A stretch of DNA of 64,000 nt from Sphingobacteriales bacterium 39-19 (GTDB lineage: Bacteria; Bacteroidota; Bacteroidia; Chitinophagales; Chitinophagaceae), in the NCBI GenBank assembly GCA_001898465.1, contig MKTX01000009.1:62001-126000 (forward strand). The letters are read 5' to 3'. Below are positions 1-64,000 of the stretch, one piece after another (position 1 is the first letter of the stretch; each line of letters begins with the position of its first letter). The notes beneath the pieces were generated by a model. The model ran no database searches, had not been told where the DNA came from, and saw only the letters and a list, made by a program, of their open reading frames with translations. The position numbers were made by a program, and so were the translations under genes.

Positions 1-59
1 TTAAAAATGAAGGAGGCCGGTTTACCGAATTAAAATCACTTCCTGTATTTAATGGTTAA
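1..59 (+). CDS. Possible 3' end of an upstream gene (partial)
   Basis: An open frame entering from the left edge (frame starting at base 3) ends with TAA at 57-59 after 18 sense codons. The codons look ordinary for this genome. The stop lies one base before the stop of the S9 peptidase on the other strand, a convergent packing seen elsewhere in this window. Eighteen codons are too few to recognise a family, and a random open frame of this length is common, so this is only a possibility. Confidence 0.25.
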   Translation, partial: KNEGGRFTELKSLPVFNG

Positions 60-60
60 T

Positions 61-2415
61 TTATTTTAAAACCTTTTCAAATAATTTAAAAATACGTTTA
101 TACTCATCCATCCAGCTGCTGGGTTCTGTAAAGCCATGGTCTTCTAAGGGGTAGCTGGCAAGTTCCCAGTTTTCTTTTTTAAGTTCAATGAGCTTTTGGG
201 CAAGTTCTACAGCATCCTGGTAATGTACATTTACATCAACCATGCCATGGCATATGAGCAGGTTGTTTTGTAAACCCTCGGCAAAATAAAGTGGAGAGCT
301 TTGCCGGTAGGCAATACTATCGGTAACAGGTTCATTTAAAATATGGGAAGTATATCCCTGGTTATAATTTGCCCAGTTTGTTACCGGCCTTAAGGCGGCG
401 CCGGCTTTAAATACATTCGGTTGTGTAAAAAGAGCCATCAGCGTAATAAAGCCTCCATACGAGCCTCCATACAAACCAATATGAGCCGGGTTTACGCCAT
501 AATTTTTTACAAGAAATGGAATTGCATCTAAATAATCGGTGAGGTCTTTGCCTCCCATATGCCTGTATATGCCGGTACGTACATCCCTTCCATAGCCGGC
601 GCTGGCCCGGTAATCTATATCCATAACGGTATATCCTGCATCGCATAGCATATTATTAAACATGTATTCCCTAAAATAAAGGCTCCACCATTTATGTGCA
701 TTTTGTAAATAGCCGGCGCCGTGAACAAAAAATACCGCAGGATGATTTTTGTTTTCTGTGGCTGGCTTATATACACGGGCATATATCATTTGCCCGTCTC
801 GGGCTGTAAAGGTTACAATCTCAGGGTCACGCCAGGGGTAGGAAGCAAATTCGGCGCTTTGTGCTTTAAAAGTAATTTGCTTTGCTTTTTCGCCTGGTTT
901 ATTTGGCTGTAGGTAAAGTTCCCATGGCTTATTGGTATATGAATACAGGAAGGCAATTTGCTTTTCATCTGGGGGAAGAACCACTTTATTTGCGCCTGTC
1001 ATGCGGGTGATCTGTTGTTTTTTACCGGTAGCAATTTCCAGTTTATAAAATTGTTGTTCGCCCGGGTGTATTTCATTGCTGTTGATATAAAAATATTTTT
1101 TATCCCCGCTTAAGACGGCGTCTTGTATTTCATATTTCCCAGACGTAAGGGCTTTACTTTGTTTAGTGTTAACATCTGCTATATAGATGTGGGAATAACC
1201 GGTAAGTTCCGATTGGTACCAAATATGATCTTCGTCAATCCACCCCAGGTTATACATACCCGGCCCGCCAATCCAGGCATCATCATGCTGGCGACTGATG
1301 AGTTCCAATACATTATTTTGTTTATTCCATAAGGCAACCCAGCGGTCTTTATTATCTTTTGCCCAAATATTGAGTATTACATGGCTTCCCCCCGGCGACC
1401 AGGAATAGTTTACGACCGATACATCCCGCTTTGCATTTAATTTTTTTAATTCCGCATATTGCAACGGGTAGTTTTTTACATATTCAGGAATGTCCCGCAT
1501 ACCGGGTAAGGTATCGGGATGAAGCAGGTATAAAGTGTCGGCTTGCCTGTCGAAGATATAAAATTGAGTGGAGCTTTCATGGCTCCCCACTTTGGTACGC
1601 CCATTGAGGATGCTGGTATATCCACTTTCGGTTACAAACTCGGGGATCAAAGTTTGTCGGGAGGGCGCAGTAATACTAAGTTGATAACTAATATACCGCC
1701 CGGTGGGGTCCATACTGAGTTGTTGTACTTTTTTATCGCCTATATTAATACTCCTCATTTCTTTATTACGGGTAGCTGCTAAATATTTTTCGGTGGCTTC
1801 TTTTTTCTCTTTACGTTCTTTTAATATATCAAATATTAAAAGCTGATCTTTAGCCAGCCATTCATCCTGGGTAATGCCCTCTTTTTTTTCTTTTGTTGTT
1901 TGCCCGGGTGAGCTTCCGGGTTTCAAGTTGCTGAGTTGCTGTGTTTCGCCGCCGGCAATATCCCATGCATATAAATTAAGATCCCGCTGGTAAATCACTT
2001 TTTTATCGTGAAAACTAAATTGTGGATTGGATTCCCACTCCTGGGTTTCCGTAATACGGGTTGTTTTGTTTTTATTTAAATTGGTAAAATACACATCGCC
2101 ATTTTTGCTGAATACGTATGCTGTTCTGTCTTTATTATAAATAAGAGAGGCTGCATTTACCAGGTTTTGTTTTTGGGAGGAGGTAACTTTCTTCGGGTTT
2201 AAATCTTTGCTGCTGATATAATACAGCGAATCAGCAGGCGCCTGCTGGGGGTTCCAGTAAAAATATAATTTTTGATCGGTACCCCAATACGGGTTGGTGG
2301 GTGAAGATCCAATCCATTTGGGGTCACGCATTATTTTTTCGATTGTTAAGCTGTTTTGCTGAGCCTGCAAACCGGGGAACAGAAATAGGCATAATCCTGC
2401 CGCTATTATTTTCAT
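61..2415 (-). CDS. Secreted S9-family prolyl oligopeptidase-like serine peptidase
   Basis: A 784-residue protein beginning with a Sec signal peptide that ends near Ala18-Gln19. Residues about 30-540 look like the N-terminal beta-propeller of S9 peptidases, with WSPGG-type blade motifs. Residues about 545-784 form the alpha/beta-hydrolase domain. The nucleophile is Ser652 in GGSYGG, and the probable acid and base are Asp727 (GMVD) and His760 (EDHG), the order of the prolyl oligopeptidase/DPP4 family. It should cleave peptides, often after proline, in the periplasm or at the surface. The ATG start at 2415 is chosen because the signal peptide follows directly. The gene is divergent from kup across 225 bases. 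A second S9 enzyme lies at 40956. The family is secure, but the exact peptide specificity cannot be read from sequence. Confidence 0.93.
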   Translation of the reverse strand: MKIIAAGLCLFLFPGLQAQQNSLTIEKIMRDPKWIGSSPTNPYWGTDQKLYFYWNPQQAPADSLYYISSKDLNPKKVTSSQKQNLVNAASLIYNKDRTAYVFSKNGDVYFTNLNKNKTTRITETQEWESNPQFSFHDKKVIYQRDLNLYAWDIAGGETQQLSNLKPGSSPGQTTKEKKEGITQDEWLAKDQLLIFDILKERKEKKEATEKYLAATRNKEMRSINIGDKKVQQLSMDPTGRYISYQLSITAPSRQTLIPEFVTESGYTSILNGRTKVGSHESSTQFYIFDRQADTLYLLHPDTLPGMRDIPEYVKNYPLQYAELKKLNAKRDVSVVNYSWSPGGSHVILNIWAKDNKDRWVALWNKQNNVLELISRQHDDAWIGGPGMYNLGWIDEDHIWYQSELTGYSHIYIADVNTKQSKALTSGKYEIQDAVLSGDKKYFYINSNEIHPGEQQFYKLEIATGKKQQITRMTGANKVVLPPDEKQIAFLYSYTNKPWELYLQPNKPGEKAKQITFKAQSAEFASYPWRDPEIVTFTARDGQMIYARVYKPATENKNHPAVFFVHGAGYLQNAHKWWSLYFREYMFNNMLCDAGYTVMDIDYRASAGYGRDVRTGIYRHMGGKDLTDYLDAIPFLVKNYGVNPAHIGLYGGSYGGFITLMALFTQPNVFKAGAALRPVTNWANYNQGYTSHILNEPVTDSIAYRQSSPLYFAEGLQNNLLICHGMVDVNVHYQDAVELAQKLIELKKENWELASYPLEDHGFTEPSSWMDEYKRIFKLFEKVLK

Positions 2416-2590
2416 CTTGCTATATTTGCTGTGAGTGTTAAATATATCGAGAATTAAGCAAATGGAAAAAGCAATGAAACATATTTATTCCCCCTGTTAA
2501 GGGCTTGTAATAAACCTGCTTATGTATCCATTGCTGTTTTTACATTTTTTTTTAGTTGCATTAATTGTATTTATTTATGTGTTTTCCTTT

Positions 2591-2598
2591 TACATTTG
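2591..2598 (+). promoter_or_regulatory. Promoter -7 element (TAnnTTTG) of kup
   Basis: TACATTTG matches the Bacteroidota -7 consensus TAnnTTTG in all fixed positions and lies 42 bases before the kup start. A TTG at 2565-2567, 23 bases upstream, could be the -33 element. Confidence 0.45.
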
Positions 2599-2640
2599 TA
2601 AGTTAAATACTAACCCTGATGTGGAATAAAAATAACCTGA

Positions 2641-4629
2641 GTGTCAAAACATATTAATAAGGTAACTGCAATAGGCTTATTTGTTGCCCTGGGAATTATT
2701 TATGGTGATATTGGAACTTCACCTTTATACGTATTCAACTCTATCATAAAAGACCGGTTGGTAAATGAGGAACTTATCTTAGGTACCTTATCATTGATCA
2801 TCTGGACGTTAACCATCCTCACTACAATAAAATATGTAGTATTGGTGCTTAGGGCCGATAACCGGGGAGAGGGTGGTATTTTTGCTTTATATGCCCTGGT
2901 GCGCCGCCGCCGGAAATGGCTGGTAATTCCTGCCATGATTGGGGGCGCTGCCTTACTTGCAGATGGCATTATTACACCGCCCATAACGATCACATCTGCG
3001 GTAGAAGGGTTAAAGGAACTACCCCGGTTTGCAGGTATGGAACAAAATACCATTGTGATGATTGTACTAGCCATTATTGGCATTTTCTTTTTTTCACAAC
3101 AATTCGGCACCCATTCTATCGGCCGCTTATTTGGGCCCATTATGATGATTTGGTTTTTGATGATGGCCGTGTTGGGATTGATTCATATTTCTGATGATTT
3201 CTCGATCCTGCATGCATTAAATCCTTATTATGCACTACACTTTTTATTTAATTATCCCGAAGGTTTCTGGTTATTGGGTGCTGTATTCCTCTGTACCACG
3301 GGGGCCGAAGCATTGTATAGCGACCTGGGGCATTGCGGCCGGGATAACATCCGTATTTCATGGGCTTTTGTGAAAATTTGTTTACTGCTCAATTATTTTG
3401 GCCAGGGTGCCAGTTTATTAAAACATCATAATGGTAAATTACTTACCAGCGATGTAATTTATGCCGATGGCATCAATGCCTTTTACGACCTGATGCCGCA
3501 ATGGTTTATAATACCCGGTGTGCTGATAGCTACCACTGCAGCTATTATTGCCAGCCAGGCAATGGTATCGGGTTCTTATACCCTCATTAATGAAGCCATG
3601 CGATTGAATCTTTGGCCCAAAATGAGGATTAATTATCCTTCTGAAGCCAAAGGCCAGCTATTTATACCCGGTATTAATTTATTGTTGTTTTGCGGTTGTA
3701 CCGGTGTGGTACTTTATTTTAGAGAGTCGGCCCGGATGGAAGCTGCTTATGGATTGGCGATTATCACCACCATGATCATGACCACTATCTTATTTGCAAA
3801 TTACCTGGTTATACACCGGGTAAAATCTATTATCGTTTATTTTTTCCTGGCCTTTTACCTCACCGGTGAGTTAGGTTTCTTATTGGCACTCATGGATAAA
3901 TTTAAACATGGGGGCTATATCACACTCATGATCGGGTTGGTTATGTTTAGCATTATGTATGTATGGTTCCGCTCCCGGAAAATTAAAAACCGGTACGTGG
4001 AATTTGTACGGGTAGATGAATACATCCCTAAGTTAGAAGAATTAAGTAATGACTCTTCTGTTCCTAAATATGCTACCCACCTGGTGTATTTAACCAGCGC
4101 TAACAGCTACCGTGAAATTGAACATAAGATCATGCACAGTATTTTAAACGGTAAACCCAAGCGAGCCGATATTTACTGGTTTGTGCATGTAGATACATTA
4201 GATGATCCGTACACATCAGAGTATTCCGTAAATCACATCATACCCAATGATATCATCCGGGTAGAATTTAAACTGGGTTTTCGGGTACCCCCCCGCATCA
4301 ACCTCATGTTTAAAAAAGTGGTAGAAGATTTGGTGGCCAATAAAGAAGTAAACATTATGAGCCGGTACGATAGCCAGCAAAAAAATAATGTGGTGGGCGA
4401 TTTTCAGTTTATTGTTTTAGAAAAATTCCTGAGCCAGGATAATGAACTTCCTTTTTTTGAAACCATTATTATGCGGATGTACTTCTGGTTAAAAGCTTGG
4501 AGTGTGAGTGAAGAAAAAGGATTTGGCCTGGAGCAAAGCAATGTGGCTGTAGAAAAATTTCCGTTGGTGGTAGCCCCGGTAAGCAAGCTGAAATTAAAAA
4601 GGGTGTACGAGAATGAAGAAGAATATTAA
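2641..4629 (+). CDS. kup: Kup-family potassium uptake protein
   Basis: A 662-residue inner-membrane protein of the Kup/HAK/KT family, which imports K+ probably with protons. The family signature GDIGTSPLYV lies at about residues 22-31. About twelve hydrophobic segments occupy residues 10-450, and a soluble C-terminal domain of about 200 residues follows, giving the usual length. The start is GTG: no in-frame ATG lies close upstream, and the first residues (MSKHINKVTAIGL) align with the usual Kup N-terminus. It leads a + strand run (rhodanese 9 bases downstream, then two hydrolases) that may be co-transcribed. A TAnnTTTG element lies 42 bases upstream. Confidence 0.95.
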   Translation: MSKHINKVTAIGLFVALGIIYGDIGTSPLYVFNSIIKDRLVNEELILGTLSLIIWTLTILTTIKYVVLVLRADNRGEGGIFALYALVRRRRKWLVIPAMIGGAALLADGIITPPITITSAVEGLKELPRFAGMEQNTIVMIVLAIIGIFFFSQQFGTHSIGRLFGPIMMIWFLMMAVLGLIHISDDFSILHALNPYYALHFLFNYPEGFWLLGAVFLCTTGAEALYSDLGHCGRDNIRISWAFVKICLLLNYFGQGASLLKHHNGKLLTSDVIYADGINAFYDLMPQWFIIPGVLIATTAAIIASQAMVSGSYTLINEAMRLNLWPKMRINYPSEAKGQLFIPGINLLLFCGCTGVVLYFRESARMEAAYGLAIITTMIMTTILFANYLVIHRVKSIIVYFFLAFYLTGELGFLLALMDKFKHGGYITLMIGLVMFSIMYVWFRSRKIKNRYVEFVRVDEYIPKLEELSNDSSVPKYATHLVYLTSANSYREIEHKIMHSILNGKPKRADIYWFVHVDTLDDPYTSEYSVNHIIPNDIIRVEFKLGFRVPPRINLMFKKVVEDLVANKEVNIMSRYDSQQKNNVVGDFQFIVLEKFLSQDNELPFFETIIMRMYFWLKAWSVSEEKGFGLEQSNVAVEKFPLVVAPVSKLKLKRVYENEEEY

Positions 4630-4638
4630 ATAGTGGCC

Positions 4639-4956
4639 ATGCAAAGCATCAATGCACAGGAACTGCATCAGCGATTAAAAAGTGGTGAAAATATTTTGTT
4701 GATAGATGTACGGGAACCGCATGAACGGCAGTGGGTTCATATTGGCGGGATTTTAATTCCCACGAAAATTATTTTACAATATCCCAATTTAGTACCCAAA
4801 GACAGGCCGGTTGTGTTTTATTGCCAAAAAGGAATCCGAAGCGCTATTACCATACAACGGTTACAAGAAAAATATGAATATACCAACCTCCTGAATTTAA
4901 CCGGGGGAATTGATGCATGGCAAGCGTCATTCCCTAATTACCCTTGGGATCTGTAA
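4639..4956 (+). CDS. Single-domain rhodanese-like sulfurtransferase
   Basis: A small cytoplasmic protein of about 105 residues made of one rhodanese domain. The motif DVREPHE comes early, followed by the active-site loop YCQKGIRS with the catalytic cysteine (residue 62 from this start), and the C-terminal GGIDAW motif typical of GlpE/PspE-like rhodaneses. The reaction would be transfer of sulfane sulfur to an unknown thiol acceptor. The ATG at 4639 is preferred, although an in-frame GTG at 4633 is possible. It lies 9 bases after kup, so the two are probably co-transcribed, but no functional link to potassium uptake is evident. Confidence 0.88.
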   Translation: MQSINAQELHQRLKSGENILLIDVREPHERQWVHIGGILIPTKIILQYPNLVPKDRPVVFYCQKGIRSAITIQRLQEKYEYTNLLNLTGGIDAWQASFPNYPWDL

Positions 4957-5010
4957 AACCTGCTTCCGACGTGTGATCATTTTTCATTCCATGATGAATC
5001 ATTATCTTTA

Positions 5011-5817
5011 TTGATAACGCTTTTGTACGTGAGCTCCACATTACTCTATATTATTGCTGGCTATTTGATATTAGTGGCGTTAATTTATCTGCTGCAGGAA
5101 CGCTTTATTTTTAAACCGGAAAAGCTAAAGCCGGATTTTAAATATGAGTATGATGCCCCCTTCAGGGAACTAAATTTTGATGTGGAGCCCGGCGTACGCA
5201 TCAATGGATTACATTTTACAACAAAAAATCCGCTGGGGCTAATTCTTTATTTTCATGGCAATACCCGGAGTATAAAAGGTTGGGCAAAATATGCCAAAGA
5301 TTTTTACCGGTTTAATTACGATGTGGTATTGGTTGACTACCGGGGCTTTGGTAAAAGTACCGGTAAGCGTAGTGAAGCAGAGATGCTGAAAGATATGCAG
5401 TTTGTATATGAGAGACTGGCAGCGCAATATGGCGAAGCCCACCTGATTGTATATGGGCGTAGCCTGGGCAGTGGATTTGCTACCAAGGTTGCCAGCGATA
5501 ACAATCCCCGTTACCTTATTTTAGATGCCCCATTCTTTAGTTTTAAAAAAGCCATTGAACGGTTTTTTCCCATTTTGCCAATGCGTATCATTTTACGTTT
5601 TCATTTACGCACCGATCTGTGGATTGGTAAAGTAAAATGCCATACCTATATCCTGCATGGTACTAAAGATCGGCTGATACCTATCAGCAACAGTGAAAAA
5701 TTACAGGCCATCAATCCTAAAAAAATTACTTTAATACGCATTGTGGGCGGCAGGCATAATAACCTGCCGGCATTTAATGAATATCATAATTTTATACGGG
5801 ATATTTTAAAATATTAA
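5011..5817 (+). CDS. Membrane-anchored alpha/beta hydrolase (paralog 1)
   Basis: A 268-residue protein with one N-terminal membrane segment (about residues 8-28) and a serine hydrolase domain of the BEM46/ABHD13-like type. The oxyanion HGN motif is at 82-84, the nucleophile is Ser151 (GRSLGS), and Asp220 (GTKD) and His249 (GRHN) complete the triad. The substrate is unknown; relatives include thioesterases, lipases and peptidases. The frame has no upstream ATG. It opens with TTG at 5011, and GTG at 5029 is a serious alternative that still keeps the membrane segment. It is followed 10 bases later by a paralog of the same length with the same catalytic positions, so the pair arose by tandem duplication. 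Confidence 0.85.
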   Translation: MITLLYVSSTLLYIIAGYLILVALIYLLQERFIFKPEKLKPDFKYEYDAPFRELNFDVEPGVRINGLHFTTKNPLGLILYFHGNTRSIKGWAKYAKDFYRFNYDVVLVDYRGFGKSTGKRSEAEMLKDMQFVYERLAAQYGEAHLIVYGRSLGSGFATKVASDNNPRYLILDAPFFSFKKAIERFFPILPMRIILRFHLRTDLWIGKVKCHTYILHGTKDRLIPISNSEKLQAINPKKITLIRIVGGRHNNLPAFNEYHNFIRDILKY

Positions 5818-5827
5818 TAAACAGGGC

Positions 5828-6634
5828 ATGATAAAAAGGATTCTTAATATTATAGTGGTTTTGATTTTTATTTATATCGTTGTTGGCCTGTTGCTATATT
5901 TTATACAGGATCGTTTTTTATTGCATCCTAAAAAATTAAGCAGGCAGCATCGCTTTTCATTTGCTGCCAGGCACCAGGAGATGGATATACCCGTTAATAA
6001 TGAAGATACCATCAACCTGATGAAATTTTTGCCTGCTGCAAACAGGCCCAAAGGAGTCGTTCTTTATTTTCATGGAAACCGTGAAAATATTGAACATTAT
6101 GTAAAATATGTAAACCGGTTTACCATACGTGGGTATGAAGTATGGATGGAAGATTACCCGGGTTTTGGAAAAAGTACAGGAGAAATTTCCGAACAAAAAT
6201 TATACGACCAGGCCAGGCAAATAAGAACATTGGCCGCTTCACGCTACCCAGATGATAGTGTGATTATTTATGGAAAATCTTTTGGTACCGGTGTAGCTGC
6301 TTATACTGCCCGGTTACAACCCGCTAAAATTCTGATATTGGAAACCCCTTATTACAGTATTCCTTCTTTATTTAGCCATTATGCTTTTATGTATCCTGCC
6401 CAGGTAATGAGCCATTATTCTTTACCCACTTATCTCTTTCTGCAAAATTTAAAAACACCGGTTATTATTTTTCATGGCACCGATGACGAGGTGATCCCGC
6501 TTTCGCAGGCAGCCCGCTTACAAGAAATGCTTAAACCGAACGACCAGTTTATTGAAATTGAAAATGGAAAGCATAATAACTTAACCAGTTCCCCGGTATA
6601 TGAGCAAGTAATGGATTCTGTTTTAAAAAATTAA
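5828..6634 (+). CDS. Membrane-anchored alpha/beta hydrolase (paralog 2)
   Basis: A 268-residue paralog of the preceding gene. It has an N-terminal membrane anchor (about residues 5-26), HGN at 82-84, nucleophile Ser151 (GKSFGT), Asp220 (GTDD) and His249 (GKHN). The length and catalytic positions are identical to paralog 1, but the lid and loop residues at about 176-205 differ strongly, which suggests different substrates. The active site probably faces the periplasm or the membrane surface; the topology is inferred from the single anchor. Its TAA stop overlaps by four bases the stop of the convergent LD-carboxypeptidase gene. Confidence 0.87.
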   Translation: MIKRILNIIVVLIFIYIVVGLLLYFIQDRFLLHPKKLSRQHRFSFAARHQEMDIPVNNEDTINLMKFLPAANRPKGVVLYFHGNRENIEHYVKYVNRFTIRGYEVWMEDYPGFGKSTGEISEQKLYDQARQIRTLAASRYPDDSVIIYGKSFGTGVAAYTARLQPAKILILETPYYSIPSLFSHYAFMYPAQVMSHYSLPTYLFLQNLKTPVIIFHGTDDEVIPLSQAARLQEMLKPNDQFIEIENGKHNNLTSSPVYEQVMDSVLKN

Positions 6635-7545
6635 ACTTCAGCAAGGGTCACTTTGTTTTTAGTTACCTGGAGTGTATAGTTTAAGCCAATTTTTAAAGCT
6701 ACATTTTCTTTATTATGGCTAACCGGGAAATGGAAACAAACAGGTACTTGCAATGCCAGGGTATATTCCTGTAATATTTCATCCATTGATTTTCCAAAGG
6801 GGCGGTCGGTATCCTTTGTATCGGTAAAACCGCCCAGTACAAGCCCTTTTATTTTTTTAAACTTACCGCTTCGTTTTAGTTGAAGTAGTAACCTGTCACT
6901 GCTGTAAAGGTATTCGCCAATATCTTCAATAAATAAAATGCAATTTGCCGTATTATAATCAGAAGGGGTGCCAATCATATTGGCCAGCAGGGTAAGATTA
7001 CCGCCAATAAGTTTCCCGGTTGCTTTACCTGTGTTATTAAAAGGGTGGGGGTTACAGGTATATTTATTTTTTTTGCCGGTAAGCGCTTTTTTTAAAGACA
7101 GGATATATTCATTTTTATATCCATCATCATTAAAAGCCGCAGCCATGGGGGCATGTAAGGATGCGATGCCCATCTTACTGAACAAATGTGTATGAAAAAC
7201 GGTAATATCGCTAAAGCCAATAATCCATTTAGGATTTTTTTCTAATTTTTTAAAGTTTATCTGATCAATAATGCGGCTGGCGCCATATCCGCCACGGCCA
7301 CATAAGATGGCCTTTATAGAAGGATCGTTTATCATGGCCTGCATTTCATCTCTTCGTTCTTCATCTGTACCACTAAAGTAATGGGTAGATTCACTGCCCA
7401 GTGTTTTGCCAACCATTACCTGGAAGCCCCATCTCTGAAGTGTTTCAATACATACCCGTGCCTTTTCGTAAGCCATATACCCGGCCGGGCAGGTGATGCC
7501 AATAATGTCGTCTTTTTGTAAATACGGCGGAACTTTAATCTTCAT
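6631..7545 (-). CDS. LD-carboxypeptidase, family S66 (cytosolic form)
   Basis: A 304-residue protein of peptidase family S66 (muramoyltetrapeptide carboxypeptidase, LdcA-like). It would remove the terminal D-alanine from tetrapeptides during murein recycling. All family landmarks are present: GRGGYG at 83-88, nucleophile Ser112 in GFSD, Glu207 in IEDIGE and His277 in FPVSHNKEN. There is no signal peptide, so it should act in the cytoplasm as LdcA does. Its stop overlaps that of the upstream-facing hydrolase by four bases. A second S66 gene with an export signal lies at 31155. Confidence 0.92.
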   Translation of the reverse strand: MKIKVPPYLQKDDIIGITCPAGYMAYEKARVCIETLQRWGFQVMVGKTLGSESTHYFSGTDEERRDEMQAMINDPSIKAILCGRGGYGASRIIDQINFKKLEKNPKWIIGFSDITVFHTHLFSKMGIASLHAPMAAAFNDDGYKNEYILSLKKALTGKKNKYTCNPHPFNNTGKATGKLIGGNLTLLANMIGTPSDYNTANCILFIEDIGEYLYSSDRLLLQLKRSGKFKKIKGLVLGGFTDTKDTDRPFGKSMDEILQEYTLALQVPVCFHFPVSHNKENVALKIGLNYTLQVTKNKVTLAEV

Positions 7546-7636
7546 GCAGCAATATTAAAGGATAAATTTTTTTTTATAAATATCGGACAAAGAACCACTA
7601 AAAAGTATAATAAAAGAATGAAATCAATAATATTCT

Positions 7637-7644
7637 TAACTTTA
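7637..7644 (+). promoter_or_regulatory. Possible -7 element of the ECF sigma gene
   Basis: TAACTTTA matches TAnnTTTG in all but the last fixed base. It lies 19 bases before the sigma gene start, a spacing shared by better matches in this window. No clear -33 partner is visible. Confidence 0.28.
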
Positions 7645-7663
7645 TCGCACTGATTACTTCATT

Positions 7664-8254
7664 ATGACGGAAGATAAAAATTCCAATACCGAAAGAAAGA
7701 TTAAAGAACTCACCTACCAAATTAGCAGGTACGATGATCAAACAGCCTATAAGGCACTGTTTTTTATTTTATTTCCATCCCTTCAAAATTTTGTTTTCTC
7801 AATATTAAAATCCCGGGTATGGGCCGAAGAAATTGCATCTGATTTATTGATGGATGTTTGGATGAAGCGGGAGCGGCTGGAGGAAATTGAAAACCTGAAA
7901 GTATATCTTTTTGTAAGCGCCAGGCATGCCGCACTGGCCCGGCTAAAGCAGGAACATAAAATGGATTTATTTTCGCTGGATGATGTGGAAGTAGAATTCA
8001 TATCAGATTATACCCACCCGGGCCAGGCTACTGAATTTTCAGAACTGGAATATACCATTGCCAAAACTGTAAAAGAGCTGCCCCCGGCTTGCCAACTCAT
8101 TTATAAATTGGCTAAAGAAGACCGCTTAAAGTATAAAGAAATTGCTCAAATACTCGACCTGAGTGTAAAAACCATCGACAACCAGCTGGCCATTGCCATA
8201 AAAAGAATTGCAGAATCCATCCGGGTGCATAAAAAAACATTTCCCTCCCTTTAG
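7664..8254 (+). CDS. ECF RNA polymerase sigma factor
   Basis: A 196-residue sigma-70 family protein of extracytoplasmic-function type. Region 2 covers about residues 27-95 and region 4 about 130-185. The helix-turn-helix at 155-182 carries the YKEIAQIL...SVKTIDNQL pattern common in Bacteroidota PUL sigma factors. It is followed 38 bases later by FecR and then by a SusC carrying an STN domain. This is the standard trans-envelope circuit in which receptor occupancy frees the sigma factor to transcribe susC and the genes behind it. The start is the first ATG of the frame. Confidence 0.93.
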   Translation: MTEDKNSNTERKIKELTYQISRYDDQTAYKALFFILFPSLQNFVFSILKSRVWAEEIASDLLMDVWMKRERLEEIENLKVYLFVSARHAALARLKQEHKMDLFSLDDVEVEFISDYTHPGQATEFSELEYTIAKTVKELPPACQLIYKLAKEDRLKYKEIAQILDLSVKTIDNQLAIAIKRIAESIRVHKKTFPSL

Positions 8255-8292
8255 GGGATTTTTTTTTAAAACTACTCATATATATAAGAACG

Positions 8293-9414
8293 ATGAGTAA
8301 TGACCGCATTTGGATGTTATTGACCCGTAAACTTTCGGGTGAAGCCACTCAAACAGAGCTGGAAGAACTTGATGCGATCCGGTCTGCCAACCCCGAAGGT
8401 CTCCACCGCATTCAGGAGCTTACTCAAATTTGGAACAAAGAAGCGCTCCAGGACTCCGATTTTATGGAAGCCACCTACCTGGCACATCTGGTAAGAATGA
8501 AAGAAAAAGGTATTGTCCTGAATATGGATGAACCTGAATTAAATGAAAATGAAATAGAAGAGATAAAAGTTAATTCTTCCTGGAAAGCATACCGTAAATT
8601 AATCCTGGCGCTAAGTATTCTGGTTGTACTATTTACCAGTTGGGCCCTGCTTAATACTTCCCATTCCACAAATAACCCCGCTATTGCCGGCAAGCTGAAA
8701 GAAGTACAAACACTAAAAGGAACCCGAACTAAAATCATTTTGCCCGATGGGAGCAATGTATGGTTAAATGCAGGGAGCAAACTGAATTACGAAAAAAAAT
8801 TTGATGCTAAATTAAGAGAAGTCTATCTTTCCGGCGAAGCCTATTTTGATGTAGTTCATAATGCCAAACGGCCCTTCCTCATTCATACAGCAACCATCAA
8901 TATTAAAGTACTGGGAACCCAGTTTAATGTAAAAGCTTACGATGATGATAGTTTAACGGAAACCAGCCTTATTAAAGGCAGTGTGGAAGTATCATTAAAA
9001 AATAATGATTTAAAAAAATACATACTCTGGCCTAACCAAAAATTAATTTTGCCTAATGAGGCATTCCTCGCCATTCAAAAGAAAGTATCTGCTGTAAAAA
9101 GCGATTCAAAAGATTTGGAAATGTATGCCCCGCAAATAAAGGAACTCACCTACCTGAAAGATGATTACAATACCAATATAGAAAGTAGCTGGACGAGAAA
9201 CATATTGTCTTTTGAAGACGAATCATTTACTGAGGTAGCCAAAAAAATGGAGCGCTGGTACGATGTTACCATAAAATTTGTAAACCCACGCTGGGAAAAA
9301 CAATATGTAAGTGGCGCATTTGAAAACGAGAGTTTAGACCAGGCGATGAATGCGCTTAAGTTTACAACAGGGTTTAATTATAAAAAAGAAGGAAACACGA
9401 TTATTATTTATTAA
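8293..9414 (+). CDS. FecR-family anti-sigma factor
   Basis: A 373-residue inner-membrane regulator. The cytoplasmic N-terminal part (about 1-98) would bind the sigma factor, and one membrane helix lies at about 101-120. The periplasmic FecR domain covers about 138-235 (motifs LPDGSNVWLNAGS, GEAYFDV and LGTQFNV), and a C-terminal DUF4974-like domain covers about 303-372. This is the usual architecture of Bacteroidota anti-sigma factors paired with SusC proteins that have an STN domain, as the next gene does. It should hold the ECF sigma inactive until the glycan is sensed. Confidence 0.94.
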   Translation: MSNDRIWMLLTRKLSGEATQTELEELDAIRSANPEGLHRIQELTQIWNKEALQDSDFMEATYLAHLVRMKEKGIVLNMDEPELNENEIEEIKVNSSWKAYRKLILALSILVVLFTSWALLNTSHSTNNPAIAGKLKEVQTLKGTRTKIILPDGSNVWLNAGSKLNYEKKFDAKLREVYLSGEAYFDVVHNAKRPFLIHTATINIKVLGTQFNVKAYDDDSLTETSLIKGSVEVSLKNNDLKKYILWPNQKLILPNEAFLAIQKKVSAVKSDSKDLEMYAPQIKELTYLKDDYNTNIESSWTRNILSFEDESFTEVAKKMERWYDVTIKFVNPRWEKQYVSGAFENESLDQAMNALKFTTGFNYKKEGNTIIIY

Positions 9415-9573
9415 TTAAAATGCTTCAATGCCTGCTTATGAATTTTAAATATGAATATGGTTAACACGATCCGGTGCAAATCAACCAACTACAAAACACG
9501 AATTTTATTTACAGGATACTTCACAAAAAAATTCTTATATTGTTATTACTAACTACCAAACACAAAACTGATA

Positions 9574-12500
9574 ATGAAAAAAGCTAAAACAATTGCAATG
9601 GCGCTCTCTGAGTTAAAAAAGCCATTACTCATTATGAAATTAACATTACTTTTTATTATTGTCTGTACCATGCAAAGCATGGCGGGCCCGGGTGCCAATG
9701 CACAAACTGTTTCAATAAGAGCTGAAAATAAGGAAATCAGTAAAGTGCTTTCTGCCATTCAAAGGCAGGGCGACTTTCGTTTTATTTTCAACAGCCGGCT
9801 TACAGATCTGAATAGAAAAGTATCGGTTGAATTTAAAGATGTTGACATTACAAATGTGATGCAACAATTATTTTCAGGCACCAGCCTTACTTATAAAGTG
9901 CTGGATAATAACCTGGTTGCCATTCGCTCTTTAAATCCTGCTGAGGCAGATATAGAAGTGAACGGCCGGGTGATCAACGATGCGGGTGAACCTGTACTGG
10001 CTTCCATTACAGTAAAAGGAAGCAATAGGGGAACCACTTCGGGTGTGAATGGTAATTTTAGTATAAGTGTACCTGAAAATGCAGTGTTAATCGTATCAGC
10101 TGTGGGCCATAATACGGTAGAAGTTGCCGTAAACGGCCGCCAGCAAATTACCATTACATTAACCCGCTCTGATAAAAAAATGGATGAAGTAGTGGTGATT
10201 GGTTATGGTACTGCCAATAAGAGAGACCTTACGGGTTCTATCACAAAAGTTTCAGGCAGTGAAGTAGCCGATAAACCCAATACAAACCCGGTTGCCTCTT
10301 TGCAAAGCAAAGTAGCAGGCCTAAGTGTAGTAAATAGTGGTACACCGGGGCAGGCACCCGATATACGCATCAGGGGTACAAACAGCCTGGGCGGAAACTT
10401 AAAACCATTATACGTGGTAGATGGTATTTTTAATGATAATATTGATTTCTTAAATCCGGCTGATATTGAATCTATCGAAATTTTAAAAGACCCCTCATCA
10501 CTCGCTATTTTTGGGGTAAGAGGCGCTAATGGCGTTATTGCCGTTACTACTAAAAAAGGAAAGGCAGGGCAAACCAATATTAACTTTAATAGTTCTTACG
10601 GGTTTAAGAAACTGGTAGATAAAATTAAATGGGCAAATGCAAGTGAATTTCAAATGTTGTTTGATGAAGAAAAAACAAATGACGGAACCATTACCGCATC
10701 TCCATTCAATTATAATTTATGGAATGCCAATACCGATTGGATTGATGCCGTTACACAAACAGGAACTTTTAGCAGCAACAACGTAAGCTTAGCAACAGGT
10801 AGTGATAAGAATAAATTTTACATTGGCCTGGGCTATGTAGTAGAAGAAGGAATTATTAAAAGAGAAAAATTAAAAAAATACCTGATTAATGTAAGTGATG
10901 AAGTAAAGGTGAAACCCTGGCTTAAAATGGGCTTCAACTTAAATGTAAATAAACAGGATAATCCTTATGGCGCATCCTGGGTATTAGACGCAGCCCGTAA
11001 AGTATTGCCACAAGTTCCTGCCGGCACTAAAACAGTTTATACCAAAGACCCTTATTCATTAGATAGCGCTAATTATAATTTATATTATGCATTGCCTTCA
11101 ATTCAAAATTCTGGCGTTATCAACCCCTTACTTATTTTAGAAAATGAATGGAATAAAACCATTAGCCAGGAATACCGGACTGTAGGAAATGTATTTGCAG
11201 AATTTACTTTCTTGCGGAACTTTACTTTTAGAACTGCATTTTATGCTGACATAAGTAATGTAGATACCCGGGTTTATACTCCTTTATATAATGCATGGGA
11301 TGCCGAAGGAAATAAACCTTATTTAGAAAGTTACAGAACCCGGGTAAATGAATCTAACCTGGATTATAAAAAATTCCAGACAGATAATATTTTAACCTGG
11401 AAAGGAAAGATTGCAAGAGATCATAATTTAACAGTAATGACAGGGTTCACCACATTTGATGATCGTTATGCAGGCCGTTTTGCCGGCGTGGCACAAAGCG
11501 CTACTGGCAATGCCATTCCCGATGATCCCCGTTTCTGGTATATCACCAATGGGTTTGAAGACAGGACAACTGCAACCAATAGTTCCGGGCAAAGAAGATG
11601 GACAACAGCTTCTGTACTAATGCGTGGTATTTACAATTACCAAAATAAATATTTCTTAAATGCATCATTACGTTATGACGGAACCTCTGCGTTTCCTAAT
11701 AACACATGGCAGCCTTTCTGGGCAGTAGGTGCGGCCTGGGAACTAACCCGGGAAAAATTTATGGAAAATCAAAAAACATTTGATTTCTTAAAAATAAAAG
11801 CATCTACCGGTATCTTAGGAATTCAAAACAGGGGCAACTACGATTATCCCGCTTACCCATTACTTACTACGGGTGGTGGTGTACCATTTGGCAACAATAC
11901 TTATACCGTAGCACAACCCCAATATAATGCCGATAAAGATTTGCATTGGGAAAAGAACAGGGCAATAGAAGCCGGCTTTGAGTTAGAATCTTTTCAACGC
12001 AGGTTACATGTAGATGCGGTTTATTATAATAAAAAGACAACCGACTTACTGGCCTATGTTCATAATATCGGCTCTTTTGATGCATTATTGAACCAGGGTT
12101 CTATCCGCAACAATGGGGTAGAATTAAGTGCCAGCTGGAGGCAACCGGTTAACAAAGATTTTGAAGTAACACTGGCCGGAAACTTTACTACCTATAAAAG
12201 TAAAGTATTGGAACTGGCCAATAATGGTACTCCCATTATCAACAACGCCTCCATCATACAAGTAGGAGCACCCGTAGGCGCATTTTATGGTTATATAGTA
12301 GAAGGTGTTTATCAATCTTATGCCGATAAATTAGCTTCTCCCGTAAATACCGATTTCTCTTATGGCCCCGGTGATTTTAAATATAAAGATGTAAATGGTG
12401 ATGGTATCATCAGTTCTTTAGACCGTACCATTATCGGCGACCCTACCCCTGATTTTGCGTATGGGGGTTCGGTAAATGTTAAATATAAAGGATTTGATCT

Positions 12501-12933
12501 GGGATTGGATTTTGGCGGAGTTTATGGAAATGAAATTTACAGGATGTGGGGGGGTACAGAATCTCCATTTCAAAGAGTAAACTACCCGCAGTTTAAAATT
12601 AACCGTTGGCATGGTGCCGGTACTTCTAACTGGGATCCTATCCTGGGGCAAGGCCACCGGATCAATTACGAATATTCAACTTATGGAATTGAAGATGGTA
12701 GCTATTTCCGGTTAAGGAATATACAGGCCGGTTACAATTTCAGTAATGCCCTTATCTCAAAGATCAGGTTAAAAAGTTTACGCTTATTTGCCAATGTGCA
12801 AAACCTTAAAACCTGGAAAAATAACCTGGGTTATTCACCTGAATTTGGTGGAGATGGATTACAATTTGGTGTTGATAGGGCCGGAAATGCAATCCCCATG
12901 GTAACAACTTTTGGCATCAATGTAAATTTTTAA
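9574..12933 (+). CDS. susC: SusC-family TonB-dependent outer-membrane receptor with STN domain
   Basis: A 1119-residue outer-membrane transporter. After a long signal region (cleavage near 44), an STN signalling domain covers about 45-118. A carboxypeptidase-regulatory-like beta domain follows at 128-200, then the TonB box DEVVVIGYG at 204-212, the plug (about 216-330) and a beta-barrel to the C-terminal aromatic residue. It imports glycan oligosaccharides using TonB energy, with the SusD lipoprotein as lid. The STN domain links it to the FecR/sigma pair upstream. No TAnnTTTG element stands in the 159-base leader, consistent with transcription by the local ECF sigma factor; this is inferred. 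The symbol is given by family, not orthology. Confidence 0.95.
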   Translation: MKKAKTIAMALSELKKPLLIMKLTLLFIIVCTMQSMAGPGANAQTVSIRAENKEISKVLSAIQRQGDFRFIFNSRLTDLNRKVSVEFKDVDITNVMQQLFSGTSLTYKVLDNNLVAIRSLNPAEADIEVNGRVINDAGEPVLASITVKGSNRGTTSGVNGNFSISVPENAVLIVSAVGHNTVEVAVNGRQQITITLTRSDKKMDEVVVIGYGTANKRDLTGSITKVSGSEVADKPNTNPVASLQSKVAGLSVVNSGTPGQAPDIRIRGTNSLGGNLKPLYVVDGIFNDNIDFLNPADIESIEILKDPSSLAIFGVRGANGVIAVTTKKGKAGQTNINFNSSYGFKKLVDKIKWANASEFQMLFDEEKTNDGTITASPFNYNLWNANTDWIDAVTQTGTFSSNNVSLATGSDKNKFYIGLGYVVEEGIIKREKLKKYLINVSDEVKVKPWLKMGFNLNVNKQDNPYGASWVLDAARKVLPQVPAGTKTVYTKDPYSLDSANYNLYYALPSIQNSGVINPLLILENEWNKTISQEYRTVGNVFAEFTFLRNFTFRTAFYADISNVDTRVYTPLYNAWDAEGNKPYLESYRTRVNESNLDYKKFQTDNILTWKGKIARDHNLTVMTGFTTFDDRYAGRFAGVAQSATGNAIPDDPRFWYITNGFEDRTTATNSSGQRRWTTASVLMRGIYNYQNKYFLNASLRYDGTSAFPNNTWQPFWAVGAAWELTREKFMENQKTFDFLKIKASTGILGIQNRGNYDYPAYPLLTTGGGVPFGNNTYTVAQPQYNADKDLHWEKNRAIEAGFELESFQRRLHVDAVYYNKKTTDLLAYVHNIGSFDALLNQGSIRNNGVELSASWRQPVNKDFEVTLAGNFTTYKSKVLELANNGTPIINNASIIQVGAPVGAFYGYIVEGVYQSYADKLASPVNTDFSYGPGDFKYKDVNGDGIISSLDRTIIGDPTPDFAYGGSVNVKYKGFDLGLDFGGVYGNEIYRMWGGTESPFQRVNYPQFKINRWHGAGTSNWDPILGQGHRINYEYSTYGIEDGSYFRLRNIQAGYNFSNALISKIRLKSLRLFANVQNLKTWKNNLGYSPEFGGDGLQFGVDRAGNAIPMVTTFGINVNF

Positions 12934-12954
12934 TGACCGTTCAAATTTAAAATA

Positions 12955-14454
12955 ATGAAAAAACTAATAAATTTTAAAAGCATTCTTTTCCTGCTCCTGT
13001 TAATGGCAACCATGGGCAGTTGTAAAAAATTCTTAGATCAAAAACCTTTTGGCGCCACCATCGATGATTTAAACCAGGGTGGTATCGAAGCCGAAGTTTT
13101 TGGTTGCTATAGTTATATGCGCAGTAATACCGGCTTCGTGGGTATCTCCTGGCTTGCATTTCATGATTTCAGGTCAGATGATTCTGAAAAAGGAAGCGAT
13201 CCTTCAGATGGCCAGGAATGGGTAGCGCCTTTTGATAATTTTCAATACGTAAAAAATATATGGGCCAATGATGTGTATTGGGAAAACCATGTACAACTAA
13301 TTAACCTGGCCAATATTGCCATAGCAAAAGCCGATTCATTGGGCGCTACAGATGCTACTACACTGGCAAACCTGGGAGAAGCCCGCTTTTTCAGGGCATT
13401 CTCTTATTTTGATATGGTGCGTACTTATGGCGAAGTACCTATTTATCGCCAGCCTACCCAATCAGCCAATGATTTATGTGTGGCAAAAGCTACCATTCCT
13501 CAAGTGTATGCCCTCATTGATGAAGACCTTAGTTTTGCTGAAGCCAACCTTCCTTCCAGTTGGGGCTCTGCTTATGAAGGCCGTTTAACCAGTGGCGCAG
13601 CTTTAGCATTGCATGCAAAAGCTTACTTATACCGCCAAAACTGGGCAGCCGCATTAGGCCTTTGTCAGCAAGTAATGGCTCGCCCGCAATATGGTTTATA
13701 CAGTCCTTATTATATGATCTTTAAAGATGCGGGTGAAAATTGTAAAGAATCTTTATTTGAAGTACAGGCATATGTAAGCCCCGATGGATCAAAAGACCTG
13801 GGTTGTGAATTTGCCACCACACAAGGTGTAAGGGCTTCACAAGCTTCGGGCTGGAACCTGGGCTGGGGCTGGAATACACCTACTGATAACCTGGTAAACG
13901 CATACGAACCCGGTGATAAAAGAAAACCTTCTACCATCCTTTTCTCCGGCCAGTCTGATGATCCCACTTACGGTGGTTACGGAAGAACTTTACCCAACGA
14001 TGTAAGTAATGGAGGCCCATTGCCCCGTAAATACTGGAACAAAAAAATATATGCAGATCCTGCTTACCGTGCCTCTACAGGCATGAGCGATAACCCCCGC
14101 TGGATTAATAAAAGAGTTATTCGTTTTTCTGATGTTGTACTCATGGCAGCAGAAGCAAGTAATGAACTGGGCCAGGGCGCAACAGGCATTAACTGGCTGA
14201 ATGATGTAAGAAACAGGGCCGGCCTTTCTGCAAAAACCTATACCACAAAAGAACAACTGAGAGATGATATAAAACACGAAAGGAGAGTAGAGTTTGGGGT
14301 AGAAGGAGAAAGGTTCTTCGACCTGGTACGCTGGGGTGATGCTGAAACCGTTTTGGGCGGATTGGGCTACACACATCGTTGCCGGTTTTATCCAATTCCT
14401 CAAAAAGTAGTGGATGCTTGTCCCGGTGTTATTCAACAAAATCCTGAATGGTAA
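12955..14454 (+). CDS. susD: SusD/RagB-family glycan-binding lipoprotein
   Basis: A 499-residue surface lipoprotein with the lipobox cysteine at residue 23 (MGSC). The body shows the SusD pattern: TPR-like helices with LGEARFFRAFSYFDMVRTYG near residues 138-158, and a C-terminal ERRVEFGVEGERFFDLVRWG segment near 430-455. It binds the polysaccharide at the surface and caps the SusC channel encoded 21 bases upstream. The glycan specificity cannot be read from the sequence. Confidence 0.95.
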   Translation: MKKLINFKSILFLLLLMATMGSCKKFLDQKPFGATIDDLNQGGIEAEVFGCYSYMRSNTGFVGISWLAFHDFRSDDSEKGSDPSDGQEWVAPFDNFQYVKNIWANDVYWENHVQLINLANIAIAKADSLGATDATTLANLGEARFFRAFSYFDMVRTYGEVPIYRQPTQSANDLCVAKATIPQVYALIDEDLSFAEANLPSSWGSAYEGRLTSGAALALHAKAYLYRQNWAAALGLCQQVMARPQYGLYSPYYMIFKDAGENCKESLFEVQAYVSPDGSKDLGCEFATTQGVRASQASGWNLGWGWNTPTDNLVNAYEPGDKRKPSTILFSGQSDDPTYGGYGRTLPNDVSNGGPLPRKYWNKKIYADPAYRASTGMSDNPRWINKRVIRFSDVVLMAAEASNELGQGATGINWLNDVRNRAGLSAKTYTTKEQLRDDIKHERRVEFGVEGERFFDLVRWGDAETVLGGLGYTHRCRFYPIPQKVVDACPGVIQQNPEW

Positions 14455-14481
14455 TTCTTATTCAATTTTAAAAATATTAAA

Positions 14482-15330
14482 ATGAAAAATTTAATTCAAT
14501 CGATCATGGCTGCCACAGCATTTGTATTCCTGCTTATGGGTTGCCAAAAAATGGACAGACCTGCTTTAGGAAATTATCCTGAAGATGTAAATACACCAGG
14601 CGGCCCGTTAAAATTCTATGCTGCCTTTGATGGCACCAGCGACGACCCCTTGCGAAATGCCGTGGATAGTATCCGTGCCAATTTTGCATCCTCTAATCCA
14701 TATACCACAATTGATGGTGTTAACGGGAAAGCCGTGCAAAGTGTAGATAAAAAATTCATAAAGTACCAAAAACCCAATGATTGGGCATCTACCGCTAAAA
14801 GTTTTACCATTTCATGCTGGTATAAAAAAGACGGGCAAACAAAAAATAATGCCGGAGGTAACGGCCCGGAATATATTATGAGTTTTAAATCAAACAACGG
14901 CCATTGGTCGGGCGGAAGTTTTCTCCTGATGTTAGAAGGAAACAATGCCGCATGTGCCGTAAAAGTAATGGTGGTAGATAAAGATATGCACGATGCCTGG
15001 TTTACCTGGGAAGGCGGTAATACCATTCCCGGTTTATTAGATAATCAATGGCATCACCTGGCCATTGTGTACGACAATACAACCAGTACCATGAAATTAT
15101 ATATCAATGGTGTACAAAATCCAATTGTTCCTTCATGGGGTGGCCATGGCGATATAAATATGTCGGATGCCGCTATTAGTGAAATGCGGGTGGGAGCCGG
15201 CCCGCAAAATAATTTCGATTCTGATGATTGGTTATCTTCATCACTCAAAGGAGCATTAGATCAATTAAGATTATATGGTGTGGCGCTAACAGCCAGTGAA
15301 GTAAGCGCTTTGTATACCAACCATGAATAA
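14482..15330 (+). CDS. LamG/concanavalin A-like lipoprotein, probable surface glycan-binding protein
   Basis: A 282-residue lipoprotein with lipobox cysteine 21 (LMGC). Residues about 45-280 form a LamG (concanavalin A-like, jelly-roll) domain, recognisable by the FTISCWYK, NQWHHLAIVYD and MKLYINGV segments and by the C-terminal LDQLRLYGVALTASEV pattern. No glycosidase catalytic pair was recognised, so binding is more likely than hydrolysis. It follows SusD by 27 bases, the usual place for a surface glycan-binding protein. A Rho-independent terminator follows at 15380. Confidence 0.85.
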   Translation: MKNLIQSIMAATAFVFLLMGCQKMDRPALGNYPEDVNTPGGPLKFYAAFDGTSDDPLRNAVDSIRANFASSNPYTTIDGVNGKAVQSVDKKFIKYQKPNDWASTAKSFTISCWYKKDGQTKNNAGGNGPEYIMSFKSNNGHWSGGSFLLMLEGNNAACAVKVMVVDKDMHDAWFTWEGGNTIPGLLDNQWHHLAIVYDNTTSTMKLYINGVQNPIVPSWGGHGDINMSDAAISEMRVGAGPQNNFDSDDWLSSSLKGALDQLRLYGVALTASEVSALYTNHE

Positions 15331-15379
15331 TAAACCAGTAACATCTTTTTTGAGATATAATTAGTTTCTGATAAATAAG

Positions 15380-15413
15380 AAGGGCTGGTTGCTTAAAGCT
15401 GCCGGCCCTTTTT
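15380..15413 (+). terminator. Rho-independent terminator after the LamG gene
   Basis: A 9-bp stem (AAGGGCTGG with CCGGCCCTT, one G-U pair) and a loop of about 12 bases are followed by a T run. It lies between the binding/import genes and the first GH30 gene, so it may lower enzyme transcript relative to susCD. Confidence 0.75.
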
Positions 15414-15469
15414 ATTTGGCTGTCGTTTATTAAATTAAAAAAATGCCTGGTGCCCAGGTTATGTAAAGG

Positions 15470-16906
15470 ATGAAAAATAAAATATTCCATGCAGGGTTCA
15501 TACTTATTGCTTTCCTGTCGCTTTCAGCGAGCTGCTCAAAAGATAAACCAAGCCCGGTAACAACACCGGTAAACCCACCGCTAACCAATGAAGTAGATTT
15601 TTGGTTAACCCGGGGGGATAAAACCTCATTACTGGAAAAGCAAACAAACATATTGGGCTTTGCCGAAGCTGCCAATGGCTTTACCAATATTATAGTTGAT
15701 TCTGCTGTTACTTATCAAACCATTGATGGATTTGGTTTTACGTTAACAGGTGGTAGCGCCCAATTGATTGACAATATGGGCGCCGCAGAAAAAAATAACC
15801 TGCTCAATGATCTTTTTGCTGCCAATGGCATTGGTATCAGTTACCTGCGTGTGAGTATAGGCGCCTCTGACTTAAGCGCTTCCGTATTTAGTTATGATGA
15901 TATACCTGCCGGCCAAACAGATCCTACTTTAGCAAACTTTAGTTTATCCCAGGATCTTACACACCTGGTTCCAATACTGCAGAAAATATTAGCCATCAAT
16001 CCAAATATTAAAATCTTAGGGTCGCCCTGGAGCCCGCCTGTGTGGATGAAAGATAACGGGAGTAGCATAGGCGGTAGTTTACAATTACAATTTTATGATG
16101 TGTATGCACAATACTTTGTAAAATATGTACAGGCCATGGCTGCATTGGGCATACCGATTGCTGCCATTACCATACAAAATGAACCCCTGCATGGTGGCAA
16201 TAACCCCAGTATGATCATGACAGCAGCCGAACAGGCCAATTTTATAAAAAATAATTTAGGCCCGGCCTTCCAGGCAGCATCTATTCAAACAAAAATTATT
16301 ATTTGGGATCATAATTGTGATAATCCGGGATACCCATTAAGCATTTTAAATGATGCCGCAGCGAGGCCCTTTGTAGATGGTTCGGCATTTCATTTATATG
16401 CCGGGGATATCAGCGCTTTATCATCGGTGCATGATGCATACCCCGATAAGAATGTTTACTTCACAGAACAATGGACTTCGGCCAATGGCTCTTTTGATGG
16501 CGACCTGGCATGGCATATCAAAAATGTAATCATCGGCTCTATGCGTAACTGGAGTAAGGTTGCTTTAGAATGGAACCTGGCAAACGATCCCAATTATCAA
16601 CCCCATACCCCCGGCGGCTGTACCGAATGTAAAGGGGCGCTCACCATCAGCGGATCGGGCGTGGCAAAAAATGTGGCTTACTATATTATTGCACATGCTT
16701 CTAAATTTATTCCTGCGGGTTCAGTAAGAATCAGCAGTACATCGGCGGGTAGTTTACCTTCTGTTGCATTTAAAACCCCCAATGGTAAAAAAGTACTTAT
16801 TGTTTTGAATGAAGGAAGCACAGCGCAATCTTTTAATATTAAGTATAAAAATAAATGGGTTACGCCCAATTTGCCTGCCGGTGCAGTAGGTACATTTGTT
16901 TGGTAA
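15470..16906 (+). CDS. GH30-family glycoside hydrolase lipoprotein
   Basis: A 478-residue lipoprotein (lipobox cysteine 22, SASC) of glycoside hydrolase family 30. Typical GH30 landmarks are GFGFTLTGGSA near 87-97, SPWSPPVWMK at 185-194, the acid/base Glu238 in IQNEP and the nucleophile Glu333 in YFTEQW. The C-terminal beta-sandwich of the family is present. The GGC..C.GALTI segment near 385-395 resembles bacterial endo-beta-1,6-glucanases of GH30 as I remember them, so beta-1,6-glucanase is the best guess. Other GH30 activities (glucosylceramidase, beta-glucosidase, xylanase) are not excluded. A lipid anchor places it at the surface or in the periplasm. It lies 140 bases after the LamG gene, behind a terminator. 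Confidence 0.9.
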   Translation: MKNKIFHAGFILIAFLSLSASCSKDKPSPVTTPVNPPLTNEVDFWLTRGDKTSLLEKQTNILGFAEAANGFTNIIVDSAVTYQTIDGFGFTLTGGSAQLIDNMGAAEKNNLLNDLFAANGIGISYLRVSIGASDLSASVFSYDDIPAGQTDPTLANFSLSQDLTHLVPILQKILAINPNIKILGSPWSPPVWMKDNGSSIGGSLQLQFYDVYAQYFVKYVQAMAALGIPIAAITIQNEPLHGGNNPSMIMTAAEQANFIKNNLGPAFQAASIQTKIIIWDHNCDNPGYPLSILNDAAARPFVDGSAFHLYAGDISALSSVHDAYPDKNVYFTEQWTSANGSFDGDLAWHIKNVIIGSMRNWSKVALEWNLANDPNYQPHTPGGCTECKGALTISGSGVAKNVAYYIIAHASKFIPAGSVRISSTSAGSLPSVAFKTPNGKKVLIVLNEGSTAQSFNIKYKNKWVTPNLPAGAVGTFVW

Positions 16907-16964
16907 TTCATGTAGAAAAAATTAAATTCTGTACCATGGATAAATACCCATTAAAATATTTGAA

Positions 16965-18440
16965 ATGAACAAAACATCAATCCTTCTGGCATGCCTTGTA
17001 ATTTTTTCCTGTTCACCGCAACAAAATAATGAAAAGGACAGTCCCCCCCAATCCACAGGTAAAACCTATTCAACCAAAGGGAAAACTGCAGTGGTGTTTA
17101 CAACGGCAGACAGTACAGACTATCGACTGAGTGCCGTGGATACACTTTCCTTTTCATCACTTGGCCAGCCGGTAGAAAGTGATATCACTGTGTTTGTGGA
17201 TCCGGAAAAATCTTTTCAATCATTTTTTGGAATCGGTGCCGCCCTTACCGATGCATCGGCAGAAACATTTTATAAACTTCCCAAAGACACACAGCAAGAA
17301 TTATTAAAAGCTTATTTTGATCAGCAAAACGGGATTGGGTACACGGTCGCAAGAACCAATATCAATAGTTGTGATTTTAGCAGCGACATGTACACTTATA
17401 TCCGGGAGGGAGATAAAGACCTTACAACATTTAATATTGCACACGATCAAAAATATAAGATCCCATTTATAAAAGAAGCCATGGCTGCAGCTGGCGGTTC
17501 ATTACATTTATTTGCAAGCCCCTGGAGCCCGCCGGCATTTATGAAAGACAATAATGATATGCTGCATGGAGGAAAATTAAAACCTGAATTTTACAATAGC
17601 TGGGCTTTATATTATACCCGTTTCATAAAAGAATATGAAAAATCGGGCGTACCGGTTTGGGGAATTACCATTCAAAATGAACCAATGGCTACCCAAAAAT
17701 GGGAGAGTTGTATTTATACGGCAGAAGAAGAAAAAGATTTTTTAAAGAATCATCTGGGCCCTGTGATGGAAAAAGAAGGGCTGAAGGATAAAAAAATAAT
17801 TGTATGGGATCATAACCGGGATCTTATTTATCAACGGGCAGAAACGTATTTTAATGACCCCGAAGCCAGCCAATATATATGGGGCATTGGTTTTCATTGG
17901 TACGAAGACTGGAGTGGAGGTACACCCATGTATGAAAATATAAAGCGAGTACATGAAGCCTACCCCGCTAAAAATATTTTCTTTACCGAAGGTTGCGCTG
18001 AAAGTTTTAATCCCAGCCGCTATCATGCCTGGGCACTGGGCGAAGAATATGGCCGGTCTATGATAAACGATTTTAATAACGGTATGGTGGGGTTTACTGA
18101 CTGGAATATTTTATTAGATGAAACAGGCGGCCCCAACCATGTACAAAATTTTTGTTTTGCCCCGGTACACGGAGACACCCAAACGGGTAAATTGATTTAT
18201 ACCAATGCCTATTATTATATTGGCCATTTCAGCAAATTCATTAAACCAGGGGCAAAAAGAATTATAGCTTCATCAAGCCGTAGCCAGTTACTAACTACCG
18301 CTTTTAAAAATGAAGATGGTAAAATAATCGTAATTGTGATGAACCAAAGTGATATCAAAACTGATTATGCTTTGTGGATTCATGGCCAGGCAGCTAAAAC
18401 AACAGCATTACCACACTCAATTTCTACTTTGATATTTTAA
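16965..18440 (+). CDS. GH30-family glycoside hydrolase lipoprotein (second)
   Basis: A 491-residue lipoprotein (lipobox cysteine 16, IFSC), again GH30. The landmarks are GIGAALTDASAE at 89-100, SPWSPPAFMK at 185-194, acid/base Glu239 in IQNEP and nucleophile Glu342 in FFTEG. The rest differs clearly from the preceding GH30. The GFHWYEDWSGG and DWNILLDETGGPNH segments are closer to the glucosylceramidase-like/exo-beta-glucosidase branch (GH30_1-like). Together the two genes may provide endo and exo cuts on one glucan. It starts 58 bases after the first GH30 and ends 11 bases before GH144. Confidence 0.9.
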   Translation: MNKTSILLACLVIFSCSPQQNNEKDSPPQSTGKTYSTKGKTAVVFTTADSTDYRLSAVDTLSFSSLGQPVESDITVFVDPEKSFQSFFGIGAALTDASAETFYKLPKDTQQELLKAYFDQQNGIGYTVARTNINSCDFSSDMYTYIREGDKDLTTFNIAHDQKYKIPFIKEAMAAAGGSLHLFASPWSPPAFMKDNNDMLHGGKLKPEFYNSWALYYTRFIKEYEKSGVPVWGITIQNEPMATQKWESCIYTAEEEKDFLKNHLGPVMEKEGLKDKKIIVWDHNRDLIYQRAETYFNDPEASQYIWGIGFHWYEDWSGGTPMYENIKRVHEAYPAKNIFFTEGCAESFNPSRYHAWALGEEYGRSMINDFNNGMVGFTDWNILLDETGGPNHVQNFCFAPVHGDTQTGKLIYTNAYYYIGHFSKFIKPGAKRIIASSSRSQLLTTAFKNEDGKIIVIVMNQSDIKTDYALWIHGQAAKTTALPHSISTLIF

Positions 18441-18451
18441 ATGAATCCAAA

Positions 18452-20128
18452 ATGAGGAAACATTCCCATCTTTTTCTCCTCCTTTTTTTATTCCTGTTCA
18501 GTTGCAGTAAGCATGGCGGCGATGGCCCGGGAACACCGGATCCGCTTCCTGCTTCATTGCGGTTAAATAATGTAATCTTACACCAGTTAGTAGCTTCGGC
18601 TTCGGCAACTAATTATAATATAGACCCTGCAACTGTTATTAAAATGCAGTTTAATAATAAAGTAAACCGTTCCACCGCTTCAACAGCTATTGCCATTCGT
18701 GAAAATGGCACAGCGATCGTACCCGTGAATATTAATTTTGCGAATAGCGATAGTACGGTTTTGGTATCCGGCATACCGGCCTTGAAATTTCTTACAAAAT
18801 ATACGCTTTCTATTAATACTTCATTAAAATCTGTTGAAGGCGCTAACCTGGTTGCTCCATCAGAATACAAATTGCTTACAAAAATTGATTCCGGCAGAAA
18901 ATTTCCCATCCTGCCAGATGATGCATTACTTACCAAAGTACAACAGCAAACCTTTACCTACTTCTGGGATTTTGCTCACCCCGTAAGCGGCCTCGCCAGG
19001 GAAAGAAATAGCTCTGGCGATGTAGTGACTACGGGTGGATCCGGTTTTGGTATTATGGCCATACCGGTAGCTATTAACAGGAATTTTATTACAAGGGCCC
19101 AGGGCCTTGAAAGAATGCAAAAAATAGTAGGGTTTTTAAAAAATACGGCTGTAAAAGTAAAAGGGGCTTTTCCGCATTGGCTTAACGGGGCTACGGGAGC
19201 CATTGTTCCTTTTAGTTCTTTTGATGATGGCGCCGATTTGGTGGAAACTTCTTTTTTAATGATGGGATTGCTTGCAGCACGCCAATATTTTAATGATGCA
19301 GGTGCAGCTGAAACAACTTTACGTAATGACATCAATACACTTTATCAAAATGTAGATTGGGATTGGTTCAGGCAAGGTGGCCAGCAGGTTTTATATTGGC
19401 ATTACAGCAATACGAACGGGTGGGCTATAAACCTCCCCATTAAAGGATGGAATGAATGCCTGGTTACCTATGTGTTGGCAGCCTCCTCTTCCACGCATCC
19501 GGTACCTGCATCTGTTTATAATAATGGTTGGAAATCCGGGAGCCAGTATGTGAATGGGAATACTTATTATGGGTATAACCTGCCCCTCGGCCCGCCCCAG
19601 GGCGGGCCTCTGTTCTTTTCTCATTATTCTTTTTTGGGCATTAACCCCACAGGACTTTATGAAGCCGGGATAGATTATAATTTGCAAACAAAAAACCATA
19701 CCCGTATTAATTATCAATATTGCCGGGATAACCCTCAGAATTATTTTGGGTACAGTGATTCTGTATGGGGGCTTACTGCCAGTGATATCGAGAACGGCTA
19801 CACGGCCAGTTCTCCCACCCATGATGTGGGCGTAATTGCACCTACTGCGGCTATATCTTCCATGCCATATACACCCGATCAATCAATGGCCGCCTTAAAA
19901 TTTTATTATTATGTATTGGGCGATAAAATCTGGAATCAGTATGGATTTACAGATGCATTTTCTTTGCAAAATACCTGGTTCGCAAATTCTACTTTAGCTA
20001 TTGACCAGGGCCCCATCATTGTGATGATTGAGAATTACAGAACCGGTTTGTTATGGAACTTATTTACCAGTTGCCCCGAAGTGGTTTCTGGTATGCAAAG
20101 CCTGGGATTTACGGCACCTTATTTATAA
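18452..20128 (+). CDS. GH144-type endo-beta-1,2-glucanase lipoprotein with N-terminal Ig-like domain
   Basis: A 558-residue lipoprotein (lipobox cysteine 18). Residues about 36-145 look like an Ig-like (Big_5/SbsA-type) domain. Residues about 155-558 form an alpha/alpha-barrel of the glycoamylase-like family now classed GH144, known as endo-beta-1,2-glucanase from Chitinophaga pinensis. Conserved signatures are TFTYFWDFAHPVSGLARER at 167-185, an acidic cluster Asp258/Asp262/Glu265 (DDGADLVE) and Glu335 (WNECL). Their spacing is close to the catalytic region I recall for the C. pinensis enzyme. The lipid anchor and spacer domain suggest surface cleavage of long glucan. The gene contains an unusually GC-rich inverted repeat at 19589-19608. 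Confidence 0.88.
   Translation: MRKHSHLFLLLFLFLFSCSKHGGDGPGTPDPLPASLRLNNVILHQLVASASATNYNIDPATVIKMQFNNKVNRSTASTAIAIRENGTAIVPVNINFANSDSTVLVSGIPALKFLTKYTLSINTSLKSVEGANLVAPSEYKLLTKIDSGRKFPILPDDALLTKVQQQTFTYFWDFAHPVSGLARERNSSGDVVTTGGSGFGIMAIPVAINRNFITRAQGLERMQKIVGFLKNTAVKVKGAFPHWLNGATGAIVPFSSFDDGADLVETSFLMMGLLAARQYFNDAGAAETTLRNDINTLYQNVDWDWFRQGGQQVLYWHYSNTNGWAINLPIKGWNECLVTYVLAASSSTHPVPASVYNNGWKSGSQYVNGNTYYGYNLPLGPPQGGPLFFSHYSFLGINPTGLYEAGIDYNLQTKNHTRINYQYCRDNPQNYFGYSDSVWGLTASDIENGYTASSPTHDVGVIAPTAAISSMPYTPDQSMAALKFYYYVLGDKIWNQYGFTDAFSLQNTWFANSTLAIDQGPIIVMIENYRTGLLWNLFTSCPEVVSGMQSLGFTAPYL
19589..19608 (+). repeat. GC-only inverted repeat inside the GH144 gene
   Basis: GGCCCGCCC at 19589-19597 pairs with GGGCGGGCC at 19600-19608 (effectively an 8-bp stem with a 4-base loop) and is followed by a T-rich stretch. 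It encodes the G-P-P-Q-G-G-P segment, where the neighbouring paralog has G-F-D-Y-G-G-P and no such repeat. Confidence 0.6.
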
Positions 20129-20147
20129 TGGATATTTAAATGTATAA

Positions 20148-21494
20148 ATGATGCTTAAAAACATTGCGATTGTAGTCTTCCTTTTTTTTAGTACCGCCGG
20201 TTATACACAAAAAACGGCAACACCTTCTTTTGACCCGGTAAAAAGGCCCAAGAATTTATCTGACTCTGCTTTACTTGATTTGGTACAAAAACAAACTTTT
20301 ACCTATTTCTGGGATTTTGCACACCCGGTAAGCGGCCTGGCCAGGGAAAGAAGTAATGAAACTTTTAGTTATGGCCCCGAAACAGTAACAATGGGTGGCA
20401 GCGGTTTTGGAGTAATGAGTGTGATTGTTGCCACCGAAAGAAAATGGATAGGCCGGGATACGGCTGCCAAATTTTTATTAAAAATGGTAAAGTTTTTATC
20501 AAAAGCAAATTCATACCATGGCGTTTTTCCTCATTGGTTAAATGGCGCCACAGGAAATACCATTCCGTTTAGCAGGAAAGATGATGGCGCTGATTTGGTA
20601 GAGACCTCATTTTTATTCCAGGGATTATTATGTGCACGGCAATATTTTAATGGCAACAATCCTGTAGAAAAAGGATTAAGGGCAAGAATCAATGGACTAT
20701 GGAATGATATTGAATGGAATTGGTTTACTAAAGGCGGACAAAATGTATTGTATTGGCATTGGAGCCCAAATAATGGATGGGCCATGGATTTCCCGGTGAA
20801 AGGATTCAATGAATGTTTGATCATGTATGTATTGGCAGCCAGCCAGGAGGGAAAATATGCAGTGCCTGCAGATGTGTATCATAGAGGTTGGGCAGAAAGT
20901 AATTTTTTTATCAATAAACGAAAATTTTATGGATATACATTACCATTGGGATTCGATTATGGCGGACCTTTATTCTTTTCGCAATATTCATTTTTAGGAT
21001 TAGATCCCCGGGGCTTAACCGATCGGTATACAAATTACTGGGAACAAAATCAAAATCATACATTCATAAACCGGGCATATTGTATTGACAATCCTAAAGA
21101 ATTTAAAGGCTATGGGCCTGATTGCTGGGGCCTTACAGCCAGTGATACCTGGAATGGATATACCGCTCATTCACCTACCAACGATAATGGTACCATATCG
21201 CCAACGGCTGCTCTTTCTGCTTTTCCTTATACACCGGAGTATAGTATGCAGGCATTAAAGCATTTTTATTACGACATGGGTGATAAACTATGGTCACAGT
21301 ATGGTTTTTATGATGCCTTTAACCAAACAAAAAACTGGGTTGCCAGTTCACACCTGGCCATCGACCAGGGGCCCATCATTGTAATGATAGAGAATTATCG
21401 TTCCGGTTTATTATGGAAATTATTTATGAGTTGCCCCGAAGTGAAACTGGGTTTAAAAAAATTAGATTTTAAAAGTCCATACTTTACGAATTAA
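20148..21494 (+). CDS. GH144-type endo-beta-1,2-glucanase (second)
   Basis: A 448-residue exported protein with a Sec signal peptide (cleavage near Thr20-Gln21) and a single GH144 domain. It shares TFTYFWDFAHPVSGLARER, the acidic cluster Asp145/Asp149/Glu152 and Glu222 (FNECL) with the gene 19 bases upstream, but lacks the lipobox and the Ig-like domain. It would therefore be soluble in the periplasm or secreted, shortening oligosaccharides imported through SusC. Whether it is endo-acting or releases sophorose-type products cannot be told from the sequence. Confidence 0.87.
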   Translation: MMLKNIAIVVFLFFSTAGYTQKTATPSFDPVKRPKNLSDSALLDLVQKQTFTYFWDFAHPVSGLARERSNETFSYGPETVTMGGSGFGVMSVIVATERKWIGRDTAAKFLLKMVKFLSKANSYHGVFPHWLNGATGNTIPFSRKDDGADLVETSFLFQGLLCARQYFNGNNPVEKGLRARINGLWNDIEWNWFTKGGQNVLYWHWSPNNGWAMDFPVKGFNECLIMYVLAASQEGKYAVPADVYHRGWAESNFFINKRKFYGYTLPLGFDYGGPLFFSQYSFLGLDPRGLTDRYTNYWEQNQNHTFINRAYCIDNPKEFKGYGPDCWGLTASDTWNGYTAHSPTNDNGTISPTAALSAFPYTPEYSMQALKHFYYDMGDKLWSQYGFYDAFNQTKNWVASSHLAIDQGPIIVMIENYRSGLLWKLFMSCPEVKLGLKKLDFKSPYFTN

Positions 21495-21500
21495 TCAATA

Positions 21501-22304
21501 ATGAAAAAAATGTGGCCGGTAATTTTATTACTTATTGCGACTAGCTTTATTACGATGCAGGTATTAGCACAGGATTACCGGGCATATAAAAAAGAACAGC
21601 TTACAATAGGCACAGATAGCCTGCCATACAGGATTTTATTGCCTCTCCATTATGCTCCAGGTGAACAATATCCCGTAATCTTTTTTTTGCATGGCGCAGG
21701 GGAAAGGGGCAACGATAATGAAAAGCAACTTATACATGTAGGTAAATTATTTTTAAAAGATTCAGTGCGTAAGAAATACCCGGCTATCATCATTTTTCCG
21801 CAATGCCCCGAAGATTCTTACTGGAGCAATGTTTTAATAGATACCGATTCGGCTACCCAAAAAAGATCATTCCATTTTTCTGTAGATGAACCCCCTACAA
21901 TTGCTATGCAAATGCTGATCAATCTTATTGATCACATAGAAAATAATTACAAGATTAAAAAAGAACAGGTATATGTGATGGGCTTATCCATGGGCGGCAT
22001 GGGTACTTTTGAACTTGTAAAAAGAAAACCTGATTTTTTTGCTGCCGCTATTTCCATTTGCGGTGGTGCTAACCCGCTAACAGCACCGCTATTATCGCAT
22101 ACCCGCTGGTGGATTTTTCATGGTGCCAAAGATAATGTCGTGTCTCCTGAACATTCTGTAACTATGGCAGGTGCTTTACAAAAAGCCGGCGCCGATGTAA
22201 AATTTACATTATACCCCCAGGCAAATCATAATAGCTGGGATAATGCATTTGCAGAGCCGGTTTTATTCAACTGGGTATTTCAAAATAAAAAAGATGTAAG
22301 ATGA
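21501..22304 (+). CDS. Secreted alpha/beta-hydrolase esterase (CE1/PHB depolymerase-like)
   Basis: A 267-residue exported serine hydrolase with a signal peptide to about Ala23. HGAGERG at 64-70 provides the oxyanion loop, the nucleophile is Ser163 (GLSMGG), and Asp211 and His243 complete the triad. The fold type is the dienelactone hydrolase/feruloyl-esterase-like group that is common in PULs. It probably removes ester-linked groups (acyl or aromatic) from the glycan, but the acyl group is unknown. Six bases separate it from GH144, and its stop overlaps the next start (ATGA), so translation is coupled. Confidence 0.82.
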   Translation: MKKMWPVILLLIATSFITMQVLAQDYRAYKKEQLTIGTDSLPYRILLPLHYAPGEQYPVIFFLHGAGERGNDNEKQLIHVGKLFLKDSVRKKYPAIIIFPQCPEDSYWSNVLIDTDSATQKRSFHFSVDEPPTIAMQMLINLIDHIENNYKIKKEQVYVMGLSMGGMGTFELVKRKPDFFAAAISICGGANPLTAPLLSHTRWWIFHGAKDNVVSPEHSVTMAGALQKAGADVKFTLYPQANHNSWDNAFAEPVLFNWVFQNKKDVR

Positions 22305-23140
22305 AATATATAATATTCTCCATGCTGTTTTTCTTCAGCTTTCATATGTATGCACAAACAACGGTTAAGATGATGAGCTATAATATCCGGCTGGATGTAG
22401 CTTCCGATGGAGAAAACCGGTGGGATGCAAGAAAAGATAAATTGGCAACACTTGTAAATTACTATGAACCTGATTTTATGGGCGGCCAGGAAGTGCAACA
22501 GCACCAGCTTACTTATTTATTAAGTGCATTAAAAGGATATGATTATATCGGCGTGGGCCGTGATGATGGAAAAACCGGGGGAGAATATTCATGCATCTTT
22601 TATAAAAATGATAAATATAAATGCATCCTGCAATCTACTTTTTGGCTTTCACCCACTCCTGATTCTGTTTCTTTCGGCTGGCATGCTGCCTGCAGGAGGG
22701 TGTGTACTTATGGCTTATTTAAAGTAAAGAAATCAAAACAATTCATTTGGGTTTTTAATACCCATTTTGATCATATCAGTGCAGAAGCAAGATTAGAATC
22801 AGCAAAACTGATCTTGAAAAAAATAAATGAACTCAATACAAAAAAATATCCCGTTATAATTTCAGGAGATTTTAATTCAAAACCTGGTGAAGCGCCTGCA
22901 AAATATATGATGGAATATGTAAACAACAGCAGGAATATAAGTGACCTGGTATTTGGGCCATTGAAAACATTTAATGCCTTTCAGTATTGCAAAGAAGCTG
23001 AAAGCAGCATTGATTATATTTTTGTTTCAAAGGACCCTCGCATCCATGTCTCTAAATTTGCAACCCTCACCGATTCTTACGATTTAAAATATCCATCCGA
23101 TCATTTTCCAGTTTTGGCCACCATAATAATCAAGAAATGA
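22301..23140 (+). CDS. Secreted endonuclease/exonuclease/phosphatase-fold enzyme
   Basis: A 279-residue exported protein (signal peptide to about Ala18) of the EEP superfamily. The catalytic pattern is complete: Asn28, Glu64 (GGQE), His155 (NTHFDH), Asp190/Asn192 (GDFN), Asp238 (IDYIF) and Asp267-His268 (SDHFP). Family members hydrolyse phosphodiesters in nucleic acids, sphingomyelin or inositol phosphates. Being inside a PUL and exported, a phosphate- or phosphodiester-bearing glycan substituent is a plausible target (inference). It overlaps by 4 bases both the esterase before it and the GH43-like gene after it. Confidence 0.87.
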   Translation: MKYIIFSMLFFFSFHMYAQTTVKMMSYNIRLDVASDGENRWDARKDKLATLVNYYEPDFMGGQEVQQHQLTYLLSALKGYDYIGVGRDDGKTGGEYSCIFYKNDKYKCILQSTFWLSPTPDSVSFGWHAACRRVCTYGLFKVKKSKQFIWVFNTHFDHISAEARLESAKLILKKINELNTKKYPVIISGDFNSKPGEAPAKYMMEYVNNSRNISDLVFGPLKTFNAFQYCKEAESSIDYIFVSKDPRIHVSKFATLTDSYDLKYPSDHFPVLATIIIKK

Positions 23141-24897
23141 AATTTACATTCGTTTTTATATTCGTTTTGTTTTTCACAATATCATCTTTTGCCCAGCAAC
23201 AAAGCTATTGTAACCCGGTAAACCTGGATTATGGGTACACTCCCTTTCCTTCTTTTACCGAATGGGGAAGGCACCGGGCAACTGCCGATCCTGTAATTGT
23301 AAATTACAAAGGCGATTACTATCTTTTTAGCACCAACCAATGGGGCTATTGGTACAGCAGCGATATGTACAACTGGAATTTTGTATCAAAAAAATTCTTA
23401 CGGCCCTGGAATCATGTATTGGATGAATTGTGTGCACCCGCAGTGGGAATCATTGGAGATACGATGCTTGTATTTGGATCTACTTATTCAAATAATTTTA
23501 CTTTGTGGATGAGTACCAATCCCAAAGCAAATGAATGGAAGCCTTTGGTAGATTCATTTGAAATAGGGGGATGGGATCCTGCATTTTTTACAGATGATGA
23601 TGGGCGTCTCTATATGTATAATGGCAGCAGCAACAGGTATCCCGTTTATGGTGTAGAGTTAGATAGAAAAACGTTTAAACCCATGGGTACCCGTACCCCT
23701 ATGTATTTATTGCAGGATTGGCGGTATGGCTGGCAGCGTTTTGGAGAGCACATGGATAATACTTTTTTAGATCCATTTATTGAAGGTGCCTGGATGACCA
23801 AACACAAAAACAAATATTATTTTCAATATGGCGCACCGGGCACTGAATTTAGTGGCTATGCCGATGGGGTAGTGGTAGGAGATAAAGCGCTTTTTGATGG
23901 AGCCAGTACCGAACCACAGAGCGACCCGCTAAGTTTTAAAGCCGGTGGTTTTTCACGGGGAGCTGGCCACGGATCTACCTTCCGGGATAATGCAGGAAAC
24001 TACTGGCATGTATCTACTTCTATCATTTGTGTAAAAAATACCTGGGAACGCAGGATGGGAATTTGGCCGGCAGGCTTTGATGATGATGATGTGATGTGGT
24101 GCAATACTGCATTTGGAGACTACCCTCACCGGTTGCCTTCTGCAAAAAATGAAAACTCCAGGACGAACTACAATGAATCCGGCTTTATGGGCTGGTACCT
24201 CTTAAATTATAAAAAACCGGTTACGGTCTCATCTACCCTAGGAAATTATAATGCCAATAATGCCGTGGATGAAAGTATAAAAACGTATTGGAGCGCTCAA
24301 TCTGCAAAGGCAGGTGAATGGATACAATCTGACCTGGGAAGCATTTCAACGGTACATGCCATACAAATAAATTATGCCGACCAGGATGCTGAATTTTTGG
24401 GTAAGCAAACCAATATTTATCATCAATATAAATTGTATTACTCTTTAGATGGTAAGAATTGGCGATTACTGGCCGATAAAAGCGCTAACAAAAAAGATGT
24501 TCCGCATGATTATATTGAATTACCCAAACCGGTGCAGGCAAAGTTTATCAGGCTTGAAAATATACATATGCCAACCGGCAAATTTGCAATCAGTGGTTTG
24601 CGTGTTTTTGGTAACGGCAAAGGAGCCAGGCCGGCCACCACAAAAAATTTAATTGTGCTGAGAACCGAAAAAGACAAACGCAGCGCTTATATAAAATGGG
24701 CTCCTGTTGATAATGCCTTTGCATATAATTTATACTACGGCACGGCTCCCGATAAAATGTACAATTGTATTATGATACATGATGTGAACGAGTATTGGTT
24801 TAAAGCCATGGATAGCAAGAAAAAATATTATTTTACATTAGAATCAGTGAATGAAAACGGGGTGAGTGAAAAATTTCAAATCAGGGAGGCAGAGTAA
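23137..24897 (+). CDS. GH43-like glycosidase with F5/8 type C and FN3-like domains
   Basis: A 586-residue exported protein with a signal peptide (to about residue 20). Residues about 40-340 form a five-bladed propeller of the GH43 type. The expected acids are visible: Asp51 (TADP), Asp147 (GWDPAFF) and Glu216 (FIEGAWM). Residues about 355-495 are a discoidin/F5/8 type C carbohydrate-binding domain, and about 500-586 resemble fibronectin type III. GH43 enzymes usually act on arabinosides or xylosides, but distant members have other activities, and nothing else in the locus suggests pentoses. The specificity is therefore open. Translation is coupled to the preceding gene by ATGA. Confidence 0.82.
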   Translation: MKFTFVFIFVLFFTISSFAQQQSYCNPVNLDYGYTPFPSFTEWGRHRATADPVIVNYKGDYYLFSTNQWGYWYSSDMYNWNFVSKKFLRPWNHVLDELCAPAVGIIGDTMLVFGSTYSNNFTLWMSTNPKANEWKPLVDSFEIGGWDPAFFTDDDGRLYMYNGSSNRYPVYGVELDRKTFKPMGTRTPMYLLQDWRYGWQRFGEHMDNTFLDPFIEGAWMTKHKNKYYFQYGAPGTEFSGYADGVVVGDKALFDGASTEPQSDPLSFKAGGFSRGAGHGSTFRDNAGNYWHVSTSIICVKNTWERRMGIWPAGFDDDDVMWCNTAFGDYPHRLPSAKNENSRTNYNESGFMGWYLLNYKKPVTVSSTLGNYNANNAVDESIKTYWSAQSAKAGEWIQSDLGSISTVHAIQINYADQDAEFLGKQTNIYHQYKLYYSLDGKNWRLLADKSANKKDVPHDYIELPKPVQAKFIRLENIHMPTGKFAISGLRVFGNGKGARPATTKNLIVLRTEKDKRSAYIKWAPVDNAFAYNLYYGTAPDKMYNCIMIHDVNEYWFKAMDSKKKYYFTLESVNENGVSEKFQIREAE

Positions 24898-24898
24898 T

Positions 24899-25555
24899 AT
24901 GAAAAAAATATTCCTGGTATTTTTTATTGGCTGCTTATATTTTGCAAATGCACAGCAGCACCCTCCTTTTTGGAAAGAGATACAGGAGTTTAAAACTCAG
25001 GATAGCCTGGCTTTTCCTGAGCCCAATCAAATTTTATTTGCAGGCAGTTCTTCTTTTACCAAATGGACCGATGTACAGGATTATTTCCCCGGCTTTCCCA
25101 TCATCAACCGGGGTTTTGGCGGTTCATCACTTACCGATTTAATTCGCTATGCCAATGATATTATTTTACCCTATCAACCCAGGCAAATTGTAATTTATTG
25201 TGGCGAGAACGATTTTGCAGCTAACGAACAAGTAAGCGCAGCAGAGGTAGCCAAACGCTTTTATCTATTATTTTCTATCATTCGCAAAAAGTATAAAAAA
25301 TTACCTGTGGTTTATGTGTCAATGAAGCCAAGTCCATCCAGGATACAGCTGATGCCAAAATTTGATTCAGCTAATTATATGATTAAACAATTTTTAAAGA
25401 AAAGACCCCGAACCGCTTTTGCAGATGTATATCATGCCATGTTGCAAAAAGACGGAACGGTAAAACAAGAAATATTTTTAAAAGATAACCTGCACATGAA
25501 TAGTAAGGGCTATCATATCTGGCAACAAATTTTAAGACCTTATTTAAAAAAATAA
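24899..25555 (+). CDS. Secreted SGNH/GDSL hydrolase
   Basis: A 218-residue exported protein. The start at 24899 is chosen because it gives a clean signal peptide (to about Ala18); the frame could also open at 24866 inside the previous gene. The four SGNH blocks are present: Ser51 in AGSSS, Gly74-75 in RGFGGSS, Asn104 in CGEND, and Asp196/His199 in DNLHMNSKGY. Such enzymes remove O-acetyl or related ester groups from glycans. With the CE1-like enzyme, this locus carries two esterases, which implies a substituted polymer. It is separated by one base from the GH43-like gene. Confidence 0.86.
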   Translation: MKKIFLVFFIGCLYFANAQQHPPFWKEIQEFKTQDSLAFPEPNQILFAGSSSFTKWTDVQDYFPGFPIINRGFGGSSLTDLIRYANDIILPYQPRQIVIYCGENDFAANEQVSAAEVAKRFYLLFSIIRKKYKKLPVVYVSMKPSPSRIQLMPKFDSANYMIKQFLKKRPRTAFADVYHAMLQKDGTVKQEIFLKDNLHMNSKGYHIWQQILRPYLKK

Positions 25556-25585
25556 TTTGAAAACCATCCACAAAAAATGTAAAAT

Positions 25586-27871
25586 ATGAAGCGAATTTTT
25601 TGGTTAATCCCCTGCTTTTTAGTGTTATTTTCTGTTCATTCATTTGCCCAGCAGAATGATAAATCTAAAATGGATTTGTTCATTAATAATTTGATGAACA
25701 AGATGACACTCGATGAAAAGATAGGCCAGCTTAACTTACCCGGCTCGGGTGATATTGTTACAGGCCAGGCGAAAAGCTCAGACATTGGTAAAAAAATAAA
25801 AGCAGGCCAGGTAGGCGGACTGTTTAATATTAAAGGCGTTGAAAAAATAAGAGAAGTACAAAGAGTAGCCGTTGAAGAATCCAGATTAAAAATTCCTTTA
25901 CTTTTTGGTATGGATGTAATACATGGTTACGAAACTACATTCCCCATACCCCTGGCATTAAGTTGTAGCTGGAATTTAAAAATGATAGAACAAACAGCCC
26001 GGGTGGCTGCTATTGAAGCAAGCGCCAGTGGCATTAACTGGACCTTTAGCCCCATGGTAGATATTTGCCGTGACCCACGCTGGGGGCGCATTGCAGAAGG
26101 AAGTGGTGAAGATGCTTACCTGGGTTCACAAATTGCTGCTGCCATGGTGAAAGGATACCAGGGCGATTATTCTTTAAACAGCAATATCATGGCCTGTGTA
26201 AAACATTATGCATTGTATGGGGCTGCGGAAGCCGGCAGGGATTATAATACCACCGACATGAGCAGGATTCGGATGTTCAATGAATATTTACCGCCCTATA
26301 AAGCAGCTGTTGATGCAGGTGTAGGAAGTGTAATGGCCTCTTTTAATGAAGTGGATGGTATCCCGGCAACCGGCAATAAATTCCTGATGACTGATGTGTT
26401 AAGAAATCAATGGGGCTTCAAAGGTTTTGTTGTAACGGATTATACAGGAATTAACGAAATGATTGATCATGGTATGGGGGATCTGCAGCAGGTATCTGCT
26501 TTGGCACTCAACGCCGGTATTGATATGGATATGGTAGGTGAGGGATTTTTGCTTACGTTGAAAAAATCATTACAACAAGGTAAAGTGAAACTTTCTCAAA
26601 TTAACAATGCCTGCCGCTTGATTTTAGAAGCAAAATACAAACTGGGTTTGTTTGATAATCCGTATAAATATTGCGATTTACAAAGAAGTAAAACAGAAGT
26701 ATATACACCGGCACATAAAAAATTTGCACGTGAAGCAGCGGCAGAAAGTTTTGTGTTACTAAAAAATAAAGATGGATTGTTACCATTAAAAAAAACAGGA
26801 AAAATTGCATTGATTGGCCCATTGGCCAATAGCAAAGAAAATATGCCGGGAACCTGGAGCGTGGCCACGATACTTAAAAATTCAATAAGTGTAAAAGAAG
26901 GATTAGAAAATGCTGTAGGAAATGGTGCCCAAATATTGTATGCTAAAGGTTCTAATATAGAAGCAGACAGCAACCTGGAAAAACGAGGCACCATGTTTGG
27001 CCGGGAAATAGGCAGGGATAACCGTACAGAAAAAGAATTATTGGATGAGGCTTTGGAGATTGCCAGCCAGAGTGATGTAATTATTGCAGCTTTGGGTGAA
27101 GCTTCAGAAATGAGTGGAGAAAGCAGCAGCCGTTCTCATATTGATATGCCCCATACCCAATTAAAATTATTAAAAGCATTGGTAAAAACCGGCAAACCTG
27201 TTGTGCTGGTATTATTTACCGGCAGGCCGCTTACAATAACATGGGAAAATAAAAATGTTCCTGCCATTTTAAATGTATGGTTTGGCGGAAGCGAAGCAGG
27301 AAATGCCATTGCTGATGTATTGTTTGGTGATGTAAATCCATCGGGGAAGCTGAGTACCACCTTCCCTCAAAACATTGGCCAGGTGCCCCTTTACTATAAT
27401 CATAAAAATACGGGCAGGCCCTTGCCCGAAGGTAAATGGTTTGAGAAATTCCGCAGCAATTATTTAGATGTAAGCAATGATCCCTTGTATCCTTTTGGCT
27501 TCGGGTTAAGTTATAGTGATTTTGAGTATAGCGATATTACAGTAAGCAGTAAAAAGGTAAAAGGAAATGCTACTTTAACGGCATCGGTAACCGTTACCAA
27601 TAAAAGTAAAACTGATGGTAAAGAAGTGGTTCAATTGTATATCAGGGATATAGTAGGCAGCGTAACCCGCCCAGTAAAAGAACTGAAAGGATTTAAAAAA
27701 GTAACCATAAAAGCAGGTGAATCACAAAAAGTAAGTTTTCAAATCACTCCCAGCGATCTTAAATTTTATAATTACAATTTAAAATACGATTGGGAAGCAG
27801 GTGATTTTAATATTATGATTGGCGGTAATTCCAGGGATGTAAAATCGGTAATGATAAATTGGGTTAAATAA
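25586..27871 (+). CDS. bglX: GH3 beta-glucosidase (BglX-like)
   Basis: A 761-residue periplasmic enzyme with a signal peptide to about Ala21. The GH3 N-terminal barrel (about 30-370) carries the KHY motif at 206-208 and the nucleophile Asp285 in FVVTDYTG. The GH3 C-terminal domain (about 385-620) supplies the probable acid/base Glu512 in SGESSSR, and a fibronectin III-like domain lies at about 660-755. Length and domain order match E. coli BglX. It would cut beta-linked glucose units from oligosaccharides such as sophoro- or gentio-oligosaccharides, finishing the work of GH144 and GH30. It is the last gene of the locus. Confidence 0.93.
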   Translation: MKRIFWLIPCFLVLFSVHSFAQQNDKSKMDLFINNLMNKMTLDEKIGQLNLPGSGDIVTGQAKSSDIGKKIKAGQVGGLFNIKGVEKIREVQRVAVEESRLKIPLLFGMDVIHGYETTFPIPLALSCSWNLKMIEQTARVAAIEASASGINWTFSPMVDICRDPRWGRIAEGSGEDAYLGSQIAAAMVKGYQGDYSLNSNIMACVKHYALYGAAEAGRDYNTTDMSRIRMFNEYLPPYKAAVDAGVGSVMASFNEVDGIPATGNKFLMTDVLRNQWGFKGFVVTDYTGINEMIDHGMGDLQQVSALALNAGIDMDMVGEGFLLTLKKSLQQGKVKLSQINNACRLILEAKYKLGLFDNPYKYCDLQRSKTEVYTPAHKKFAREAAAESFVLLKNKDGLLPLKKTGKIALIGPLANSKENMPGTWSVATILKNSISVKEGLENAVGNGAQILYAKGSNIEADSNLEKRGTMFGREIGRDNRTEKELLDEALEIASQSDVIIAALGEASEMSGESSSRSHIDMPHTQLKLLKALVKTGKPVVLVLFTGRPLTITWENKNVPAILNVWFGGSEAGNAIADVLFGDVNPSGKLSTTFPQNIGQVPLYYNHKNTGRPLPEGKWFEKFRSNYLDVSNDPLYPFGFGLSYSDFEYSDITVSSKKVKGNATLTASVTVTNKSKTDGKEVVQLYIRDIVGSVTRPVKELKGFKKVTIKAGESQKVSFQITPSDLKFYNYNLKYDWEAGDFNIMIGGNSRDVKSVMINWVK

Positions 27872-27996
27872 ATGCCGGCTTCCTGGGTACTGGGGTACAA
27901 TAAAAAGTAGTAAAATTTTATTTTTTATTATGCTATGCACCGGGTATTTCAATCTTTTGATTACGTTTTTATCATCCATTCAATTATCTTTAAAAA

Positions 27997-30900
27997 ATGA
28001 TGGTTAAGAAATATTTGTTAAGGAGCCTGATCCTGGTTTTATTATTTATCACCCAGCAAGTATTGGCACAACCTTGTAGCGGGCCCGGCAGAACGCCACA
28101 AACGGCAACCGTTGTGTGCGGTACCCTTGTTTTTAGCCAACCGGTGGTAACTTCCTGTACCGGGCCCAGTTTGCCTGCAGCAGGATGCACAGATTTATTG
28201 CCTTCTACAAATTCTATCTGGTACCGGTTTCATTGTTACCAATCGGGTACATTGGGGTTCTTGTTAACGCCCATTTTAGCTTCTGATGATTATGATTGGG
28301 AAGTACTGGATATTACCGGACATGCCCCACAAGATGCACTTATAACAAACCTGGCAATATCTGTAAATTTTAGCGGAATAAGCGGGCCTACGGGTTGTAC
28401 GTCCGCAGGCTTACTTGATCTTCGCTGTGCAGGAGGCGCAAATGGAACGCAATTTAACAGGATGCCCGCCATTACGGTTGGGCATGATTATTTATTGGTT
28501 GTAAATAATTTTTCAAACACAGGCCAGGGCTATAATCTTTCATTTTCAGGCGGCACCGCTGTGCTCTCAGATAATCAATTACCCACTGTAACTGCCGTGG
28601 GGCCGGTGGGTTGTAATACTTCTCAAATTAAAGTTCAATTTTCAGAAGATATATTGTGTAGTAGTGTAACGCCAACGGGTTCAGAATTTGTAATCACAGA
28701 TGGAACCAATACCTTTCCCTTTACAGGCTTTAGTTCTCAATGTTCGGGAGGTTTAAATGCCATTACTGAACTTACTTTTAATATGCAAAACCCTCTGCCG
28801 CCCGGCAACTACAGCCTGGTTGTAAATACAGGTACTGATGGGAATACTTTATTGGATGTTTGTTTAACAGAATTAATCCCGGGCACAATGTACCCGATCA
28901 CGATCACCGCACAGCCTGCGCTGGCTATTACAGGCATTACTCATACCGGTTGTGCTCCTGTAAAATTAAAAGTAGCGTTTAATAAACCCGTTTTGTGTAA
29001 TAGTATTACGGCTAGCGGAAGTGAGTTTTCAATTTCACCCGGTAACCCGGCGATCACTTCAGTACAAACAATTTGTGGCGGGGCCAATACCTATACGGAT
29101 ACCATCGAAATACAATTACAAAACCCCTTGCCTCATGGCAATTATCAATTGATTGTAAATAATGGAACAGATACCAATACTTTTTTAGATACCTGTGCCA
29201 TTCCTTTGGCAGCGGGTTACAATTTTCCCTTTACAATTTTACAAACTTCGGTGGCCCCGGCCATACAATCAATCCATTTTGATGAATGTAAACCATTCCG
29301 GGTAATTGTAAATTTTGATAAGCCAGTTGATTGTAATAGTATTTCTGCAACAGGTTCCGAATTTTCGGTTACACCCGGCGCTTTAACCATCAGCAGCATA
29401 CAAACAAATTGTATAGCCGGGTATACGAGCCGGGTTATTTTAGATCTTTCAGGAAACTTACCCGCCGGTAATTTCCGGGTAAATATCAATACAGGCGCAG
29501 ATGGAAATACCATCTCCGATTCTTGTTTTGCATTTACCCCTGCTATGGCTGTATTCCCATTTACTACTACCCAGGCGCCTGCACCTGCTTATGATTCCCT
29601 GCAATTTGATAAATGCTCGCCATCTTCTATAAAAGTATTTTACAGCAAACCGTTATTGTGCAGCAGCATTCAGGCCGATGGCTCAGAGTTTTCAATTACC
29701 GGCCCGGCAACAGTGCAGGTTAATTCTGTGACTACCGATGCTACTTGCAGCAATGGCTACACTCGTTGGGTATTGCTGAACCTATCGCAACCCATCAATA
29801 CCCTGGGTACATTTACCCTGCATAATATTGTGGGAGCAGATGGAAACAGCGTTTTGGATACCTGCTATGCCGCCCAGCTTACCAATGAAACGATTTCATT
29901 TAATGTATTGGGTTCCCCTTCTGCCAACTTCCGGGATTCCGTGCATTTTGGTTGTATAAATGATACTTTGGTTTTATCTCACCCAGGTGGTAACGGCATT
30001 AATTTTTATCAATGGACTTTTAGTGACGGCACTGTTTTTAACGGGCCTTCAGTATCGCATATTTTTCCGGTTTTCACTGCAACGGCATCCGTTCAATTGA
30101 TTGTATCAAATGCGGTGTGTGCCGACACCCTGTCAAGAAGCTATACGCTCAATAATGGGTTTGCAGTGGGTTTTCACATGAATACCGATACCGTTTGCCG
30201 GCAAAAAGCAATTCAATTTACCAATACCTCTTCGGGAAATGCTTTAACCTATAGCTGGGATTTTGGTGACGGGAATATTTTTAATGGCGATACAGCGCCT
30301 CCTCACCCGTATTTACTGCCCGGAAATTATGCGATTACCCTTACGGCAACAAATAATCATCATTGTTCATCGGATAGCATCCTCATTGTGCATGTTACCG
30401 ATACACCGGTTGTGCGGTTTACCGGGTTGAATACACAGTATTGTACGGGTGAATCAATCCTGTTACAAACAAATATCAGTTCATTAAACATAACCGGTTA
30501 CGTGTGGAATAATGGCAATGGTTTACAAAGTAACAATCAAACCCCTTTTCGTTTTGGTTATGCATCGCAGGGTAATTATACCGTTAGCTTAACTGCTGCA
30601 GACCGCTTTTGCGGTGATTTTTCTTATTCATTACCGGTTCAAATTTACCAGGTACCTGTATTTTCTTTGGGTGATGATATTACTTTATGCCCGGGCATGA
30701 GTGTAAATATTGGAGTTACTTCAGCAATAGGTTATACGTACCTATGGAATACGGGCGCTCTAACACCTGTTATTCCTACGGGTCCTGCATCGGGTACTTA
30801 TATTCTTACTGCAGATAATCATAGCTGTACAGCTACCGATGAAATGTATGTGAATGTTTTAGATAATTGCCTTATTAAAGTTCCCTCTGCTTTTACGCCC

Positions 30901-31146
30901 AATGGGGATGGGGTGAATGACTTGTTAAAAGCCATCAATGCCGACCTGGCTACCCAATTCACGCTAAAAGTATATAATCGCTTTGGCGAAATGATGTACC
31001 TTACCCATATCCCCACCCGGGGTTGGGATGGCAGATATAAAGGACAGGAAGCCGACGCCGGCACCTATGTGTGGATGTTAGATTATATTCATCCTGTTTC
31101 TCAAAAACATGTTTTTGAAAAAGGAACATCGGTTTTGTTGCGGTAA
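27997..31146 (+). CDS. Large secreted repeat protein with type IX secretion sorting domain (CHU_C type)
   Basis: A 1049-residue surface or secreted protein with a signal peptide to about Ala25. Residues about 26-190 are a Cys-rich N-terminal region. Four tandem Ig-like (Big_5-like) repeats follow at about 193-305, 307-412, 418-522 and 528-636, each with conserved cysteines, a GSEF motif and a terminal (D/T)GNT..D.C motif. Three PKD-like domains cover about 645-885; the clearest has WDFGDG at 754-759. The C-terminus (about 958-1049: SAFTPNGDGVND, VYNRFGE, GWDG, AGTYVW) is the gliding-motility-associated/type B sorting domain used by the type IX secretion system. It has no catalytic motif, so adhesion or matrix formation is a guess. 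A 125-base gap separates it from GH3, so it is probably not part of the PUL. Confidence 0.88.
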   Translation: MMVKKYLLRSLILVLLFITQQVLAQPCSGPGRTPQTATVVCGTLVFSQPVVTSCTGPSLPAAGCTDLLPSTNSIWYRFHCYQSGTLGFLLTPILASDDYDWEVLDITGHAPQDALITNLAISVNFSGISGPTGCTSAGLLDLRCAGGANGTQFNRMPAITVGHDYLLVVNNFSNTGQGYNLSFSGGTAVLSDNQLPTVTAVGPVGCNTSQIKVQFSEDILCSSVTPTGSEFVITDGTNTFPFTGFSSQCSGGLNAITELTFNMQNPLPPGNYSLVVNTGTDGNTLLDVCLTELIPGTMYPITITAQPALAITGITHTGCAPVKLKVAFNKPVLCNSITASGSEFSISPGNPAITSVQTICGGANTYTDTIEIQLQNPLPHGNYQLIVNNGTDTNTFLDTCAIPLAAGYNFPFTILQTSVAPAIQSIHFDECKPFRVIVNFDKPVDCNSISATGSEFSVTPGALTISSIQTNCIAGYTSRVILDLSGNLPAGNFRVNINTGADGNTISDSCFAFTPAMAVFPFTTTQAPAPAYDSLQFDKCSPSSIKVFYSKPLLCSSIQADGSEFSITGPATVQVNSVTTDATCSNGYTRWVLLNLSQPINTLGTFTLHNIVGADGNSVLDTCYAAQLTNETISFNVLGSPSANFRDSVHFGCINDTLVLSHPGGNGINFYQWTFSDGTVFNGPSVSHIFPVFTATASVQLIVSNAVCADTLSRSYTLNNGFAVGFHMNTDTVCRQKAIQFTNTSSGNALTYSWDFGDGNIFNGDTAPPHPYLLPGNYAITLTATNNHHCSSDSILIVHVTDTPVVRFTGLNTQYCTGESILLQTNISSLNITGYVWNNGNGLQSNNQTPFRFGYASQGNYTVSLTAADRFCGDFSYSLPVQIYQVPVFSLGDDITLCPGMSVNIGVTSAIGYTYLWNTGALTPVIPTGPASGTYILTADNHSCTATDEMYVNVLDNCLIKVPSAFTPNGDGVNDLLKAINADLATQFTLKVYNRFGEMMYLTHIPTRGWDGRYKGQEADAGTYVWMLDYIHPVSQKHVFEKGTSVLLR
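28573..29904 (+). repeat. Four tandem ~105-residue Cys-containing protein repeats
   Basis: Within the type IX-secreted protein, four units of about 105-112 codons share an order of elements: a Cys near the start, a C(N/S)S(I/V) motif, GSEF, a further Cys, a GN(Y/F)-type strand, and GNT..D.C at the end. Sequence divergence between units shows the duplication is old. Confidence 0.75.
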
Positions 31147-31154
31147 TTCAAGAT

Positions 31155-32168
31155 CTAAATTTGCGTTAATTGGCTTCCATTGGCAGTTACGCTCAACTGG
31201 TGCGGCATACCGCATTTAAGTGCAAAATTATTGCGCTGGTGGCCCACCGGAAAATCAAAACATACCGGGTAAGAAAACTCTTTTATTTTGTTAAGTACAA
31301 TCTCTTCTAATGAAATTCCAAATTCATCGCCGGCATCATCTTTTTTTGCCTTAAATCCGCCAATGATTAATCCTTTTAAATGATCCAGTTTACCACTACG
31401 CTTCAGGTACCAAAACATACGGTCGATACTGTATAAATATTCACCGGTATCTTCTACAAATAAAATTTTCCCCTCTGTAATGATATCACTTTTACTACCC
31501 GACAGGCTTTCTATGGTTTTTAAATTACCTCCCACCAAAGGGCCGGTTGCGGTACCGGTTTTATTCTGTGCATTTGCGGGAGCCAGGTAATTCATGGGAT
31601 CACCGCTTAAGCATTTGTGGATGCTTTCAATGGTCTCTATTTGTATGGGATCGGCATCAGCCCAATGATCCGGGAAACTATTACACATTTTAGAATGGAT
31701 GCTGGCGATATTATAATTTCGGTTCAGGTGGCAGTGAAATACCGTAATATCGCTAAAACCAATGATCCACTTGGGGTTCTTTTTTAATTTTTTAAAGTTT
31801 AACCCATCTACAATTCTTACACTTCCATATCCGCCCCTTGCACAAAGGATGGCTTTAATTTCAGGATCATCCATCATGTGTTGCAAATCAGTTAGACGCT
31901 CTTCATCAGTACCGCCAAAGGTAAAATAGCGTTTGCCAATGGTATTGCCAATGCGAACCTGGTATCCCCATTCCTTTAATTTGCCGATGGCAGATTGTAT
32001 TTCATCTAAAGTAATATAGCCTGCCGGGCTGCAGATCCCCACTGTATCGCCTGCTTGCAGGTAAGGAGGATTTAATATGGGTTTATCAACCCCGGCCAGA
32101 CCGGTGGATATAGCCTGTACCGATATGGCTGCCGGAACAAGGGAACTAAGAAAATGCTTTCGATTCAT
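31155..32168 (-). CDS. LD-carboxypeptidase, family S66 (exported form)
   Basis: A 337-residue S66 peptidase paralogous to the one at 6631. RGGYG is at 111-115, the nucleophile is Ser139 (GFSD), and the partners are Glu239 (VEDTGE) and His310 (FPVGHQRNN). The N-terminal 30 residues are extra. They begin N-R-K-H-F-L and continue with a hydrophobic stretch, like a Tat-type signal with RK in place of RR, so this copy is probably periplasmic. It would cut LD bonds in peptidoglycan peptides outside the inner membrane. It ends 8 bases from the convergent large repeat protein and is divergent from metG. Confidence 0.9.
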   Translation of the reverse strand: MNRKHFLSSLVPAAISVQAISTGLAGVDKPILNPPYLQAGDTVGICSPAGYITLDEIQSAIGKLKEWGYQVRIGNTIGKRYFTFGGTDEERLTDLQHMMDDPEIKAILCARGGYGSVRIVDGLNFKKLKKNPKWIIGFSDITVFHCHLNRNYNIASIHSKMCNSFPDHWADADPIQIETIESIHKCLSGDPMNYLAPANAQNKTGTATGPLVGGNLKTIESLSGSKSDIITEGKILFVEDTGEYLYSIDRMFWYLKRSGKLDHLKGLIIGGFKAKKDDAGDEFGISLEEIVLNKIKEFSYPVCFDFPVGHQRNNFALKCGMPHQLSVTANGSQLTQI

Positions 32169-32210
32169 GGAATGAATTTACTCAAATTTCGGTATTGAGT
32201 ATGCATTGGT

Positions 32211-32218
32211 TATTTTTG
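32211..32218 (+). promoter_or_regulatory. Promoter -7 element (TAnnTTTG) for metG
   Basis: TATTTTTG matches all fixed positions of TAnnTTTG. It would give a leader of about 120 bases before metG that contains the inverted repeats at 32282-32327. Confidence 0.4.
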
Positions 32219-32281
32219 CGCAAGTTTGCAGTATATTTTTGAAGAAAAATAAAAACTGTTTTTGTTGAATCAGGTGCTGAA

Positions 32282-32327
32282 GTACAAGTGTGCGACGCCC
32301 ATGCGGCTGATACTTGTACAACAGCCG
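32282..32327 (+). promoter_or_regulatory. Metg leader with overlapping, mutually exclusive inverted repeats
   Basis: Hairpin I pairs GTACAAGTGT (32282-32291) with ATACTTGTAC (32310-32319), 10 bp with one G-U pair. Hairpin II pairs CGGCTG (32304-32309) with CAGCCG (32322-32327), and its loop is the 3' arm of hairpin I. The two cannot fully form together. The region ends 17 bases before the metG ATG and could be a translational switch or a protein-binding palindrome. Confidence 0.45.
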
Positions 32328-32344
32328 GGTACATAATAATAAAA

Positions 32345-34468
32345 ATGAACAATCCTAAAAGATACCTCATTACTTCGGCCTTGCCTTATGCCAACGGGCC
32401 CAAGCATATTGGCCACCTGGCGGGCGCATACCTGCCTGCAGATATTTATGTGCGATATTTGCGTGCCCAAAAAAGAGATGTACTGTACGTGTGCGGAAGC
32501 GATGAACATGGCGCTGCTATTACTATACAAGCCATGAAGGAGAATACAACCCCCCAAGCCATAGTTGATAAATATCATGCCATGCTGCAAAGTAATATGG
32601 CCGACCTGGGTATTTCTTTTGATATTTACCATCGTACTTCAGCGCCGATACATACCGAAACGGCACAGGCATTTTTTACAGCCCTGAATGATCATGGCGA
32701 CCTGGAGCAAAAAGAAACAGAACAATTTTTTGATGAAGAAGCACAAACATTTTTAGCAGACCGGTATATTGTGGGTACCTGCCCCGTATGCGGAAACGAA
32801 AATGCCTACGGCGATCAATGTGAAAAATGCGGCACTTCACTAAGCCCCGAACAATTAATAAACCCACACAGCACACTTAGTGGTAAACAACCCGTAAAGA
32901 AAAAAACTACCCATTGGTTTCTGCCATTAAATAAACATGAAGATTTCTTACGAAAATGGATTTTGCAGGATCATAAAAATGACTGGAAACCCAATGTAAT
33001 AGGACAATGTAAGGGATGGATTGAAGCGGGTTTGCAACCCCGTGCGGTAACCCGTGATTTGAACTGGGGCGTAAAGGTTCCGGTAAAGGGGGCCGAATCA
33101 AAAGTATTGTATGTGTGGTTCGATGCACCTATTGGCTACATCAGCGCCACCCGCCAATGGGCCTTAGATCATAAAAAAGACTGGAAACCGTATTGGTATG
33201 ATGAGGATACCAAGCTGGTGCATTTTATAGGAAAAGATAATATTGTATTTCATTGTATCATTTTTCCAGTGATGCTGAAATTGCATGGGAATATTTTGCC
33301 GGACAATGTGCCCGCCAATGAATTCATGAACCTGGAAGGTGATAAGATGAGTACCAGCCGGGGATGGAGCATCGAGATGAATGATTACATTGATGATTTT
33401 GTAAAACCCCAAAATGGAGGAGGCCAAATGGTGGATGCATTGCGCTACTACTTAACATTAATTGCCCCCGAAAATAAAGACAGCGAATTTACCTGGAAAG
33501 GATTCCAGGATGCCGTAAACAGTGAGCTGGTAGCCATTTTTGGTAATTTCGTAAACCGCAGTTTTGTTTTAATGCATAAATTATGCAAAGGCAAAGTGCC
33601 GGCATTTTATAATGATATCATAGATGATAAGGATAAAGAAATTGTAAACCGGATTGCTGCTGCCAAACAAAAAATAGAAGATTGCATAGAACATTACCGT
33701 TTTAGAGAAGCCTTGTTTGAAGTTATTGACCTGGCAAGGGCAGGGAATAAATACATGCAGGAAAAAGAACCCTGGATTGTAGCCCGGCTGGCAACAAAAG
33801 AAGGTATTCCTACACCAGAAGCCCAGGCACAGATTGATAATTGCCTTCATATTTGCCTGCAGTTATGTGCCAACCTGGCCATTTTTATAAATCCATTTTT
33901 ACCCAATACAGCACAAAAAATGTGCTATATGATGAAGGTGGTAGAAAAAATGCTTGATTGGGAACATGCCGGTACCATGAAACTGCTCAGCATTGGTTAT
34001 AGCTTAAGAGAACCCCAATTATTATTCCGGAAAATTGATGATACCGAAGTAGCTGCACAAATTGAAAAACTAAAACAAAAATCGGCTCAAATAAAAGCAA
34101 TGACAGGAAATATTACCACACCGGGAAAAGCACCCATAAAACCCGAAATCATTTTTGATGATTTTGCAAAAATAGATTTGAAAACAGGAACCATCATAGC
34201 CGCAGAAAAAGTTGAGAAAGCAGATAAACTTTTAAAGCTGGAAGTAGATTTGGGTTTTGAAAAGCGTACGATTGTGAGTGGTATTGCCATGCACTTTAAT
34301 CCTGCTGATATTGTGGGAAAACAAGTAACTGTGGTGGTAAACCTGGCGCCACGTAAAATGCGGGGCATTGAGAGCAATGGTATGATCCTGATGGCAGAAG
34401 ATGCAAACGGGAAATTAATTTTTGTAAATCCTGATGAAACGGTTGCTAATGGAAGTGGCGTGAGCTAA
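32345..34468 (+). CDS. metG: Methionyl-tRNA synthetase
   Basis: A 707-residue cytoplasmic class I aminoacyl-tRNA synthetase charging tRNA-Met. The HIGH motif is at 21-24 and the KMSKS motif (as KMSTS) at 334-338. A zinc knuckle is formed by Cys146, Cys149, Cys159 and Cys162. The anticodon-binding helical domain covers about 390-560, and a C-terminal EMAP/Trbp111-like tRNA-binding domain for dimerisation covers about 600-707. The ATG at 32345 fits the family N-terminus. The frame is open upstream to a GTG at 32288, but that extension lies over the leader inverted repeats and looks non-coding. The stop overlaps by four bases the stop of the convergent LtaS-like gene. Confidence 0.97.
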   Translation: MNNPKRYLITSALPYANGPKHIGHLAGAYLPADIYVRYLRAQKRDVLYVCGSDEHGAAITIQAMKENTTPQAIVDKYHAMLQSNMADLGISFDIYHRTSAPIHTETAQAFFTALNDHGDLEQKETEQFFDEEAQTFLADRYIVGTCPVCGNENAYGDQCEKCGTSLSPEQLINPHSTLSGKQPVKKKTTHWFLPLNKHEDFLRKWILQDHKNDWKPNVIGQCKGWIEAGLQPRAVTRDLNWGVKVPVKGAESKVLYVWFDAPIGYISATRQWALDHKKDWKPYWYDEDTKLVHFIGKDNIVFHCIIFPVMLKLHGNILPDNVPANEFMNLEGDKMSTSRGWSIEMNDYIDDFVKPQNGGGQMVDALRYYLTLIAPENKDSEFTWKGFQDAVNSELVAIFGNFVNRSFVLMHKLCKGKVPAFYNDIIDDKDKEIVNRIAAAKQKIEDCIEHYRFREALFEVIDLARAGNKYMQEKEPWIVARLATKEGIPTPEAQAQIDNCLHICLQLCANLAIFINPFLPNTAQKMCYMMKVVEKMLDWEHAGTMKLLSIGYSLREPQLLFRKIDDTEVAAQIEKLKQKSAQIKAMTGNITTPGKAPIKPEIIFDDFAKIDLKTGTIIAAEKVEKADKLLKLEVDLGFEKRTIVSGIAMHFNPADIVGKQVTVVVNLAPRKMRGIESNGMILMAEDANGKLIFVNPDETVANGSGVS

Positions 34469-36336
34469 GGGGTACGATAAAGCATAGAAGCGCTTTGTAA
34501 AAATGCTTTTACATGTAATGTAAGATCTTCTGCAATGGGGGTTCCCAGTAAATTCTTTTTTGGTTGATTTCTTGCATAACAACTTACCGCTTTACCTTCA
34601 TCTACACTAAATATAAGTACTTCTTTTTTCCGGGTGGCCTGGTATAAGTTATTATTCAGCTTGCTGAATACAACCCGGTCTTCCTGTAAGGCAGTATCGG
34701 TAAGGGCTGTGCCAAAGCTGGTAAAGGGTTCCCGGGTGCCTGCATAATGCAATACCGTATTCATAATATCAAGCTGGCTTACCGTACTGTTTATTTTCCT
34801 GGCCTGCGGCTGTTGGGGATCAAAAATTATAATCGGTATCCGCAGGCTGGCCATACTATTATCGCCATCCAGGGCAGGGGCAGGGGCTCCCCAATGATCG
34901 GAACAGAAAATAAAAACAGAATTCTTATACCAGTCCTGTTTTTGTGCTTCTTTAAAAAAGTGCTGTAAGCAATCATCGTAATATATCATTGCCTTCATAG
35001 CATCAGAAATATGCGGAGTTTTAATTTTTTTCTTAAAAGCCTGCGGTATGTCAAATGGAAAATGAGTGCTTATATTGTATAGCACAGAAAAGAAGGGCTG
35101 TTTTTGAGAAGCCAGTTTGCTTTGCATAAAAACCAGCATGTCTTTATCCTGCAAGCCCATGGTATGTTTTTTTAATAGCTGGAAACCCGGTACATCCTGC
35201 ATAGAATAGTAATGCTGTATGCCTACCCAATTACAGCATTTTGCAAAACCAAAATCATCGTAATTATCTCCAATAAAAAATGAACTTTGGTAACCTTTAT
35301 GCGTTAAGGCAGTACCCAGGTCAGTTTTTTTAAGATGGGTGAAACCGGAGTGATAAAGAGGGATATCCGTAAGCGTGGGTATGCCGGTGAAGATACTGGT
35401 AATACCCTGGTTAGAATGATACCCAAAACTATAGGCCTGTGTAAACAAGGTAGACACATTTACCAGCGAATCAAAAAATGGGAGGCTGGGTTTAAACAGG
35501 CTGCTACTATCAAAATAATCATAAGGAACACTTTCCATGATAAACAAAACAATATTCTTTTTTTCTTTTGAAGCAGTTTGGTTTTTTTTAAAAGTGGAAA
35601 AAATGGCATTTTGTTGAGAAAAGGTAAGATAGTTTACAGGAGGCAGCGCCACCTCTTTATTTCTAAATACAGAATACAAAAAGCAGTGAAATGAATTTTG
35701 GGTAAGCGGTAATTGGTTTGTGGAAATATGGGTAAGCGGCCGATTGGGTAATATATTACTGGAATGGCCTGTAAATAAACTGGCTGTCATGATGCCGCAA
35801 ATAAAAAAGCTGGTATAGAACAGGATTCCGGATTTTCTTTTTTGAATCACCTGGAGCAGCGATCGCCAGCACCAATGCGCCATAATGGTGAATGCCAGCA
35901 GCATAATAATTATGAGAGACCATACTTTTATAGAACTGTTTTGAAAGGGGTTTCGCAGTACATACAATAAATCGGCATCTGCACGCTGACGATGAAAGGG
36001 GAAATAAAAAATATCTATCATGTTTAGCAATAGCATAAACGACAGCAGAAAACTGGTAATGATGGCCATGCACTTATATAAGGCCGAAAAGCGGGGAGGT
36101 AAAAATAAAACGATAAAAAATGGCAGCAATAAAATACATATAGTAACTGTATCGTAATAAAGTGACCAACTGAGTATGGGCAATACAGACGAAAAAGAGG
36201 TAATGCCAAATGAACTATGATCGTTAGAATTATAAAAATAGAAGATACATTTTACCAGGCACAGTAAAATAAGTAGCTTTAATAAAAATGATAAAGCTGG
36301 TTCTTCTTTAAAAATCACTTTTTTAAGGCCAAACAA
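34465..36336 (-). CDS. LtaS-type sulfatase-superfamily phosphotransferase, membrane
   Basis: About 623 residues from the TTG at 36336. An upstream ATG at 36399 would add 21 residues and overlap the divergent gene by 62 bases, and GTG at 36318 is a third choice. Five membrane segments lie in the N-terminal third, then a periplasmic alkaline-phosphatase/sulfatase-fold domain as in lipoteichoic acid synthases and phosphoglycerol transferases. Metal-site residues are visible: Glu268 (FIMES), His425 (STHFPF) and Asp480-His481 (CSDHWG). The usual threonine nucleophile position appears to be Ser308 (YHSNQG). It probably transfers a phosphoglycerol or phosphoethanolamine headgroup to an envelope glycan or lipid, but the acceptor is unknown. 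Confidence 0.8.
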   Translation of the reverse strand: MFGLKKVIFKEEPALSFLLKLLILLCLVKCIFYFYNSNDHSSFGITSFSSVLPILSWSLYYDTVTICILLLPFFIVLFLPPRFSALYKCMAIITSFLLSFMLLLNMIDIFYFPFHRQRADADLLYVLRNPFQNSSIKVWSLIIIMLLAFTIMAHWCWRSLLQVIQKRKSGILFYTSFFICGIMTASLFTGHSSNILPNRPLTHISTNQLPLTQNSFHCFLYSVFRNKEVALPPVNYLTFSQQNAIFSTFKKNQTASKEKKNIVLFIMESVPYDYFDSSSLFKPSLPFFDSLVNVSTLFTQAYSFGYHSNQGITSIFTGIPTLTDIPLYHSGFTHLKKTDLGTALTHKGYQSSFFIGDNYDDFGFAKCCNWVGIQHYYSMQDVPGFQLLKKHTMGLQDKDMLVFMQSKLASQKQPFFSVLYNISTHFPFDIPQAFKKKIKTPHISDAMKAMIYYDDCLQHFFKEAQKQDWYKNSVFIFCSDHWGAPAPALDGDNSMASLRIPIIIFDPQQPQARKINSTVSQLDIMNTVLHYAGTREPFTSFGTALTDTALQEDRVVFSKLNNNLYQATRKKEVLIFSVDEGKAVSCYARNQPKKNLLGTPIAEDLTLHVKAFLQSASMLYRTP

Positions 36337-36337
36337 A

Positions 36338-37159
36338 ATGTATCCTTTAATGAAAAGAAAGGGTTTATTAACGAACAAATATACACTGTCTGCACTCATT
36401 TTACTTGCTATTGTTGTAGGCGATGTAATAATTCACAGGGGAATCAGCAGGGTCATGCTACCGGCCAGTTTTACCAGCCAGCGTCATCCTGTTACGGATT
36501 ATTTACGGTGCCGGCAAACGGTTGAATATGGAACGCATTGGGCCAAGGCAATCAATAACCTTGCAATCGCAGATCATTTAGATTCGTCTATAAATGGAAT
36601 TGAAATGGATGTTTATTTCGATGCCCGTCAAAAAATATTTTTTGCCTACCACGATAGCGTTCATCTATCAAACACCAGGGTAGAGGATATCCTGACCAGG
36701 CTTCAGCATAAAGACAAATCTTTTACCTATTGGTTTGATTTTAAAAACCTGGACTCATTAAATGAAGCGATGGCATTACAGGCGTTGCTGAGCATAAAAA
36801 ATAAATACCAGCTGGAGCATAAAGTAATCATTGAGTCTGCCCAAATACATTGCCTGCAAAGTTTTTGTGATGCCGGATTTTTTACCAGCTATTATGTTCC
36901 ATTTTTTAATCCCTACACTGAAGATGAACCAGCCATTATTCAATATATTGATTCCATAGCCCATCAAATAAAAAAATACAAAGTTTCTGCATTATCGGGG
37001 TATTATTTTCAAATGCCACTTTTTGAGAAATTTTTTCCCGGTATGCCCTTGCTCACCTGGGCAGATAATAGCAATTACAGTATCATTGGCCTGGCCTTCA
37101 AACACCAGTTGCAAAAAGATGCTGAAATTAAAATTGTATTATATCCGCCTGTAAATTAA
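36338..37159 (+). CDS. Membrane-anchored GDPD/PI-PLC-like (menorin/FAM151-like) protein
   Basis: A 273-residue protein with one N-terminal membrane segment (about 14-34) and a domain resembling the glycerophosphodiester phosphodiesterase TIM barrel. The matching features are IEMDV (Glu89, Asp91), the YHD pair (His105-Asp106), WFDFKN (Asp134) and VIIES (Glu166). The usual first HRG motif is missing. H67 in a THWAKAINN segment stands in its place, which recalls the menorin/FAM151 (DUF2181) branch. The activity is unproven. ATG at 36350 is an equally good start. It is divergent from the LtaS-like gene with essentially no intergenic space, suggesting joint control and a shared phosphoglycerol-type substrate (inference). 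Confidence 0.5.
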   Translation: MYPLMKRKGLLTNKYTLSALILLAIVVGDVIIHRGISRVMLPASFTSQRHPVTDYLRCRQTVEYGTHWAKAINNLAIADHLDSSINGIEMDVYFDARQKIFFAYHDSVHLSNTRVEDILTRLQHKDKSFTYWFDFKNLDSLNEAMALQALLSIKNKYQLEHKVIIESAQIHCLQSFCDAGFFTSYYVPFFNPYTEDEPAIIQYIDSIAHQIKKYKVSALSGYYFQMPLFEKFFPGMPLLTWADNSNYSIIGLAFKHQLQKDAEIKIVLYPPVN

Positions 37160-37248
37160 CGTTTTATGTTAAGTTTAAAACTAAGCCCAGGGGATCGGGG
37201 GAGTTTGGTAAAGCTTTTGCATGAATACGAATGAACCAATAAAATAAA

Positions 37249-38301
37249 ATGATGATAAAAAGATTATTAGGATTTTCCATTTTTTTGATCATGGCGACAA
37301 GCCTTGTTGCACAACAAACAGATTATTCTTATATACCCTATAGGAATGCTGATAAATGGGGATTCTCAAGCCCGGATAAAGAAATTATAATAAAACCAGT
37401 TTATTCCGAAGTGCATTGGTTTTCTTATGGATTGGCTGCTGTAAAAATGGGTAATAAATGGGGGTATATCAACACTGCGGGAAAAATGGTAATTCCTGCA
37501 CGATATACCGTAGCAAAAGATTTTACCAAAGGATATATGCCCAAAGCAAATAATCCAAGAGGCGATACACTCATTTTTGCCGGGGTATCCCTACGACCCG
37601 ATAAATATGAAATTTGCATTAATGCGAAAGGTGTTACGATGCCGCAGTGCCCCGCAATTTCTGATAATGCAGGACCCAATGGCGACCAGCCCATCCGGAC
37701 TATTAAAATTAAAAAAACATATTCGCTGGATAACAGCAGCGGCTTGTTTGATAAAATAGTGGATGATTATAAAATTGCAGACAGCAATGAAACCTATTAT
37801 ATTGCTGAAAAAGGCGGTAAATATGGTGTTTACAATTCCAAGTTTGCTACCATCGTACCGTTTGAGTATGACGATATTTCAATTGATGACAGTACCGGTG
37901 AAACTTATTTAAGGGTGGTGAAAAATGATTTAATTGGGGTACTCAGTAAAAACGGGAATGTATTAATTCAACCCGAAAATACAACCTTACATATAGTTCG
38001 TACAGTTGATGGAAAAGATTATGTAGTTACCCAACGTGGATTAAAACATTATGTAAAAGACATCAATAACCAGGATATCATTTCTGATGGTTTTTTAAAT
38101 ATTGAGTACGATGGGCATGGGTTTATTTTTACAAATGATCAAAATTTAAAAGGGTATTATTTTTTAAATACTGGCCGGCGTATTTTACCGCATTATAAAA
38201 GCATTGAATATATGCCGAATGATAAATTTTTAAAAGTTACAACCGGGTCGGGAAAAACCGGGTATGTGAGTGTGGATGGCACAGAATATTTTAAAGATTA
38301 G
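37249..38301 (+). CDS. Secreted WG-repeat protein
   Basis: A 350-residue exported protein with a signal peptide (to about Ala21). Several WG-type beta-repeats follow: DKWGF at 35-39, NKWGYINTAGKMVIPARY at 69-86, a KYGVYNSK..IVPFEYDDI unit near 190-215, a degenerate IGVLSKNGNVLIQ unit, and a C-terminal KTGYVSVDG unit. WG-repeat proteins are widespread in Bacteroidota and mostly uncharacterised. No catalytic residues are recognised. The gene stands alone, 89 bases after the GDPD-like gene, and ends at a strong terminator. Confidence 0.8.
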   Translation: MMIKRLLGFSIFLIMATSLVAQQTDYSYIPYRNADKWGFSSPDKEIIIKPVYSEVHWFSYGLAAVKMGNKWGYINTAGKMVIPARYTVAKDFTKGYMPKANNPRGDTLIFAGVSLRPDKYEICINAKGVTMPQCPAISDNAGPNGDQPIRTIKIKKTYSLDNSSGLFDKIVDDYKIADSNETYYIAEKGGKYGVYNSKFATIVPFEYDDISIDDSTGETYLRVVKNDLIGVLSKNGNVLIQPENTTLHIVRTVDGKDYVVTQRGLKHYVKDINNQDIISDGFLNIEYDGHGFIFTNDQNLKGYYFLNTGRRILPHYKSIEYMPNDKFLKVTTGSGKTGYVSVDGTEYFKD

Positions 38302-38316
38302 CTTTCGTCTCTTCGT

Positions 38317-38342
38317 AAAGCCCGGCTTTGCCGGGCTTTTTT
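38317..38342 (+). terminator. Rho-independent terminator after the WG-repeat gene
   Basis: The stem GCCCGGC/GCCGGGC, extended by AAA/TTT, has a TTT loop and is followed by six T. It starts 15 bases after the stop codon. Confidence 0.9.
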
Positions 38343-38445
38343 AATGTTCGTTATACACCTTAAAACAATCATTTACATTTTATTTTCATTTCTGATTAAT
38401 TCATACCTTCGTTAATAAATAGTTGTTTAACTAACTAATTTGAAT

Positions 38446-40827
38446 ATGGCAAACAGAATCATAAAAAAAGTTGCAGTTTTAGGAAGTGGAGTTATGGGTA
38501 GCAGGATAGCCTGTCATTTTGCTGGCATTGGGCTACAGGTTTTATTATTAGATATTCAGCCCAAAGATTTACCGGCAGAGGCAACGCCGGCACAAAAAAA
38601 CAAATTGGTGAATGACGCCTTGCAGGCCGCATTAAAATCGAATCCTTCCCCGGTATATACCAAAGATGTGGTAAAAAGAATTACAACCGGTAATTTTATT
38701 GATCAAATGCAGGACATCGCATCTGCCGATTGGATCATTGAAGTGGTAGTGGAAAGGCTGGATATCAAGAAATCTGTTTTTGATGAAGTAGAAAAATATC
38801 GCAGGCCCGGCACTTTAATTACTTCTAATACCTCGGGCATCCCCATTCATATGATGGCCGAAGGAAGAAGTGATGATTTTAAGAAACATTTTTGCGGAAC
38901 TCATTTTTTTAATCCGCCCCGTTACCTGCGCTTATTAGAAATTATCCCCACACCGGATACAGACCCGGAAGTAACTCAATTCTTATTACACTATGGAGAC
39001 CTCTTCCTGGGTAAACAAACCGTTTTGGCAAAGGATACCCCGGCTTTTATAGCAAACCGCATTGGGGTATTCAGCATGATGGCCATCATGCAAATTATGA
39101 GTAATCTCGGGTTGAGTATTGACGAAGTAGATGCATTAACAGGCCCTTTAATCGGACGGCCTAAATCGGCCACTTTTCGCACAGCCGATGTGGTGGGTTT
39201 GGATACGCTTATTAAAGTAGCCCGGGGTGTGGCAGATAATTGCCCGGAAGATGAAGCCAGGGCTTATTTTGAAATACAGGGATGGCTGGGGGATATGGAA
39301 ACTCGTAAATGGTTGGGCGATAAAACCGGCCAGGGTTTTTTTAAAAAAATAAAAGAGGCTTCCGGTAAATCGGAGATACAGGTCCTTAATTTGCAAACCA
39401 TGGAATACGAGGCTCGTAAAAAGCCCAAATTTGCTACGGTAGAAACGGCAAAACCCATTGAAGACCTGGCACAAAGAATAAAAGCATTAGCTGCCGGAAC
39501 TGATAAAGCGGGTGAATTTTATCGCCTCTTTCATTATGCCTTGTTTTCTTATATCAGCCTACGGATTCCCGAAATAAGTGATGAAATATACCGGGTAGAT
39601 GACGCCATGAAAGCCGGCTTTGGTTGGGAAATTGGCGCATTTGAAAGCTGGGATGCTTTGGGATTGGTAAAAACAACGGAAGCTATGAAGGAGAAAGGTT
39701 ACCTGGTTGCGCCCTGGGTAAATGAAATGCTGGCCAAAGGATTTACTCATTTTTATAAAATAGAAAACGGGAAACGGATGTGTTATGATCCGGCAACCGG
39801 AACTTATAAAACCATTCCGGGTGCTGAGGCCTTTATTGTAATGAAAAACTATTCCGATCAAACTATTTGGAAGAACAGCGCATGCCGTACGTATCATTTG
39901 GGTGATGATGTATTGGGACTGGAGTGGTACACCAAGATGGGGAGTATTGGAGGCGAAGTACTGGAAGGCATTCAAAAATCAGTGAGTGTAGCAGAAGAAA
40001 AATATAAAGGCCTGGTAATCGCCAATGAAGGCGCTAATTTTAGTGCAGGCGCCAATGTAGGAATGATTTTTATGCTGGCCCTGGAGCAGGATTATGATGA
40101 ACTTGATATGGCCATTCGCCTTTTTCAAAATACAATGATGCGGGTACGTTATTCCGGTATCCCCGTTGTAGTTGCCCCACACGGCCTGGCATTGGGTGGC
40201 GGTTGTGAACTAAGTATGCATGCCGATAAGGTAATTGCAGCTGCAGAAACATACACAGGACTGGTAGAAGCGGGCATTGGCGTGATACCCGGTGGGGGTG
40301 GTACCAAAGAATTTGTATTAAGGGCCTCTGATGAAGTACAGCCCGGGGAACCTGAAACCATTAGTTTACAAAATCGGTTTCTTACCATCGCTACAGCAAA
40401 AGTAGCGACCTCAGCATTTGAAGCGTATGAAATGGGAATTTACCGCAAAGGTACCGATGTGGTTTGCATGAACCTGAACCGGCGCATTGCCGAAGCTAAA
40501 CAAGCAGTGATAAAATTACATGAAGATGGGTATGTAATGCCTGTGCAACGGAAAGATATTAAAGTACTCGGCCGCACCGCATTGGGTGCCATGCATGCTG
40601 GTATCAATGGAATGTGGAGAGGAAAATATGCCACTGATCATGATGTGGTAGTTGCCAAAAAATTAGCCTACGTAATGTGCGGTGGCGATCTTACGGAACC
40701 ATCCCTGGTAAGTGAACAATACCTGCTCGATTTAGAAAGAGAAGCATTCTTAAGCCTTACCGGCGAAAAGAAAAGCCTGGAAAGGATTCAAAGTGTTTTA
40801 AAAACAGGTAAACCCCTGAGGAATTAA
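38446..40827 (+). CDS. fadN: 3-hydroxyacyl-CoA dehydrogenase/enoyl-CoA hydratase (FadN type)
   Basis: A 793-residue cytoplasmic bifunctional beta-oxidation enzyme. The NAD-binding Rossmann motif VLGSGVMG is at 11-18, and the two hydroxyacyl-CoA dehydrogenase domains extend to about 460. An enoyl-CoA hydratase/crotonase domain follows at about 490-700, with the oxyanion segment GLALGGGCELSMHAD. The dehydrogenase-first order is that of FadN and the reverse of FadB. It would catalyse hydration and oxidation of trans-2-enoyl-CoA. The ATG at 38446 is preferred over TTG at 38440. Its usual partners (thiolase, acyl-CoA dehydrogenase) are not next to it. A near-consensus -7 element (TACCTTCG) lies at 38404. 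Confidence 0.93.
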   Translation: MANRIIKKVAVLGSGVMGSRIACHFAGIGLQVLLLDIQPKDLPAEATPAQKNKLVNDALQAALKSNPSPVYTKDVVKRITTGNFIDQMQDIASADWIIEVVVERLDIKKSVFDEVEKYRRPGTLITSNTSGIPIHMMAEGRSDDFKKHFCGTHFFNPPRYLRLLEIIPTPDTDPEVTQFLLHYGDLFLGKQTVLAKDTPAFIANRIGVFSMMAIMQIMSNLGLSIDEVDALTGPLIGRPKSATFRTADVVGLDTLIKVARGVADNCPEDEARAYFEIQGWLGDMETRKWLGDKTGQGFFKKIKEASGKSEIQVLNLQTMEYEARKKPKFATVETAKPIEDLAQRIKALAAGTDKAGEFYRLFHYALFSYISLRIPEISDEIYRVDDAMKAGFGWEIGAFESWDALGLVKTTEAMKEKGYLVAPWVNEMLAKGFTHFYKIENGKRMCYDPATGTYKTIPGAEAFIVMKNYSDQTIWKNSACRTYHLGDDVLGLEWYTKMGSIGGEVLEGIQKSVSVAEEKYKGLVIANEGANFSAGANVGMIFMLALEQDYDELDMAIRLFQNTMMRVRYSGIPVVVAPHGLALGGGCELSMHADKVIAAAETYTGLVEAGIGVIPGGGGTKEFVLRASDEVQPGEPETISLQNRFLTIATAKVATSAFEAYEMGIYRKGTDVVCMNLNRRIAEAKQAVIKLHEDGYVMPVQRKDIKVLGRTALGAMHAGINGMWRGKYATDHDVVVAKKLAYVMCGGDLTEPSLVSEQYLLDLEREAFLSLTGEKKSLERIQSVLKTGKPLRN

Positions 40828-40829
40828 TA

Positions 40830-40946
40830 CTAGGTTTGGTAATAGGTATCCTGCGGATCATAGTGGGTAATATCTCCGCCGGCAGGGCTTGTCTTTGATT
40901 CCCACTCTTCCTTTGCACATCCTTTATTATATTTGTTCTCATTAAT
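40830..40946 (-). CDS. Possible small protein without a standard start codon
   Basis: In the 128-base gap between fadN and the DPP4-type gene, the - strand holds an open frame of 38 codons, ending TAG at 40830-40832. Its residues look protein-like (…KGCAKEEWESK…, …GGDITHYDPQDTYYQT). The frame contains no ATG, GTG or TTG after the preceding stop; ATT at 40944-40946 is the nearest possible start. It could be a real small protein with a rare start, a decayed gene end, or chance. Confidence 0.25.
   Translation of the reverse strand: MNENKYNKGCAKEEWESKTSPAGGDITHYDPQDTYYQT
40928..40935 (+). promoter_or_regulatory. Promoter -7 element (TAnnTTTG) of the DPP4-type gene
   Basis: TATATTTG matches all fixed positions and lies 20 bases before the start at 40956. 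TTTG occurs at 40912 and 40894, neither at the ideal -33 spacing. Confidence 0.45.
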
Positions 40947-40955
40947 CGCTTTTTT

Positions 40956-43103
40956 ATGAACAAATTATTTTTATTGGCTATTGCCTGTGTTTTTACTGCT
41001 CTTTGCATGGGCCAGCAAAAAGTATTAAGTATGCAGGATGCCATGCTGAATGCACGTACCCGGCTGGCTCCTGAAAATTTGAAGCAATTGCATTTTATTG
41101 CCGGTACAGATGATTATGTGTATTTGGCCAAAGAAGGCGACCGGGATATTTGGCGAAAGGGAAATTTTAAATCAAAACAGGAACAGCCTTACCTCTCCTT
41201 ACAAGATCTGAATATACGCATGCGTTCAGCAAACCTCGATACGTTTACAGCCATGCCGGCGATTAAATTCACCCAAGAAGGGTTACAACTTACTGTAAAA
41301 GGAAATAAATACAATCTAAATAACAACAATACATTCTCACTTACTGATGATAAATCTATATCGGGGCTCGCAGCTTACGAAAGAAGCAGCGCCGGTTATA
41401 GCGCTTATTTAAAAGAGCATAATTTATATGTAAGCAATAATGGAATCGAAAAGCAAGTAACAACAGACGGGTCGGCAGATATTGTGTATGCCTCTTCTGT
41501 ACACCGGGATGAATTTGGAATTACCAAAGGTACATTTTGGAGTCACCGGGGGAATTGGCTCGCATTTTACCGCATGGACCAAAGTATGGTTACCGATTAT
41601 CCTATCATCAACTGGGTTCCTGTTCCTGCCCAAAATGAAAATATTAAATATCCGATGGCCGGCGATAAAAGCCATCATGTAACCGTGGGCGTTTATAATT
41701 ACGATAATAATAAAACTATTTATCTTAAAACCGGGGAACCGGCTGAGCAGTACCTTACCAATATTGCCTGGAGCCCCGATGATAAATATATTTTTATTGC
41801 GGTATTAAACCGTGACCAAAACCATATGTGGTTGAAACAGTTTGATGCAACCACCGGTGATTTTGTGAAAGTGATCATGGAAGAAACCGATGATAAATAT
41901 ACAGAACCGCTGCACCCCATGCTATTTCTGCCCAATGATCCCACGCATTTTTTATGGCAAAGCCGCAGGGATGGCTGGAACCATTTATATGAATACCGCC
42001 TGGATGGTACGATGCTTCGTCAGCTCACATCAGGCCCCTGGGAAGTAATAGATGTAAAACAATTTGATGCGAAAGCAAAGAACTTGTATTTTACTTCTAC
42101 CGAAGTATCGCCTATTAATATAAACTTATACCGGGTAAATATGAAAACGGGGGTTCGTCAACGCATTACAGGCAGTGAAGGTATGAATACCGTAATGATC
42201 AGTGATGATGGGGATTATGTGTTAGCTTCTTCCTCTACCATCAGCAATCCCAGGACCATACAACTTATAGAAACCAAATCTGCCCAATCAAAATTATTAT
42301 TACAGGCATCCAATCCCCTGAAGGATTATTTGCTGGGTACGCTTCGTTTATTTACCATACCCTCTCAAAGCGGGGAAGATCTTGTGTGCCGCATGTTTAC
42401 ACCCGCAGGTTTCGATAGTACGAAACAATATCCCCTGATCGTTTATTGGTATGGCGGACCGCATGCACAAATTATTAATAACAGTTGGAATGGGGGCGCC
42501 GGTGATTATTGGTTTCAATATATGGCAGAACGGGGCTACATCGTATTTTCATTAGATACCCGGGGCAGTGCAAATAGGGGTAAAGCCTTTGAGCAAACCA
42601 TTTTTAGACGGGCAGGCCAAATGCAAATGCAGGATCTTGAAACGGCTTTACAATTCCTGGATACAAAACCCTATATCAGTAAAACAAACAGGGGCTTATT
42701 TGGATGGAGTTATGGCGGGTTTATGACCACTGACTTTGTATTAAATCATCCGGGCGCTTTTAAAGCGGCCGTAGCAGGCGGACCTGTTATGAACTGGCGC
42801 ATGTACGAAGTGATGTATGGCGAAAGATATATGGATACACCTCAGCAAAACCCCGATGGTTATGAAGCTACCAACCTGGTAAAACAAGCCGGTAAATTAA
42901 AAGATAAATTATTGTTGATTCATGGTTTACAAGACCCGGTGGTAGTACAGCAACACTCGGTTGATTTTGTAAAAGCCTGTGTGGATGCAGGAGTTCAGGT
43001 AGATTATATGATTTACCCCGGGCATGAACACAATGTACTGGGTAAAGACCGGGCACACCTGTATCAAAAAGTTACTGATTATTTTGAATTGTATTTAAAA
43101 TAA
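40956..43103 (+). CDS. Secreted dipeptidyl peptidase IV-like S9 peptidase
   Basis: A 715-residue exported serine peptidase with a signal peptide (to about Gly19). The DPPIV-type beta-propeller covers about 35-460 and the alpha/beta-hydrolase domain the last 250 residues. The nucleophile is Ser585 in GWSYGG; Asp660 (HGLQD) and His692 (GHEHN) complete the triad. The propeller segments (for example EFGITKGTFWSHRG, YPIINWVP) are closer to DPPIV/PTP than those of the S9 enzyme at 61. It should release N-terminal dipeptides, typically Xaa-Pro, in the periplasm. The next gene, a metzincin-like protein, follows after 8 bases. Confidence 0.93.
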   Translation: MNKLFLLAIACVFTALCMGQQKVLSMQDAMLNARTRLAPENLKQLHFIAGTDDYVYLAKEGDRDIWRKGNFKSKQEQPYLSLQDLNIRMRSANLDTFTAMPAIKFTQEGLQLTVKGNKYNLNNNNTFSLTDDKSISGLAAYERSSAGYSAYLKEHNLYVSNNGIEKQVTTDGSADIVYASSVHRDEFGITKGTFWSHRGNWLAFYRMDQSMVTDYPIINWVPVPAQNENIKYPMAGDKSHHVTVGVYNYDNNKTIYLKTGEPAEQYLTNIAWSPDDKYIFIAVLNRDQNHMWLKQFDATTGDFVKVIMEETDDKYTEPLHPMLFLPNDPTHFLWQSRRDGWNHLYEYRLDGTMLRQLTSGPWEVIDVKQFDAKAKNLYFTSTEVSPININLYRVNMKTGVRQRITGSEGMNTVMISDDGDYVLASSSTISNPRTIQLIETKSAQSKLLLQASNPLKDYLLGTLRLFTIPSQSGEDLVCRMFTPAGFDSTKQYPLIVYWYGGPHAQIINNSWNGGAGDYWFQYMAERGYIVFSLDTRGSANRGKAFEQTIFRRAGQMQMQDLETALQFLDTKPYISKTNRGLFGWSYGGFMTTDFVLNHPGAFKAAVAGGPVMNWRMYEVMYGERYMDTPQQNPDGYEATNLVKQAGKLKDKLLLIHGLQDPVVVQQHSVDFVKACVDAGVQVDYMIYPGHEHNVLGKDRAHLYQKVTDYFELYLK

Positions 43104-43111
43104 TTTACCTA

Positions 43112-43768
43112 ATGGGCATTGCTGAACTTAATGAAGAAGAAGGAAGCTTAACGGTATCAGCCCGCTTGTTTTTTTATGGTGATGCGGTATGGCCTTCCCT
43201 CTGTACAGATATTGCCAATGATATTGAACGCCATTGGAATGAAGCCAGGGCTTCCGTAAATATTAAAGGCCATACTTATAGGGTGCAATTTAAAATGGAA
43301 GGTATTTATAAACCTGCCCTTACTCCCAACGAAGTATTTGAAAATACCGATCCCCGGAACAACTATTTCAGGATAGAAGAATATTCAGCTACAGATATTT
43401 CTTTTGTAGATGGGGTGGGTTGTAATACCGGTTATTTTAAACTGGATAATCTTTTACATAATTCCACTACGGCAGCTCATGAATTCGGGCATACCATTGG
43501 CCTGGATCATCCCGATGATTTAGATATCAGGGGTAGGGGTACGCCGGGAATTATGTATCCCAGGGGTACCCTGGTAGATCCTTCCTTTCAATATAACCCC
43601 GGGGTAGCTGCTGGTACGGTTGGCGGTACATTGAACCCATTTCTTCGTAAAGTATTACAAGCAGATTTTGACCATTTAAAATTATTCAAACTTAGGTTTG
43701 ATGACCAAGGCAGGGCAATACTGGGCGATTTTTCTTCTTTGTGGCATCCTAAGCATAACCACCTGTAA
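43112..43768 (+). CDS. Metzincin-like zinc metallopeptidase without signal peptide
   Basis: A 218-residue protein with a perfect extended zinc motif, AAHEFGHTIGLDHP: His123, Glu124, His127 and His133. A candidate Met-turn, Met148 in GIMYP, lies 15 residues later. These are the hallmarks of metzincins (clan MA(M)). Residues 1-110 show no family I recognise. No signal peptide or membrane segment is visible at the ATG used, so it is either cytoplasmic or exported by another route. It follows the DPPIV-like gene by 8 bases and is probably co-transcribed, hinting at a shared peptide-processing role (inference). Confidence 0.7.
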   Translation: MGIAELNEEEGSLTVSARLFFYGDAVWPSLCTDIANDIERHWNEARASVNIKGHTYRVQFKMEGIYKPALTPNEVFENTDPRNNYFRIEEYSATDISFVDGVGCNTGYFKLDNLLHNSTTAAHEFGHTIGLDHPDDLDIRGRGTPGIMYPRGTLVDPSFQYNPGVAAGTVGGTLNPFLRKVLQADFDHLKLFKLRFDDQGRAILGDFSSLWHPKHNHL

Positions 43769-43842
43769 TTGTATTTTACTTTTTATCCTTTATTCAGTAT
43801 GATTTTAATTTTCATATGTTATCTTGTTTTCAAATATAGCTT

Positions 43843-44736
43843 ATGTCTGTAGTCTCGCTTCGGCAACTCTCTAAAAATTATGGTAAAATACAAGCCTTAC
43901 AATCAGTAAGCTTTGATGTACCCCAGGGAAGTGTATATGGTATCCTGGGGCCTAATGGAAGCGGTAAAACAACCCTCCTGAGTATACTCATGAGTATCTT
44001 AAAACCGGCTTCCGGCAGTTATACTCTTTTTGATGAAGAACCCCATGATGCTCACCGTAGGCGCATGGGCACCTTACTGGAAACCCCCAATTTTTACCAT
44101 TATTTATCTGCTATACAGAATTTAAAAATTTCTGCTGCTATAAAAGGCCAGCGGGGAACAGATATTGAGAAAGTATTAGAAACCGTAAACCTGTTGCAAA
44201 GAAAAAATTCTGCTTTCAGCACCTACTCTTTAGGTATGAAGCAAAGGCTGGCTATTGCTTCTGCACTATTAGGCAATCCCGAGGTCTTAATTTTTGATGA
44301 ACCTACCAATGGCCTGGACCCGGTAGGCATTGCCGAAATCAGGAGCCTGATAAAAGGCCTGGCACGCCAGGGCAAGACCATCATCATGGCAAGTCATTTA
44401 CTAGATGAAGTGGAAAAAGTGTGTACCCATGTTGCCATTTTAAAACAGGGAAACTTAATTACTTCCGGACCGGTAGATGATATTTTTGTAACGCATGATT
44501 GGGTACAGGTGGCAGCAGCCAATATGGAAGCATTAAGAGAAAAGGCACGTGGCATGGCTGGCTTACAGGATATGGCAGAAAATGAAGGCTACCTGGAACT
44601 TGGTTTTGCTGCCGGTACGTCCAAACTGGCAGACATAAACAGGTATTTTTTTGAAAATGGAATTGTACTTTCTCAATTGCAACCCAAAAAGAAAAGCCTG
44701 GAAAATAAATTTTTTGAACTGACTAACGGTAAATAA
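43843..44736 (+). CDS. ABC transporter ATP-binding protein
   Basis: A 297-residue ATPase of the ABC-2 exporter type. Walker A GPNGSGKT is at 36-43, the signature SLGMKQRL at 129-136, and Walker B plus catalytic Glu (LIFDEP) around Asp152-Glu153. A C-terminal extension of about 80 residues is common in NatA/CcmA-like ATPases. The stop codon is followed directly by the ATG of the permease gene, so the two form one exporter. The substrate is unknown; gliding (GldA) or drug and lipid export cannot be told apart here. Confidence 0.93.
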   Translation: MSVVSLRQLSKNYGKIQALQSVSFDVPQGSVYGILGPNGSGKTTLLSILMSILKPASGSYTLFDEEPHDAHRRRMGTLLETPNFYHYLSAIQNLKISAAIKGQRGTDIEKVLETVNLLQRKNSAFSTYSLGMKQRLAIASALLGNPEVLIFDEPTNGLDPVGIAEIRSLIKGLARQGKTIIMASHLLDEVEKVCTHVAILKQGNLITSGPVDDIFVTHDWVQVAAANMEALREKARGMAGLQDMAENEGYLELGFAAGTSKLADINRYFFENGIVLSQLQPKKKSLENKFFELTNGK

Positions 44737-45561
44737 ATGAAAAAATTACTCGCCATTGAATGGCTCAAAATAAAAGATTATAATGCTTTTAAAGTTATTG
44801 GCATCTTATTTATACTGGGTGTGTTCCTGGCTAATTATATTGTATATAGTGTAAATAAAAATATTGTAGGCGAAATGGGACAGGCCGGTAAAATGATTTC
44901 TTTTAAGCCTTATGATTTTGTGAACACATGGCAAACCACCAGCTATGTTACCGGCTATATCCTTATTATTCCTGCATTACTCCTCATAATTCTTATTACC
45001 AATGAATTTAGTTTTAGAACCAGCCGCCAAAATATAATTGATGGCTGGAGCCGCAACCAGTTTATTCATGTTAAGTTGATGCAGGCCTTCCTTATTGCTG
45101 TGGCTTCTACCATACTGGTAATGATCACCGGCTTTTTATTTGGCTTGTTTTCAGGTACTGCAATTTCATTTAGCCGTTTCTCCAGTATCGTTTTTTTCTT
45201 TTTAAAAGCATTTACTTATAATACCCTCGCCGTATTTATTTCGGTGTGGGTGAGAAAAACCGGATTTGCTATTGGTCTTTATTTTATTTATTTGGGGGCA
45301 GAAAATATCATTTCTCAATTATTGGATATACTGAGTATAAAATTAAAAAAAGATGGGGTAGGCGATTTTGGAAACCTGGGCGACCTCCTTCCCATGAATG
45401 CTTCTGATGGGTTGCTTGCATTTCCTGATAATCCCGTAAAATCAATGGCAAAAATGGTATTGCCTTCAGAAAATACAAGCCTGGTATTTGTTTTTGCACT
45501 TATGTATCTCGCCTTATTTATATGGGGCAGCAGGATGCTGTTTATAAAAAAGAATTTATAA
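44737..45561 (+). CDS. ABC-2 type transporter permease
   Basis: A 274-residue integral membrane protein with about six hydrophobic segments. A short cytoplasmic N-terminus (MKKLLAIEWLKIKDY) is typical of ABC-2 permeases, and the FSFRTSRQNIIDGWSR coupling-helix-like segment lies near residues 91-106. It abuts the ATP-binding gene with no gap, so it is the membrane partner of that exporter. The transported compound is not evident. Confidence 0.88.
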   Translation: MKKLLAIEWLKIKDYNAFKVIGILFILGVFLANYIVYSVNKNIVGEMGQAGKMISFKPYDFVNTWQTTSYVTGYILIIPALLLIILITNEFSFRTSRQNIIDGWSRNQFIHVKLMQAFLIAVASTILVMITGFLFGLFSGTAISFSRFSSIVFFFLKAFTYNTLAVFISVWVRKTGFAIGLYFIYLGAENIISQLLDILSIKLKKDGVGDFGNLGDLLPMNASDGLLAFPDNPVKSMAKMVLPSENTSLVFVFALMYLALFIWGSRMLFIKKNL

Positions 45562-45663
45562 AATACAAAGAAAATACAGAATTATCATTCTCATTGCAGC
45601 CAATTCTAATATGAGTTGTCTTATATACATTACACTTGTAAAAGTTGTAAATTTATATAAATG

Positions 45664-45671
45664 TATATTTG
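45664..45671 (+). promoter_or_regulatory. Promoter -7 element (TAnnTTTG), close to the start codon
   Basis: TATATTTG matches all fixed positions, with TTG at 45645-45647 upstream. It ends only six bases before the ATG at 45678, so a transcript from it would have almost no leader. Confidence 0.35.
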
Positions 45672-45677
45672 ATAATT

Positions 45678-47189
45678 ATGAGAGCGACCCTTCTTTTTTT
45701 TATACTAATAGCAAATCTTGCAGCCACCAGCCAGGAAATCATTTACTCTGTTCCCCACCGGGAAGATAATGTGGATATTAATTTTGAAATTATCGGTAAA
45801 GTGTCAGGCAATTTCATGGTCTTTAAAAATTCAGGAAACCGCCATACCCTACAGGTTTTCAATAACAACATGGTTGAGTTAAGGAACGACCGGCTCAATT
45901 TTTTAAGCGACCGAACATTACAAGTAAATTTTATTGCTTATCCCGATTTTTTTTATATGATCTATCAAACACAAAAGGGCAATATCCTTTTTTGTTATTA
46001 TGCCCAATTTAATGGCGCAGGAGAAAAAATGGGGGATCCCGTATTGCTGGATACCACCAAAGTGGGTGTTTTTTCAGAAAATAAAATTTACAGCACTGCG
46101 TATTCCGAAGATAAGAATTACATATTGATCTCTAAAAGCCGTACCGATAATAATGAAGTATCTTATGTTACCAAGCGGTATTCCAGAACTATGCAATTAA
46201 TAGACAGCGCCAAACAAATTTTCAGGTATAATCGCAGGCATGATACGTACACCGACCTGCAAATTGATAATAAGGGCACCATTATTTTTGCAAAAGAAAA
46301 AATGAAAGGAGCCCGGGAAATGATTAATGAAGCATCCTTAATTACGCTGCCATTGGGCGCATCTCAAACCCTATTTACTGCTTTGAACTTAAATGAAAAA
46401 TATATTGATGAACTTAAAATAAAAATTGATAACCTGAACCAGGATTATATTTTGAATTCGCTTTATTTTACCCGCATTTCCGGAAATGTTGAAGGGCTCT
46501 ATTCGGCAAGGCTGAATGACCAGTTAACTGAAACAAAAGCCAGCTTTATTCCTTTTCCGGATTCGGTGCGTGCCAAGTTCAGCAATGCCAGGTATCGTTC
46601 TGCATTTGATGATATGTTCCTGCGGAATATGTTTTTAAAAAAAGATGGCAGTTTCCTGGTGATAGGTGAAGATTTTTCGAGCCAGACCAGTGGTTCCCGC
46701 TGGGACCGCTGGGATTATATGTATGGGTCACCCTATCCCTACGATTATTATTGGTACCGGCCCGGGTATTATAATTATTATAGCCCGTATCGTAATTATA
46801 GCCGTAATGTGAATACCCATTTTATGTATGATAATATTCTGATTATGGATATAGATAGTAATTTGCTGCCCCGCTGGACTAAACTTATATTTAAAAATCA
46901 ATCAGATGATAATAATGACAGTTATCTTTCTTATAGCACTTTAAATACAGGTACCGAGATTTTATTTTTATTTATTGAGAAAGGAAAAAATACTCAAGTG
47001 GTAACATGCCAGGGTCTATCACCCGATGGCAGTATAAATCGCTATGCCACGCTGAAAAGCCGTGAAAAAGGTTTTCAGTTTATGCCCAGGCTGGCTAAAC
47101 AAACCGGTTTAAAGGAAATTGTAATGCCCGTTGTGTACCGGAGTATGATATCTTTTGCAAAAGTTGATTTCTCAAAACCCGCTAATTAG
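45678..47189 (+). CDS. Secreted protein of unknown function with tyrosine-rich segment
   Basis: A 503-residue exported protein with a signal peptide (to about Ser18). I do not recognise the family. The body has regular beta-strand-like segments with aromatic residues, suggestive of a propeller-like fold but without a clear repeat. Residues 347-374 contain 13 tyrosines with Trp, Pro and Gly, a low-complexity patch that splits the protein. The ATG at 45678 is preferred over an in-frame TTG at 45669. It stands alone between the ABC exporter and a membrane protein gene. Confidence 0.75.
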   Translation: MRATLLFFILIANLAATSQEIIYSVPHREDNVDINFEIIGKVSGNFMVFKNSGNRHTLQVFNNNMVELRNDRLNFLSDRTLQVNFIAYPDFFYMIYQTQKGNILFCYYAQFNGAGEKMGDPVLLDTTKVGVFSENKIYSTAYSEDKNYILISKSRTDNNEVSYVTKRYSRTMQLIDSAKQIFRYNRRHDTYTDLQIDNKGTIIFAKEKMKGAREMINEASLITLPLGASQTLFTALNLNEKYIDELKIKIDNLNQDYILNSLYFTRISGNVEGLYSARLNDQLTETKASFIPFPDSVRAKFSNARYRSAFDDMFLRNMFLKKDGSFLVIGEDFSSQTSGSRWDRWDYMYGSPYPYDYYWYRPGYYNYYSPYRNYSRNVNTHFMYDNILIMDIDSNLLPRWTKLIFKNQSDDNNDSYLSYSTLNTGTEILFLFIEKGKNTQVVTCQGLSPDGSINRYATLKSREKGFQFMPRLAKQTGLKEIVMPVVYRSMISFAKVDFSKPAN

Positions 47190-47274
47190 CAATCCATTTT
47201 TTAAACATTGACATATTGAAAATAATTAAGCAATTTTGTAATCATTCATTTCGTTCGATAATAAACGTATAAAA

Positions 47275-48261
47275 GTGATAGGTACTTTTAAGGCCAATAT
47301 TCCATATAATAATTTCTTTCTTTTTTTATATGCACTTGTAATAAGAGTACCCTCTCTTTTATACTCGGCTGTACCCCATTCGGTAGATGGAGATGGTGTA
47401 ATTTATACTGCTTTATTAAACTGGCTAAAAACAGGGAATGAATCTATTTATTGGTATCCTGTTATTAGTTTAGTACTCGTTTATATACAGGCCTTATCTA
47501 TTAACAGGATCGTAAACAGGCAAAGGCTTTTTGCAAAATCACATTATCTCACCGGTATGAGTTATTTGCTTATTACAGCCCTCTTCCCTGACTGGTATGT
47601 ACTATCTGCTGCTATGCTGGTAAATACATTAATGATTTGGGTTTGGTCAAAATTAATGGGTTTAGGAAATGATATGCGCCCCAAATCCACCTTATTCAAC
47701 CTGGGTTTCATTTTATCTGCCACTACTTTTTTTTATAATCCCACCTTTGCGTTTTTTATTTTGATCATCATGGGGCTTAGTATTAGCCGGCCCTTTAAAG
47801 CGGCAGAATGGGTAATTGTATGCATTGGATTGGCAACTCCATTTTATTTTTATTTATCGTGGTTATACCTAACGGATAGGTGGGCTGCATTTCAATGGCC
47901 ACGCTTTGGTTTTTACCTTAAACATTTCCAGGATTCTAACTGGGTATATAGTGGCCTTGCATTGGCTGTATTTACTACTTGCCTGGGTATTTATTTTGTG
48001 CAAAGCAATATGCGCCGGCAAGTGGTACAAACAAGAAAGAGCTGGCACATACTATATCTTTACCTGGTAACGGCAATGCTGATCCCATTTTTAACGGCTG
48101 TTACAGGTTTTGGACATAGGATATTAGTTGCGGTACCATTATCTGTTTTTATATCTGCTGCTTTTTTTTATCCCGAAAAGAAATTCTTTCCCCAGCTTAT
48201 ACACTGGGCCCTGTTTTTAGTAGCCTTGCTTACAGGTTTATACAATAATTTCAATTTTTGA
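47275..48261 (+). CDS. Polytopic membrane protein, DUF6427-like
   Basis: A 328-residue integral membrane protein with about nine or ten hydrophobic segments and few loops. The N-terminus (MIGTFKANIPYNNFFLFLYAL) and the HSVDGDGVIY segment fit a Bacteroidota-specific family that I believe is DUF6427. No function is established. The start is GTG at 47275, the only start that gives the family-like N-terminus. It precedes purQ by 36 bases, but purQ seems to have its own promoter element. Confidence 0.7.
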   Translation: MIGTFKANIPYNNFFLFLYALVIRVPSLLYSAVPHSVDGDGVIYTALLNWLKTGNESIYWYPVISLVLVYIQALSINRIVNRQRLFAKSHYLTGMSYLLITALFPDWYVLSAAMLVNTLMIWVWSKLMGLGNDMRPKSTLFNLGFILSATTFFYNPTFAFFILIIMGLSISRPFKAAEWVIVCIGLATPFYFYLSWLYLTDRWAAFQWPRFGFYLKHFQDSNWVYSGLALAVFTTCLGIYFVQSNMRRQVVQTRKSWHILYLYLVTAMLIPFLTAVTGFGHRILVAVPLSVFISAAFFYPEKKFFPQLIHWALFLVALLTGLYNNFNF

Positions 48262-48265
48262 TACC

Positions 48266-48273
48266 TAACTTTG
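48266..48273 (+). promoter_or_regulatory. Promoter -7 element (TAnnTTTG) of purQ
   Basis: TAACTTTG matches all fixed positions and lies 24 bases before the purQ ATG, just after the stop of the upstream gene. Confidence 0.42.
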
Positions 48274-48297
48274 CCCTGAATTTTTAAATTTTTTAAA

Positions 48298-48960
48298 ATG
48301 AAATTTGGGTTATTGGTTTTTCCGGGATCAAATTGTGACAGGGATATGGCAGATGCACTTGAAAAAGACCTGGGGCAACAAGTAATATTATTATGGCACA
48401 AAGACAAGGGGCTCCATCCGTTTTCTACTGATGATTGCATTGTGTTACCGGGAGGTTTTAGTTTTGGTGATTATTTACGCTGCGGTGCCATTGCCCGCTT
48501 TAGCCCTATGATGCAAAGTGTAATTGAATTTGCAGGAGCGGGGGGCAAAGTACTGGGCGTGTGTAATGGCTTCCAGGTTTTATGTGAAAGCGGTTTACTG
48601 CCAGGTGTATTACTTCGCAATGCAGGCCAAAAATTTGTATGTAAAAATATTTTTATAAAAGATAATTTAGAAAAAAACATCCTGAAAATTCCGGTTGCCC
48701 ATGGAGAAGGAAGGTATTATGCCAATGCAGAAACTTTGCATAGGTTAAACATGAATAACCAGGTAATATACCGGTATTGCGATGAAAATGGAGAAGTGGA
48801 TACCCGTAGTAACCCCAATGGGGCGCTGGAAAATATTGCAGGCATTTGTAATGAAAATAGAAATGTTTTTGGCATGATGCCACACCCGGAACGGGCTTGT
48901 AACCCAATATTGGGAAATATAGATGGCAGGCAGGTATTTAACAAGTTATTTGGCATTTAG
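48298..48960 (+). CDS. purQ: Phosphoribosylformylglycinamidine synthase subunit PurQ
   Basis: A 220-residue class I glutamine amidotransferase subunit of FGAM synthase, the fourth step of purine synthesis. It supplies ammonia from glutamine to PurL. Landmarks are LPGGFSFGDYLRCGAIA at 50-66, the nucleophile Cys89 in GVCNGFQ and the catalytic pair His196/Glu198 in MPHPE. Its length is normal for stand-alone PurQ. PurL and PurS are not in this window, so the complex is encoded at several sites. Confidence 0.95.
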   Translation: MKFGLLVFPGSNCDRDMADALEKDLGQQVILLWHKDKGLHPFSTDDCIVLPGGFSFGDYLRCGAIARFSPMMQSVIEFAGAGGKVLGVCNGFQVLCESGLLPGVLLRNAGQKFVCKNIFIKDNLEKNILKIPVAHGEGRYYANAETLHRLNMNNQVIYRYCDENGEVDTRSNPNGALENIAGICNENRNVFGMMPHPERACNPILGNIDGRQVFNKLFGI

Positions 48961-49031
48961 GTAAATTAACATTCTTTAGGATATACCTTGCTTTTGTTTT
49001 TTTAATTTTACACTTAATTTATTTAATCATC

Positions 49032-49490
49032 ATGAAGAAAATATTACTTTCTCTTTCTCTGTTCACATGTATTGGTAGCATGGCTTTTGCACAAATTGAA
49101 AACCCGGTAAAATGGAGTTTTTCAGCAAAAAAAATATCAGCCACTGAATATGAATTACACTTAACGGCGAACTTAGATAAAACCTGGCATATGTATGCCC
49201 AGGATGCGGGCGAAGGCCCCGAGCCTACTTCTATAGCATTTACTGCAAACCCTTTATTAAAATATAATGGAAAAGTAAAAGAAGTGGGTAAACTCACTAA
49301 AGAATTTGATCCTAACTTCAACAGTGTTTTAAAATTTTATGGAGATAAAGTGGATTTTGTTCAAAAAGTATCCGTAAAAGCAGGAGTGCCTACCATCGCA
49401 AAAGGTAATATAACCTATATGGTTTGTAACAATAATAAATGTTTACCACCCAAAGCAATGCCTTTTAGCATTAAAGTAGGAGGTAAATAA
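49032..49490 (+). CDS. Stand-alone DsbD N-terminal (alpha) domain-like periplasmic protein
   Basis: A 152-residue exported protein with a signal peptide (to about Ala20). The rest matches the immunoglobulin-like N-terminal domain of DsbD. The cap/active region includes Cys132 and Cys137 (VCNNNKCLPP), corresponding to the redox pair of DsbD-alpha, with four residues between the cysteines. The membrane and thioredoxin domains of DsbD are absent, and no CcdA or thioredoxin gene is adjacent. It may shuttle electrons from another DsbD/CcdA protein or act as a thiol-binding protein (inference). A terminator follows at 49512. Confidence 0.82.
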   Translation: MKKILLSLSLFTCIGSMAFAQIENPVKWSFSAKKISATEYELHLTANLDKTWHMYAQDAGEGPEPTSIAFTANPLLKYNGKVKEVGKLTKEFDPNFNSVLKFYGDKVDFVQKVSVKAGVPTIAKGNITYMVCNNNKCLPPKAMPFSIKVGGK

Positions 49491-49511
49491 AAATTCCGTT
49501 TCTTTTATTGG

Positions 49512-49535
49512 AAGCCGCTGATAAGCGGCTTTTTT
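49512..49535 (+). terminator. Rho-independent terminator after the DsbD-alpha-like gene
   Basis: AAGCCGCT/AGCGGCTT stem with a GATA loop followed by a T run, 21 bases after the stop codon. Confidence 0.88.
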
Positions 49536-49689
49536 AATAGGGAGTCCATGCTCAATTTATTTTAATTACAATGCCCCCCGGGAAGATAATAATATATGAG
49601 CGGCACCGGTATTTTAGTTAAAAGCAATGAATCGCCTTACCTGTTTTAGGCAATTGTAATCATATTTCTTTTGTAAGAGGTACAAATAA

Positions 49690-49719
49690 AAAAGCTGCTT
49701 CCGTGTAGAAGCAGCTTTT
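49690..49719 (-). terminator. Terminator of the Oar-like TonB receptor gene
   Basis: A perfect 12-bp stem (AAAAGCTGCTTC/GAAGCAGCTTTT) with a 6-base loop, followed by T-rich sequence on the - strand. It lies 19 bases past the stop of the receptor gene and can also work on +. Confidence 0.85.
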
Positions 49720-49738
49720 ATTAAATTGTTATGGTAGT

Positions 49739-52700
49739 TTAAAAATTAATTCTTAAACCCAGTTGGCTCACCCAGCGTGAACTTCCATTCAGGTTTACAA
49801 TACCATCACTTATAGTATAAGGTTTATTATTCTTCACCGGTGTAAATTTATATTGCGGTGTTAAATTAGATGCACTTACATAGCCTGTAAAATCTAACAG
49901 GATGAATTGGTCGTTAGATTGAAAGTACTGTCTGCCCCAATTTTTATTCAGTAAGTTGGTGAAATTAAATACATCGTACGTTAATTGCAGTTGATAAGTT
50001 TTACCTCTCACTTTTACATTAAAATCTTGTTGTAGTTTTAAATCAACCACGTTAGAGAAAGGCAACCTGGCTCCATTTCTTTCTGCATATTGTCCCCTGC
50101 GTTTGCTAAGGTATTTATCTCCATTTATAAATTCATCCAGCATTTGGCGTTGCTGATCTGGTGTGTATGTAATGGAAGTACTGCCTGAGGTTACTGTATT
50201 GGTCAGGAATACCATTTGTTGCAATTGTGCAGTGGTGGGTACAAACATCAGGTCGTAGGTTTCAAAATTATCGAGGTCACGTATCAACCCCCTGTTCAGC
50301 ACATAGCTATAGGGCGAACCACTTTGGCCATTATAAACCAATGAAACGGTAGTTCCCAAAATGCCATTCAGGTAAGTGAATTTCTTTGCCAGGTAAGCAC
50401 TGATGCGGTGGCCGGGGTCAAAATCACTACGAGATAAACCGGTAAAATTTCTTCCGTTTACGGTTTCCATATATCTCCACTGGGAGTTATTTTGAGAACT
50501 GGTTCCTTCGTTAATTACTTGTGAGAAACCATAAGAGTAGTTTACATTAAATGCCCAGTTTTTTTGCCATGCTTTATCTATCGTAAATGTAAAGTTGCTG
50601 GAATATCCATGATGTTCATTATTGTTGCTCAACAGGTAAATACCGGTATAGGGATTGGTGCCATTAGCACGTAAAGGAATTTGTTTTGAAAAGCTTCCGC
50701 TTAAATCATAAATATGTCTCACATCGGGACCCACGGTTTTTAAAGTGGGTGGCAGGATATCTACCCTTTGATAATTAATTTCATTGATGTTTCTTGTTAT
50801 AATGGCTTCCAGAGACAGTTTCCAGTTATTAGCTAATCTCTTATCAAAACCCAGTGAAGTTCTCCAAACTTTATTCATCTTAAAGTTTTTGGCAATTAAA
50901 TCTACTTGCCCGGAAGGGATAGGAACATTAATACCAAAATCATCGGCATTGTATTGTCCGAATGGATCTTGCCTGAAAGCTACATTACTTTTTGAGATAC
51001 CTGCTAAACTGATCCCATTGTTATTATATACACCGCCGGGCCATACCAGGGGTACACGACCGGTAAAGAAGCCGGTTCCACCCCGAATGGTAACTCCTTC
51101 ATCGGGTACCCGGTAAATAAATCCTACCCGTGGGTTCAGCGACCATTTAGGGCTTGAAATTTGGCCGGAGCGGGCTCCTTGTAAATCATAATAAGCAGAT
51201 AATTTAGCGACTGCTGTATCATTAAAGAAATTATCTGTTTTAGGCGTTGTTAAGAATTTAGTATAGTCTGCCCGTAAACCAATGGTGATACTAAAGTTAT
51301 CGTTAATCTTAATTTCATCCATGGCAAAGAATGCTAAACGAAGGCTATTGAATTTAGCCGCAGCATTTACTGATTCATCACCCGATTTTCCGGGATCTAA
51401 TAATGAATAAGTACGATTATAAGTATCTGCAGTTCCTCCATTCATGAATGTAGAAAGGCTGTTGAAAACATAAGAACCAAAGTTTTGGCGGATAAAAATA
51501 TTTTTTGAATTACTAAATTCATTATCGGTACCCAGTGTAAAAGTGTGATTGTTTTTAACCATTTTCACTACATCAAACAAAGCGAAGTTTTTTTGATCGA
51601 GCAGGTTGCCGGTAGAAAATTCTTCAGTACCAAATACAATGGAGGCCGGGCCATCTTTAATTGTTACCCTGGGAAATGGGCTTCCAATAGGTCCCCGGTC
51701 ATCTTTTACCAAAGTACCTGTTAGTAAAAGTTTGTTGCTTAAAGAATTATTAAACCTTGAGTTTAACTCTAAAGATGCAGAATGGGTAACATCCGGCATT
51801 TTATATCCATTATTATAAAAATTAATTGTAGAATTACTGCTTCGTGATACATTGTTCCTAAATCCTTCATTATAGCGGTAACTAATGGTTACTTTTTGTT
51901 TGCTGGAAGCATTCCAGTCAATTTTTGCAGCTACCCGATTTGCTTCTACCAGTTCGGGATTGGTTAAGTATTGTCCGGGATCGTATCCATATTTTGTTTT
52001 CACATATTCTGCCAAAATAGGAATGCTATCAATCCCTGCGCTGCCTCTGTAATCAGCAGGTGTGGGGTAAGGTTGGGGCTTTTCATCCCTTTGCATTTCT
52101 GCACTTAAAAAATAGAACAATTTATTTTTTATAATGGGCCCGCCTACACGGAAACCATAGGTTTTATTAGAAAAATCAGGAAGTTTAGTCCTTTCATCTT
52201 TCGTTAAATTAATTCCCGGTGTTTTGCCAGATAAATTCTGGTTGCGGAAAAGATAATAAAGCGAACCTTTAATTTCATTGGTACCGCTGCGGGTTGTGGC
52301 ATTAATACCGCCCCCGGTAAAATTACCTAATGATACATCATAGGGCGAAAGTATAACCTGCATTTGATCTATTGCATCCATTGATATGGGAGCAATATTG
52401 GCTTGGCCACCATTGGTACCCGATGCAGATAATCCAAATACATCGTTGTTTACGGCGCCATCAATATAAAATGAGTTATACCGGTTATTTTGCCCGGCAA
52501 GTGATACACCGCCATCGCCTGTAATTTTAGCTTGTGGTACATACCGAAGATAATCACTTAGGTTACGGCCTACAGAAGGCATATTGGCCATTTTATCCCG
52601 GCCAATATTGGTTTCGCTACCTCCTTTGGCATTGGATGCAGCACGGGCTGTTCCCGCAACTACAACCTCAGCCAGTTCGCTGGCATTATTTATTAATATT

Positions 52701-53020
52701 ACATTGCTTACTGTGTTTTCACCCAATCCAAGATTAATATTGGCATCCTGGTAAGTTTTAAAACCCACAAAGCTGGTGGTAAGGGTATAGGGTCCACCGG
52801 GCGCAATATTTTGAAATGCATAATACCCGTTTGCCTTGGTAGACATGGTATATGTGGTTCCCGTAGGTCCATGTACTAAACTTACTGTAGCGCCCGATAA
52901 AGGATTGCCTTTATCATCTTTCACAGAGCCACTTAAGCTACTTGTGGTTACCTGGGCCATTATAGCCATCGGCAACATAAAAAGGAATACGAAGACTGGT
53001 AATAATTTCTTTATAAGCAT
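49739..53020 (-). CDS. Oar-like TonB-dependent receptor with carboxypeptidase regulatory domain
   Basis: A 1093-residue outer-membrane protein with a signal peptide to about Ala22. A carboxypeptidase-regulatory-like beta domain covers about 26-110, followed by a TonB-box-like AEVVVAG at 117-123, a plug domain to about 250 and a large beta-barrel with a C-terminal Phe. Segments such as YNSFYIDGAVNNDVFG and TRSGTNEIKGSLYY are typical of the Oar/TonB receptor group of Bacteroidota and Myxococcota. It has no STN domain and no SusD partner, so it is not a canonical PUL receptor. The cargo is unknown. It is divergent from ribBA over 190 bases. Confidence 0.9.
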   Translation of the reverse strand: MLIKKLLPVFVFLFMLPMAIMAQVTTSSLSGSVKDDKGNPLSGATVSLVHGPTGTTYTMSTKANGYYAFQNIAPGGPYTLTTSFVGFKTYQDANINLGLGENTVSNVILINNASELAEVVVAGTARAASNAKGGSETNIGRDKMANMPSVGRNLSDYLRYVPQAKITGDGGVSLAGQNNRYNSFYIDGAVNNDVFGLSASGTNGGQANIAPISMDAIDQMQVILSPYDVSLGNFTGGGINATTRSGTNEIKGSLYYLFRNQNLSGKTPGINLTKDERTKLPDFSNKTYGFRVGGPIIKNKLFYFLSAEMQRDEKPQPYPTPADYRGSAGIDSIPILAEYVKTKYGYDPGQYLTNPELVEANRVAAKIDWNASSKQKVTISYRYNEGFRNNVSRSSNSTINFYNNGYKMPDVTHSASLELNSRFNNSLSNKLLLTGTLVKDDRGPIGSPFPRVTIKDGPASIVFGTEEFSTGNLLDQKNFALFDVVKMVKNNHTFTLGTDNEFSNSKNIFIRQNFGSYVFNSLSTFMNGGTADTYNRTYSLLDPGKSGDESVNAAAKFNSLRLAFFAMDEIKINDNFSITIGLRADYTKFLTTPKTDNFFNDTAVAKLSAYYDLQGARSGQISSPKWSLNPRVGFIYRVPDEGVTIRGGTGFFTGRVPLVWPGGVYNNNGISLAGISKSNVAFRQDPFGQYNADDFGINVPIPSGQVDLIAKNFKMNKVWRTSLGFDKRLANNWKLSLEAIITRNINEINYQRVDILPPTLKTVGPDVRHIYDLSGSFSKQIPLRANGTNPYTGIYLLSNNNEHHGYSSNFTFTIDKAWQKNWAFNVNYSYGFSQVINEGTSSQNNSQWRYMETVNGRNFTGLSRSDFDPGHRISAYLAKKFTYLNGILGTTVSLVYNGQSGSPYSYVLNRGLIRDLDNFETYDLMFVPTTAQLQQMVFLTNTVTSGSTSITYTPDQQRQMLDEFINGDKYLSKRRGQYAERNGARLPFSNVVDLKLQQDFNVKVRGKTYQLQLTYDVFNFTNLLNKNWGRQYFQSNDQFILLDFTGYVSASNLTPQYKFTPVKNNKPYTISDGIVNLNGSSRWVSQLGLRINF

Positions 53021-53182
53021 ATAGTTCAGTTTTATAGAGCAAAGAAACTAAATAATCATGTAAAAAAGTCGTTTTAGCGTTAATTAAATATGATCTTTAT
53101 GTAATAAAACTTGATTATATCACAATTTGTTATCCTCTTTTTCGAAAAGCGAAATCCTGCTTCCTGTTGCCTGAAACCTTAT

Positions 53183-53190
53183 TAACTTTG
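53183..53190 (+). promoter_or_regulatory. Promoter -7 element (TAnnTTTG) of ribBA
   Basis: TAACTTTG matches all fixed positions and ends 20 bases before the ribBA ATG. I see no FMN riboswitch-like structure in this short leader. Confidence 0.45.
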
Positions 53191-53210
53191 CATTTTTAAA
53201 GTATGTAATT

Positions 53211-54413
53211 ATGCTAAATAGGATAGAAGATGCCATTACAGATATTCAAAATGGTAAAATGGTTATTGTGGTTGATGATGAAAACCGTGAAAATGAAGGT
53301 GATTTTGTAATTGCTGCCCGCCATGCAACGCCCGATAACATTAATTTTATGAGTAAATACGGGCGGGGATTAATATGTACACCCCTTACCGAAGAACGCT
53401 GTGCAGAGCTGAACCTGCAGGCCATGGTGAATAATAATACTTCATTGCATGAAACTGCATTTACAGTAAGTATCGATCTGCTGGGCCATGGCTGCACTAC
53501 CGGAATATCGGCACATGACCGTTCAAAAACAATTCTTGCACTTATTGACCCGGGAACAAAACCCGAAGACCTGGGCCGCCCGGGCCATATATTTCCATTA
53601 AAAGCAAAAAAAGGCGGCGTGCTGAGGCGTGCCGGACATACTGAAGCGACTATTGACTTAGCCCGGCTGGCCGGGTACGAACCTGCCGGTGTATTGGTAG
53701 AAATTATGAATGAAGATGGCAGTATGGCTAGGCTTCCTCAACTTTTTGAAATTGCAAATAAATATGACCTTAAAATTATTTCTATCGAAGATTTAATTGA
53801 ATACCGTTTAAAAACCGAAAGTTTAATTGAGGAAGAAGTTACCGTGAGCTTGCCTACAAAATATGGAAATTTTGAACTCACCGCTTTTAGGCAAACCAAT
53901 ACCGGCGATATACACCTGGCATTAAAAAAAGGAAAATGGGCAATTGATGAACCCATCCTAGTAAGGGTACATAGTAGCTGTATTACCGGTGATATACTGG
54001 GATCTTTACGTTGCGATTGCGGTGACCAGTTGCACGATGCGATGAAGATGATAGAGCAGGAAGGTAAGGGCCTTATCCTTTATATGAACCAGGAGGGAAG
54101 GGGCATAGGCTTACTCAATAAATTAAAAGCTTACAAACTGCAGGAACAAGGTCTTGATACCGTGGAAGCCAATATAAAGCTGGGTTTTGGCATGGATGAC
54201 CGGGATTATGGCGTAGGTGCACAAATACTTCGCCACTTGGGTATTTCTAAAATGCGGCTGATGAGTAATAACCCTAAAAAAAGAGCCGGCCTGCTGGGTT
54301 ACGGATTAGAAATAGTAGAAACCGTTCCGGTAGAAATAAAACCCAATACACATAACGAAAAATACCTGGCCACCAAGCGGGATAAAATGGGACACCATAT
54401 ACTAAAAGGATAA
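53211..54413 (+). CDS. ribBA: Bifunctional DHBP synthase / GTP cyclohydrolase II
   Basis: A 400-residue cytoplasmic enzyme starting both branches of riboflavin synthesis. The RibB half (1-200) has RENEGDF at 26-32, [13 protein letters not shown] and RRAGHTEA with His143. It makes dihydroxybutanone phosphate from ribulose 5-phosphate. The RibA half (about 205-398) has zinc ligands Cys257, Cys268 and Cys270, spaced as in E. coli RibA, plus QEGRGIGL and the catalytic Tyr308 in KAYKLQ. It opens the GTP ring. Both halves look active. It stands alone with its own -7 element; other rib genes are not in the window. Confidence 0.96.
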
Positions 54414-54542
54414 CCTGTTGGTAAGAAACCTCGTTATTCAAAAAACCGAAAAAACTTTTTTACCGGGTATGATTTTAAAAGAAATTAATTTTTGAGCCGT
54501 TGTAACATTTTTCGATTGGTAGGGGATTTCGTTTTTTTTAAA

Positions 54543-55280
54543 TTACTGCAAACTTTTTCTTTTTAATTTTTTTGACAGCTGTAAAGAATGCCGCAAAGAA
54601 TTTGTATTATTCCAATCGCCATGTGAAATAATAATATATTTTGAAACTGGATACTTAATTATCACTTTTTTTAAAGTAGTTGCATACTCCTGGATATTTC
54701 CATCACCTAAATAACCCAAATCTTTGGCATCGGCAGCTTTTACCAGGCAGCCGGCATACAGCATTTTCTCCTGCTTACACCATATTACAATGTTATCCGA
54801 AGTATGGCCTGGCCCGGGGTAATAAGTTTCTAAAGTATATTGACCTGCCTGAAATGCAGTGTCCTGGTAAATTATATTTTCAGCTCTTTTTTTATTATTG
54901 ATTTTACTTAATTCATCGGTAAGATAAGTGGTGTAAGTCTTAATACCCTTTTGCCTGTAATATTCCAGGCCGGCAGTTTTGTCGCTATGCCAATGGGTTG
55001 CAATACACAGGGTAACTTCTTTGTTGTGTTTTGTTTTTATGCTATCCAGCAAAGGTTGAAACTGGGTTGTGTCCCAGGGTGTATCAAGCATTACAACCCC
55101 ATTGTTAGTAATAATATACATCCCGTTGGCAGGTACTTGTGTATTTTGGTAGCTATTATATGTGGTGTAAACATAAAAATCACCGGTTACATGCGAAATA
55201 CTCAACTTTGTTTTTATTTCCTGTGCAAAAGAATTTGTAAACGAAAAAATAAACAGGATGCTTAAAAAATATCTGTACAT
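54543..55280 (-). CDS. Subclass B1 metallo-beta-lactamase
   Basis: A 245-residue periplasmic protein with a signal peptide (to about Ala19). All B1 zinc ligands are present: His96, His98 and Asp100 (THWHSD), His159 (GPGHTSDN), Cys178 (AGCLVK) and His220 (SHGDW). The substrate-binding Lys181, three residues after the cysteine, and Asn195 (GDGN) also match B1 enzymes. It should hydrolyse beta-lactams including carbapenems, as the chromosomal B1 enzymes of environmental Bacteroidota do; activity is not shown. There are no mobile elements nearby, so it looks intrinsic. Its distance from known named enzymes cannot be judged here. Confidence 0.9.
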   Translation of the reverse strand: MYRYFLSILFIFSFTNSFAQEIKTKLSISHVTGDFYVYTTYNSYQNTQVPANGMYIITNNGVVMLDTPWDTTQFQPLLDSIKTKHNKEVTLCIATHWHSDKTAGLEYYRQKGIKTYTTYLTDELSKINNKKRAENIIYQDTAFQAGQYTLETYYPGPGHTSDNIVIWCKQEKMLYAGCLVKAADAKDLGYLGDGNIQEYATTLKKVIIKYPVSKYIIISHGDWNNTNSLRHSLQLSKKLKRKSLQ

Positions 55281-55410
55281 TATTTATTGGATGAATGATG
55301 TGATCATTAAAATTACGAATTGTGCTAAAAGTTTTCAAAGGATTTCAATGTAAAGAGGCTTATTCATTTATTTCGGTTACTGAATTTTTAATCCATTGTT
55401 TTGAAAATAT

Positions 55411-55435
55411 AAAAAAAGCCGGTAAAAACCGGCTT
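55411..55435 (-). terminator. Terminator of the first isocitrate dehydrogenase gene
   Basis: An 8-bp stem (AAGCCGGT/ACCGGCTT on +) with a 4-base loop is followed by a run of T on the - strand. It is 18 bases past the stop codon. Confidence 0.85.
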
Positions 55436-55452
55436 ATCAAATGGTTGAAATA

Positions 55453-56685
55453 TTATTGGCCAATTTTCTTTTTTAAGCCGGCATCAATAGCATCTAAAAA
55501 GGCTTCGGTATTTAAATAATGCTCACCTTCTTTTACATTATTACCATGTATGCATACTGCCAAATCTTTTGTCATTTTACCGGATTCAACTGTTTCTATA
55601 CAAACATTTTCCAGGGCGTTACAAAATTCGATGAGTGGTTGGTTGTCGTCGAGTTTTCCCCTAAAGGCCAATCCTCTTGTCCATGCAAAAATAGATGCAA
55701 TGGGATTTGTGCTGGTGGGTTTACCTTGCTGGTGGTTACGGTAATGGCGGGTTACTGTACCATGCGCTGCTTCAGCTTCCATGGTTTTTCCATCTGGTGT
55801 CACCAAAACGGAAGTCATTAAACCCAGTGAACCAAAACCCTGGGCAATGGTATCGCTCTGCACATCGCCATCGTAATTTTTACAAGCCCATACAAAATTG
55901 CCATTCCATTTTAAGGCACTCGCAACCATATCATCAATTAAGCGATGTTCATAAACGATACCTGCTTTTAGGAACCCGTCTTTAAATTCATTGTTATATA
56001 CTTCTTCAAAAATATCTTTAAAGCGGCCATCGTATTTTTTTAAGATGGTATTTTTTGTAGAAAGGTAGAGTGGCCATTTTTTGCTCAATGCCATATTGAA
56101 ACAACTCCGTGCAAATCCGTATATACTCTCATCCGTATTATACATAGAGAGCGCTACGCCATCTCCTTTAAAATCGTACACTTCAAAAACCTGGGCGGCG
56201 CCGCCATCTTCAGGAGTAAAAGTCATCGTTAATTTTCCCTTTCCTTTTATTACGGTATCGGTGGCCCGGTACTGGTCGCCAAATGCATGCCGGCCTACAA
56301 TGATGGGTGCATCCCAATTGGTTACAAGCCGGGGAATGTTTTTTATTACGATGGGTTCCCGGAACACAGTACCATCTAAAATATTACGGATGGTTCCATT
56401 GGGGCTCTTCCACATTTGTTTTAATGAAAATTCTTTTACCCGGGCTTCATCGGGTGTGATGGTAGCACATTTAATACCCACACCATGTTTTTTGATGGCA
56501 TTGGCTGCATCAATGGTTACCTGGTCGTTGGTTGCATCCCGGTGTTCAATACCCAGGTCGTAATATTCAATAGGCACTTCCAGGTAGGGAAGTATCAGTT
56601 TGTCTTTAATAAAACTCCAGATGATTCTTGTCATTTCATCACCATCCAGTTCTACCACAGGGTTTGCTACTTTAATTTTTGCCAT
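55453..56685 (-). CDS. icd: NADP-dependent isocitrate dehydrogenase, dimeric (eukaryote-like) subfamily
   Basis: A 410-residue TCA-cycle enzyme converting isocitrate to 2-oxoglutarate with NADP. The N-terminus ([13 protein letters not shown]), [20 protein letters not shown] near residues 93-100 (substrate loop), and [14 protein letters not shown] all mark the homodimeric subfamily II that includes mitochondrial IDH2. It lies 47 bases downstream of a second icd gene of a different subfamily and on the same strand, so the two may be co-transcribed. A terminator follows. Confidence 0.95.
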
Positions 56686-56732
56686 ATTTTTATTTGTTTC
56701 TTAAATTTAAAATGAATGTAAAATATTTTGGT

Positions 56733-58043
56733 TTATAAGCTGGAACTTTTCTTAAGTTGACCATCGCCGGTAAACATCCCCATATTGGCAATTACCTCGT
56801 TTCCAAATTCACTGGTTTTAAGCAAGGTGGCGCCTGTCATTAAATTATAAAAATCGATGGTTACGGTTTTTCGCATAATGGTGGCCTGTAGTGCCGTTGT
56901 AATAATTTCGGCGGCTTCTTTCCAGCCAATATAATCAAGGAGCATGCAGCCACTTAAAATGACAGATGAAGGATTCATACTATCCGTGCCTGCAAATTTG
57001 GGAGCGGTACCATGTGTTGCTTCAAATACGGCATACCCTGTTTTAAAATTAATATTTGCGCCGGGTGCAATGCCAATTCCTCCTACTTCGGCGGCCAGTG
57101 CATCAGAAATATAATCTCCATTCAGGTTGAGAGTGGCAACTACTGAAAAATCGTTGGGTGCAATTAAGATTTGTTGTAAAAAGTTATCAGCAATCATATC
57201 TTTCACTAATAATTTACCGGAACTTAAGGCTTCTCTTTGTACTTCATTTGCATGCGCTTCTCCTTTTTCTTTTTTTAGTGTATCCCACTCATCCCAGGTA
57301 AAAGTATATTCACCAAATTCTTGCCGGGCTACTTCATACCCCCAGTTTTTAAAGCCTCCTTCCGTAAATTTCATGATATTGCCTTTATGCACAAGGGTGA
57401 CTGAGGGGAGTTTATTTTCTAATGCATATTCAATGGCAGCACGAACCAATCTTTTGCTTCCCTGGTTTGATACCGGCTTTACCCCATAGCTGGAGTCGCC
57501 GGGAAAACGAATGTTTTTGACACCCATTTCTTCAATCAGGAATTTCTCAAACTTTTGGGCTTCTGCACTACCTGCTTTCCATTCGATGCCCGCATATATA
57601 TCTTCGGTATTTTCTCTAAAAATCACCATATCCACTTTTTCAGGATGTACAACGGGCGAGGGTACCCCTTTAAACCATTTTACCGGCCTTACACAGGCAT
57701 ACAAATCGAGATCCTGCCGCATAGCTACATTTAAAGATCGAATACCGCCTCCAATGGGAGTTGTGAGCGGCCCTTTGATAGACACCATAAATTCCCGGGC
57801 AGTTTGTAAAGTTGCTGCCGGTAACCATTCTCCTGTTTGCTTAAATGCCTTTTCACCCGCCAGCATTTCTTTCCATTCAATTTTACGCTCACTGCCATAA
57901 GCTTTTTCTACAGCAGTATTAAAAACTTTTTCAGCTACTTTCCAAATTTCGGGGCCAATCCCATCTCCTTCAATAAAGGGTATAATGGGATTATTGGGTA
58001 TTATTAATTTACCATCTTTTCCCATTGTTATTTTACTGGCCAT
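56733..58043 (-). CDS. icd: NADP-dependent isocitrate dehydrogenase, E. coli Icd-type
   Basis: A 436-residue isocitrate dehydrogenase of the bacterial subfamily [15 protein letters not shown] is near 22-35, and [28 protein letters not shown] carries the substrate serine and arginines. [27 protein letters not shown] and [13 protein letters not shown] complete the pattern. It would make NADPH and 2-oxoglutarate as its neighbour does. Having both subfamilies side by side is unusual. A -7 element lies at 58078-58085. Isocitrate dehydrogenase is favoured over isopropylmalate dehydrogenase because of length and the SxxN-type loop. Confidence 0.94.
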
Positions 58044-58077
58044 ATGATTTCTTTTTGATACCGGTTTTAAAGAGCCG

Positions 58078-58085
58078 CAAAAGTA
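58078..58085 (-). promoter_or_regulatory. Promoter -7 element (TAnnTTTG) of the icd pair
   Basis: On the - strand TACTTTTG matches all fixed positions and lies 34 bases before the start of the Icd-type gene. It may drive both icd genes. Confidence 0.43.
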
Positions 58086-58160
58086 CTAATTCATTTTACC
58101 AAATAAAAACGCTTTTCAGGAACACTAAGAATTTTTATTTTTTATAGACCCATTAAATTA

Positions 58161-58188
58161 AATAACCCCCAACGAATTGGGGGTTATT
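58161..58188 (-). terminator. Terminator of the modular lipoprotein gene
   Basis: A perfect 12-bp stem (AATAACCCCCAA/TTGGGGGTTATT) with a CGAA loop, 25 bases past the stop at 58214. The following - strand sequence is T-rich but not a pure T run. Confidence 0.75.
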
Positions 58189-58213
58189 ATGACAACTAAT
58201 TGAACCTAATCAA

Positions 58214-60019
58214 TTAGTACGTTCGCCGAACCCTGAAATTAGAGCTGACAATATAAGTTGCTGATGTTGTGTTTCCGGTAAATGTTCCTGTAAAGTTACC
58301 GGCAATAAAGCTTCCGATGGCACCCAGTTCAGTAATATTAACATTTATTAAACCTACGGGTGTTAGTTGTTCGCCAATAGTAGTAGGCGGTAAAAATTTC
58401 ACCAGGTTTTGTGTACTGTTCAGGGCAATATTAGCTTTAACAAAAACCAGGTTTGTTTCATAATTATTGGCCACACTATAGCCGCTGATTCCAATATCTG
58501 CATTATTGGTACCATTATAAGCTACGTGTTCCGATAAGCTATCAGTAGGTGCTGTAAGGTTATAGGTTGTGCCATTAATATTCATATTCCAATATTGTTG
58601 TGTAGATATTCCACAAGCTTGTAACGTAGCCATATTATTTGCTCCGGCATGAATATTTACTGTTACCGGCAGGCTTTGCTCTCCACCAGCAATATCTTCA
58701 GCAATAAAAACTACATTTTCAGGCCCGTCACATAGCAGGTAATGCCAGCTATAATGCCCGTTTGTAATAGGAATTATATTAAATCCGGATGGGGAATGGA
58801 TAAACATGCGCCCGTGAATAACCGCTGCATTGCTGCAATTGGTAACCGTGCCTTCCACATTGGCTGTAAGGGTTGGCGAAGGTGAAATAATAATATCACC
58901 CAGTGAAAGGGCTGTAGTACCGGTAGTAAAAATTTGTGTGTACACCGGTTGGCCACAATTATGATCACTAAAAACTTCCATTTTTAATTGGGTATTAGAA
59001 AATACAGCTCCTGATACATAGCCGGAAGAATCGGTGTAACCGTAAGATGCCATTTGAGGATTACTGACAACGCTTATTTTTACCCAGGCATGCGGCACGG
59101 CTTCACCGGCTGTATTTTTAATGGTCATACTCAATTGAATATAGTTGGCAGGCATATCGCAATTCCAGAATGAAAAATGGCTAACATCGCCTACATATTC
59201 ATTACCTGTTTTCAAGGCGCTTCCTTCTTCAATCCACAATCCTTTTGCTTCATCAAAATGCCAAAGCTTAATACTGGCAGGCGCCGATGACAAAAGTGAA
59301 GCGGGTAAAGGAAAATGTACGGTTGCTTTTTTACCGGAAGTTATTTGTAATTTTTCGCCAGTTGCCCCGGTGAGTTCAACAGCAGCCATGCCATAGGTAG
59401 TAAGTAATTGCATATTATTATCTGAATTGATGGCCCTTAAATCACCGGGCATTTCGCTATGCAATGCACGGGAACTGGGGTCTATCCAATATGCTGCAAC
59501 CTGTACCGGGCCTGTGTATGCTGCTTGCGTAGTGGCATTGATTACAGCATTTGCCGGGAGTTGGATGCGAAGGCCGCTAGTTGTAGATACTGTGCCTCCC
59601 GAAGCTGCATCAATGGACCCGGCATTTACTTTGGGCAATAATTTCATCCTGAAAAATGCCTGCTTTCCTTCTTCGGCCATAAATGTTTTAATGGCATTAA
59701 AATACCCGGGCATGGTTACCGTTACTACGGCAGCCGTTTTGGTTACTTCTGTGGCGCCAAACTCAAAATAACCAAATTGATTGGTGCTGGTAGTGGCGCT
59801 GCCCAGTTTTACCACAGCCCCAGAAACGGGTAAATTATTTTCATTACTCACAAATCCCGATACGGCAGAAATGGTTACCCGGCTTGTAAAATCAGGTAAA
59901 ACAGGTTCTGTTACCGGATCGGAGCCACTTAAATCTTTTTGGCAGGAAATAAATGATAAAATAATGATTACAGGAAGTAAAAATTTTAAATACTTCTTGA
60001 AGTGATAAATGGATTGCAT
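58214..60019 (-). CDS. Lipoprotein with carboxypeptidase-regulatory-like and further beta domains, unknown function
   Basis: A 601-residue lipoprotein (lipobox cysteine 26, FISC). Residues about 50-125 form a carboxypeptidase-regulatory-like domain (SGFVSNENNLPVSGAVVKLGS). A conserved beta-rich region follows (about 135-290) whose GGTVSTTSGLRIQLPANAVI start recalls ZU5-like folds. Two more regulatory-like beta segments come later (KNTAGEAVPHAWVKI, and VEGTVTNCSNAAV near 395), and the C-terminus is beta-rich. No catalytic motif is visible. It is likely a surface or periplasmic scaffold or adhesin. It lies 79 bases after the GNAT gene and might be the last gene of that operon. Confidence 0.78.
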   Translation of the reverse strand: MQSIYHFKKYLKFLLPVIIILSFISCQKDLSGSDPVTEPVLPDFTSRVTISAVSGFVSNENNLPVSGAVVKLGSATTSTNQFGYFEFGATEVTKTAAVVTVTMPGYFNAIKTFMAEEGKQAFFRMKLLPKVNAGSIDAASGGTVSTTSGLRIQLPANAVINATTQAAYTGPVQVAAYWIDPSSRALHSEMPGDLRAINSDNNMQLLTTYGMAAVELTGATGEKLQITSGKKATVHFPLPASLLSSAPASIKLWHFDEAKGLWIEEGSALKTGNEYVGDVSHFSFWNCDMPANYIQLSMTIKNTAGEAVPHAWVKISVVSNPQMASYGYTDSSGYVSGAVFSNTQLKMEVFSDHNCGQPVYTQIFTTGTTALSLGDIIISPSPTLTANVEGTVTNCSNAAVIHGRMFIHSPSGFNIIPITNGHYSWHYLLCDGPENVVFIAEDIAGGEQSLPVTVNIHAGANNMATLQACGISTQQYWNMNINGTTYNLTAPTDSLSEHVAYNGTNNADIGISGYSVANNYETNLVFVKANIALNSTQNLVKFLPPTTIGEQLTPVGLINVNITELGAIGSFIAGNFTGTFTGNTTSATYIVSSNFRVRRTY

Positions 60020-60098
60020 ATTTACAATTGTTTAATGATGATGGACAGTTTTTTTTATAGATGCCGTCATTATTAAAATTGTTGCCTCAGTCAAAATA

Positions 60099-60560
60099 TT
60101 AAATAGCCAGGCTGCAGTTTATCCATTCATCATCGAATGTGGCATGATATTTTTCATAAAAATGAATAGCAGGCTCATTCCAGTTTAATACCTGCCATAC
60201 AATACCGCTGAATTTTTTCTCTTTTGCAATACGTATCAAAGAATCCATCAGCAGGCTGCCCAGGCCATGGCCTCTCATGTTTTTTGTAACTATAATATCT
60301 TCCAGGTACATACGGCATCCTTTCCAGGTGCTATAGCGTATATACCAAAGCGCAAAACCTTTTACCTGCAGTTGCCCATTTTCTTCCGTTTCGGCTACAA
60401 TAGCTTCCCATACCGGTTTTTCTCCAAACCCAGATTCTATAAAATGATCCATACTTACCGTAACTTCCTGGGGCGCTTTTTCGTACTCGGCTAATTCATT
60501 AATAAGGGTAAACATGGCGGAGCAATCTTTCTTTTGTGCTTTTCTTATTGTTATTTGCAT
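60099..60560 (-). CDS. GNAT-family N-acetyltransferase (SAT-like)
   Basis: A 153-residue cytoplasmic acetyltransferase. The acetyl-CoA loop RGHGLGSLL is near 95-103, preceded by the YLEDIIV strand, and the C-terminal WNEPAIHFYEKYHA segment is typical of the spermidine/diamine N1-acetyltransferase branch. The acceptor amine is therefore perhaps a polyamine, thialysine or another amine. It starts one base after the stop of the duplicated-domain protein, so it is co-transcribed with the OstA-like gene upstream, although a functional link is not obvious. Confidence 0.88.
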   Translation of the reverse strand: MQITIRKAQKKDCSAMFTLINELAEYEKAPQEVTVSMDHFIESGFGEKPVWEAIVAETEENGQLQVKGFALWYIRYSTWKGCRMYLEDIIVTKNMRGHGLGSLLMDSLIRIAKEKKFSGIVWQVLNWNEPAIHFYEKYHATFDDEWINCSLAI

Positions 60561-60561
60561 A

Positions 60562-61926
60562 TCAGGGGCCTTTATAATCGTATCGTATTTTCACCTGGTT
60601 GTTTTGGCTTAAATTGGTATTAATGTAATAAGCCTTTCTAAATTTCCCGTCAATAATTTCAAGTAAAGAAGTATTGGGCGGGATCGCACCCAGGTTATCT
60701 GCTACAAAAATAATATTATTTATTCCCGGTTCCAGTGTAACAGTTAAGAACTGTGGTTTTTTCTTTACTGCAAACCCTTGTACTATCCATTGGTCATTAA
60801 TGCTCAGGCTGATGCTATCGCCATCTTCTACCGCATCGTCCCAAATAGCTAATGTAATTTGAGCCGAATTTAATTTTATACTATCTACCAGTTTGGTTTC
60901 TCTTTCTAAAGCCCGGTCAGTGATTTTGATATTTTTTGGCGGGGGAGGATTCCTGGTGGTTTGCCAGTTGTTTTCTTTTTTTTGAGGGTAATAATATATT
61001 TTGGCTACTATAAAAGTGGCGGAAATATCTGCTTTGTTTGCAAAATTAATGGCAAATTGATCCTGCTCGAATGCCAGGTTTAGTTTGGCTGTATTGGGCG
61101 GCACATGGCCATAGTTATCGGCATAAAAGCAAAGCAGGTTCATGCCGGTATCCAGTTGTATTTCTGCAGTAGGATTTTGTTTGCTTACATCTATTTTGTC
61201 TAAAATAGTTTTACCGTTAAGTGTTACCGATACGGTATCATTATCTACCCGGTTATTATCTGTAAAATGTAAAATACCATGGGCAGACCGTACCTGTATG
61301 CTATCCATAATACCATAGTAAACACCAGACATCCAGGGATATAAAATTTTATCAACCGATTCACTTTTCCAGGGTTCGCTGTTAATTTTATTTAGAACAA
61401 GAGGAGCTTCTTTTAAGGAATCTCTTAGTTGCATAGCCAGGTGGCGAAAGGCATCTGTATAATTTAATAAAGAGGGCATGGTTACGCCATATTTATTCGT
61501 AGGTATCCGCTCTGCCTGTAATGTTTCATAACCCCGATGCTTTTTATATTGAAAAACCCCGTTCAGCATCACCGTCCAGGCACCAATAGAAAAGGGGGTT
61601 TCCTGAACCGGGATTTTATTTCTGCCAATGGCTAAGCTGCCATCGTTTTTTTTTACAAGCAGTAATTCATATGCTCCCGAAAAATTACCATATGTAATTT
61701 TTAATTGGGCAGGATACAATGTATTTTTTTCGGGGTTGGCAATTTGTAAACGTATATGCAGGGAGGCGCTATCGCTTTTATACATTTCCCAGGTACCTGT
61801 ATAAACATTTTTCTGTGCGTTGGCCTGCAGCAAAAAAAATACACATACGAAAATGCAGTATGTACGAGCCGGTATGTAAATGAATTTATTCAAAAAGCTC
61901 CAGTTTGTTTTTTGGCCTGCGGGCAT
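60562..61926 (-). CDS. Exported protein with two copies of a ~79-residue beta domain, unknown function
   Basis: A 454-residue protein with a signal-like segment at about 21-37. The ATG at 61926 lies inside the OstA-like gene (41-base overlap). A TTG at 61893 gives a more typical signal peptide with only an 8-base overlap and may be the true start. I do not recognise the family. Residues about 206-284 and 346-424 are clearly homologous: both run from a DSI motif through S(V/L)(T/S)(L/I)N to a conserved (F)xADNxGxxPPNT ending. The region before them (about 40-140) may be a lipocalin-like or other beta domain. Position after OstA-like and MlaD genes suggests an envelope role (inference). Confidence 0.75.
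   Translation of the reverse strand: MPAGQKTNWSFLNKFIYIPARTYCIFVCVFFLLQANAQKNVYTGTWEMYKSDSASLHIRLQIANPEKNTLYPAQLKITYGNFSGAYELLLVKKNDGSLAIGRNKIPVQETPFSIGAWTVMLNGVFQYKKHRGYETLQAERIPTNKYGVTMPSLLNYTDAFRHLAMQLRDSLKEAPLVLNKINSEPWKSESVDKILYPWMSGVYYGIMDSIQVRSAHGILHFTDNNRVDNDTVSVTLNGKTILDKIDVSKQNPTAEIQLDTGMNLLCFYADNYGHVPPNTAKLNLAFEQDQFAINFANKADISATFIVAKIYYYPQKKENNWQTTRNPPPPKNIKITDRALERETKLVDSIKLNSAQITLAIWDDAVEDGDSISLSINDQWIVQGFAVKKKPQFLTVTLEPGINNIIFVADNLGAIPPNTSLLEIIDGKFRKAYYINTNLSQNNQVKIRYDYKGP
60655..60891 (-). repeat. Second copy of the duplicated ADN-PPNT domain
   Basis: Codons 346-424 of the exported protein. It aligns without large gaps to codons 206-284, sharing DSI, LNI/V strands and ADNxGxxPPNT. 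A proline-rich linker (PPPP near 327-330) precedes it. Confidence 0.7.
61075..61311 (-). repeat. First copy of the duplicated ADN-PPNT domain
   Basis: Codons 206-284 of the exported protein, offset by exactly 140 codons from the second copy. It shares a DSI motif, a VTLN(G) strand and ADNxGxxPPNT. Confidence 0.7.
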
Positions 61927-63490
61927 CCTGCCATAAAAATCCTTTTAAGATCTTAAGCTCCCCCGGAATTTGGTTTAATGGATACAGGGCATTATCCACA
62001 TCATTGATGTATTTTATTTTGTTCATCTGCTTATTTAAAAAATAGGCTTCTATTACATCGCTTTTACTTCGGTTCATACCAATATAGGCGCTGTCATCAT
62101 CTTGCGGGTAAAAAATACTTTCGGCTGGTGATCCTTTTATTCTTACATAATCTATATTCCCATTTTTAAAATAGGCATTCAGGGTGCGGCCGCCAATTTG
62201 ATTATACATGCTATTGTTTTCTTTCCCAATCACCATACTGTTATTAAATACAGATAAATGCTGAGGCTGCTGATTTTTAGTAAACATATACATGGTATCT
62301 CCGCTCACCTGGTTTTTTCCGTTCCAAAAAACGGGATCCTGGTATAATCGAAATACAGAATCTTCGGTGGAATAATATAAGCTGTCGCATACGGCCTGGA
62401 GTGAATCATTAAAAATTCGCACATGGTGAAAGGCAAGGATATAGCGAATGGTATCTGAAGCAGAACCAATTTCTACCGTAGTGGTTTTATTGAGCGTATC
62501 GGTTTTTATAATAGTGTGATTCCCGTTTTTATCATATTTGCGTATGCCGGAAAACAGGGTATCGGCTGCTACATAGGTACTGTCATTGTCTTTATGGATA
62601 ATCATTACGGGTTTGCGGGTTCCCAGGAATGAATTCTCTTTTTTATTCAGGTATAATAAATCGCCAATAAGGGTTACCTGGTTTACACTATCTACAATTT
62701 TACCCCGGTCTTCTATTTGTGCAATACCCGATTTTTCATCGTAAGCAATACGGCCCCCGGTAACAGAATAATTACTATCGCTGATTGCGGAACGGTCAAA
62801 AAATTCTGCCTGGCCGGTTTCTAAATTATAAATCCCGTTTTTGGTATTGATGATCGCCCCGTCTTTATTTACAATGGTGGTAGGTGCAATAAAATAAGCA
62901 GATTTTAATTGCATATTATACCGCAAACTATCGGCTTTTATATCATATTTGGGATCGGTAAGGTGTACGTATTTTTTAAAATATACATCTTTGGTATCTG
63001 AATAATAAGTGGCATCGGTGCTGGTGAGTATGGTATTTCCATTTACCACTTTACCTCCGTTTTTATAGGTACCAATACCGGTAGCAACATCATACTGCAA
63101 ATCATCAGTAAACAAAGTGCCTTTCCCATCTGTTAAGCGTACTTTATTTTTAAGATAGGCCATGCGTTCGGGGCCTACATAGCGAAGGTATTGTGCGTAA
63201 GTATGTACACTGTCTGCATCATTAATATGTACGTTTCCAAAACACTCTGCAATACCGGTTTGTTGGTTTACAGCAATACTATCTGCTGAAATTTTTGTAT
63301 TTCCCTGTTGCACACGGGCATCCCCGGCAAGGGTAACAATGGTATTTTGTTCATCTATTTGTTTTTGCCGCATGGAATTGCCATGTATTATTTGGATTAT
63401 GCGGCTAGTGTCTTGTGCTGAACAAATAAGCGTTTGGCTTCCGTAAAAGAAAGCAATAAGCATTAATATTTTTATAGTGGGAGCAGTCAA
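61886..63490 (-). CDS. OstA/LptA-like lipopolysaccharide transport protein
   Basis: A 534-residue exported protein with a signal segment ending near Ala25. The start is TTG at 63490 (an internal ATG at 63463 is possible). The body repeats the OstA pattern of beta-jellyroll strands (for example GDARVQQGNTKISADSIAVN, GNVHINDADSVHTYAQYLRY, GNTILTSTDATYYSD), as in the OstA_2-like proteins of Bacteroidota. It probably forms a periplasmic groove carrying lipopolysaccharide or another lipid to the outer membrane. It is longer than E. coli LptA, as is usual in this phylum. The MlaD-type gene lies 58 bases upstream. A -7 element lies at 63517. Confidence 0.87.
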   Translation of the reverse strand: MTAPTIKILMLIAFFYGSQTLICSAQDTSRIIQIIHGNSMRQKQIDEQNTIVTLAGDARVQQGNTKISADSIAVNQQTGIAECFGNVHINDADSVHTYAQYLRYVGPERMAYLKNKVRLTDGKGTLFTDDLQYDVATGIGTYKNGGKVVNGNTILTSTDATYYSDTKDVYFKKYVHLTDPKYDIKADSLRYNMQLKSAYFIAPTTIVNKDGAIINTKNGIYNLETGQAEFFDRSAISDSNYSVTGGRIAYDEKSGIAQIEDRGKIVDSVNQVTLIGDLLYLNKKENSFLGTRKPVMIIHKDNDSTYVAADTLFSGIRKYDKNGNHTIIKTDTLNKTTTVEIGSASDTIRYILAFHHVRIFNDSLQAVCDSLYYSTEDSVFRLYQDPVFWNGKNQVSGDTMYMFTKNQQPQHLSVFNNSMVIGKENNSMYNQIGGRTLNAYFKNGNIDYVRIKGSPAESIFYPQDDDSAYIGMNRSKSDVIEAYFLNKQMNKIKYINDVDNALYPLNQIPGELKILKGFLWQDARRPKNKLELFE

Positions 63491-63516
63491 GCCGGTCTTG
63501 TATTTGCTGCAAGATG

Positions 63517-63524
63517 CAAAAATA
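63517..63524 (-). promoter_or_regulatory. Promoter -7 element (TAnnTTTG) of the OstA-like gene
   Basis: On the - strand TATTTTTG matches all fixed positions, 26 bases before the TTG start. It is in the gap after the MlaD gene and could give separate transcription of the OstA-like operon. Confidence 0.35.
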
Positions 63525-63548
63525 AATGATAACAGTTTGATAAAATCC

Positions 63549-64000
63549 TTATGGGTTCACCTTTTCAATATAGTAGGGGCTGTTTAAGGTATCGGGTACG
63601 GGTACAGCAATGGGCTCGTTTTTTTGTTTTTTACCAAAGAGCGAAATGCTTACATATCTTTTGGGGTGAATGCGGATGTCATCAATCAGCAGGTTTAATT
63701 TATTACCGGTAGAGGCAAGGTTTTGATATAGGGTAGGGTCATTAATTAATTTGCCCAAAGTGCCATCGTTGGTACTTAATTTAGCCATGGTTTTTTGAAG
63801 GTCATTTATAGCTGCATCCAGGCTGTTCATTGTTTTTTGTAAATCAATCTGCGAAAGGTTGCTTGTTGTTTTATCCAGGTTGCTTACAATGTGGCTAACT
63901 TTTTCATTATTATTAGCGAGGTTACCGGTAACGCTGTTCATATTATTCAAGCTCTTTACCAGCGGGCTGCTTTCGCTTAGTAAAGCATTCAATTGGGCAG
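63549..64000 (-). CDS. MlaD/MCE-family protein, C-terminal part (partial)
   Basis: The last ~150 residues of a gene that continues past the right edge; the frame is open at base 64000. The visible part is a long helical, probably coiled-coil stretch with Asn/Ser-rich heptads (NNMNSVTGNLANNNEKVSHI, LDAAINDLQKTMAKL). It ends in a LIDDIRIHPKRYVSISLFGKK segment that is characteristic of the C-terminus of Bacteroidota MCE/MlaD proteins. The MCE domain itself would lie outside the window. It would be the periplasmic lipid-binding part of an Mla-type phospholipid transporter. Confidence 0.85.
   Translation of the reverse strand, partial: AQLNALLSESSPLVKSLNNMNSVTGNLANNNEKVSHIVSNLDKTTSNLSQIDLQKTMNSLDAAINDLQKTMAKLSTNDGTLGKLINDPTLYQNLASTGNKLNLLIDDIRIHPKRYVSISLFGKKQKNEPIAVPVPDTLNSPYYIEKVNP

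Follow-up and report, generated by a model that had tools for sequence, protein, structure and literature searches.

A Chitinophagaceae locus that pairs GH30 with GH144 enzymes and may serve the digestion of one glucan with beta-1,2 and beta-1,6 runs

Introduction

A 64,000-nucleotide stretch of contig MKTX01000009.1 from Sphingobacteriales bacterium 39-19 (hereafter the window) includes a polysaccharide utilization locus (PUL) that encodes two GH30 and two GH144 proteins. Which polymer would call for both? The initial annotation, made from the window alone, proposed a complete scavenging system for osmoregulated periplasmic glucan of the E. coli type in which every class of enzyme would find its bond. 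The proposal was assessed by comparing the locus with its relatives in the Chitinophagaceae and beyond.

Organization of the locus

The locus is a single co-directional unit of 14 adjacent genes on the + strand (positions 7664–27871 of the window; Table 1), with intergenic gaps of −32 to 139 bp from SusC through GH3. As in a PUL, a SusC/SusD pair adjoins the CAZyme genes; it is the only such pair in the locus and is common to the GH30 and GH144 modules. All of the genes listed in the initial annotation are present at their places on this strand, but the LamG lipoprotein and the GH43 enzyme had been omitted, the latter being the weightier omission. The GH3 protein matched PDB entries 3u48 (1236 bits) and 5xxl (1144 bits).

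Table 1. Genes of the 39-19 locus, with positions in the window.
Product	Position	Strand	Matches and remarks
ECF sigma factor, regulator	7664..8254	+	PF08281, PF04542; TIGR02985 111 bits, below the cut-off of 126.4
FecR-type anti-sigma/sensor	8293..9414	+	PF04773, PF16344
SusC-like TonB-dependent transporter with STN domain	9574..12933	+	PF07715, PF13715, PF07660
SusD-like glycan-binding protein, predicted surface lipoprotein	12955..14454	+	PF07980, PF14322; Cys23 after hydrophobic stretch (by eye)
LamG (ConA-like), predicted surface glycan-binding lipoprotein	14482..15330	+	PF13385; Cys21 after hydrophobic stretch (by eye)
GH30a, GH30_3-like, predicted surface endo-beta-1,6-glucanase	15470..16906	+	Best PDB match BT3312 (5ngk)
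GH30b, GH30_1-like, predicted exo-acting beta-glucosidase-type lipoprotein	16965..18440	+	PDB matches SrfJ, human GBA
GH144a, Big_5 + GH144, predicted lipoprotein endo-beta-1,2-glucanase	18452..20128	+	PF10091, PF13205
GH144b, predicted periplasmic beta-1,2-glucanase	20148..21494	+	PF10091
Alpha/beta-hydrolase esterase	21501..22304	+	PF00326, PF02230, PF00756
EEP-fold phosphatase/phosphodiesterase-type enzyme, predicted secreted	22301..23140	+	PF03372
GH43 + F5/8-type C domain, predicted non-glucose side-sugar remover	23137..24897	+	PF04616, PF00754
GDSL esterase	24866..25555	+	PF13472; inner ATG at 24899 is the likely true start (translation)
GH3 beta-glucosidase-type enzyme	25586..27871	+	PF00933, PF01915, PF14310

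GH30 and GH144 enzymes

Among PDB entries GH30a scored highest with BT3312 (267 bits) and retains all 13 of the catalytic and substrate residues of that enzyme, including N244, W345 and the C393/C396 pair. The score with NF053856, the NCBIfam equivalog model for BT3312, was 374 bits which falls below the cut-off of 700. Judged by its residues GH30a is BT3312-like, yet it is not an equivalog under NF053856, and its placement in GH30_3 denotes closeness to BT3312 rather than a dbCAN assignment. Grouping with xylanases, which the initial annotation had singled out as damaging to its proposal, was not observed. GH30b scored 283 bits with SrfJ (2wnw), which we take to be a GH30_1 member, 245 bits with human GBA and 191 bits with BT3312. 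BT3312 does not cleave gentiobiose and requires occupation of the −2 subsite (PMC5481569). As GH30a keeps the active-site residues of an enzyme that is unable to cut gentiobiose, its expected targets are runs of beta-1,6 linkages and not single branches.

GH144a and GH144b matched CpSGL (5gzh) with 435 and 570 bits, respectively. Residues E265 and E335 of the former and E152 and E222 of the latter correspond to CpSGL E142 and E211, of which E211 has a catalytic role. With PF10091 and both glutamates present in each protein, the GH144 identity proposed initially holds at the level of sequence.

Recurrence of the pairing in Chitinophagaceae

In 117 genomes of the family, at least 29 of 53 GH30a homologues with ≥60% identity lay ≤20 kb from a GH144 gene, where 0.5 would be expected by chance, compared to at least three of 36 homologues below 60% identity. 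Linkage within this distance extended to at least 32 genomes in at least 26 genera. The counts are lower bounds as 73 of 78 GH144-positive genomes were entered. Where a GH43 match was split, only its first half was counted (three cases), and the GH30a fragment G414:C600 is excluded. Mapping GH144 linkage onto a 62-protein GH30a tree required eight changes of state versus ~20.9 with shuffled labels, and none of 500 shuffles gave a value as low.

Combined loci were inspected in 30 of the 32 linked genomes (G409 and G447 were left out), and the co-occurrence of GH30 and GH144 noted originally for 39-19 was seen throughout. By eye, and with the 39-19 locus included, a GH30 gene was the immediate same-strand neighbor of GH144 in 22 of the 30. 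GH30a did not adjoin GH144 in five more (L118, L119, L125, L128 and L131), and was situated in a separate, neighboring SusC/D unit in L126, L138 and L139 (G459, G467 and G431, respectively).

Three further sets were used for comparison. To sample GH144 loci, 79 stretches were drawn from 78 of the 138 matching genomes (G379 supplied two) and a synthase stretch, L113, was added; 78 stretches yielded GH144. None of the 74 GH144-only stretches (≤20 kb each) carried a GH30 like that of the 39-19 locus. The 57 unlinked GH30a rows contributed 32 entries to a set of 31 GH30-only loci, two of which (G434 and G455) have a GH144 gene ~27 kb away, beyond the stretch. The named set comprises the best 80 GH30a loci among the matches listed, some from the same genomes as the family set. 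The loci are related to each other so that the counts are not independent.

The SusD proteins of the best 80 named loci also differed with the presence of GH144: similarity to the 39-19 SusD had a median of 495 bits (89–792) in loci with GH144 and of 121 bits (39–477) in those without, the latter falling at 39–148 bits except for L207 at 477. The values were 237–327 bits in six family GH144-only loci (L035, L037–L040 and L043). By sequence comparison, combined loci have their own SusD type. As this type is nearer to that of GH144-only than of GH30-only loci, a beta-1,2-glucan PUL likely acquired beta-1,6-glucanases for opening up a mixed polymer. A combined-type SusD also was present in L044 (G379; 467 bits) without GH30, and in L150 (G397; 494 bits), where the stretch examined has no GH144. 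As each lacks one module, the GH30 and GH144 modules can part.

GH43 and accessory genes

Residues D51, D147 and E216 of the GH43 protein, which we take to be the Asp/Asp/Glu catalytic triad, accompany PF04616 and are invariant among 16 sequences, namely the locus protein and 15 homologues. A PDB search with the single sequence matched only the F5/8-type C part, and a 16-sequence profile retrieved GH43 enzymes, the best being 4qqs, with no clear subfamily. An AlphaFold2 model built with 20 close sequences (mean pLDDT 52.7) was too poor for a fold search. At least 40 of 60 GH43 homologues with ≥55% identity were ≤20 kb from GH144 (0.6 expected at random). The gene was found in 27 of 30 combined loci (25 if G292 and G471, entered by hand, are set aside) versus none of 31 GH30-only loci. 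GH43 belongs with the GH144 module by these sequence counts and is its most constant partner in combined loci.

LamG showed a comparable contrast between combined (21/30) and GH30-only loci (1/31). The alpha/beta-hydrolase esterase was encoded in six of 30 combined, 20 of 74 GH144-only and none of 31 GH30-only loci; the GH144-only loci also included GH43 in 17 cases, LamG in 11 and the GDSL enzyme in eight. An FG-GAP/ASPIC protein occurred in 20 of 30 combined loci and was not found in the 39-19 genome at 1e-30, although an empty search alone proves nothing.

The EEP protein matched PDB entries 3mpr and 4c1r, the latter labeled mannosyl-6-phosphatase. Its three closest family relatives (67, 66 and 49% identity) adjoin GH144 and, on that ground, EEP was favored at first as marking phosphoglycerol on beta-1,2-glucan. 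That interpretation was dropped: among the best 80 named loci, EEP was commoner without GH144 (21/46) than with it (7/34), the former being mostly from Flavobacterium, Lutibacter and other Flavobacteriaceae. EEP thus does not behave as a phosphodiester-cleaving enzyme confined to beta-1,2-glucan loci, nor as a signature of phosphoglycerol on that glucan. A PF01663 phosphodiesterase-type gene was detected in five of the 34 combined loci of the named set (one weakly, at 48 bits) and in none of the other 46; the protein from L034 had no PDB relative at 1e-8.

Candidate substrates

The reading that we prefer, tentatively and at a little below an even chance, is that the locus directs uptake and digestion of a single decorated glucan with beta-1,2 runs and beta-1,6 runs that extend over roughly three glucoses or more. 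The polymer likely also bears another sugar and small chemical groups. FecR and the ECF factor would sense the sugar. The predicted lipoproteins SusD, LamG, GH30a, GH30b and GH144a would act at the cell surface, where GH30a would cleave the beta-1,6 runs and GH144a the beta-1,2 runs, and oligosaccharides would enter through SusC. In the periplasm, acyl groups may be taken off by the alpha/beta-hydrolase esterase and the GDSL enzyme, a phosphate group by EEP and the non-glucose side sugar by GH43, while GH144b would shorten the beta-1,2 chains and GH3 would free glucose. We know of no natural polymer with long runs of both linkages.

It is rather unlikely that the locus instead unites two substrates met in the same niche under one regulon, with the GH30 module and EEP acting on fungal or lichen beta-1,6-glucan and the GH144/GH43/GH3 module on bacterial beta-1,2-glucan. 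Each module is widespread without the other, as GH30_3 plus GH30_1 loci or as GH144 loci, one module is missing in L044 and in L150, and GH30a occupies its own SusC/D unit in three relatives; however, the single SusC/D pair of the 39-19 locus serves both modules, GH30 and GH144 are direct neighbors in most combined loci, and the SusD type is unlike that of GH30-only loci.

Periplasmic glucan of the E. coli type, the polymer proposed initially, is probably not the substrate and is an improbable target on our estimate. To our knowledge no other well-known polymer has both linkages. Its branches are single glucoses, of which a GH30_3 enzyme with the subsite requirement of BT3312 would be a poor debrancher. 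GH144, the esterases, EEP and GH3 would fit its beta-1,2 backbone and the beta-1,6 branches and succinyl, phosphoglycerol and phosphoethanolamine groups that a review describes, and the GH144-adjoining EEP relatives and the distribution of PF01663 point the same way. In contrast, the EEP distribution in the named loci opposes this target. Moreover, GH43, present in most combined loci, has no bond known to us in that glucan. The view that a bond exists for every class of enzyme thus is not supported for GH43, for GH30_3 or for EEP, which is not tied to GH144. What survives of the scavenging system are the GH144 and GH30_3-like identities and their pairing, whereas the identity of the polymer is weakened.

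Recycling of cyclic beta-1,2-glucan that the bacterium or its kin produce, with the GH30 enzymes as side activities, is very improbable: the 39-19 genome encodes a 2899-aa protein that combines PF10091, GH94 domains and a glycosyltransferase match below threshold, as expected of a cyclic beta-1,2-glucan synthase, but synthase-type genes occur in 22 of 117 family genomes and in only four of the 32 linked genomes (G000, G425, G439 and G489), and two GH30 enzymes, EEP and GH43 would be left unexplained.

Discussion

Literature searches of listings and text passages found no paper describing a GH144+GH30 or GH144+GH43 locus. Parts of the locus nevertheless have counterparts. The fungal 1,6-beta-glucan PUL BT3309–BT3314 of B. 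thetaiotaomicron, as far as the available part of its description extends, shares SusC/D, a surface glycan-binding lipoprotein, GH3 and a GH30_3 endo-1,6-beta-glucanase whose 13 active-site residues recur in GH30a; the 39-19 locus has, in addition, EEP, GH43, two GH144, esterases and a GH30_1-like enzyme, and its regulator is ECF/FecR (PMC5481569). Loci of Flavobacterium and Lutibacter (L186, L198, L203, L225 and others) resemble it in GH30a, GH30b, EEP and often GH3, but are without GH144 or GH43 in the stretches examined and have an unlike SusD. Published work describes GH144 PULs as frequent and GH30_1/GH30_3 PULs as syntenic; the former, beta-1,2-glucan PULs of Bacteroidota, share SusC/D, GH144 and often GH3 with the 39-19 locus, which differs from the GH144-only stretches in its GH30 (PMC6499787). 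A Bacteroides xylanisolvens GH144 PUL similarly includes an enzyme that leaves beta-1,2-gluco-oligosaccharides uncut, a hint that a sugar other than glucose is involved, but this is a GH35 beta-1,2-galactosidase (Bxy_22780) where 39-19 has GH43, and GH30 is not mentioned in the part of the report available (PMC11739564).

Two published and widespread PUL types, one with GH144 for beta-1,2-glucan and one with GH30_1/GH30_3, are fused here, accompanied by a GH43 whose occurrence tracks that of GH144. It is possible, albeit doubtful, that an undescribed, widespread beta-1,2/beta-1,6-glucan exists with a GH43-removed non-glucose side sugar and with ester and phosphate groups, that at least 26 of the sampled Chitinophagaceae genera keep one conserved locus for eating it, and that some relatives add an oxidative and amino-sugar-type catabolic cassette within it. 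The findings caution that not every GH144 locus is a simple beta-1,2-glucan eater. If one polymer explains the pairing, a common natural glucan is still undescribed and the locus supplies the enzymes with which to find and sequence it.

Organization of the locus and identities of its enzymes

The polysaccharide utilization locus (PUL) at 7664-27871 comprises 14 genes, all on the forward strand of a 3.32 Mb draft genome. FecR and SusC are separated by 159 bp, and intergenic distances from SusC to GH3 range from -32 to 139 bp. The genes listed in the initial annotation were correct, but two, for a LamG lipoprotein and a GH43 protein, were omitted. Two LD-carboxypeptidase (S66) type genes that are 49% identical to each other lie on either side of the PUL on the opposite strand. 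PKD/CHU_C proteins resembling the adjacent PKD-repeat protein, mostly C-terminally, sit between GH144 genes in some relatives. The nearby PF00884 protein has a hydrophobic N-terminal part and a weak match to the lipoteichoic acid synthase model (57 bits, cut-off 970); phosphoglycerol transferases belong to the same broad family.

Positions of features in the window and in loci from other stretches
Feature	Position	Strand	Remark
S66-type gene	6631-7545	-	
LamG lipoprotein	14482-15330	+	omitted initially
GH43 with F5/8-type C domain	23137-24897	+	omitted initially
PKD-repeat protein, type IX secretion signal	27997-31146	+	starts 125 bp past GH3
S66-type gene	31155-32168	-	
PF00884 protein	34465-36399	-	
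FG-GAP/ASPIC-UnbV protein	L034:588-3893		~1100 aa, conserved
Extra cassette in a congener's combined locus	L114:1652-13847		between GH144 and GH43
PF00884/SGSH_C sulfatase	L062:14901-16364		
PF10091 and GH94 protein	L113:5842-14538	-	window's genome (G000:C1), 2899 aa

The top PDB match of GH30a was the endo-1,6-beta-glucanase BT3312 of Bacteroides thetaiotaomicron (267 bits; runner-up SrfJ, 157). All 13 residues named in the available text of the BT3312 paper (PMC5481569) are kept in the alignment with GH30a: D131, W179, N237, E238, N244, H281, N282, D286, E339, W345, W377, C393 and C396. Among these, N244 is described there as one of two active-site residues lacking conservation across the other GH30 enzymes in that comparison (PMC5481569). 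Counting against equivalence with BT3312, GH30a scored 374 bits with the NCBIfam BT3312 equivalog model, which requires 700. As GH30b is closer to SrfJ (283 bits) and human GBA (245) than to BT3312 (191), it is probably GH30_1-like. GH144a and GH144b (58% identity) both match the endo-beta-1,2-glucanase CpSGL (5gzh) with E142 and E211 conserved. GH3 scored >1100 bits each with 3u48 and 5xxl, the latter of which we take to be BT_3567, a beta-glucosidase preferring beta-1,2 linkages. The EEP protein matched 3mpr and 4c1r, the latter named as a mannosyl-6-phosphatase, and the three presumed catalytic residues of GH43 are invariant in 16 sequences. By eye, a cysteine follows the hydrophobic stretch at the N-termini of SusD, LamG, GH30a, GH30b and GH144a, and those of GH144b, esterase, EEP, GH43, GDSL and GH3 resemble plain signal peptides. 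From these N-terminal types, GH30a, GH30b and GH144a are predicted surface enzymes and the remaining enzymes would be periplasmic.

Association of GH30 with GH144

GH144-type domains are common: PF10091 was matched in 138 of 392 sampled Bacteroidota genomes, although some of the 138 are synthase-like. GH30 was present in four of 78 stretches with a recovered GH144, all four from the Chitinophagaceae. Searches of 117 genomes of this family with GH43, GH144b and GH30a placed GH144 within 20 kb of at least 29 of 53 GH30a homologues of ≥60% identity and at least three of 36 below 60%, giving at least 32 linked cases from 32 genomes and 26 genera. For GH43 the corresponding values were at least 40 of 60 (≥55% identity) and at least one of ten (<55%). 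The chance expectation, assuming a 4.7-Mb genome, is 0.5 of 53 for GH30a and 0.6 of 60 for GH43. The GH144-linked GH30a proteins cluster on the GH30a tree: the label required eight changes among 62 proteins versus ~20.9 when shuffled, and none of 500 shuffles was as low; the bootstrap of this tree had not completely converged.

Genes accompanying each module in GH30a and GH144 loci of the stretches examined (combined loci include the window)
Gene	Combined (30)	GH30a without GH144 (31)	GH144 without GH30 (74)
GH43	27	0	17
LamG	21	1	11
Esterase (alpha/beta)	6	0	20
GDSL	21	2	8
GH3	24	5	41
EEP	3	1	4
PF01663 phosphodiesterase	3	0	0

By these counts, the GH144 module is what GH43 and the alpha/beta esterase travel with. 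Another set, of named loci and with some genomes in common with the first, consisted of the best 80 GH30a loci among the matches listed, 34 with and 46 without GH144. Within these 80, GH43 occurred in 17/34 versus 2/46 and PF01663 in 5/34 (one weak) versus 0/46. The two GH43 carriers lacking GH144 (L180 and L185) show GH43, GDSL and GH3 in the order seen in combined loci and may run past the examined flank. Among the named loci, L250 belongs to a cultured carrier, Flavihumibacter petaseus NBRC 106054.

The FG-GAP/ASPIC-UnbV protein was found in 20 and a cytochrome c-type gene in ten of the 30 combined loci, usually close to LamG and GH30a; both are absent from the window. The L114 cassette encodes a KDPG-type aldolase, Gfo/Idh, SDR, ROK kinase, SIS isomerase, DoxX, GMC oxidoreductase, glucosamine-6-phosphate deaminase-like and methionine-synthase-like proteins, and a Rieske protein most similar to glycine betaine monooxygenase (361 of 670 bits), a gene set that hints at breakdown of an amino- or methylated sugar. 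Judged from sequence starts only, genes resembling some of these occur in L116, L127/L137 and L142. Sulfatases like that of L062 were present in nine of 74 GH144-only loci, and sulfatases likewise are reported for marine GH144 PULs in the available text of PMC6499787.

Nature of the target polymer

SusD similarity to that of the window had a median of 495 bits in named loci with GH144 and 121 in those without, and six GH144-only family loci were intermediate (237-327 bits). Thus, the importer appears to be a branch within the beta-1,2-glucan type. Because of this, and since a GH30 gene directly adjoins a same-strand GH144 gene in 22/30 combined loci (by eye), a single mixed polymer is tentatively favored as the target, at somewhat under an even chance. 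That the locus serves two polymers is rather unlikely. Counting against a single polymer are loci in which the modules separate: GH30a occupies its own adjacent SusC/D unit in L126, L138 and L139 and lies apart from GH144 in L118, L119, L125, L128 and L131; L150 has GH30a with combined-type SusD/LamG and no GH144 in the stretch examined, and L044 is the reverse, with combined-type SusD and GH144 but no GH30.

The initial annotation proposed a periplasmic glucan of the E. coli type. In this polymer, a short beta-1,2-linked chain bears glucose branches joined by beta-1,6 bonds, together with succinate, phosphoglycerol and phosphoethanolamine (PMC11842490, available text). BT3312 does not hydrolyze gentiobiose and needs its -2 subsite occupied (PMC5481569, available text). 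BT3312-type enzymes therefore cut inside beta-1,6 runs. The beta-1,6 branches of the E. coli glucan are single glucoses, which would be ill-suited to such a GH30, and known GH43 enzymes act on xylosides and furanosides, not glucose; this target is accordingly improbable. Nor does EEP count as evidence for phosphoglycerol on a beta-1,2-glucan: among the best 80 of the matches listed, EEP was commoner without GH144 (21/46 versus 7/34) and is therefore a regular part of Flavobacterium-/Lutibacter-type GH30_3/GH30_1 loci lacking GH144. The window EEP nevertheless resembles copies from combined loci more closely (294-435 versus 187-294 bits, same matches), and its three closest Chitinophagaceae relatives (G412, G091 and G442) all lie beside GH144. 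A substrate with a phosphate group is plausible.

Relation to known loci

The separate PUL types are known: the available text of PMC6499787 describes GH144 PULs as frequent and notes PULs of the GH30_1/GH30_3 type that are highly syntenic between distant taxa. Neither a fused GH144 and GH30 locus nor GH43 as a GH144 partner was found described in the literature passages covered. In B. xylanisolvens, a GH144 PUL encodes a GH35 beta-1,2-galactosidase that is inactive on beta-1,2-gluco-oligosaccharides (PMC11739564, available text), a parallel to GH144 with GH43 in the window in that an accessory enzyme would handle a non-glucose sugar. By this analogy, GH144 loci may target heteropolymers more often than assumed. 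The L113 protein combines PF10091 with GH94 domains (PF06165 twice, PF17167) and a glycosyltransferase match below threshold, a predicted cyclic beta-1,2-glucan synthase layout, and its middle part was matched in 22 of 117 family genomes, including its own. Some members of the Bacteroidota may synthesize cyclic beta-1,2-glucan themselves.
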